A stretch of DNA of 36,199 bases from contig ML213512.1 in NCBI GenBank assembly GCA_004369045.1, forward strand, positions 742,554 through 778,752, read 5' to 3'. Source of the DNA: Heliocybe sulcata (Eukaryota > Basidiomycota > Agaricomycetes > Gloeophyllales > Gloeophyllaceae). A program made the position numbers and the translations under genes. The stretch's first letter is position 1; the number at the start of each line of letters is the position of its first letter. The notes under the pieces were generated by a model that made no database searches, had not been told where the DNA came from, and saw only the letters and a program-made list of their open reading frames with translations. Shown one piece after another: positions 1-36,199 of this stretch.

Positions 1-2202
1 TACGATACAAGCGTCTCCCGAAGTGTGCGTATCGAATTGAGACTGCCGCACGACCGCGACTGGTCTGCGCCAATCTACCTTTAGCCCCATCTATATGTCT
101 TACCCTACCCTATCCCTCCGAACATCTATTATACCCTTCGTCGCCCCGGACCTCGCAGCCATCTAGCACCAAGGGATTGGTGCTACGCTTTGTGGTTGTT
201 GTTCCCCTTTAGGTCTGTGCGGGTTTCGTCGCGTGTTAGTGCCTTTCAACGGGAAACCGTGGTGCGTGGTAGGAGGATACTGTACGGAACGAAACACTCT
301 GACGTTGCACGATCTTCATAGGTTCAGTCCGAGCCTGAGTAGGCCTCAGAGGGAGGTCAGGACAGATGTCCCCGTACGGCCCGCACCAACATCAGTGCTA
401 AATATCCCGGAGAGGTTTTCCCATCAGTTCTGCGAACGCCATCGATGCATTAGCATCCTCCTGCAAGGCCGCATCGTCCCAGCCATGCCCAACTGAAGCA
501 TTCAGGACGCCCAGTCCTCCAGAGGAGCCCTCAGCCACCCGACTCCTTCCACGTGGCTACCAGGTGCGAGCGCTTGAACCAGCTTCGAGTACTGTACCGA
601 CACGACCTTAGACAACACAACGGATTACATAATATGGCGTGAGAACGGGGGTGATGATACAACGCGCCTGCCGGGACACGGGACACATACGACACGTCGT
701 AATGCCTGCCAGATGAATATTGGATATTGAATATTGAATGCAGAGGCCCGAGTCACAAACAAAGCCCAGAGCGAAAGCATGCTGCTGATACTGCAATTGC
801 GACTGGTGCTACCGCTATTGCAATAATGACTAGTTCAAAGCCTGAGGCCTGATCAATTGAATGCAGCTGCCCCATCCCGTCCGAGGTCAACCAAAACAAC
901 ATCACCATGTTTTGTACTTAGCTTTGAAGTAAATAATGCTTCTTTGTAAGTATTTTTGTAGAAAATGGATATATTCATACATATTTTGATATATTTATAC
1001 GTATTTGGAAGCAAGCAACTTTACGGGACCTTATACGACGGACCGGCAGGGACAGGGGGACAAATCGGTAAATAGACAACACAACCGAGGTCCCGGGACA
1101 GGGGACGGTTGTCTAAGGTCGTGTCGGTACAGTACTTTGACAATATTCGCTCATGGGCTCAATTTCATGCACCTCTGCTCTCCATCGGTAGGTAGTAGTG
1201 GCGTAGAATTGCTCCATGGACATGGGAGGACCCGGGGTGGGTCCTGGACGACGCAGGTAGCCTCCAGCTCGATAAGTGCACGCGCCGCAGGTCGAACAGG
1301 TGAGAAATACCTTTTCTTTACAACCTCCAAGATGATGAACGCGAATGCGACAAGGAAACGACTGTCGATGGCAAACAACGTTGTAGGTGTCACTGGAAAG
1401 TCGCTTCTGGCACTGGTGAGATTTATCCCTGCGAGATTCCGACAGCTAACGCCGCAGTCCCCTTGTACTTCTTCGACGCCTTCCAAGAACGAACGGATAC
1501 GGTAATCCGTGCAGATTCGGAAGTTGTCGTGTGGAGGTCAAAGTATTGCATCCATAGCCCTATTCCTTTCCTCGTTTTGTTCTTTGACCGCGAGCATACT
1601 TGACTGAGCAGAATATCCGCAGCCTAGAGCGTCGGTCTCATGGGTAGATTTTGCGGCCGAAGAGATCAGAAAGAACATACAAGATATACAAGTTGCCAGA
1701 GATTCGGAGTGTATCGCGATGGTATGGATTGTGGCTTGTTTGGCCATCTATTCGGTTCTCAGTGTGGCGTGATATGTGGCGCACCAATGAAACCATACAG
1801 TCCAGGGAAGAAACTGCGTCTATTACACTACTGGGCGAGACAAGGTACGTTGTATCGATTACAGGCGTACCAACATCACTACAGAAACCCTTCAAATATT
1901 CTCCAGACAGCCCGGAATTCGGCATTCGATGAGAACTCCACACTCTGCGGTACGGTAGTAACTTCTATCCGCCAAGATCATGCAGAGCATATCACGAGCT
2001 GGTCCACCGGCGGCGTCCGCTGCCAAAATCAGCGTCTGCGGACTGCGCCTACGCCCGTGCGTAGGTCCGATGACACTCCTTCCTCGTCTAGAAAGGCACT
2101 GTCGCTTTGCGACAACGCATATGCATGGTCGCGATAAGAGATATAGAGGTCCTCATATTGGTAGTGGGACCAGGACTCTAGATCAATCAATAAGCAACAG
2201 GT
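1..2202. other. Gene-poor left edge
   Basis: I find no gene here that I can support. Several open frames overlap on both strands between 1005 and 2140, but none joins into a recognisable protein. One minus-strand frame (1486 to 1151) has a hydrophobic stretch of about 20 residues near 1390-1318, which could be a remnant of a membrane protein. Positions 948-1005 are AT-rich with repeated TATAT/CATA words. A perfect inverted repeat at 589-616 and 1108-1135 is listed separately. Confidence 0.4.
589..1135. repeat. Perfect 28-bp inverted repeat flanking about 490 bp
   Basis: The 28 bases at 589-616 are the exact reverse complement of 1108-1135, with 491 bp between them. The arms begin GTACTGTACCGACACG on the left. 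Similarity does not continue clearly into the interior or the flanks, and I see no matching target-site duplication next to the arms. The layout could be a small non-autonomous inverted-repeat element or the ends of a decayed one. The inverted repeat is directly seen; its mobile origin is inference. Confidence 0.6.
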
Positions 2203-2853
2203 TCACGGTGGCGGGGACGGAGGGTTCCGCCTGGAGAATCGGATGATATTACGGCTGACGGGATCCACGAGACGTCGCGAGAAAGCCGGGGACAGATACA
2301 TCGAGAGTGGGATGCGTATCGGCGCAATGGCCTACAGAAACCGAAGATCGATGAACATCTGCTCCCAACTTAACCCAAGACTGCCACTCACCTTGGTAAG
2401 ACCGTAAGCAACGATAGCGTTAGCGACGTCGCCCGCAATCCTTCCTGGCATTTGTGCTCTGACTTTGGCCTCGTCTCCAAAAGCGGAAGGCATAGCAGAT
2501 CCCTTCTCAAATCCGAAGAACCCGTACCGCCTGCCGACTTTTTCCGCCCATACTTCGCCTTCGGTAACCCAGGTCTTCCATTGCCCCTTTATCCAACCTT
2601 CGAGAGATGACTGACCTGCCGGAGATGATAGGTTCGTCTGCGCTGCTTGAACCAAACGATCCCCAACGCCTAGAGCCCGTGCACCATAAAATATGCCTAT
2701 AAGGGATGCGACAGCGGTGACTTCGTGCAGAACAGCGAATGAGAAGATAAGAGACGGTAGGGCGGTCCCTGTTCGAGCAGACAGAGCCCCCAGAGCCTCC
2801 CTATATCGCCCAGTGAGTCTGCCGTTGCGCGGATTCGTGTTCTGCTTGGCCAT
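2203..2853 (-). CDS. FAM210/DUF1279-family mitochondrial membrane protein
   Basis: Two exons on the minus strand, 2853-2392 and 2331-2203, around a 60-nt GTGAGT..CTGTAG intron, give 196 aa. The start is the ATG at 2853 (MAKQNTNP); an in-frame ATG at 2898 would add 15 residues. A DUF1279-like region spans roughly residues 30-180: a hydrophobic helix containing LPSLIFSFAVLHEVTAVASL, a variable middle, then GDVANAIVAYGLTK joined by splicing to AIAPIRIPLSMYLSPAF. That junction restores the usual family C-terminus and fixes the intron; read through, the frame stops 20 residues later. Family members are mitochondrial inner-membrane proteins with a poorly defined role. It diverges from the gene starting at 2975. 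Family call is from motif recognition only. Confidence 0.8.
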
Positions 2854-2974
2854 GGGTGGACAAGGTGAAGAGGCAATAGGGAGAGGATGGAGAAACATAC
2901 AATAATATCATTCCCACGGTCACTACGCTCGAAATTTCCCTCGCATGCACATACACACGAGTTTGCTCTCCACA
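2854..2974. promoter_or_regulatory. Short shared divergent promoter region
   Basis: Only 121 bp separate the start codons of two divergent genes, the FAM210-like gene (start 2853, minus) and the presequence-bearing gene (start 2975, plus). Both products look mitochondrial, so shared control is plausible. I see no clear TATA box. Function is inferred from the arrangement alone. Confidence 0.4.
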
Positions 2975-4323
2975 ATGCTGTCTCGCGTTCCTCGTGGCCA
3001 CCACTGCTGGCGCCGCGCGTACTCTAGCCTTGTCGAAGAGGCGCAGGCGAGCTCGGTCGCCGCGATATCTTCGAGGTGGCCGCAGCCATATCGACCGAAT
3101 GAACTTCCAGACAACGGACCCGATGCAGAGCGAAGAGCGTACCGCAACCAAGACCGCGACTTGCACATGAAGGCGAAAGGAATGGATCAAGTCATAAACG
3201 TGAAGCTTCCGAACGAGATTGGTGGGCTACCCCATGCGTTCGCGATTCTACGCGCTATCGAGAAGAAATACGGACCAATCCTGGACCACTCCTTCCGAAG
3301 GGTACGCGGGAGTATTGACTTCTCTGTCGTAATATTGACTTCCCTTTGAGCAAAGTCATTTATAACTAGTAGGCCAGACGACTATAGGTCTAATGTTCAA
3401 GTGTCCATAGCCAACTCGGACGCTCATGACCGGCTACGCCATGAAGGAGAGGATATGCTCGAGGTACCCCTTGCTAGATTTGACCGCGAGAGGCCAGGCG
3501 GTGCCGGTCTTGAAGATATTCTGCCTATCCTGCTCCACCAAAGTCGTGACGAACCCAGCCTGTATTCCGACCACACAGTTGTTATCAAGGTTAGCGCGGA
3601 CTGTACGTTTCCCGCCTCAGTCGCCATCGCCCACTTGATACTGATTGCTCTACAGCGAGTATTAATAACATAAACCGACTGTCCAATCGCCCAGATCTAT
3701 CCAACTCGTGGAGGCGTCACATTGCTATGGCTGACGCGTTTGCGACGTGGGATGGGTTTTATACAGGACCGCCTGGCCCATACAAGTCCAGCGCGCTCGA
3801 CAAGTGCCGCAGCCTACTTAAGCCGGCTAGATACAATAGCATAATGAGCTCGAACGCTGCCTCGCTACCCGAAAAACCCGCCCAAGCCCCATCTTCGGAG
3901 CCTGAGCCATCACTGGCGCAAGCACCAGCCTCAGAACCAGGGCCTGAGCCTGAGCTAGTCGAGATTCGCCCTTCGCACCCTCCTGAGCAGGTGCCGACGC
4001 TCGCAGATGTAATGGCGGCAAGAACCCAGACACGGGTGACGGCGGCCAAAGCGCAGACGCGCATAGCGCAGACGGCAGCAGCAGCCCCTCCGCGTGCTTC
4101 CTCACCCTCGCCGGTGACCTCCCGGCCAATATCCAAGACTAAGGCGTCCAAAGAGGACGCGTTTGCAAAGAAACAGCGCGAATTATTGCAGCGGCAGAAG
4201 AAGTTCTCCAAGGATATTGCGACAGGACCCAAGAAGAAAGCTAAGGAGAAGGTTCAGCAGGTAGGGGAGGAACCGCCGAAGCAGCGTGGATTCTTGTCTG
4301 CCTTATTTCAGAGGTGGCTGTAG
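2975..4323 (+). CDS. Conserved-looking mitochondrial protein, function unknown
   Basis: Three exons, 2975-3311, 3378-3602 and 3656-4323, give 409 aa with introns of 66 and 53 nt. Splice sites were chosen because they alone keep one frame (..RRVRG|NDYRSNVQV.. and ..VSAD|SSINNINRL..). The N-terminus MLSRVPRGHHCWRRAYSS is basic, lacks acidic residues and looks like a mitochondrial presequence. Residues about 60-115 form a compact segment (MDQVINVKLPNEIGGLPHAF, AILRAIEKKYGP) suggestive of an alpha/beta fold. The second half is Pro/Glu/Ala-rich low complexity, then a Lys/Gln-rich stretch that could be a coiled coil, and a hydrophobic tail ending FLSALFQRWL. An in-frame ATG at 2945 would add 10 residues. 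I do not recognise the family. The exon 1 donor (GTATTG) is the weakest part of the model. Confidence 0.65.
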
Positions 4324-4587
4324 GAATGGGCATCTGGTTCTGCGTTCAAGTTAGCGATCGCTTTTGTCTCTTGCTATGGTGCGCTCGACCGGTTGCTTTT
4401 TCGACGGTCACTCTCCAGACCTGTACTGCAATCACGGGACAATGCTCTCCATAATCGACTCTGATGATCGATGCCAATCATGTCCGTCGACTGCATCTTA
4501 CGCTGCAGTCCTGAATCCTGATTCAACGCAAGTATACCACAATTGTACGTTCGCTACCGTTACGAACACTGCGACACTACCAACAGG

Positions 4588-6072
4588 CTACGCTAACCCT
4601 TGCAGGGCATAAATCGTCGAGTTGTAAGCAGGCTTTGGGACATAGTTGTCTACAGTCACGAGTTAGCAAAGTTCTGATCAACAAGGATATAATGCGACAT
4701 ACCGTCGAAGAGCAACGCGTAACCAGTGCCGGAGAACGTGGACGGTACCCAGGAGTAGAGATCCGTGATGCCCCAGGTCGTCTGTCAAGGAAGAGTTGCT
4801 GTCAACGACGCGTTCGGGTGCACAGGGAAATTACCACTTACAATGCCAACGCACGCTTCGCCCTGGGCCAGACAGGCGTTGACAACCGTGGTGTAGTCCT
4901 TCGCCTGCTGGATGATGTCTGCTTCTGACGGTGGAAGGTTCATCTGGACAGACTGAGTGAGCTTGAAGGTGACGGATATAAAAGGTGGATGAACTTACGC
5001 GGATGTCCAACTCAGTGATGGCGATTTCGACGCCGGCGGCGACGAACCGGGCAAAATTTTGCTCGAGATCGGGCGGGAGCTCGCCGACAATGAAGTGACA
5101 CTGCAATGCTGTGAAGGAAGCTCATACGGGAAGGAGATGCACAAACGTACCTGGAAGCCGACACCGTCCACCAAGTTCTGCGCCTTCATGCTTTGGACGA
5201 CCGTAAGCAGAGCGTCAGACTTGTTGTTGATGCCCTCGGTGTTGTAGTCATTCTGATACAGCCGGTCGATTAGTATCAAAATAAACGGAGCTGGTGTAGG
5301 AGGGGTCCACGCACAATGTAAAGCTTCGATCCAGAGTTCACGGACCGAGCAACGGTGTATGCATTTGGGATATAGTCAGGGCCGAGCTGAGTATACCAGA
5401 CATTCTCGCGATAAGTGCCGTCGTCGTTGAACGCCTCATTGACAACATCCCAGCAGTATAGGACAAAGTCCTCCTTATAGTGCGTCATGACTGCAGATAA
5501 TTAATCGGTCGCCTACGTATAATGAACTAACGACATGCACGCACCGGTCGTAATGTGGTTGACAGTCGCATTCCAGAGGTCCTCGCCAGTCAGGGTTTCG
5601 ACCCACGGAGCGAGTTGGCTGGAGTATGTTGCGCATGGGTTGAACTCACGGCAAAGATGAGAATACAACTCACCTGTACCAGACGAGATTGTGGCCTCGC
5701 AGGGTGTAGTCATTAGCGTTGGCAAAGGCCGCGACGATATCACCACCGGTGAAGTTGAACATGTTCCGCTCAGGCTCGATGTTCATCCTAAACTTACATG
5801 AGGGACAAGGACTATCGCATATCAGACATAATTGCTTACCACTTCATCTCGTTCTCCGGAGTAGCACCGCTGAACTGCAAGACCGCGTCGACGTCGAAGA
5901 GAGGGTCATGCGTGAAGTTCATGAGGTGAGGAACACCCAGGGCTGCACCGAAGTAGCGCGGCGCCGCTGCTGCCTTCAGAGTCCCAAAGGAGGGTAGTTG
6001 GCGGGGCAGAGGGTTGGCCCACGCAGAGAGTGCATTGCCCAGAAGAAGGCTGAAGGCGAGCAAGGAGGACAT
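4588..6072 (-). CDS. Secreted GH10 endo-1,4-beta-xylanase
   Basis: Hydrolyses internal beta-1,4 bonds of xylan outside the cell. Nine exons on the minus strand: 6072-5840, 5787-5674, 5618-5545, 5490-5315, 5252-5151, 5100-4999, 4943-4842, 4781-4703, 4649-4588; together 347 aa, with introns of 42-62 nt that keep frame throughout. Residues 1-19 are a signal peptide (MSSLLAFSLLLGNALSAWA). GH10 landmarks: ATPENEMKWMNIEPERNMFN, then LRGHNLVWYSQLAPW, then WDVVNEAF with the acid/base Glu159, then ITELDIR with the nucleophile Glu263, then TTWGITDLYSWVP near the end. There is no CBM1; the protein stops soon after the barrel (FDDNYVPKPAYNSTIYALQ). A TATA box lies about 60 bp upstream. It converges on the gene ending at 4323. 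Key residues are all present, so it is probably active. Confidence 0.95.
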
Positions 6073-6128
6073 CGTCGCAGGTGAGTGCCGGCAGGACGAC
6101 CGAGAGGTGAAGACGCACCTCCGAGGAC

Positions 6129-6134
6129 TATATA
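6129..6134 (-). promoter_or_regulatory. TATA box of the GH10 xylanase
   Basis: TATATA lies 57-62 bp upstream of the xylanase start codon at 6072 on the minus strand, a normal fungal spacing that leaves a 5' leader of about 25-30 nt. Inducer sites were not assigned. Confidence 0.5.
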
Positions 6135-7264
6135 CGCGTCCATGCGGGTTTACTTAGGTCTGCGATTATTCACGCATTGCTGCCGGAGCACATTATCCAG
6201 GGCGTAGAAGAAGCTCTCTGCGAGTCCCATGATCTTGTGGGTTAGGCACAGACTGCATAGAGGAATAAATAACTCTGGCTGGTGGCCTTGTTGGGAACGG
6301 GGAAATGTCGGTTGAGAGAGCTGGTGCCCCGCGTGAGCGTTTTCGTACGGTCATAAATATTTCTGATCGCAGTTTGCAACTTCAGTTTCGCAGATGTCGC
6401 GTAGCACGGCAGAAAGCTCAAGCACACCGGCACAATGATTTCCTGTCCGATCTTAGTGTGTAACTAAAACTTGTCTCAGAGAATGCGCACTTACCCCGGC
6501 GTGCTCGTATTATCAAGCAATGCTGTGAAGGTAGGAAGTGTCAGGCCACTCCGGAGTGGGATTTGACACCAAACAGAGACTGATGTAGGAGATACGATAA
6601 ATTCAGCCTAGCACTAATTCATTCCAGAATCCAGCGGAGGATTGTCGCTCGCAAAACGGTGAATTCCAAGCGCCCACAGCAACCGGGCCGGACTTCGACC
6701 TGCAGCGGTCACATCCTCTGGAAGCCACCACGTACGAGATGCAGTACATATGAGTAACAGTGGCGATGGCGACCCTGAATGATCCCACATGCGCTGTACT
6801 CAACGCTGAAATCGATACCCAGCACTGATGTCGACTTCGCAAGCCAACGCTTTCCATTCAAGCTCGAGCCGGACTAACTCAAGGCCGGCTTCGGGGAGCA
6901 CGCTCTCTTGCTCACGGGCTATTTTGCGCGACCGTTCCATACTGAAAAGTCTCCCATATCAAGACATGTTTGCGTGCGCGGGCCTACGTACATATTGCCT
7001 CGCGCGGAAAAGCGTGAGTTGCCAGAAAGGCTGATAGTCGCCGAGCTCCATTGGGCGCGAATGGACAGCTGTGTTTCACACATATACCAGCTTCCCGGCC
7101 AATATCTATTCTTTTTTTTCCGTCAGCACAAGCAGCCACAAATGCCCCTCAAATAGGAAAGAATACGGTCTACATACGAAGCGTGCATCTCTTTAAGGCT
7201 TTCTGCAACCCGGAATGGATACCACTGATACATCCGCCAGAGACCTCGGCATAATTCTGCTACC
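6135..7264. other. Intergenic, xylanase promoter side
   Basis: Lies between the xylanase upstream region and the first cassette copy. Only short scattered frames occur on both strands and none resembles a protein I know. The xylanase regulatory region is expected in the left part. Nothing else is supported. Confidence 0.4.
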
Positions 7265-7386
7265 CTGAACGCCACGTCCCTGAGGGTATCACCCGAAGTT
7301 GCTGATCTATAATGCAAGCGAATTTCCTCGCCCGGATTTCTTCAACATTCGCGCTTGACCATTTAACATGAACTTCGTCATCGCAA

Positions 7387-7833
7387 AAGACGGCCTCTTT
7401 AGTCAGCTTCAGCTCAGTGCCACCCCGTCTGCACCGGAAGCGGTTCGTCCTGGGGACTGACACCAGACCGTTTTGTGGAGACTGACGCGCCGGAAGGTTC
7501 GGGAGGAGCCACGGAGGGAGGACCAGCGCCGGCCCAAGCGAGTAACGGAGGAGCGGCATCTAGTCTCATGTGAACGATGGACAAACAGTGTCTTCCAATG
7601 CCGTAGGTCGTCGCTTGATGAACGATGCAGTCTTCGAGAGGACTAGGTATGGTCGTTAAATTAATTCATTTCAGATCAATCAACAAACCAACCCCATGCA
7701 AACCGCCCGCAACCCTGCCATAGGCTTGGTTCGGCAAGCGAATATGGGGCCCCCGCCAGGCTACAATATATACTTTGAGCATCTGCCGGCGTATGGCGAG
7801 GTGCCGATGCGGCGTCCTCCACACAGTCCATAG
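7387..7833 (+). pseudogene. Gene A, copy 1: broken first exon, intact last exon
   Basis: Homologue of the gene at 26516-26959. The position of the start codon there reads AAGACGG here, so the ATG is lost. Around 7436-7460 this copy is 2 nt shorter, which shifts the frame, and one frame then meets a TGA. The shifted frame still reads LTPDRFVETDAPEGSGGATE, matching LTPEGFVEIDEQESSGGATE in copy 2. The last exon (7675-7833) is fully open, the same length as in copy 2 (159 nt), and most differences from it are silent or conservative, ending RPPHSP then TAG. Either decay is recent or the last exon is still used in another transcript. Confidence 0.65.
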
Positions 7834-8192
7834 ACAAAGGGAGTCCATGCCTCTCGAATTTTGCTGATGCCAAGGGAAAAGAAACTCTGAGTATTGACAA
7901 CGACTCCCACAATGAACATTGCTGATGTCTGCACCGTCTAGAGCATCGGTGGCACACAGACTGACTAGAGTTGAATGCATGTTGTCTCCTTCCACTGTAT
8001 CGTGTATCTATAGATTGCGCTTGGGAAGCTCTTGAATGAGAGCTTGAGTCCACAGAGTGCATAGGCATACGACGTCGTAGAGAGTCATGCCGAGTGCCGC
8101 CTCTGCTCTACCTGTGGCACAATCTCGACATGCCTCTCAGTGGGAGGAACAACGCATTTTCCACGTAAAACATGGATTGGCCATCGCCCGCC

Positions 8193-8198
8193 TATATA
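8193..8198 (+). promoter_or_regulatory. Probable TATA box of gene B copy 1
   Basis: CCTATATAGTACAAC lies about 210 bp upstream of the ATG at 8405. The matching place in copy 2 (about 27318-27325) has the weaker TTATACTA. The long implied leader contains upstream ATGs, including a short MTGICR frame that is kept in both copies. The assignment is inference. Confidence 0.35.
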
Positions 8199-8404
8199 GT
8201 ACAACACTACTCAGCTGAGACCATCCACGACCGCGATACATGCGCAGCTACCTTATTATTCTTGCCTTGCATGACCACACAAGGGCCAAAGCCACAATGA
8301 CCGGCATTTGCCGAACTTGGTTATAAGCCACGATTGTGGCACCGACAAGCGCGTCTTCCACCTCTACCACATCCGCTCTTGACGCGTCTTCACCTCACCG
8401 CAGT

Positions 8405-9015
8405 ATGGGGAGATACCCAATAAAATGGAGCCGCAAACCCTACGGTCGAGAACTGAGCGTTCTCCACGCGACGCCAATCCCGCAATACGCTGAGGACGTG
8501 AAGAATGTGGTGGACGGCGGACGGGTCGATGAGTTGACAGAGCTCGCTGCGGAGAACATCGGACCCGCGACAGAGCCCCAAGAGGCCTCGTCGATTAGGG
8601 AATCAGAACCAGCGGTGCCATCCGCGTGGTCTACGACGCCGGCCGCAATGCCACATCCTGTGCCACCTGCTGGGACGACTGAGCCTTCCGACCAAGGCCA
8701 CTCCGGCATGATGTCGGACCTCTCAGCGGCCGGGACCGGAAAACAGGGAAGACATCCGCAGGAGGCAGGGGCTTTACAACAAGTAGTATGTCGTCCATCC
8801 GCCGAGCGGTGGCGAGGGACATAAAATCTGACATTGGTTGTTAGACGCAGGTACAGAATCGAACATCCGAAACAACCAACGCTCGTCAGAGCACCGCTAC
8901 AGTGCCCGCATGGGTCCACGAAGACGATTATATGGAGGACGAAACGTCCGAGGTGGACAACTCTTCGGAGTACATGTATGAGTCCGAAATAGAATCCGAC
9001 GGCTCGGATGCTTGA
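8405..9015 (+). CDS. Gene B, copy 1: unknown protein with acidic C-terminal tail
   Basis: Exons 8405-8785 and 8845-9015 around a 59-nt GTATGT..TTAG intron give 183 aa. The N-terminus MGRYPIKWSRKPYGRELSVL is basic and strongly conserved in copy 2. The middle is Pro/Ala/Ser/Glu-rich and probably disordered. The tail is acidic with Ser/Tyr/Met (SSEYMYESEIESDGSDA). Exon 2 has the same length (171 nt) in both copies. The frame stays open upstream of the ATG to a GTG at 8336, and the indel there between copies is a multiple of three. An alternative start uses a mini-exon at 8297 (MTGICRT) spliced through GTTATA to the AG at 8402-8403, which keeps frame. I do not recognise the family; a basic head with an acidic tail could suit nucleic-acid or chromatin binding, but that is speculation. 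Confidence 0.6.
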
Positions 9016-9880
9016 TGATAAGCCCAGGCACCGTAGTAGAGTCGGTGAGTGAGCTGCCCTACGTCTGAAGAACCGATCATAATATGTGACGTGGTCTTCC
9101 AGGCGAGACGAGCACCGGTGAAGGGCTGTGTGCATCAGCCAAGGTGTAGGAGGCTCTCTGGAGCTCGACAGATGCCAGATACGACGGGTGCTAAGGGATA
9201 GTCGTTGAGTTTTCGACTATATCATGTCTTTGGATGTTTACCTTTATTCATAAACGATGCTATTTTCTTGTGCGGGACATGCGTTGTTCGTCCGTTATTG
9301 GTTTACAGAAGAACCCTATGCCCCTCAGTGCTAGGTAAGAGTTCTATCGTTCCCGGCCCTAATGCTGCAAACGGCGTAAAGTCCAAAACGCACCTGTGCC
9401 GTTAGATCATGCAAGACCAGTAATACCTTTGCTCTCCTGAGTTCGTCCTGACGCGTCGACACAACATTCACTGGCGACGCCCAGACACGTCGGCTTACAG
9501 TACTTCCAGAGAGGAAGTCCTCCTGCTTCAGGCAAGTTGGCGCTTTCCTTCCAACGGCCTGACCCACCAGACCAGGAGTGCTTGCCGACGATGCCGGGGA
9601 CATGACAGAGACTTTGACATTTCTTTCCAAGACACTGCGGTCGTGAGCTTCATGAAAGCGAGCGTCCTACACGTAGTACACGTGCTTTTGTACAACAGCA
9701 TTCGCCTTGTATATCGTATTCCCGGCATGAGGTCTGCTCGCCTGTGCCAAAAGGGCCTGTCCAAGAGTCCATCAGGAATCAGGTAGGAGTCTAGGACTGG
9801 TTCGCCTACAAATGTCGGCTTCTGCCGAGAAGAGATATAAACCTCGCATCGTGGTCATCTCATCTTCACTACGAACCACC
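9016..9880. other. End of cassette copy 1 and intergenic
   Basis: Up to about 9670 the sequence is the 3' flank of the cassette, alignable in patches with 28141-28810. The rest is the upstream region of the gene at 9881. No further gene is supported. Confidence 0.4.
9834..9841 (+). promoter_or_regulatory. TATA box of the repeat-built small gene
   Basis: GATATAAA lies about 40 bp upstream of the ATG at 9881, fitting a short leader. It also argues against the upstream in-frame ATG at 9812 as the start, since that lies 5' of the box. Confidence 0.5.
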
Positions 9881-10651
9881 ATGTCTGCCGACGCGACTCC
9901 GGCTCTCCCGCAAAGTCTGGATGCCTTTATTGAAGAGGCCCTCGCGAACGCCCTTGCATCTTCTCGGATAACATCTGACGACCTGCCTGTGGCACGGAAC
10001 AAAGCTCGTCGGGCGGTGGCAGACCACGATCTGAATACTTTCATTGAGAATGCTCTCACAGAGGCTCTGGCCACCAGTAGCATCACACTCGATGACGTCG
10101 ACACGGCCCGGGTAAATGTTCGCCGTGCAGTGGCAGAAAATCTCCTGGCTTTAGATGCTACAGAGGACATCCTATCCATTGATGAGGTCTTGGCACGTGA
10201 ACTTGCTGCGAGTCACATCGATGAGAATGACATGGAAATTGTCGGGATGAAGGAGGGTAGTGGCGAACAGGCGAGAACCATCCAGACTGTTGATTTAATG
10301 ATCGGGACTGGACGGTATGTTCTTTGTTCGGCGGTATGGAAGAAATACTGAAAAAAGATTGATAATTAGCCTACCCAGCCGAGCAAGCGAAATTACCAAC
10401 CAAAGCAGACACGTCTCCAACACCGATGAAGACTCCGTGTATACCGATCCCTCCAAAATTGTCTTCGCCAATCTGTCACACTTCAGCGACAACTCCTTCT
10501 TGGACAGGGAAGAGGAAATGCTGACTAGGAGTTATATGATGTATGCAATTTCATTCGCACCTTCTTGAAACACAGACTTATAACGCATAGGGTCTTTGAG
10601 GCGGGCGACGTAGTCCTCAATATGGACGACAATGGTGTAGTGGAGATGTAG
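9881..10651 (+). CDS. Small protein with a 38-residue internal repeat
   Basis: Three exons, 9881-10314, 10370-10540 and 10591-10651, give 221 aa; introns are 55 and 50 nt and frame holds across both. Residues 13-48 (LDAFIEEALANALASSRITS.. DDLPVARNKARRAVA) repeat as residues 51-86 (LNTFIENALTEALATSSITL.. DDVDTARVNVRRAVA) with a 38-residue period; a third, weaker unit covers about 97-122 (ILSIDEVLARELAASHIDEN). Each unit looks like two amphipathic helices. The C-terminal half is hydrophilic (NTDEDSVYTDPSK.., VFEAGDVVLNMDDNGVVEM). No signal peptide or membrane segment. The internal repetition suggests a helical-repeat or multimerising protein. I do not recognise the family. Confidence 0.6.
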
Positions 10652-11325
10652 ACCGAGGGACGGACAAGACACAAGAGTAGTGAGAGATTGGATGCTTCCC
10701 AAGATATGGCCAGGACATTAGCTCATATTCATGATCCATGGGCCAAAATTTCCAGTATCGCGTTGCGTTCACCACGGCCAGCGAGGTCGACGTTCGCTGT
10801 TTCCAGGGAGCTTGAGATTGATACATCGTGACATATGAGAGCGCAGACTGACTACAGACATAGCAGTTTGTGAGCAGATCTAGGTGGCATCGCAGGAGAT
10901 AGGCATACAACCGCAATGCCGTACGATATTTCGCTCGCATTCACACCATTGGTCCGGCAACGACCGATGGTAAGTGACAGCGTGTTTACTCCGAGCGCCG
11001 AGCTCTGAACCGTCCTGCTCATCCTATCAGATATTATCAGCGACTTGCGAAGACCTAATTCGTAGTAGTACATCCTCAATGGATGTTATGTCTCTTGAGT
11101 GAATGTCATTTTGATAAATATTCTATTGTATCCGTCGCTATCTCGACCTCCGAGATGCCCTCGTCGCCGTCAGCGATGTTCCAGGTGCGACAATTTTCAC
11201 TTGACGTCCCGTCTCATGTTGTTAGTAGCGCATGTGTTTCCCGAGCTTCCGAAGGTGCCCTCGAAACATTGCGAGCGGTGTTCCTGGGTCTTCTTGTGCT
11301 GGAACCCGAGTACGCACTGTTACCA

Positions 11326-11353
11326 ATAAGGGCTTTGGGCCCAAAGCCCTTAT
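11326..11353. repeat. Perfect 28-bp palindrome
   Basis: The left half ATAAGGGCTTTGGG is followed directly by its exact reverse complement with no spacer. It could extrude a cruciform, be a dimeric protein site, or act in a transcript end. It lies about 500 bp upstream of the gene at 11850. Sequence is certain, role unknown. Confidence 0.7.
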
Positions 11354-11745
11354 CATCCCTCTGAATACAAGTACAGCATCGTATAGTGACTACCTAATTT
11401 TATATGCTCAAGCCCGAACCCGAGCACCGTCATTTAAGCCTCCGAATATTATGAATGAAGCACGTCGACCTGCCTGCTGAATACAATAGCGGGAAGCCAG
11501 GGACAACAGACGAAACTCGATAACATCTCGGCTGGAGGAAACAAGCCGATGCCTAGCGTCAGCGAAGATTCGTGCTCCTCGAGCCGAGCGAGTAGCTCCC
11601 CATTCGAAGAGGCAAGGCGCCTGCATGTGCCTACAACGGGGGTATGTGCGCTTGTCGGCGGAGAAAGCACTGCAAAGGATCTTCTCCCCGATTATCCTAT
11701 CCATAAGAGGGCACAAGGGCGCGGCTGATACTCATCCGGTGAAGT

Positions 11746-11779
11746 CCGAGCACAGCCTTTCACGATAAGATATATATAA
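11746..11779 (+). promoter_or_regulatory. Promoter of paralogue 1: CCGAGCACAGC box and TATA
   Basis: TATATATAA at 11771-11779 lies about 75 bp before the ATG at 11850. About 15 bp upstream is CCGAGCACAGC (11746-11756), which recurs at 14174-14184 at similar distance from the TATA of the second paralogue. The shared box is directly seen; regulatory meaning is inference. Confidence 0.5.
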
Positions 11780-11849
11780 GAGCTGTTCACGCTTCTAGAT
11801 CCATAACGCAAACCAACCCCACTATACCAGCACTCACCTGCTCTCAATA

Positions 11850-12868
11850 ATGGTTTCGAACGCCGATAATAGCACCACTTTCGCCGGTCAGGCTTCCGCC
11901 CACGACACGCAAATTTGCACTTTTCCTGCCACTTTCGACCTCGTCCATGATGGTGCCGGTGCGGCGTCCACACTCGCGAATCCGAATAACGAGGTAGGCA
12001 TATCTAACGCGATAGTTGGCCTTCGAAAAATCTAAAGTCTCGTTATTAGTCTCCTCTTCCGACCAAAAACTTAATAACGGACCGAGTGCCGGAGTACATG
12101 AACTTCCCCGCTCACGGTCTGTGTGACTTCACGCACTTCCCGAGCGCCATCACTACGGACAGCTGGCACTCGGATATAACTCCGCAGCACACCCAACAGC
12201 TCCAGGAGGGCTTCACACCCCGCCTTGTCATGCCGGAGTATGCACCATACAGCCTGGAGGCATCTCCTTCGGCACCCCTCCTTTCCACGAAGGCCCTTCC
12301 TAGCGAAGACCTTGTCGATGACATCCCTCCTATCGGTGACGACGGGCAGCCATGCCCGTCATTGTCCCCTTACTCAATGGACATCGACTACAACCTCGGC
12401 GCGCCCCTCGACACCTTAGGCATCGACTACGACAACCCCTTCTCATCGTTCCACGCCGGCTTATTCAACTCCGAGTGTCCTCCATCTCCCAGCACTGCGT
12501 CGACCGACTCGTCATTCGACTCTCCTCTATCAACTCCCTTGCTCACCGGTCTCAACCTCGCGTGTCTGGAGTGCGTCGCGCATGCACACGACAAAAACTA
12601 CATGTGCACCACCTGCGGCTTCGCGCCTCTGTTCAGCACCGAAATGGGCTTCGAGGCCGGTGTCGAGGAGGAACATGAGTGGATGCGCGGGAGGATCATG
12701 GGGAACGACGATGGCATGGTGATGGATATCGATGGAGACAACCGCCCTTATGCTATACTAGGGCTCGACGTCGATGACATCGCCAGCAATTCTGGTGCGC
12801 CTTCCAGCCGTGATTTTCATTCCCAGCGGGGCGAGGGGAACGCGCCCCAAGCGGCTTTTGCACTTTGA
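11850..12868 (+). CDS. Unknown acidic protein with paired CxxC motifs (paralogue 1)
   Basis: Exons 11850-11993 and 12050-12868, joined in phase 0 across a 56-nt GTAGGC..TTATTAG intron, give 320 aa. Exon 1 encodes a Ser/Thr/Ala-rich 48-residue segment. Exon 2 is rich in Ser, Pro and Asp with DYNLGAPLDTLGIDYDNPFS, then a Ser/Pro run leading into STPLLTGLNLACLECVAHAH and KNYMCTTCGFAPLF. The two CxxC pairs (CLEC and CTTC, 12 residues between them) could bind a metal ion. An acidic tail follows. The intron boundary, exon 1 size, promoter box and the LLTGLN core match the gene at 14269, so the two are probable paralogues. An acidic, Ser/Pro-rich protein with a possible zinc knuckle could be a transcriptional regulator, but I do not recognise the family. 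Confidence 0.6.
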
Positions 12869-14173
12869 ATGATGGATATCGATATGAGGGCAGTGAAGAC
12901 GTCTGTGGCGTAGATATGAGCCGAAGACGCCATTGTACAGTTACTGTTCCGTTTGCCCTCTGTCGCCACCTGTGATCCTGTATCCCTGAATTTGTATGAA
13001 TAAAGCGGATGCCAGTACCCTGCCAGCTCTGCAGTAGAATGCTTGTTTAAGCGTGGGCGCCCACATGTCCCCATATTCAACGAGCGTGGATCGCGACCCG
13101 GTCAAGGGAATGAAGCCCATCACCCAGACGAGCATGATGGGGACGCGATGGCTTCCGATCACCAGAAGCAACGCGGACATGTTTCAGCTCTGCGTCGCAC
13201 TCGCCCATAACACGTCGACAGAGCCAGCAAAAGAATGGCACCGGACCCTGGTCATCCTGACATCGAGTCCCTTCCGCCAGATGTCCATGCCAGCTTGCAT
13301 CCTACCCCATACTCGAACTGCATCGAAAGCCAGTCGAGCCCAGGTGGCGTCAACAGCTGACGTGAGGTCAGAGGCATGCAATGGCTAGGCACATTCCGAT
13401 TTCGCTCGAAGCTGCTATATCGCACGGAATGCGGGCGCATGCCGCACGTTCATCCTGTAGCCCCCGTGCTGCTTTGTTGAGATCCGGCGACTCGGATTTT
13501 ACTATAGCAGGATGGGCGCCTAGGCTAAAAGGACGGGAATACTTCTAAGTCGAAGACACCCGGGATAGGACGTGAGGCTGTCTCGAACAAATAATATATC
13601 CATTTGAGAGCGAGGGCTCTGAGTCCATTGCGATTGTTGAAGCCCCAGAAGCAGTGTACTTTGCCCGGGATGGCCGAGCACCGCCGATGGTTCGAGCGAC
13701 AGTTGCTCCAGAGCAGCGCAAGAAGGGTTCAACCAGATAATACCACAAAGGCAGCCATGGCAGACGCTGGACTTTGAAACGAGAAGCCGGAGCGGAAGCA
13801 CTCGTGGTGTGTAGATCAGAAAGGCGGCCAAACCCTGTGATACAGTCTGTCGATCGCCATATTGTCCGTACAAGGATGGCTGTATGATCATAGCAAGAAG
13901 TATGCTACAGCCTCGCAGTTCTTCTTCACACCCCAGATCTCCATCAGAGGGGACAGCCAGTGCGATGGAATCTCGAGCATTATCGTACGCCAATCTTGAA
14001 GGCTTCGAATAGCCACGACAACCTCGAGCCGGCGGCATGTATCTATGCAAAAGGCAATTCCTCAGGACAATGGCAGTGCGAGAAGAATGGAAGCGAGGCG
14101 AAGGGAGCACTCACCCTTGCTGATCTTAGCCCTAAGTGGGCATAAGAGCATTAACACAGTTCGCCGGGTCTAG
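12869..14173. other. Spacer between the paralogues
   Basis: About 1.3 kb with long but unrecognisable frames on the minus strand (13520-14110 and pieces in 12941-13440, some with short hydrophobic stretches). I could not splice them into a believable protein. Parts before the second promoter resemble the region upstream of the first paralogue (a CCTCGAGCCG word in each), suggesting the duplication included 5' flanking DNA. Confidence 0.35.
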
Positions 14174-14202
14174 CCGAGCACAGCTTCTCAGGAAGATATA
14201 AG
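14174..14202 (+). promoter_or_regulatory. Promoter of paralogue 2: CCGAGCACAGC box and TATA
   Basis: CCGAGCACAGC at 14174-14184 is followed by GATATAAG at 14195-14202, about 70 bp before the ATG at 14269. Order and spacing match the promoter of the gene at 11850. Confidence 0.5.
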
Positions 14203-14268
14203 GCAGCTCTGAGAGCGCACTTCAGCACCTAACCCGTACCGACCATCCGCAAGTGCAAGTATCCTCGT

Positions 14269-15440
14269 ATGATGCATTATTCCGCAGCCGAATCCAATTC
14301 TGCCGATCTGCGAGCCAGGAGTCACTGCCTTGCCTCCCACATCTCCTCGATGCCCTACCTCGATGCCGGGACCACAGACGTGGTGTCAACGTCAGATTCG
14401 AACAGCCAGGTGAGCGACGCTTTCATATGAAGCCAACGAGTGCTCTAAAATTTCGTTATTAGTCGTACCGCCAGATACAGGACCAAAAAACGAACCCAAG
14501 GGTTGAGCGAGTGAGTCAACTGCAAGAGGACCGCACCTCCTGGCCCGTGCAGGGGATAGGCGATGGCCAAGAGAGACACAGTGCCGTTCGTCCAGTAATA
14601 CACGGCCGCCACGTGTTCCCCTTTATCATAGGGTATTCGAGTCTTCCGACTAACCAGCTCGCATCTAATGCGATGCCACGCCGTGCCACCACCGCTTCGA
14701 TATGGTGGACGAACTACCCCGAGGTCCCGACCCAACAGCTAATGCCTGACGACCCGCGGGCTACGCGTTTCCGCTTTGACTCCGCCGATGGAGAGCGCCA
14801 CACGGAGGGCCCAGGCGAGAGCGTCGCCTGGCCTCCCGATCTTACTGCCTACGCCCAGTTCAAGAGGGCCGTTTTCAATCCGTTTGCTGAGGACGACCAG
14901 GAACCTATTCCATGGCGTCGCGCCGCCACCCCTTTGAGAGTGTTGCCTGCGTCGGCGACGACTACGTCCTCGCTGCCGTCTTCAGACTACACAAGTTCTC
15001 CATGGCCAATCGCCCGAAGCGCTCTCCTTGCCGGCCTGAACATGAGCTCCGTCAGTTATGGGACGAACATCTACCAGGGCCAGGATGATGCCGTCACCAA
15101 CGTGGGGGTAGCCGACACCCACGATGAACAGTATGATGAAGGGCTGCGGCGGCACAGTGTGGACGAAGAACCTCTCGAGGTGGTCCCGCTGATGAGACGA
15201 GAGAACCGACCTCGCCAACGAGTCGAGAGACGCGAGGCTCATCAACACCTGAAGCTGCTTAAGCTGCTGTCGCGCCGCGCCTCTCTCAGAGCAGAGACTA
15301 GGAAACGCTTCTCTGGCGAGGCCGGCAGGCCCGCACTTCTCCCTCCGTCAACACACTACTCGCTGTGTGAGGAAGAAGAGATGCCGAGCGCGCAGATGCA
15401 GAACGCTCTGGCCTTGGATCTTGGACCAAGGGTGATGTGA
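14269..15440 (+). CDS. Unknown protein, paralogue 2 (CxxC motifs lost)
   Basis: Exons 14269-14409 and 14463-15440, joined in phase 0 across a 53-nt GTGAGC..TTATTAG intron, give 372 aa. Exon 1 encodes 47 residues (MMHYSAAESNSADLRARSHC..) against 48 in paralogue 1, and both acceptors read TCGTTATTAG then TC. Exon 2 contains WWTNYPEVPTQQLMPDD, VFNPFAEDDQEPIPW, then SPWPIARSALLAGLNMSSVS, which lines up with the LLTGLN core of paralogue 1, but the cysteine pairs after it are absent. A basic, Leu/Arg/His-rich region (HQHLKLLKLLSRRASLRAET) near residues 310-330 could be a helical nucleic-acid or nuclear-targeting segment. An unusual stretch after exon 2 begins (about residues 75-115) could hide a further intron. 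Function unknown. Confidence 0.55.
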
Positions 15441-16885
15441 GCGCGGATTTGGCGGAGCAGAAGCAGGTCAGCGAGTCGTAATACAGACGAGTAAGGCTCC
15501 TCCGGTGCCCCTGTACGAATATTGTGTACCCTTTCACTGTGAAATCTCCGAGTGTTGTCTGCTGTACTATATTCCTCCTGTCCTTTTCCTTGTATGACGG
15601 CCGATAAAGCATCGCATAACAGTTGCATGTCCCGCGTTCGAAAAATGTGACCCCTGGATGTTCCACTCCGCGAGCCGCGACCTAATCGCAGTACAAGACA
15701 GATTGGGAGACAATTCAAGTACACAGTGGCAAGACGGTCCGGCTTCTGCGCGTGTTGAACCGATAGCAGGCCCGGATGACTGTGGAACACGAGGAATGCA
15801 TATTGAGACACCGCAACCTTGCAGCGATATGCGAGTTTCATGAGGTCTGGCCAATGGATCAACGTTCAACCATTGAGACGCGACCAAACGAAGTGGAGGC
15901 AAGACCATCAAGCAATGGCGATATCCGGGGAACGTTTCCGAGCGGGATTGATTCGACGCACAGCGTACCCAGTGACCTCGGGAGTACTTTGACTGGGCGA
16001 GATATCTCCACTGAGCTGCAGAACAGCTCCTGAGGAGACTCCGAAAATCAGGCCAACATCCTAGCATGTGACACCTGGAAGCACATCGTAGTATCAAAGT
16101 ACCACAGCCAACGAAGCGATCTCGATCTGACGTCCAGATGGACCACAAGTCAATGAGCGTCAAGGCGCGGGCTAGAATCAGGACTCAAACAAGAACATGG
16201 TCATTCTGGCCAGTTTCGGATCAGTTCTCTGTCCATTTCTACAGACTACAAAAGGCAGACACGTACCTCGATCCGACGATACACTTGTATGTTATCACTG
16301 TCTTCTGTAATGAATAGATATCGTCTCTTGTTCAAGATGATGAGGGCATCTTCAGATGTTCGAAAGCAACTGTGATTCTGGAGCAAGCCATGGTCGGCGC
16401 TGCATCTAGGCAGCCGCGTAGTTTCGACGCAAAGAAAGATAGACTTCGCATGCGATAACCGCGACAGACTTCAGAGCAAGCTGCTAGGCCCGTGAAGACG
16501 GCCGGTAGTACAGGGGCTCCCGCAATCTCGAGTGTACATGGAATATACGACGGCTGCAGCCATTACCTGAGTTACGGGACGAGAAAGGACAGAGAAAAGA
16601 GCCAGATGCAGCTGAAGGAGATTGCTCCTGCAAGCTACCAGAAGATAAAGTGCTTGGGCACTACGAGACTGGATGAAGAGAGGTGAGGTTCACGAGAGCA
16701 TATCGATGAATAAACTCCAACGAAGTACAGCAGTGCAGCCACATAAAGCAAGTGCACAGCCACGATCGCTCTCGGATGCGGCAAATGCAAGATGTGGCGA
16801 CGGTTGGGCTCCGTTCGCGATGTGTGTTAGGTGGGAGAAGAGATGGATTGTCAGAGCCACTGCGTTCTAGGTACGAGTAGACGAC
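15441..16885. other. Intergenic, possible unrecognised small gene
   Basis: A plus-strand frame at 15776-16033 (85 aa, MTVEHEECILRHRNLAAICE..) ends in a hydrophilic, Ser/Thr-rich segment and could be a small gene or an exon. Another plus frame at 15658-15840 overlaps it. A 198-codon minus frame (16163-15567) covers the same DNA. None has a recognisable relative or clear splice pattern, so none is annotated. 16034-16885 shows nothing definite. Confidence 0.3.
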
Positions 16886-17040
16886 GTCCGAACAGATGTG
16901 GACGTCCCACGAATACACATCTGTTCGGACACGGGATAGGTGGCCCCCGCGAACTCCCGAACATCTCCGTATTTATATGAATACAGAGATGTTCGAACCC
17001 TCGGTATACAAGAGACCTTCTGCTGTTCGAACAGATGTGA
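16886..17040. repeat. Cluster of hairpin-forming repeats around the CATCTGTTCGGAC word
   Basis: Three inverted repeats follow each other. Arms 16886-16900 and 16916-16930 (CACATCTGTTCGGAC and its exact complement) are 15 bp, with a 15-nt loop. Arms 16958-16973 and 16980-16995 match at 15 of 16 positions around a 6-nt loop. CTGTTCGAACAG at 17023-17034 is a 12-bp palindrome followed by ATGTGAG. The same 15-mer recurs exactly at 23301-23315. Confidence 0.65.
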
Positions 17041-18857
17041 GTCAGTGGTATATGCAACCTCTGAATATCTCTGCCTGGCCCTACGTAGTAGGCAGCAGAA
17101 AATACTTGATATGCATAATATAATACTCATTTATAATAACAATAATCACTCAATTAGAAAAGTCGTAAATACAAGATTATTTTCCTCATGCTACTTCTTC
17201 CTCTGGTGCCCGCATATCCTCAGACCCACACCTGTAAACACCGCGCCCTCGCCCAAAAAATCGACCCTCCGCACCCCACCACGTCGCGCCTCTCGACCCC
17301 CACCACCTGCTTGCTGAACGCCCTTGTCGCGCCAGCCCTCGCCTGCCACTCTGCTCAGCCCCACGCTCTGCTGCAGCGCGCGCTCGAGGTACGTGAGGTT
17401 GTCGTGCACCTCACACCGTATGTGTTCTCGATGGCGAACGACCATACGCGGAACGCGGTGAGCGCAAGCGAGAGGCGCGTGGTGGGTAGGTGGCAGTTCC
17501 GTGAAGCACAGCTGGTGCGTAGGAGAGCTGAAGATGGACATGGGAGAGGGAGTAGATGAGGTTGTAGAGGATGGCCGTCGGGGCACGAAGTGCCGGATGG
17601 ATTAGGATTTGTATAGTTGTTGATGTATGGTTGTGACGTGGCGTCAATGAGCATGCTATGTACATCTCAAGTTAACACTCAACAATCAGCATAGAAGGCG
17701 ATAGACGCACGCGTGCTCGGCAGTGAGACTGTCCCAATATACAGTGCGCTCGGCGTGCCTGACACAACAGTGTCGCTGCTACTGCTCGCATATATAGCCG
17801 AGCCTTAATGAAGACGAACACAGGGAGCCACGAGAGAAAATAGACAGTACCTGTGTAGAGTTGAGGGACACTACGGACCACGCGGAGATTGCGGAGGCAG
17901 AGGTCCAGCGGGTCGATGCTGTTGGGTTCACCTTGGCGGGCTGGGTAAGTAGTCGGGGAATGAGGGCGGGTTGGTGCTCTCCGTCTTGCCGCCCGCCCTG
18001 CCCTTCATACACCGACGTGGTGGGCGGTCCCGCAGGAGCACCAGAACACATGCCGCCACATCCACACGCCCGTCCCATTTTACCCTGTCCATCCAAATTT
18101 TCACTGTCGCAAGTTCCCTGACATGTTTCAGAGGGTTTGTCACCGTGCGCAAAATACCACCAACCTACCGAAGATGCCCGACATGCACATATCTATCACC
18201 GGGCTCAGTGTCTCCTTCACCCCGCCACCGCCTGTTTCCCATCCAACACACTATTCGCTGGCATCGCCGCTCCTCACTAGAGACACTCCCTACCTTCTCG
18301 TACTGCCCGGTCTTCCAGAATCAAGCGAGAATGTCGTTCCCATTCGTCGCGACCACGAGCTTGCCCATAGGCAGCCCATCTCCTTGGTGTAGTACCCCGC
18401 GAGAATGTCGCCGAAGTTGGTTGTATGCACGATGGTTGTAAGCACGATGAATTGCGGGTCAGAGGAAGGAGGGAGGTGGCGGCCGGCATGGAAGTAGGTG
18501 TGGAAAACGGAGAGCATTGCCAATGAGGGTGTCGCTGAGCGCTGAGCGCCGAGGATGTGGTGGTCCGTGCGCAAGATCCGTGCGCAAGAGAAGTCGGTGT
18601 TTAGGATCAGTACTGAGTTGATATATGCGTCGGGCATGGCCACTCCCTTACCAATCTAACAATTGTCGGAAATCCGGAAAGTGCCTTGCAATGATACGTC
18701 ATTGGCGGGCCGTTGTCCGGCCCTGGCAATGCATTCCCATAGCTGCGCCGGCCTTGCACGTGTGCACAGCCATTGCAATGGCCTTGCAAGGACTGTGCGA
18801 ATAATGCCACGCGGCTCGTCTTCGATCAACTGCCGTCCTCATCAGCGTGCTTCTGCG

Positions 18858-18903
18858 TCCCTCTGAGCTCATGTACTATTGTCTCCCTCTGAGCTCATGT
18901 ACT
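18858..18903 (+). repeat. 20-bp direct repeat, two copies
   Basis: TCCCTCTGAGCTCATGTACT occurs at 18858-18877 and again at 18884-18903, offset 26 bp, and the following ATTG/GTTG is also similar. A simple local duplication. Confidence 0.8.
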
Positions 18904-19050
18904 GTTGCCTTTGTACATCTGTGCTACTACTTCTTGGGCAACAAATCATGGCTTTGAAGTGATTACTGGTGCCATCGGTACAGGAAGAGGGAGCGGTGCC
19001 ATGGGTAGTTTCGTGCCAGGATATGTCGCAAGCAATGGCAGCCAGAGGGT

Positions 19051-19077
19051 GAAGCTTGAAGCTTGAGCTTGAAGCTT
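19051..19077 (+). repeat. GAAGCTT short tandem repeat
   Basis: About four GAAGCTT/GAGCTT units in a row. Each GAAGCTT contains the palindrome AAGCTT, so the tract can fold on itself. No role apparent. Confidence 0.7.
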
Positions 19078-20211
19078 TGTAGGAATGCAGCCTCTGGAAC
19101 GCGACTGGTACGTCATGGAGTGCTGAAGAAGCTATTTCGCCGTGGGCCTGTCCTCAAAAATTATACCTCGTCCACGACGTGCTCAGACCGGGCTGAGTAC
19201 TCCTGTCCCTCCTCCACGCCAGGTTTTTCGAGACATCAGGTTCCTCTTACGGAGTCATTCGCCATCTCAAGCGCGTGGTGCGCTTCACGAGGCCGAGTAT
19301 ATCCCCTCTGGATTTGGGTACAGCCCGTCATGGGGTGAAAGCAAGGTCGGGAGCCTAGTACGGTATGTCCCCTCCATTTATCTCCCAGCCAAGTCAGCCC
19401 CTTCCGCACAGCGGGAATGCCTCGCCACGCGTCCCGTTCACCCACCGAGATCAGCGCAAATCGCCAACGTCCGAGCCGCCATCCGAGCCGGCCTCGAACG
19501 GTCTCCCTCTGCCATCCCTGTCATTCTCTGCGCCGTGTCGAAAGTCTCGATACCCGTCTCCGGTGCCGTGACCTAGGAGCTCTCGCAGACGCCCTCTCCT
19601 CGCAGCGGCCCGCGCGATCCTTGTCTGTCTGCATATGTCGCGGGCTCATGGGCTTGGCTTCGATACAACCCGGTGCCAGTCCTTCGGCCTGCTCTTCTCT
19701 GGTCCGAACTCCGTCTCTACATCCAATGCCAATCCAAGAAAGGAGAGGGGCCGGGGGAGCGGGCACAAAGGAGGTGCGGATGCAGCACTTCCCGAGGTGC
19801 TGATTGTGGCGGTAAGAGAGTAGGAGGCTTACTTCGGGAGTCAGAGCGACCAGGCAGTCCGCCAAGGCTCTGCACGCGCCGGTGCTCCTCCGATTCCTCG
19901 GGATGGGCATTGGGCCACAGCTCGGTCGTAATGGACATACCATCAATTTCTCTTTGTCGAGCACTAACGACAACCACCCGTCAGCCTTGGAATCGAGGGC
20001 GCGCTGGTCTTCACTTGTTCTTGCCACCACGCTCCATTTCCGTCCCCTTTCCCCTCTGCCTCGCGACTGTTCCTCTTCGTCGTCAGGCATTGCCGCGCGC
20101 AGCAGAGCCAGGACGCGACGTGCGGGAGGATTTATTAGATGAATGTCAACGGTTCGTTGAAGTCGTCATGAATCTGTCTTTCTGTTGACTAACTAGTGTT
20201 TTTTCTAGATC

Positions 20212-22210
20212 TCACACTCCACTACGCCTGCTGAAAGTCTGCGCTCTCGCAAACTAGCGATAGCTGAGGATGGAAGAAGACGCGCGGCTGAGAGGATTGC
20301 GGAGACGTATCGAGGGTGCAAGTGCGTTGTCTCATACTGTGTCTCGTTGCTGCGTGACTAATTATTCCTGTAGTAGTGCGAACACTACCTCGACTCAGCC
20401 TTTCCGCTTTCTTTGCCTGGCTCCCGCAGCCGTACGACAGACCGCGACTTCCAGTGTTGGACATTTCTCGCGCGCGCAGCGCGTCTTGTTGTCCTCGTTG
20501 TTCATTCACCCTGCCATTGCATGCCCGACGGCACTCGACAACGTGTTCGTCCTTCTCAGTCATGCCAGCAAGGCCGCCCAGCGTCTCCCATTGTCGTCGG
20601 CCACGCTACGGCCTTGTAACAATGCGGTAATTCAACACTGTATATATGGATCGACTCCCAGTGACCCGCGCCTCCTGCAGGCGTTGTCCTCCCTCGACCT
20701 CACACTTACTTGACCTGTTGGAAACCTGCGCATCCGCTGAGTGGCGATGGTTGAAGCTGGAAGAAGACGTGCTGCTGGGAGGATCGTGTGCAAGTACAAG
20801 TACGTTGTCTGGTGGTGTGTCTCGATGCTGCGCGGCTAATGACTCCGGCAGAGATGCGAGCACCATCTCGACCCGGGCTCTCCCACTCTTTTCGCCTGAC
20901 TTCCACATTCCTCCGACAAACCACGACCTCCGGGACTGTCCCGCGCTGGATGTCTCACACGCACAACGTGCTCTTGTCGTCGTCCTCCTTCTCCATCGAA
21001 CCCGGCCCTCGCCTCCCGCTGTCATCCGGCCACGCTACGGCCCTATGACGAGGCAGACATTTGACAATATGTATATGGATCGACTCCCGGTGACCCGCGC
21101 CTCCCGCAGGCGTTGTTTTCCCTCGACCTCGCACTTACTCGACCTGTTGGAAACCTGCGCATCTGCTGAGCAGCGATGGTTGACGATGGAAGAGGATGGC
21201 TGCTGAGGGGATCGTCGAGAAGTACAGGGCATGCCAGTGCGTTTTCTGGTGCTGCGTCTCGATGCTGCGTGACTAATTACTCCTGCAGGAATGCGAGCAC
21301 TATCTCGACTTGGGCCCTCCCGCTCTCTTGGCCTGACTTCCGCCTTCGGGGCTGTCCCGCGCTGAATGTCTCGTGCGCACAACGCGCTCTCGTCGTCGTC
21401 GTTCTTCTCCATCGAACCCCGCCCTCGCCTTCCCGACATGTCCGGACGACGTCTATCTCCCAGCGGCGGCGTGCTCCTCAGTCCTGCGGGTGAGGGCGCG
21501 CAGCGCCTCCCGCTGTCATCCGGCCACGCCACGGCCCTATGGCGAGGTAGCTATTCGACAATGTGTATATGAATCGTCTTCCGGTGACCCGCATCCCTTT
21601 CAGGCTTACGATACTTGCAGTACCGCGCTGTCACTGTCGTATTCGCCGCCTCGCCATCTTTCCAGCCTTGGACTATCTCTGCACGGATCGTCTTCCATGA
21701 CCAGTGGAGCCTGCGTACGCGGCACGTGCGCATGTCCATGATGTCACGCTCCCTTCGTCGACGATGTCGATATGGACCACAACCAGCAAAGACGGAGTTC
21801 TCGTCGTTTTCGAGGTCCATCCCGCAATCCTGCCATTTCCTTACTCGACGCTTTGTATACCTCTCGTCCTCGGCTGGTGTAGGCATCGGAGGAGCAGCGC
21901 GCCAGTGCAGTTTGCTGTCCTGCTCCGCTCGTCTCTGATGCCCTTCCAGCAACTGTCTACCCCACTGTAAACATAGCTCGCGGCGCGGCGATTGCCTTCA
22001 CTTGACGTGAACCTGCAAGCTCCCGACACCATCCACACACATGCCTCCTGCCATCGCCAGTCATTCGACAAAGTATAGACGCTCGGTCTTCCGACGCGTG
22101 CCTATCGGATGACCGGCGCTTCCAGCTGTTGTTGGCCGCACTACGGCTCTCTGACAAGGCGGCTACTTGACAATGTGCATATGGATCGTCTTCCGGTGAC
22201 CCGCGTATCC
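20212..22210 (+). repeat. Degenerate tandem array with intron-like signals
   Basis: A landmark reading roughly TATATGGATCGACTCCCAGT, followed by GACCCGC, recurs at about 20645, 21073, 21567 and 22180, each preceded by CCACGCTACGGCC-like sequence at about 20598, 21031, 21525 and 22136. Spacing is therefore about 428, 494 and 613 bp. A second landmark, CTCACACTT..GACCTGTTGGAAACC, appears at about 20700 and 21132 with a diverged version at 20212. The first three units hold GTACG/GTGCAAG-like donors, a CTAATTAC or CTAATGAC branch-like site and an acceptor before GTGCGAAC/ATGCGAGC. Frames in the units differ, so the array is not one protein. It seems to have arisen by tandem duplication of part of a spliced gene. 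Confidence 0.65.
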
Positions 22211-22662
22211 TTTCCCTACTGCGTCTCGTCGTCGTATATGCCATTGTGCCATCTTCATGCCGTGATCGTCCTCCAATGACGAGTGGCTGCCATCCTCTTT
22301 CTTAACACGTCTCGTCTTCCGGCGGTCTGGGTGTCGGCGTCCTCGCTTTCCTCGATGGGAACTCTGCGACGTGACCGCTGTGCAGCTCGGTTCTCACACG
22401 GCTCCCACCACTGTCTACAGCAATCAAACTCGCCGCCATCTTCACACATCGTGAACCTACAAGATGCACTGCCGGTGCTCGACGTGCTCGGCACTGTCCC
22501 CGTACATATCCCGCTTCGTAATTGTACCGCATATTGTTGCTCTGCACCTGCTCTGTAGCCGTAGCATAGTACGCTGCGTCTTACGTTGCATCTCCCTCGT
22601 ATCCTCGATGCACATACCCGCGGCTTGCAGTTTATATTATTTGAGGTCACCTGTATAATATA
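22211..22662. other. Diverged tail of the array
   Basis: A segment at about 22235-22280 (GATCGTCCTCCAATGACGAG) resembles 21650-21705 (GATCGTCTTCCATGACCAG), so this may be a further, shorter unit. The rest has no recognisable content. Confidence 0.35.
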
Positions 22663-22760
22663 GCATCCTTGGTCGAGTGGTATTATTGCCCGTCGTTATA
22701 ATCTGTATGTATTAATAGTTTACGTTTATCTAGAGGTCCTGTGTTCGAATCCCAGTAATG
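22663..22760 (+). ncRNA. tRNA-like sequence with Pol III A and B boxes
   Basis: TGGTCGAGTGG (22670-22680) fits the A-box consensus, and GTTCGAATCC (22743-22752) fits the B box apart from its first base. They are 73 nt apart, longer than in a plain tRNA, so an intron or insertion of roughly 25-30 nt would be needed. The TPsiC stem has one mismatch and the acceptor arms (GCATCCT against TAATGTC) pair poorly. It is more likely a tRNA pseudogene or a tRNA-derived SINE head than a working tRNA. No anticodon is assigned. Confidence 0.35.
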
Positions 22761-23093
22761 TCGCTTGTATTGTAGCATTGTGTGCAGTAATAGTTGCGTA
22801 GGTAACTAGACTAATAATAGACTGATAATAATAGGATAGAGTGATGAAATAAGCGTCCCGAAAGAGTATCGGCGATAAAACCGATCTTTTTTCGCCCATG
22901 GCGATCAGGTCCAGCGAGCCTGCCTAGGCCTTGCAAGGACCTCTGTCGGCCTTGGCGGTCCCTTGCAAGGTCCATTGCAAGGTCCATTGCAATAAATAAC
23001 TGATCTATTGCGATGCATCGGAAGGTCTCTCGGCATTGGCGCCTTGTATGGCCTTGCAAGGCCTTGCAAGGCTCCGCGGAAATTTCCGACAAT

Positions 23094-24166
23094 AGCTTCA
23101 CGTAGATGACGGAAAGGGTTTCAGAGTCAAGGTAGGAATATGACACAAGGGTCGCTAAGCAGGTCTGTTCAAAGGTCCGTGTAGCTGAGCGCGTCCTACG
23201 AGTGACTACTTCACATATTCGAGATGAGGTCACATCGGTTCACACTTTGGACTGTTTGATGTATTCAGACTGTCGAAGATCTTTGTATTCTTAGCCAGAT
23301 CACATCTGTTCGGACCTGAGCTATTCAAGGTGTTCAGATCACGCGACTATCTTTGTATTCTCGGGCACCTCACATCTGTTCGCACTAGCGTACAGATATA
23401 CGCTGAACGCAGTGAGCTGCACCGTAAAGCCTTACAAAAGTGATGAGTATCACCGAATCTTGATCAATCTCGTCTATATGAAGCTTCAACGAATCGTACA
23501 GTAATATATCTATCACCGCGTGGTTCTCAAGCTGTCACGGAAATGCAATAAAACGCTAAGCATGCTGCTAATAAATAGCTTAATTCTTCGTCGAGTACTT
23601 GTCCTATCCAAGAGTTGTGATCAGCAGCTGAATTAACTTGGTGGATCGAATATTGATCTCCTCTTCGTTCTGTGCTTGTCATGCAGAACATCGCATGACA
23701 TACCTAAGTATATAAATAATTGCGAAATATTCTTGGTTTCTTTGAGTACATGCCATCGACTTTCTTGCCCTCCTTGGTCTGAGGAAGACGCTGAATCGTG
23801 GTGTCGACTCTGCTGAGCGACCTCTGAGTTTCCGGGGTCATGGGCAGTCAGGCCGGCCTCTAACTTGGCGCCTACTAGTTCTCCAGCTCATGGCAAGTCT
23901 TCCAAGTCGGAAGGAGTACAGTAACCACGAAATATTCGGGCAACCTGCAAGTATAGCACCGGAAATATTCAAGCCACTTGAGAGCCGTGTCAAAGAGAAG
24001 GCACCCTGCCTCTGCCGATCTCAGTGAACTCCGCTGCTCCATTTGTGCAAGTACTGCGGTGCGCCAGACCAATTCCTTTCCCCGAGCCTCAAGAATTATT
24101 CGGACGAGCATCACGCAGTCGCTCGCACTACGCCCGTGTTTCCAAGGCCGAGGTCTGAGCGATACT
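23094..24166. other. Intergenic between repeat island and transporter
   Basis: Holds the 70-bp tandem repeat (listed separately) and AT-richer DNA without convincing genes. A plus frame running from 23978 into the transporter is taken as leader, because its first 63 codons look unlike a transporter N-terminus. Confidence 0.4.
23231..23400 (+). repeat. 70-bp tandem repeat, about 2.4 units
   Basis: Units begin at 23231 (CACATCGGTTCACAC), 23301 (CACATCTGTTCGGAC) and 23371 (CACATCTGTTCGCAC), exactly 70 bp apart, and the first two share ATCTTTGTATTCT near their ends. The leading 15-mer of unit 2 is identical to 16916-16930 on the other side of the repeat island. Confidence 0.75.
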
Positions 24167-25747
24167 ATGCAGGCTCCGAAGGTCATTCCGACCGTGCTCG
24201 ACTTCACCAAGAAGCCGAGCCATTCTGCGTCATCCAGCTTCCTGCAATTGCGAGGGGACGCGAACGCAACTTCCAGAGCGGAGAGCATAAGTGACGTGGC
24301 AAGAGTAGAGACCGTAGAGTCTTCTGCCACCGAAAATGAGCCCGTTGACGATCCGGAGCTTAAGCTACCCAAGCTTAAATCGCTCGCTATCATCATTCTC
24401 ACGAATGCACTCCTGCAGGTCTGTAATTCCCTCATTGTATTCATTCTCGCTGACACCTGGGCAGGTGTCTTTCTTCATTATCGTCTCCTCCTCCAGTGAG
24501 TATGCAGCCTCGCTGGGCGGTACAGCAACATTTTCCGGTCTTGTGATCGGTATACCCACTGTGTTTTCTGGTCTGACGCTTATCCCTCTGATGAAACTTG
24601 ACGAAGGTAGAGTGACTTCAGCACTCTCGCAAGGAATAAGGTGCCAACTCATTTATTTCCAGGTGTCTACAAACGCCCACTGCATTTGGCATGTGCAGCC
24701 AGCGTACTTGGAAACATGCTCTACGGCCTTGCCTACAAAGCGCGCTTCCTATACCTCATCCTGATATCCCGCATGGTCCTCGGTGTATCCTTCGCATTCT
24801 GGATGTACTGCAAGCGCTACTGCTCAGATCCGCGGATCGTCGGCGTACGTCGTCGAACTGCACTGGCCGGGTGGCTCGTCGTCGGCCAAGGCTCTGGTTT
24901 CAGTGTCGGACCGTTCCTCGGCGGATTGCTATACCGCGTAGGATTCAAAAACGAAGTATTCAACGGGTATACTAGTCCAGGATGGCTGATGTCCGCTGTG
25001 TGGCTCGCCTTCTGGGTCGCGGTAGCCCTTGTCTTCGAGGACGTCAAGGCCACTCCGCCTCCTCCACCTCGTACGACCGAGATCGAGTTAAGCGATGTGA
25101 CTAGTGCATCGGACCCTGCCCCCCCATCGCCCAGAAATACAGACCGCGACGAACCGAAAATGACGTTGCAGCGCTGGGGTGTCGTCGTGTGCATGTGCTG
25201 GTACGCCATGACGTGCTTCTTCATCCTCGGTGCATGGGAAGCCAACATCCCCGTCTACACGGGGGCAAAGTTTCACTACTCGCCCTTCGCTGCCGGTAAT
25301 CTCATCGCTCTCGGCGGTATCACCACTTTCCCCTTCCTGTTCGCAAACCTCTTCCTGGCCCGGCGGGTGCAGGACCGTCACACACTGGCTGTCGGCTCAG
25401 CCATCGGTTTAGCGGGGTTGTTGATCATGATTGCGTTCCTCCAGACCGACACGGTCCAATTCGGGACACTATACTTCTGCTGGTTCCTCGTGGCCCTCGG
25501 GTTTAACCTCGCCAGCACTGTCACGCTTAGCTTGCTTTCGAAGCAGCTTCCTGGAGAGTGGAACGGACGGATTAGTTTGGCGATACAGTACAGCAACTAC
25601 ACCGGGCGAGTTACGGGAGCTGTCTGGGGCGGTGCCGGTGTTAAAGTGGGGATGCTCAATTATCTTGGTCTGCAGATTGCAATCGTCGGGATTGGGGCTG
25701 TCATGTTCTTGACGCTATGGAGGGACTTGAAGGCCAAGACGGGTTAA
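24167..25747 (+). CDS. Major facilitator superfamily (MFS) transporter
   Basis: A polytopic membrane protein likely to move a small solute by proton coupling; substrate unknown. Exons 24167-24418, 24465-24606 and 24663-25747 (introns 46 and 56 nt) give 492 aa, near the usual MFS length. About 65 hydrophilic residues precede the first membrane segment (LKSLAIIILTNALLQVSFFI). Later segments include LGGTATFSGLVIGIPTVFSG, HLACAASVLGNMLYGLAY, YLILISRMVLGVSFAFW and the Gly-rich GWLVVGQGSGFSVGPFLGG, which fits the glycine-rich TM5 region. A charged loop with PPPPPRTTEIELSD.. separates the two halves. The second half ends MFLTLWRDLKAKTG. Overall it resembles the CLN7/MFSD8-like and SPX-MFS branch of fungal MFS proteins, but no SPX domain is present. 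Confidence 0.85.
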
Positions 25748-26515
25748 CGGTCCTTGCACAATCATGTCATACTGGTCCTTCCGCACTCAATGCATGATGA
25801 GTGTATCTGACCTGTCACAGGCGTCGATTGCAAAGGCGGAGACCATGAGGGCATCCATAATGACCATTAACGAGGGCATTATGTTAGCCCAACGGTTGAT
25901 AGATAGTATGTCTGCTCGAAAGTCAACCGTTCAACCGTCCCGATCAAGACGATCGATGATCCCTTCAACACATACGTCGTAGACTCCTAGCTGCATAAAT
26001 AAAGTCGGCGGGGAACAGCGCAGTGAAGCTGATTAGCCTGACCCGCTCATAATGGTATTCCAGATGGAAGAGCGCCCTGGGGAGAGCAGGTCTGCCACCA
26101 GAAAGGCAGACAGGCACCGTGTTTCGATACGAGAGCTATGACCAACATGGCTGCGTCTCTTAATACGCCGTCTGCACTGATTCTTCACTTCCTACAAGCG
26201 TGAGCAGCAATTGCCACCAAATTAGGCGGTACCACGATTCCTGGTGGAACAACGTCCTTCATCTACGCTTCTCTCGGTCCTGGACAACTATCGTCAAGAG
26301 CTGGTGCCAAGATGAGTCTATAATATGTCCGAAAGGATCCTTGTAAATAATTATACCATGGAGTGCGCGAGGCGGGCCTCAACGCCACAACCCTGATGGC
26401 CAAAGGGGGCCGGCATCAGCCGAAGCTCCTGATCGATAACACAACTGAACCAGCTCGCCTGCATCTTTCCAACACTCGCGCATGACCATCAACGTGAACC
26501 TCTCCACCGCACAAA
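25748..26515. other. Intergenic
   Basis: Probably the 3' end of the transporter transcript and then the start of cassette copy 2 at about 26380. A 72-codon plus frame (25764-25982) has no features of a real protein. Confidence 0.4.
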
Positions 26516-26959
26516 ATGCCCATTCTGGTCAGCTTTAGCTCACTGCCACCTCGTCTGCGCCGGAAGGCGTACATCCCCGAAGGACTAACACCGGAGGGCT
26601 TCGTGGAGATTGACGAACAGGAGAGCTCGGGAGGAGCCACGGAGGGAGGACCAGCGGCGGCCGGGGCGAGCAACGGAGGAGCGGTTGTCGCTCATGGCAT
26701 TGCGGCACCAACGGTATCTTCCAGCGCTGTACGTTGCCGCTCAATGAGCGATACAGTTTTCGACATGACTAGGTATGGTCGTTAAATTAATCCATTTCAG
26801 ATCAATCAAACCACCAACCCCATGCAAATTGCGCGCAACCATGCCATAGGCTTGGTTCGGCAAGCGAATATGGGGCCACCGCCGGGCTACGATTTATACT
26901 TCGAACATCTGCCGGCCTATGGCGAGGTGCCGATGCGACCTCCTCCTTATAGTCTATAA
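26516..26959 (+). CDS. Gene A, copy 2: small unknown protein
   Basis: Exons 26516-26728 and 26801-26959 across a 72-nt GTACGT..TTTCAG intron, phase 0, give 123 aa. Exon 1: MPILVSFSSLPPRLRRKAYI, then LTPEGFVEIDEQ and a Gly/Ala-rich linker. Exon 2: QIARNHAIGLVRQANMGPPP then GYDLYFEHLPAYGEVPMRPP and YSL. Without splicing the frame ends shortly after the donor. Exon 2 is preserved in length and mostly in protein sequence in copy 1, which supports it as coding. No signal peptide, membrane span or known motif. Family not recognised. Confidence 0.55.
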
Positions 26960-27541
26960 ATAAAGGGCGTCTACGCCGCTCGTATATCGTTGATACGAAG
27001 GAAAGAAACAGTGAGGATTGACAATGACTCCCGCACTGAATATTGCTGATGTCTTCGCTGTCAAGAGCATCGGTGGCATTCAGGCTGACTGGAGTTGAAT
27101 GCGCGTTATCTCCTTTTATTGTGTAATGTATCGCTGTGAATTGAGCTTGCTTGGCTCTCCAGTGCGAGCTCGGACCAATTTAGTGCATGCGGCTTGGATA
27201 GCGTGTATAGTCGTCGCAAGTGCCGTCCCTGCTCTACCTGTGCCACAATCTCGACATGGCTCTGAGCACGAGGGAGAACACCTTTTCCAACCCAAGACAT
27301 GGATCGGCCATCGCCCACTTATACTATTACAACATTGATTAGCTGAGACCATCCATAATCGCGATGCATCCACAGCCACCTTATTATTCTTCCCTTGCAT
27401 GACCACACAAAGGCCAAAGCCACAATGACCGGCATTTGCCGAGCGTGGTTATAAGCCACGACTGTGGCACCAGCAAACGCGTCTTCCACCTCCACCACAC
27501 TCACTCTTGACGCGTCGACTCCTGACCATCGTCACTGTAGT
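26960..27541. other. Spacer between genes A and B in copy 2
   Basis: Alignable with 7834-8404 in copy 1. It probably holds the gene A 3' end and the gene B promoter and leader, including the conserved AAAGCCACAATGACCGGCAT start-like sequence near 27418-27437 (copy 1: 8288-8307). Confidence 0.45.
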
Positions 27542-28140
27542 ATGGGGAACTACCCGATAAAATGGAGCCGGAAACCATATGGTCGAGAACTGAGCGTTCT
27601 CCACGCGACGCCAATCCCGAAATACACTGGGGATGTGGGGAATGCGGAGGACGGCGGATGGGTCTGGAAGATGGCAGCACTCCCTGTGGAGAACAACGGA
27701 CCCGCCATAGAGCATAAAAAGGCCTCTTCGATCAACGAGGCAGCGGCGTCATCCACGAGGTATGCGACGCCCCCCGCCGTGCCACATCCTGTGACACCTG
27801 TTGGGATGACCGAGCCTACCAATGAGGAGCACTCTGATGCGATGGTGAACCAATTTCATGCCACAGCCGGTGAACAAGGGGGCCAGACGTGGGGAGCAGG
27901 AACCGCAGACCAAGTGGTATGTCGTCCATCCACCGGCGAGCGAGATAACATCTAAGATTTGGTGGTTAGGCGCAGCCTCAGTCAGTAACGCAAAACACCA
28001 ACCCTGCCCAGGGAGCCACTTCCGCGCCCGTATGGGACCATGACGAATACGATATGGAAGAGGATGACATCTCCGAGATGGACGATTCCTCGGAATACAT
28101 GTACGAGTCCGAAGTAGATTCTGATGGCTCGGATGCTTGA
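27542..28140 (+). CDS. Gene B, copy 2: unknown protein with acidic C-terminal tail
   Basis: Exons 27542-27916 and 27970-28140 around a 53-nt GTATGT..GTTAG intron give 181 aa, against 183 in copy 1. The N-terminus MGNYPIKWSRKPYGRELSVL and the tail SSEYMYESEVDSDGSDA are nearly unchanged, while the middle (Ala/Glu/Thr/Pro-rich) has diverged. Donor and acceptor positions are the same and exon 2 is 171 nt in both. Conservation of frame, splice sites and both ends, with a variable middle, points to protein-level constraint in both copies. An alternative 5' mini-exon (MTGICRA) at about 27425 could be spliced to the AG just before TATGGGG, as in copy 1. Function unknown. Confidence 0.6.
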
Positions 28141-29099
28141 ATGGGAACTTCGGCGCCGTAGCGAAGTCGGGAGCATAAGTGAGCAAGTCATGTTACATCC
28201 GACGACTTGATAATGATGTGTTAATGCCGAGTCTAGGGACAGGAGCGTCTACGAAAAGCTGAGTGTTGAAGCTAGGGATATGAGGCTCTCTGGCGCTTGG
28301 AAAATGCCAGATACGTCGGGTGCTAAGGCATGGTGTTGAGCTTGCAATGATTTACTACGTTTCTGAATGTTTACCTTCCATTAAAAATGATGCTTGTCTC
28401 TCGTGGGACAAGTGGGCCGGTGAATGCAGCTCGTCTCATGGGTTCACGAAGTAGACTGAGCGCGTCAAGGCCTCTAAGCATCCTATCGTTTCGGATCCTG
28501 GTTGCCAACAGTATCAAGGCCGTTGCAGCCGACAGTGCAATGCACTGGAAGATCCTCGCCGTCCGGCACTGCGTACGGAAAATCGGCGCATGGTCAACCA
28601 GTGAAGCTCAGGCAAACCCGGTTTACAGGAGCCTGCGTTGAAAAACTCTCCCGGTTTGAAAGAGCCCGCGCTTTCTTACATCCACCTGTCCCATCCAGAT
28701 GAGTCGTTGCAGTTCTTTTACAGAGGCAAGACCAGACATGCACAAGACAGAAAGGCTGCATTTCCTTCCCAAGACTGCATAGTCGGCGAAGCTTCATGAA
28801 AGCGAACAGCGAGGTCCAAGCATACCAGTGATATCGATGTGGGTCCAGGACGCGGGTCGCGTCGAAGTGTGTGTGGCCCTGTTTGCTGTGGCCTCTCGCC
28901 CACCGACCGACGGCCTGGAAGTTCTGACAGGAGGAGCGAATATGCACTCTCTACCAATGCCAAACGGACAAACAGCCAGGTCAATATACTAATACACAAG
29001 TGGGTATGCTACAAATATACATTGAGAGACATGACCAAGGTGCATATGCTACAATCAAGACTTCTTGCGAAAAGCCATGCCGAAATATCACGGCGCCGC
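28141..29099. other. Cassette 3' flank and intergenic
   Basis: To about 28810 this is the 3' flank of cassette copy 2. The remainder up to 29100 is downstream of the DNA polymerase gene. No further gene is supported. Confidence 0.4.
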
Positions 29100-31755
29100 T
29101 CAAGCATCCGCGTTCCTCCATATGGGCTCGATCCATTCCAGGCCGAAAAGGTCGAACACATCCTTTTCTGTCTTGGGAAAGACTTGCTCTGAATCCCTCT
29201 TCCGAGTTCTACACCCAGCTTTAGTCTTGAGACGTGCCGGACAAGAGACAACACCTACATGCCAGAGCTATCAAATTTGTAACCTCTGCGGAGAGCGCAA
29301 ATCACATCAGAGACGGCCATGCTGGTGAGCGAGACGCATGAGAACATACTTTTTGGTCGTCGCCCATTTCCGGATATCACGCTGAAACATGATGGAGCCC
29401 GTCCTACTCAACGTGAGCATATCATCTCTCACGAAACCTTGCAATGCTTACCACCCGATCACGGCTGTCCAGTAGACCTCCGGCAGGGCGAAGATCAAAT
29501 CTACCCGTCGGCGGATACCGCGTCGTTGCATCTTTCCACCCTTACCAGCAGGTAAGTCCTGTGCGAACGGAGAACCTTCTGGGAGAGTGAAGACCGTAAG
29601 CGCCTTCTCCAGAGAGTCCCAGTGGGTAGTGCGCAGCGCGTTGTGCTCATGGAAACCAGATAGGTCTGCGTGAATATTGATGAGTCATGATGTATCTACG
29701 GTAAATGAACAGACATACGCATGACGTGAGAGACGTATCCTATCAATAGATGAACAAGGAAACGTTAATCATCGAAGCGAGACTGTTCGCTTGAGCATTG
29801 CCACGTACCTCGCTCGTATAATCTGGTTACAAATCTACCGCATAGGCCCTTCACCTTCTCAGGATCGGAATGCGAAAATACAATATCCACATCGTTGCTC
29901 ATGGACTTTCCCCGCCGATGCCTATAATGCTGTTGAGTCAGCCATACATACAAGCCCGCGGTGCTACTTACCCGCCTACGATAGTCCAAACACATCCGGA
30001 CTGGAACTCTTCCAATTCTTTCCCTACCACCCGGCCAATTTCTTCCACTTCGTCCCGTGGAATTCTGTATCAGACCGCGTAAGGTACAGGCTGGTACTCT
30101 CGAAAGGGTCACGTACTTGATCTCTAACTCCTCTCGGAGTCCCAGCGCGACCTTCATCCAACTCTCATTCTCGACCTCCGCGCCCTGCTTACCACCTCTG
30201 GTCGATCTCCTCTTGCTACCGTCTACCGTCACAATACCTCCCTGCAGTTGCTGTGCGTAGACACCCTCCGCGTCCTCTTCACCTTCTGGTGGCCGGATGC
30301 CGTACCATACTTCAAGGTCTCTGATAGTTCTCAGGCCTTGTGAATACAGCTGCTTAGCAGTATTGGGCCCTATGCCGTAGATGGCGGTAAATGCTGTCAA
30401 TGATTTGTATCGTTCGGAAGTCAATGTTGCCTCTGCCGTTTCACACGTCGTCAAACCACTGTCGCCAGCTAGGCAGAAGGACACATACGAGCTTCGGCTA
30501 TCTTGCCTGTCTCGATGTACTCCTCAATCTACATTAGGAGCGGTGCATGTCAGCACAGTCGTACAAATGAAAGGATAGGCAGTGACCCTCACCAATCCAG
30601 TGATCTTCTCTCCTATAAACGGTATCTGATCAAGCTGCCGCAAAGACGTGATGCGGTCGGGATAAGCTGCGCATGAAACGTATGTCTTGCAGAAGTCTCG
30701 CTTGAAGGAAGCGCGGACGTACCCTTGATAGCCTATCCGACTGTCAGGATAATATGGCAGTGAACTGCCAAAGAGACGCTCACCGAGATGGCGCGTTGAT
30801 AGCTCAGCTCACTCCTACCTTCGCCCTCCACCTCCCTACTCTTCCTGATGATGTTTAACTCCTGCGGAAGGCGCTCATTATGACCATCACTCTCTCTCAG
30901 ATAGCATGATTGCGACATACATCGCAAAGACCTTGATTTGGGCACACAAGGGGTGAAACTCTACAACATGCATATTTAGCCTTCCAGTCAAACTTGGAAA
31001 GGTCTGTAGGTATTGGCGGGTCTGGTGGAAGCAAATACTCCAAGCCATGGGGAATCGATGTCCGAGAAGCCGTGGGGATGATACTAGACGATGGAGGGGA
31101 TTTTGACAACTTGCTGGACTTCCCCGACGTGCTGGACTTGCCTGACACTTTGTATTCGCCCTTCTTAGGCCTGCGCCACTTGCGCTGGGGGGTTGCAGAC
31201 GGCGAAGACGGCGGAGAAGGAAGCTGGTTTGGGTCAGGTTCAGTAGACATAGTTGGTCCAGTCTCTGACTGCCCCTGTTCTTGCTCTTGGGAGTCAGGGC
31301 AGTTTTCCACAGTCTCGTCGTGTAGGTCCTCCAAAGCTGCATAGTCCCCGCAAGGTTGGGCTTCACCCTGCTTAACAGAATCCCGTATCCAGTCTGGATT
31401 CACGATGGCCTTCTCTTTCTGGTACTGCCATGAGCATGCATCCTTGAGCGCAAGACACGGTGTTACCCACCGCAACATCCCAATCCAAATGCCTCTCCAG
31501 CCGCTTTCTCATCCCAATACAAGTCACCACGACGTCCGCATCTTTCACGTCCGCCACCAGCTCTCCACTGGCGCCTTCTACCAGCCTATACAGCTCACCG
31601 ATAGTATTCCCCTTCAACTTCGCGTCCACGACATGGACCTTCATATTTTTCAAGGCATGAGAAGTCTGAGCGACCGACTTAAACCGTTTCGACGACGGAA
31701 GAACTGTGTTCGAGGAAGACTCATGAGGAGGCGGCGCTGGACGTTTGAATGGCAT
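29100..31755 (-). CDS. Family X DNA polymerase with BRCT domain (Pol IV/lambda/mu-like)
   Basis: Gap-filling polymerase of base excision repair or end joining, nuclear. Fourteen minus-strand exons: 31755-31471, 31424-30921, 30861-30784, 30732-30723, 30666-30593, 30528-30489, 30432-30117, 30064-29972, 29921-29809, 29739-29719, 29665-29452, 29403-29350, 29285-29259, 29208-29100; 645 aa in one frame. N-terminal NLS-like KRFK, BRCT at about 36-115 (KVHVVDAKLK.., AIVNPDWIRDSVKQG), a Ser/Pro/Lys linker, then the 8-kDa region from about 240 with helix-hairpin-helix motifs near 305-315 (IPFIGEKI) and 345-358 (FTAIYGIGPNTAKQ). Palm: GGHRRGKSMSNDVDIVF with Asp477 and Asp479; third Asp567 in RRRVDLIF. 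Thumb: GWTGSIMFQRDIRKW and the typical end FGLEWIEPIWRNADA. All catalytic Asp residues are present. Exon 4 has 10 nt and exon 10 has 21 nt. Whether it is nearer lambda, mu or yeast Pol4 cannot be settled by eye. Confidence 0.93.
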
Positions 31756-32112
31756 GGAGTGGTGCTGCCGATGGTAGGGTACGGACACAGATAGATCAAG
31801 TTTATTACGGACACCCAGCCGCCATAGTCTGAGTGAGAGGAACATGAGCCACAACCGGAAATATGAGCACACAGGAGACGTCACTAGCCGAGGCTAGTCC
31901 ATCGAGGTCCATCAAGGTCCATCGCGTCGAACAACGGACTTGGCGGACCTCCTCGTGCCACAAGCGCGTTCCGGCCCTTCCGGGGCTGATCAATGATCAT
32001 GAAGCTGGTCTTCCTTCTTGCGACGAGCTTGTAGCATTCCAATGCAATGCGCCAAATGAATGAGTCTTCCATAACAGTATTAGCATCCGAATGATACACA
32101 TTGAATCCCGTG

Positions 32113-33982
32113 CTAAAGCCTTCCATTCCCGAGGAGCGCGCAATCTTGCTGAGAGCTATATACTCCAAGCACTAATCCGTCTGTAACCCCAAGGCTCACG
32201 CTTTCCCCAAGATGGTCCATATCTAGGTGCGGCCATACCCGGTGTTCCAGAATGAATCCGTGAGCGTTAAGGTCAACCCGATCAGTGGCCCAGAAAGGTG
32301 CGACGAGATAGACTTTGGAGCAGTCAGGCCTACGAGAATCCGCGGACGATATCAGGTGACGGATGGTCTCTAACAGGACATCTGTGGAGGCGCCTGCTAT
32401 ATCAGTAACTGATACACTCCTGTCTTGATAGGCTCGTCAGTAACCTCCGACAAAAAATCCTACAATACACGTACTGTCATGGCGAATCCCTAGCAAATGC
32501 CTCGGAGGCATATACGTCCTCCAGTAAACCACATCCAAGTGCCCATAGAGGGAGATTTCCTCGGAGATTCGCCCATGAACGTAAAATAGGGAAGGTACCA
32601 CGCCTGCTTGATGCAAGAACCCAAAGAGCGCAGTTAGGGCGACATTCATAAAAACCGAAGTTACCTGGAAAAATGTTTATTTTCCCGAGGCACGATAATA
32701 AGGCGCGTGACGTACCCAAAAGATCTTCCCTGCCCTGTATATCTGTCCGCTATTCACCACTAGGACAACGACGGGTAATAAAAGCGGTATCAGGAAACGT
32801 GGCTCCTGATGCTGAGGAACTGATAGGACCGCGAGAGTGATGACAACGGTATATGCGATGGCTTAGAAAGGATGAGTAAGGCCGCACGATGATATCAAAA
32901 CATCAACTTACTCCTGCTCATAGCTGTATTGACATTATCCTTCACTTTACCGTCCTCCCGAGATGATGTTGTCTGCCTATCCTTAGATATAGCCCTCACG
33001 GAGTAGTATATCAGCCCAGGACCGACAATCATAGGCAGATTGACAGCAACGTGTAACCACCGCGGATGTGCACCATGTTCCTCTGCAACCTTGGATGATA
33101 AATTATACAGAAGAAAGTTGAGGGGTGTGAGGACCGGAGCAGAGAGGCTGCCATGAAAGTACAGCGTATCACAACAGAGGAGCGAGAGGCCGGTCAAGAT
33201 AGCGGTGCCAAGAGGCAAGACAACTAGGCGAAGCCACGAGGTGATAGAACCGGCGGATTGCTTGGAGATCCAGGTCAGAGCTTGGAGACCGATTGGGAGG
33301 GCCGAGGCGAGAAACGTAATACGGGTGAAAGCACCCAATACAAAGACAAGCGCTAATAGGTTTAGATGGCGTTGCCGATGGTTCTCAAGCAGGCTCCGCA
33401 AGAGCACCAGGGAAACGCTCAGGGCCAGCGACTCCAAGGAATTGGAAAATGGTCGGACTTGAAACGCGTTTGCAACATGCGAGGATGAAATGAGAAGGAG
33501 TGCGTATGATCGAGACTGAGGGTTAGGAACGAGTCTCGTCGCTGCAAAATCTGGCCCCGGCAGGTTTGTGACTTCAGGGATAGAGGGGAACGGAGACCTG
33601 CGTACCCAGAACGAATGACAGGAGGAGAAACATGAAGCGCTCTGCAAAAAAGAGCATTCTGGGATTCGGTGCTACTGAATGCATTATAAGGACGTCTCCT
33701 GGTACGCATCATCACGTACCAAGTCCAGCCAACTTTGCGGTGGCAAATGCCACCCCCGTCGTAATGAACGGCGGTAATACAGCACGACAGGGTGCTGTAG
33801 GGTCCCACTCCCATGACTTTATAACGTGGAAACCCAACACATCGCCTGAGAGTGTCAGGATTCATAACGAATACAATTCCAAGGCTTACATGCTATTCAC
33901 CTGCGGTCACTTCGCCATTCTGGAAGTACTCATCTGGATGAATGTAGCCGGTTCCCCAGAACGCGCAGAATATACGTAGCAT
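32113..33982 (-). CDS. SMP3: GPI mannosyltransferase, SMP3/PIG-Z-like (GT22)
   Basis: Adds a mannose (the fourth in SMP3) to the GPI anchor precursor on the ER lumenal side. Seven exons on the minus strand: 33982-33901, 33845-33720, 33674-33606, 33550-32912, 32861-32716, 32664-32471, 32419-32113; introns 45-55 nt; 520 aa. GT22 landmarks: WGTGYIHPDEYFQNGEVTAG (HPDE at residues 15-18), FHVIKSWEWDPTAPCRAVLP, RPFSNSLES near 125-133, then FVLGAFTRITFLASALPIGL, and QHQEPRFLIPLLLP near 320-335. Several hydrophobic segments fit an ER multispanning enzyme. The start ATG at 33982 leaves only 14 residues before HPDE, short but workable. The exon 6 donor (GTGTAT) was chosen because GTACGT four bases upstream breaks the frame. 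Alternative: another GT22 member (PIG-B/GPI10 or ALG9/12); the NSLES and HQEPRF context favours SMP3. Confidence 0.85.
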
Positions 33983-35400
33983 AACAAAGCTCGTGTATAG
34001 ACGCGTCAAAAACTTTGGCATTATTATTCTCAAGAAATCAGGGGCCTGCAAAGCATAGGGACAGGATGAGTGGATGTATGCGGTTCGTATGCGGTTGGCA
34101 AGCTGTGCCGTGGATCAGATCCTGAGAATTATGCGGGCATAGCCGCACGCAGGAGGTCGACGGTGAGAATCCCAGTACTTGAAAGCGGAACTAGGTTGCA
34201 ATTTGCTACAAGCATAAAGCTTTAAAGCATAGAAAGACATGGCATGAATTCGCTGATAAGACCAAAGGCTGAGCGCAGAGCGTAAGTCGCGAGCTGTTCT
34301 CCGCTTGATATAACTGCACGGTGTCATTAGCCTCACTATCAGCACGTGGTATGCTGACTAATGGCGCTGTGGCTGCCATGTCAGGATGCCAGCTAGCTCT
34401 TTCTCTACCATCTTATACGTGGCATCTTCCGCCTATAAGTATCTGAGCCTTATTCATCGGCCAATATAGCCATCTGCTAGCTTATACCCACCCCATATTC
34501 CCCGCCGACGCACAAATGGGTCTGCTCGACGCGTCAGACCTTGGATGCCACTTGACCGGATGACCCCACTGCATACCTCTACTTTTTAAACGGTGCGCAT
34601 ATATCTCGCTTTAAAACCAATTTTTCGAATAGGAAGACTCTTGGCAATCTTCGAGCTCAAGCAACCAATTGTTGCATACCTATCTCGGTCGTAATCTGCT
34701 ACGACTGCTCGGACTTGCCAACGGTGGCGTGGCCGACACCGGCTGACAGAGAAAGTACTCAACTGCTCGTTTCGCCACACTATTCGGCCGTCGATCGTAA
34801 CACCTCCCTCACCTCGGTTACCGTCTACTGCTGGCTTTAGTGCCGATGTGTCACCCGGAGACCCTGCCAAGCGCCGAACGTGTAAGTCCCTCGAGTGCTT
34901 GGGATTCAATGCTTTCTTCATTCATCTTGTGGATAAAACCTTCCTTGACTTCTTAAGATCACTCTTAGTCGCTGGGCATACTCTTCACGTCTTCTGCGCT
35001 CATTCTAGCTTTTGCATGTACTCTGCCACGCCGATCAAGGTTGCTACCCAATTGCAATATTATTGCGATTCTGGTGAGCTCTATGCTATGTTTGCCTTAC
35101 CGCCCCGTCCTTTCGATCGATATTCGGCTCGAGTTCGCCGCGCTTCTTTCATGGACCGGGATGCTGTGGGATTCAACTATTCATTCGTCAACATCTAGGT
35201 GTCTGTCCGAAGCCTCGACATCGCTGGCCCGTTTTCGTACAACAGCCTGTTTACCTGCCTTTGTGAGCATCGTAGGGCAGCAGGCCGTGACCGTGCCTGT
35301 CTGGATATTGAGCAGAGTTAGCTGCCTGCCCGGGGGTGGCCTCAGTAAAGCGCGGTACTCAAGGAGACATTCTTGTTTTACCAGGCCCCGGCTCCGCACG

Positions 35401-35446
35401 TGGATCCAGAAGGCCTATATCACGGGTGGATCCAGGAGGCCTATAT
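35401..35446 (+). repeat. 20-bp imperfect direct repeat
   Basis: TGGATCCAGAAGGCCTATAT at 35401-35420 recurs with one change at 35427-35446, offset 26 bp. Both units hold GGATCC and AGGCCT palindromes. Simple local duplication. Confidence 0.8.
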
Positions 35447-35837
35447 TTTGCGCCACACCATGTTTAACCTTCGTATAAGGTATGTGCTTCTGGAATGCGG
35501 TTCGGACATTGACCTCGGGTATTCATCGGGAGCTTTGGCTGCTGGGGCCTATACGAGGGTACTGTACGACACCAAAGAAAGTTTCATTCACGGCATGTGA
35601 TAGGGAGAGCCTTACGGGTTCGTTTCTTTTCGTCCTTCGCCGGTGAGATTGCATACGCCGGAGCGGCAGGAGATAGTTGCATCTGGTGGTGGTCGCGAAT
35701 GTCCCTCAAGGTTTTGTGGGAGCTCAACTCAGCTCCTTCGCATGTCGAAGGGGTGTTCGCGGCCATGATGACGGTAACCAGGGACCCAATGTTTGTATCG
35801 TGTTCCTCATAGTGAGGACATCCGTCAAAACTAGAGC

Positions 35838-35935
35838 AAATGGCAAAATTCCGACGGCTCACTTCTGCCATCTGCCGGGCAAAATGGCAATTGCCAAGGG
35901 TGGCAGAAAGGTGGCAAAATAAAAGTCATGGCAAA
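35838..35935 (+). repeat. TGGCAA-rich stretch with self-complementary words
   Basis: TGGCAAAAT or TGGCAAAT occurs several times, along with CTGCCA, and TGGCAATTGCCA is a 12-bp perfect palindrome at about 35885-35896. The tract could fold into several alternative hairpins. Origin unknown. Confidence 0.5.
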
Positions 35936-35980
35936 TATAACATAAAGTTAACAAGAGATATCCTAGTGGTATTTACATGT

Positions 35981-36175
35981 TTACTCATCAGAAATCCCGC
36001 GTTTTGCAAGCAGAGAATCAGCATCCCGTGACTGTGCACCTGCTGGAGGTCCCTGTACAGTCTGAATGTCATCGTCGAAAGAGTCTATAAGAGTGCCTTT
36101 GTTGATCCACTGCAGCCCATCCAAGTCATAGACATCCCTAGCATTAATCTGTGCACCCTCCACGTCCGGGTTCAT
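35981..36175 (-). CDS. Small acidic open frame at the window edge
   Basis: A 64-aa frame on the minus strand (MNPDVEGAQINARDVYDLDG..) that is hydrophilic and acidic, with no signal peptide or membrane segment and no known motif. It starts only 24 bp from the window end, so promoter and any upstream exon are out of view. It may be a complete small gene, a terminal exon or chance. Confidence 0.3.
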   Translation of the reverse strand: MNPDVEGAQINARDVYDLDGLQWINKGTLIDSFDDDIQTVQGPPAGAQSRDADSLLAKRGISDE

Positions 36176-36199
36176 GGTTGAGTGGTGGCTGTGCTGCTT

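Follow-up and report, generated by a model that had tools for sequence, protein, structure and literature searches.

In a 36,199-nucleotide stretch of the Heliocybe sulcata genome (the window) and its flank, a pair of neighboring genes, A and B, has been copied locally, probably with B kept in three copies and A in two. As judged from the sequence, A and B would both be protein-coding genes without recognized relatives; B would be retained, and still coding, in each of the three copies found, while A would be retained in two copies and is without an intact 5' half in the remaining one. The most likely explanation is a gene pair of an ordinary, lineage-restricted kind that was kept after local duplication. 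Two copies of the A-B cassette lie in the window:

7285 to 9665, plus strand: cassette copy 1 (blastn and MAFFT; strong to 9279, patchy to about 9665)
26412 to 28810, plus strand: cassette copy 2 (blastn and MAFFT)

In blastn, 7285-9279 aligns with 26412-28410 over 2031 columns (74.7% identity, E = 0), and in MAFFT the homology continues in patches up to about 9665 and 28810. The initial annotation had described a cassette that is duplicated across both coding and spacer DNA, and the two methods agree with this. The two copies that it counted are there, but it overlooked a third, which is inverted and lies outside the window, about 20 kb further on (G000:C10:789220-791072). The three copies are all within 42 kb and share 74-76% identity. 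Two additional patches that are common to copies 2 and 3 extend to 29472.

Searches of the genome (31.6 Mb) by DNA and by protein found the cassette at these three places and no others. (These counts are lower bounds. The DNA search passes over words that are very frequent, and the protein search deserves more weight.) Because no further places were found, a common transposon family, which the initial annotation had raised against its own proposal, is unlikely. A related possibility is a non-autonomous mobile element, either low in copy number or dying, with A and B as its cargo or as chance frames. There are Ty3/Gypsy-like frames in the same 75 kb (recognized by eye), and the cassette occurs in both orientations. 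Nevertheless, we consider a mobile element to be very improbable: the copies are not dispersed; no terminal inverted or direct repeats rose above shuffles in the 200-bp ends of any of the three copies (with the ends placed from alignments); no transposase, integrase, or reverse transcriptase was seen, and neither A nor B has a Pfam match above the cut-off; and two other regions, X and Y, were also duplicated.

11225 to 12966, plus strand: orphan gene X region (by sequence homology)
16143 to 16764, plus strand: region Y, the second island of inverted homology between the arms

We found one other copy of gene X, which is inverted and about 50 kb away (main exon at C10:805563-806318). The order X, Y, cassette is common to both inverted arms, and the X copies are in mirrored positions. 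So, a multi-gene block is present twice, in inverted orientation, and its duplicated pieces are of similar age: dS is 0.465 for X and 0.455, 0.627, and 0.621 for the pairs of gene B (0.621 is for copies 2 and 3, which are on the arms). Copies 2 and 3 and gene X fit the two decayed arms, each of 18-19 kb, of an inverted segmental duplication, with the remaining copy beside one arm. A single event may have produced both arms.

Gene B (about 182 amino acids) is open in all three copies, with the same phase-0 intron and with its splice sites kept. Its parts within the window are:

8181 to 8404, plus strand: likely promoter or 5' leader of gene B (80-86% identity between copies; putative function)
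8405 to 8785, plus strand: gene B copy 1, exon 1, 127 codons
8786 to 8844, plus strand: gene B copy 1, intron, 59 nt, GTATGT...TTAG
8845 to 9015, plus strand: gene B copy 1, exon 2, 171 nt including the stop, acidic tail
27542 to 27916, plus strand: gene B copy 2, exon 1, 125 codons
27917 to 27969, plus strand: gene B copy 2, intron, 53 nt, GTATGT...TTAG
27970 to 28140, plus strand: gene B copy 2, exon 2, 171 nt including the stop

The frame, the splice sites, and the 171-nt second exon were all found as the initial annotation had given them for both copies. In copy 3, the stop codon is lost and reading continues for 22 codons. From its scores, the protein is predicted to be disordered; its head is basic and constrained, and its tail is acidic and rich in Tyr and Ser. 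We also considered an antisense gene over B and rejected it: in copies 2 and 3, shorter, separate frames take the place of the long antisense frame in copy 1 (8443-9216), and across 378 nt of exon 1, no antisense frame is free of stops in any copy (for the 8443-9216 frame of copy 1, this is the stop that closes it).

Selection on gene B has support. The initial annotation had suggested such selection and had proposed dN/dS as a check, with values near 1 counting against it; in a codon model with the three copies, dN/dS was 0.66 (p = 0.012 against 1). The ratio was 0.25 for the first 30 codons (p = 0.004), 0.93 for the middle (p = 0.76, or near neutral), and 0.58 for exon 2 (p = 0.087), in segments that were picked after viewing the alignment. 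Hence the claim of selection stands for the gene as a whole, as also indicated by the open frames and the gap lengths (see below), but it is clear only in the first 30 codons. A free-ratio fit put copy 2 at 0.96, and the ratios did not differ significantly (p = 0.29). Nei-Gojobori estimates for B (0.42-0.65) were below the likelihood values; for both genes, we relied on the latter.

The frames themselves are informative as well. The coding frame of B has no stops in any of the three copies, whereas in exon 1 the two alternative sense frames contain 3-8 stops each. In simulations of neutral drift, B remained free of stops with probabilities of 0.068, 0.036, and 0.098 for the three branches, whose product is about 2e-4 from stops alone. 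Six of eight pairwise gaps in the exons of B are multiples of three, as against 4 of 18 gaps in the spacer between A and B, and the remaining two exon gaps are a single 1-nt difference at the stop.

These results bear on another explanation, that A and B are relics of a duplicated segment whose frames are drifting, and that B is open by luck. The near-neutral middle of B, the lost stop of B in copy 3, the broken A in copy 1, and the failure of A to be significantly below 1 (see below) are what drift would give, and the block that precedes B (80-86%) is conserved as well as its exons are (68-90% identity between copies). We think that drift is unlikely, though, as B has no stop or frameshift before its end in any copy, its splice sites are kept, and its first 30 codons are constrained.

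For gene A, we used a model with two exons and a 72-nt intron, which gives a product of 121-123 amino acids. Our first model had a 28-nt intron (it was used in some early searches). We dropped it because the 72-nt intron keeps copy 3 open and because 28 nt would be below the usual length of fungal introns.

7390 to 7602, plus strand: gene A copy 1, exon 1 remnant (no ATG, 2-nt frameshift, in-frame stop)
7603 to 7674, plus strand: gene A copy 1, intron position, 72 nt, GTAGGT...CAG
7675 to 7833, plus strand: gene A copy 1, exon 2, still open, 52 codons and stop
26516 to 26728, plus strand: gene A copy 2, exon 1, 71 codons
26729 to 26800, plus strand: gene A copy 2, intron, 72 nt, GTACGT...CAG
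26801 to 26959, plus strand: gene A copy 2, exon 2, 52 codons and stop, two PPxY motifs

With this intron, gene A is open in copy 2, as reported at the outset, and likewise in copy 3, where a 1-nt deletion falls inside the intron. The missing start codon and 2-nt frameshift that had been described for copy 1 can be read from the MAFFT alignment: copy 1 has ACG where copy 2 has ATG, then a 2-nt shift followed by an in-frame stop, and a second 2-nt change further on. None of the three ATGs in 7370-7602 of copy 1 reaches the frame of exon 2. The damage to gene A is limited to copy 1, in its 5' half, and the decay of A in one copy is an ordinary fate of duplicated genes.

By the codon model, A is indistinguishable from neutral, both for exon 2 (dN/dS 0.52, p = 0.11) and for the whole gene in copies 2 and 3 (0.64, p = 0.13). 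Its open frame says little, as drift in simulations would leave A free of stops with a probability of about 0.4. In a free-ratio fit of exon 2, the branch ratios differed (p = 0.027, from few changes), with copy 3 the highest (6.6) and the broken copy 1 at 0.38, which counts against our explanation. Exon 2 of copy 1 is still open, with no relaxed constraint seen on its branch. Nei-Gojobori estimates for the last 45 codons were 0.20-0.38. The initial contrast of B kept and A lost is correct in that A is broken in copy 1, but it is weaker than proposed because A is intact in two of three copies and exon 2 of copy 1 shows no relaxation.

The two genes could also be one unit that is expressed as a bicistronic transcript. 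In one study, polycistronic transcripts reportedly involve up to 8% of transcribed genes in Agaricomycetes, and these genes are also transcribed independently (PMC4503453). As in the tandem pairs described there, A and B are same-strand neighbors in a fixed order, and they are 571-582 nt apart in all three copies. In contrast to those pairs, B seems to have its own promoter, as suggested by the conserved block just upstream and a TATA-like box within it (TATAAG at 8322-8327 in copy 1), and B is kept where A is broken (copy 1). We consider a single unit to be quite unlikely.

The A proteins of copies 2 and 3 each contain two PPxY motifs (PPGY and PPPY); exon 2 of copy 1 keeps the first (PPGY) but not the second (RPPH). 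Although we noticed this count after the fact, two motifs were reached in only 0.2% and 0.1% of shuffles of the intact proteins. The genome also holds two NEDD4/Rsp5-like ligases (at C11 and C3), each with three WW matches and then HECT. Given the motifs and the ligases, a candidate role, albeit a doubtful one, is that of a small adaptor: A would attach to a NEDD4/Rsp5-type ubiquitin ligase by way of its PPxY motifs, which the WW domains of the ligase would bind. B would be a flexible protein that links one partner at each end, and dosage or slight divergence would be the reason why the copies are kept. The PPxY adaptors of NEDD4/Rsp5 in PMC9105457 and PMC2810449 are alpha-arrestins. A shares with them the two PPxY motifs, and the genome has three-WW ligases, but A is short (121-123 amino acids), with no arrestin domain or other Pfam family seen. 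It is rather improbable that a joint account holds, in which the co-duplicated pair would be lineage-restricted, A would be a new minimal PPxY adaptor for a NEDD4-type ligase, B would be its disordered partner, drifting in the middle and constrained at both ends, and the copies would undergo gene conversion. Conversion is proposed because the copy that stands apart from the other two changes from place to place in the segment (chi-square 63.6, 22 d.f., p = 6e-6).

The initial annotation placed neither protein in a recognized family, and our searches of Pfam, NCBIfam, and PDB also gave no relative. Pfam had no match above the cut-off for A or B, and no family reached E ≤ 1 with the A protein of copy 2 or of copy 3; we took the matches below the cut-off, SRP-alpha_N (E = 0.041) and DUF5837 (E = 0.087), as chance. 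NCBIfam had no match for A and B of copy 2. In PDB, the only matches for B of copy 2 were at E = 1.3 and 1.7, and there was none for A. There was no confirmed match in viral contigs for the exon 1 frame of B or the exon 2 frame of A, or in prokaryotic genome contigs for the exon 1 frame of B. A keyword search of the literature gave nothing on the A-B pair, but word searches could hardly find such a pair. Structures predicted from two-sequence alignments had a mean pLDDT of 49 for the exon 1 frame of B (137 amino acids, including a few intron residues) and a pLDDT of 63 for the 3' frame of A (57 amino acids, two predicted helices); neither model is good enough to serve as a query for a fold search. 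We rejected an RNA gene, as Rfam had no match in 7000-29600 at gathering scores, and also a mating-type locus, as the STE3 matches (14 of 14 on C11 or C16) and Homeobox_KN matches (two, on C16 and C1) are on other contigs and C10 has none.

We return to the explanation of a lineage-restricted gene pair. Fungal lineage-restricted (orphan) gene families that have expanded by local segmental duplication are a familiar kind. A and B resemble them in having few copies at a single locus, no recognized domain, moderate dN/dS, and one decaying member. Unlike in such families, two unrelated genes and their spacer were duplicated together, and the inverted arms have decayed strongly. If they are lineage-restricted, then A and B join the young fungal genes of unknown function. 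Nothing suggests a new kind of system. Three copies at one locus are an internal record of which parts are constrained in proteins that are otherwise unrecognizable. Constraint is clearest for the first 30 residues of B, and it may extend to the tail of this protein and to the end of A that carries the PPxY motifs.

The cassette (gene A, a spacer, and gene B) recurs within the window: positions 7285-9279 align to 26412-28410 with 74.7% identity over 2031 columns, which is the sole strong long-distance repeat in a self-comparison. Two segments taken from copy 2, 26400-27325 and 27325-28140, were used as queries against the genome (31.6 Mb in 51 contigs; the window is C10:742554-778752). Each found three places (a lower bound; the search skips very common words), namely copies 1 and 2 and an inverted copy 3 that lies outside the window, at about 46667-48519 in window numbering. 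Copies 1 and 3 match these pieces at 75-78%. At the protein level, A (cut-off E = 10) and B (cut-off E = 1) matched these same places and nowhere else. Given these searches and a comparison of the cassette ends, in which terminal repeats did not exceed those of shuffled sequences, a common transposon is unlikely.

Other duplicated pieces flank the cassettes:

Duplicated islands, in window numbering
11225-12966 versus 64699-62919, inverted: gene X (DNA comparison)
16143-16764 versus 62511-61898, inverted: region Y (DNA comparison)
23876-23978: weak third island (65%, E = 0.001), continuing the order X, Y

Past the point where copy 1 stops aligning, copies 2 and 3 still have two patches in common, 28931-29094 (81%) and 29313-29472 (88%). 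Because of these patches and the order of the islands, we read X-Y-...-copy 2 and X'-Y'-...-copy 3 as the two 18-19 kb arms of an inverted duplication. Copy 1 is a third cassette copy, beside the left arm. Between the islands, the arms are mostly no longer alike: the left arm holds a repeat run and an MFS transporter, and the other arm holds a fungal protein kinase (PF17667) and a Ty3/Gypsy-like element (the latter recognised by eye). For X, of which we found two copies, identity is 67% over the matched protein, dN/dS is 0.43, and dS is 0.465. The dS values for pairs of B are 0.455 (copies 1-2), 0.627 (1-3), and 0.621 (2-3). From the shared order and the similar dS, we infer that a single event would have made both arms.

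Several neighbouring features can be described. The main exon frame of the orphan gene X is at 12050-12865, its second copy is inverted about 50 kb away, and a Pfam search with X gave no match. The repeat run (20197-22217) lies between copies 1 and 2 and is pyrimidine-rich on the forward strand; its diverged units follow one another about 430-610 bp apart, are 63-89% alike, and were matched to no family. The MFS transporter (24716-25747, E = 4e-18) is directly before copy 2, and the arm comparison showed no DNA counterpart on the other arm. On the minus strand, frames at 29768-31478 match DNA polymerase lambda fingers (E = 3e-9) and, below the cut-off, BRCT (E = 0.017); perhaps these are exons of a single polymerase X gene. 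Also on the minus strand is an Alg9-like mannosyltransferase (32898-33671, Glyco_transf_22, E = 7e-26). Finally, a 29-bp perfect inverted repeat lies at 588-616 and 1108-1136, about 500 bp apart.

All three copies of B have two exons and a phase-0 intron (GTATGT...TTAG; 59, 53, and 59 nt in copies 1, 2, and 3), with other downstream acceptors possible. Copies 1 and 2 have the same stop and an exon 2 of 171 nt; copy 3 (C10:789220-791072) does not have that stop and has 22 extra codons. The initial annotation proposed selection on B, and this is partly borne out. Overall, dN/dS is 0.66 (three-branch codon model, likelihood ratio 6.29, p = 0.012), and no copy has an in-frame stop. Among segments, which were picked after the alignment had been seen, dN/dS is 0.25 for residues 1-30 (p = 0.0044), 0.93 for the middle (p = 0.76), and 0.58 for exon 2 (p = 0.087). 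The simulated chance of a stop-free B is 0.068, 0.036, and 0.098 on the three branches (product about 2e-4), where drift begins with the present-day sequences. Pairwise gaps, whose counts are non-independent, have lengths divisible by three in 6 of 8 cases in the B exons; the A-B spacer has 4 such gaps out of 18, and the B intron has none out of 6. The open frame is better evidence for B than dN/dS is. The charge-hydropathy rule classes B as disordered in all three copies. It is basic at its start (net charge +4 over residues 1-28) and acidic at its end (−14 to −17 over the last 40 residues), and the predicted structure of the exon 1 frame has a mean pLDDT of 49 (from an alignment of two sequences only).

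Identity between copies is 80-86% in the 224 nt that precede B, as compared to 70-79% for the next block upstream and 68-69% for the middle of B. In copy 1, this block also contains a TATAAG box, 83 nt upstream of the start codon of B. We take the block to be B's putative promoter. Along the segment, the copy that differs from the other two changes more than shuffling allows (clustering P = 0.0002; chi-square p = 6e-6), in a patchy pattern. This would fit patches of gene conversion, although a similar picture would arise if constraint were uneven among the copies.

When read with an intron GTACGT...CAG of 72 nt (71 nt in copy 3), gene A has an open frame in copies 2 and 3 (123 and 121 residues). 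Copy 1 lacks the ATG at the corresponding place and has a 2-nt shift followed by a stop; translation from any of the three ATGs within 7370-7602 would miss the exon 2 frame on the far side of the intron. Nonetheless, its exon 2 is open and similar to the other copies. It may still be translated starting at an internal ATG, or the break may have happened recently. The unequal fate of A and B that was originally described holds for copy 1 but is weakened by copy 3, in which it is B that has changed while A remains intact. For A, dN/dS is 0.52 for exon 2 across three copies (p = 0.11) and 0.64 for the whole gene in copies 2 and 3 (p = 0.13). These tests are low in power: neither value is significant, and in simulation drift alone would leave A stop-free with P about 0.4. 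By the charge-hydropathy rule, both intact A proteins are classed as ordered.

The C-terminal ends of the intact A proteins are PPPGYDIYFEHLPAYGEVPMRPPPYSP (copy 3), with two PPxY motifs in each; shuffles of the same residues reach two motifs in 0.2% and 0.1% of cases. Because the motif was noticed afterwards, we consider it a lead. Two loci (C11 near 964-966 kb and C3 near 620-622 kb) have three WW matches and then HECT matches, the make-up of NEDD4/Rsp5 ligases. Yeast has one gene of this type.

For the pair, Pfam and NCBIfam gave no family above the cut-off, and the PDB gave nothing convincing. Relatives were sought in viral and prokaryotic collections, so "orphan" here means only without a match in those collections. 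Membership in a mating-type locus was rejected, as the matches to STE3-type receptors (on two contigs) and to homeodomain genes lie on contigs other than C10. The STE3-type matches mark the genome as that of a basidiomycete. The most likely explanation of the pair is unremarkable: its two genes are lineage-restricted and were duplicated locally, and of the three copies found, all retain B and two retain A.
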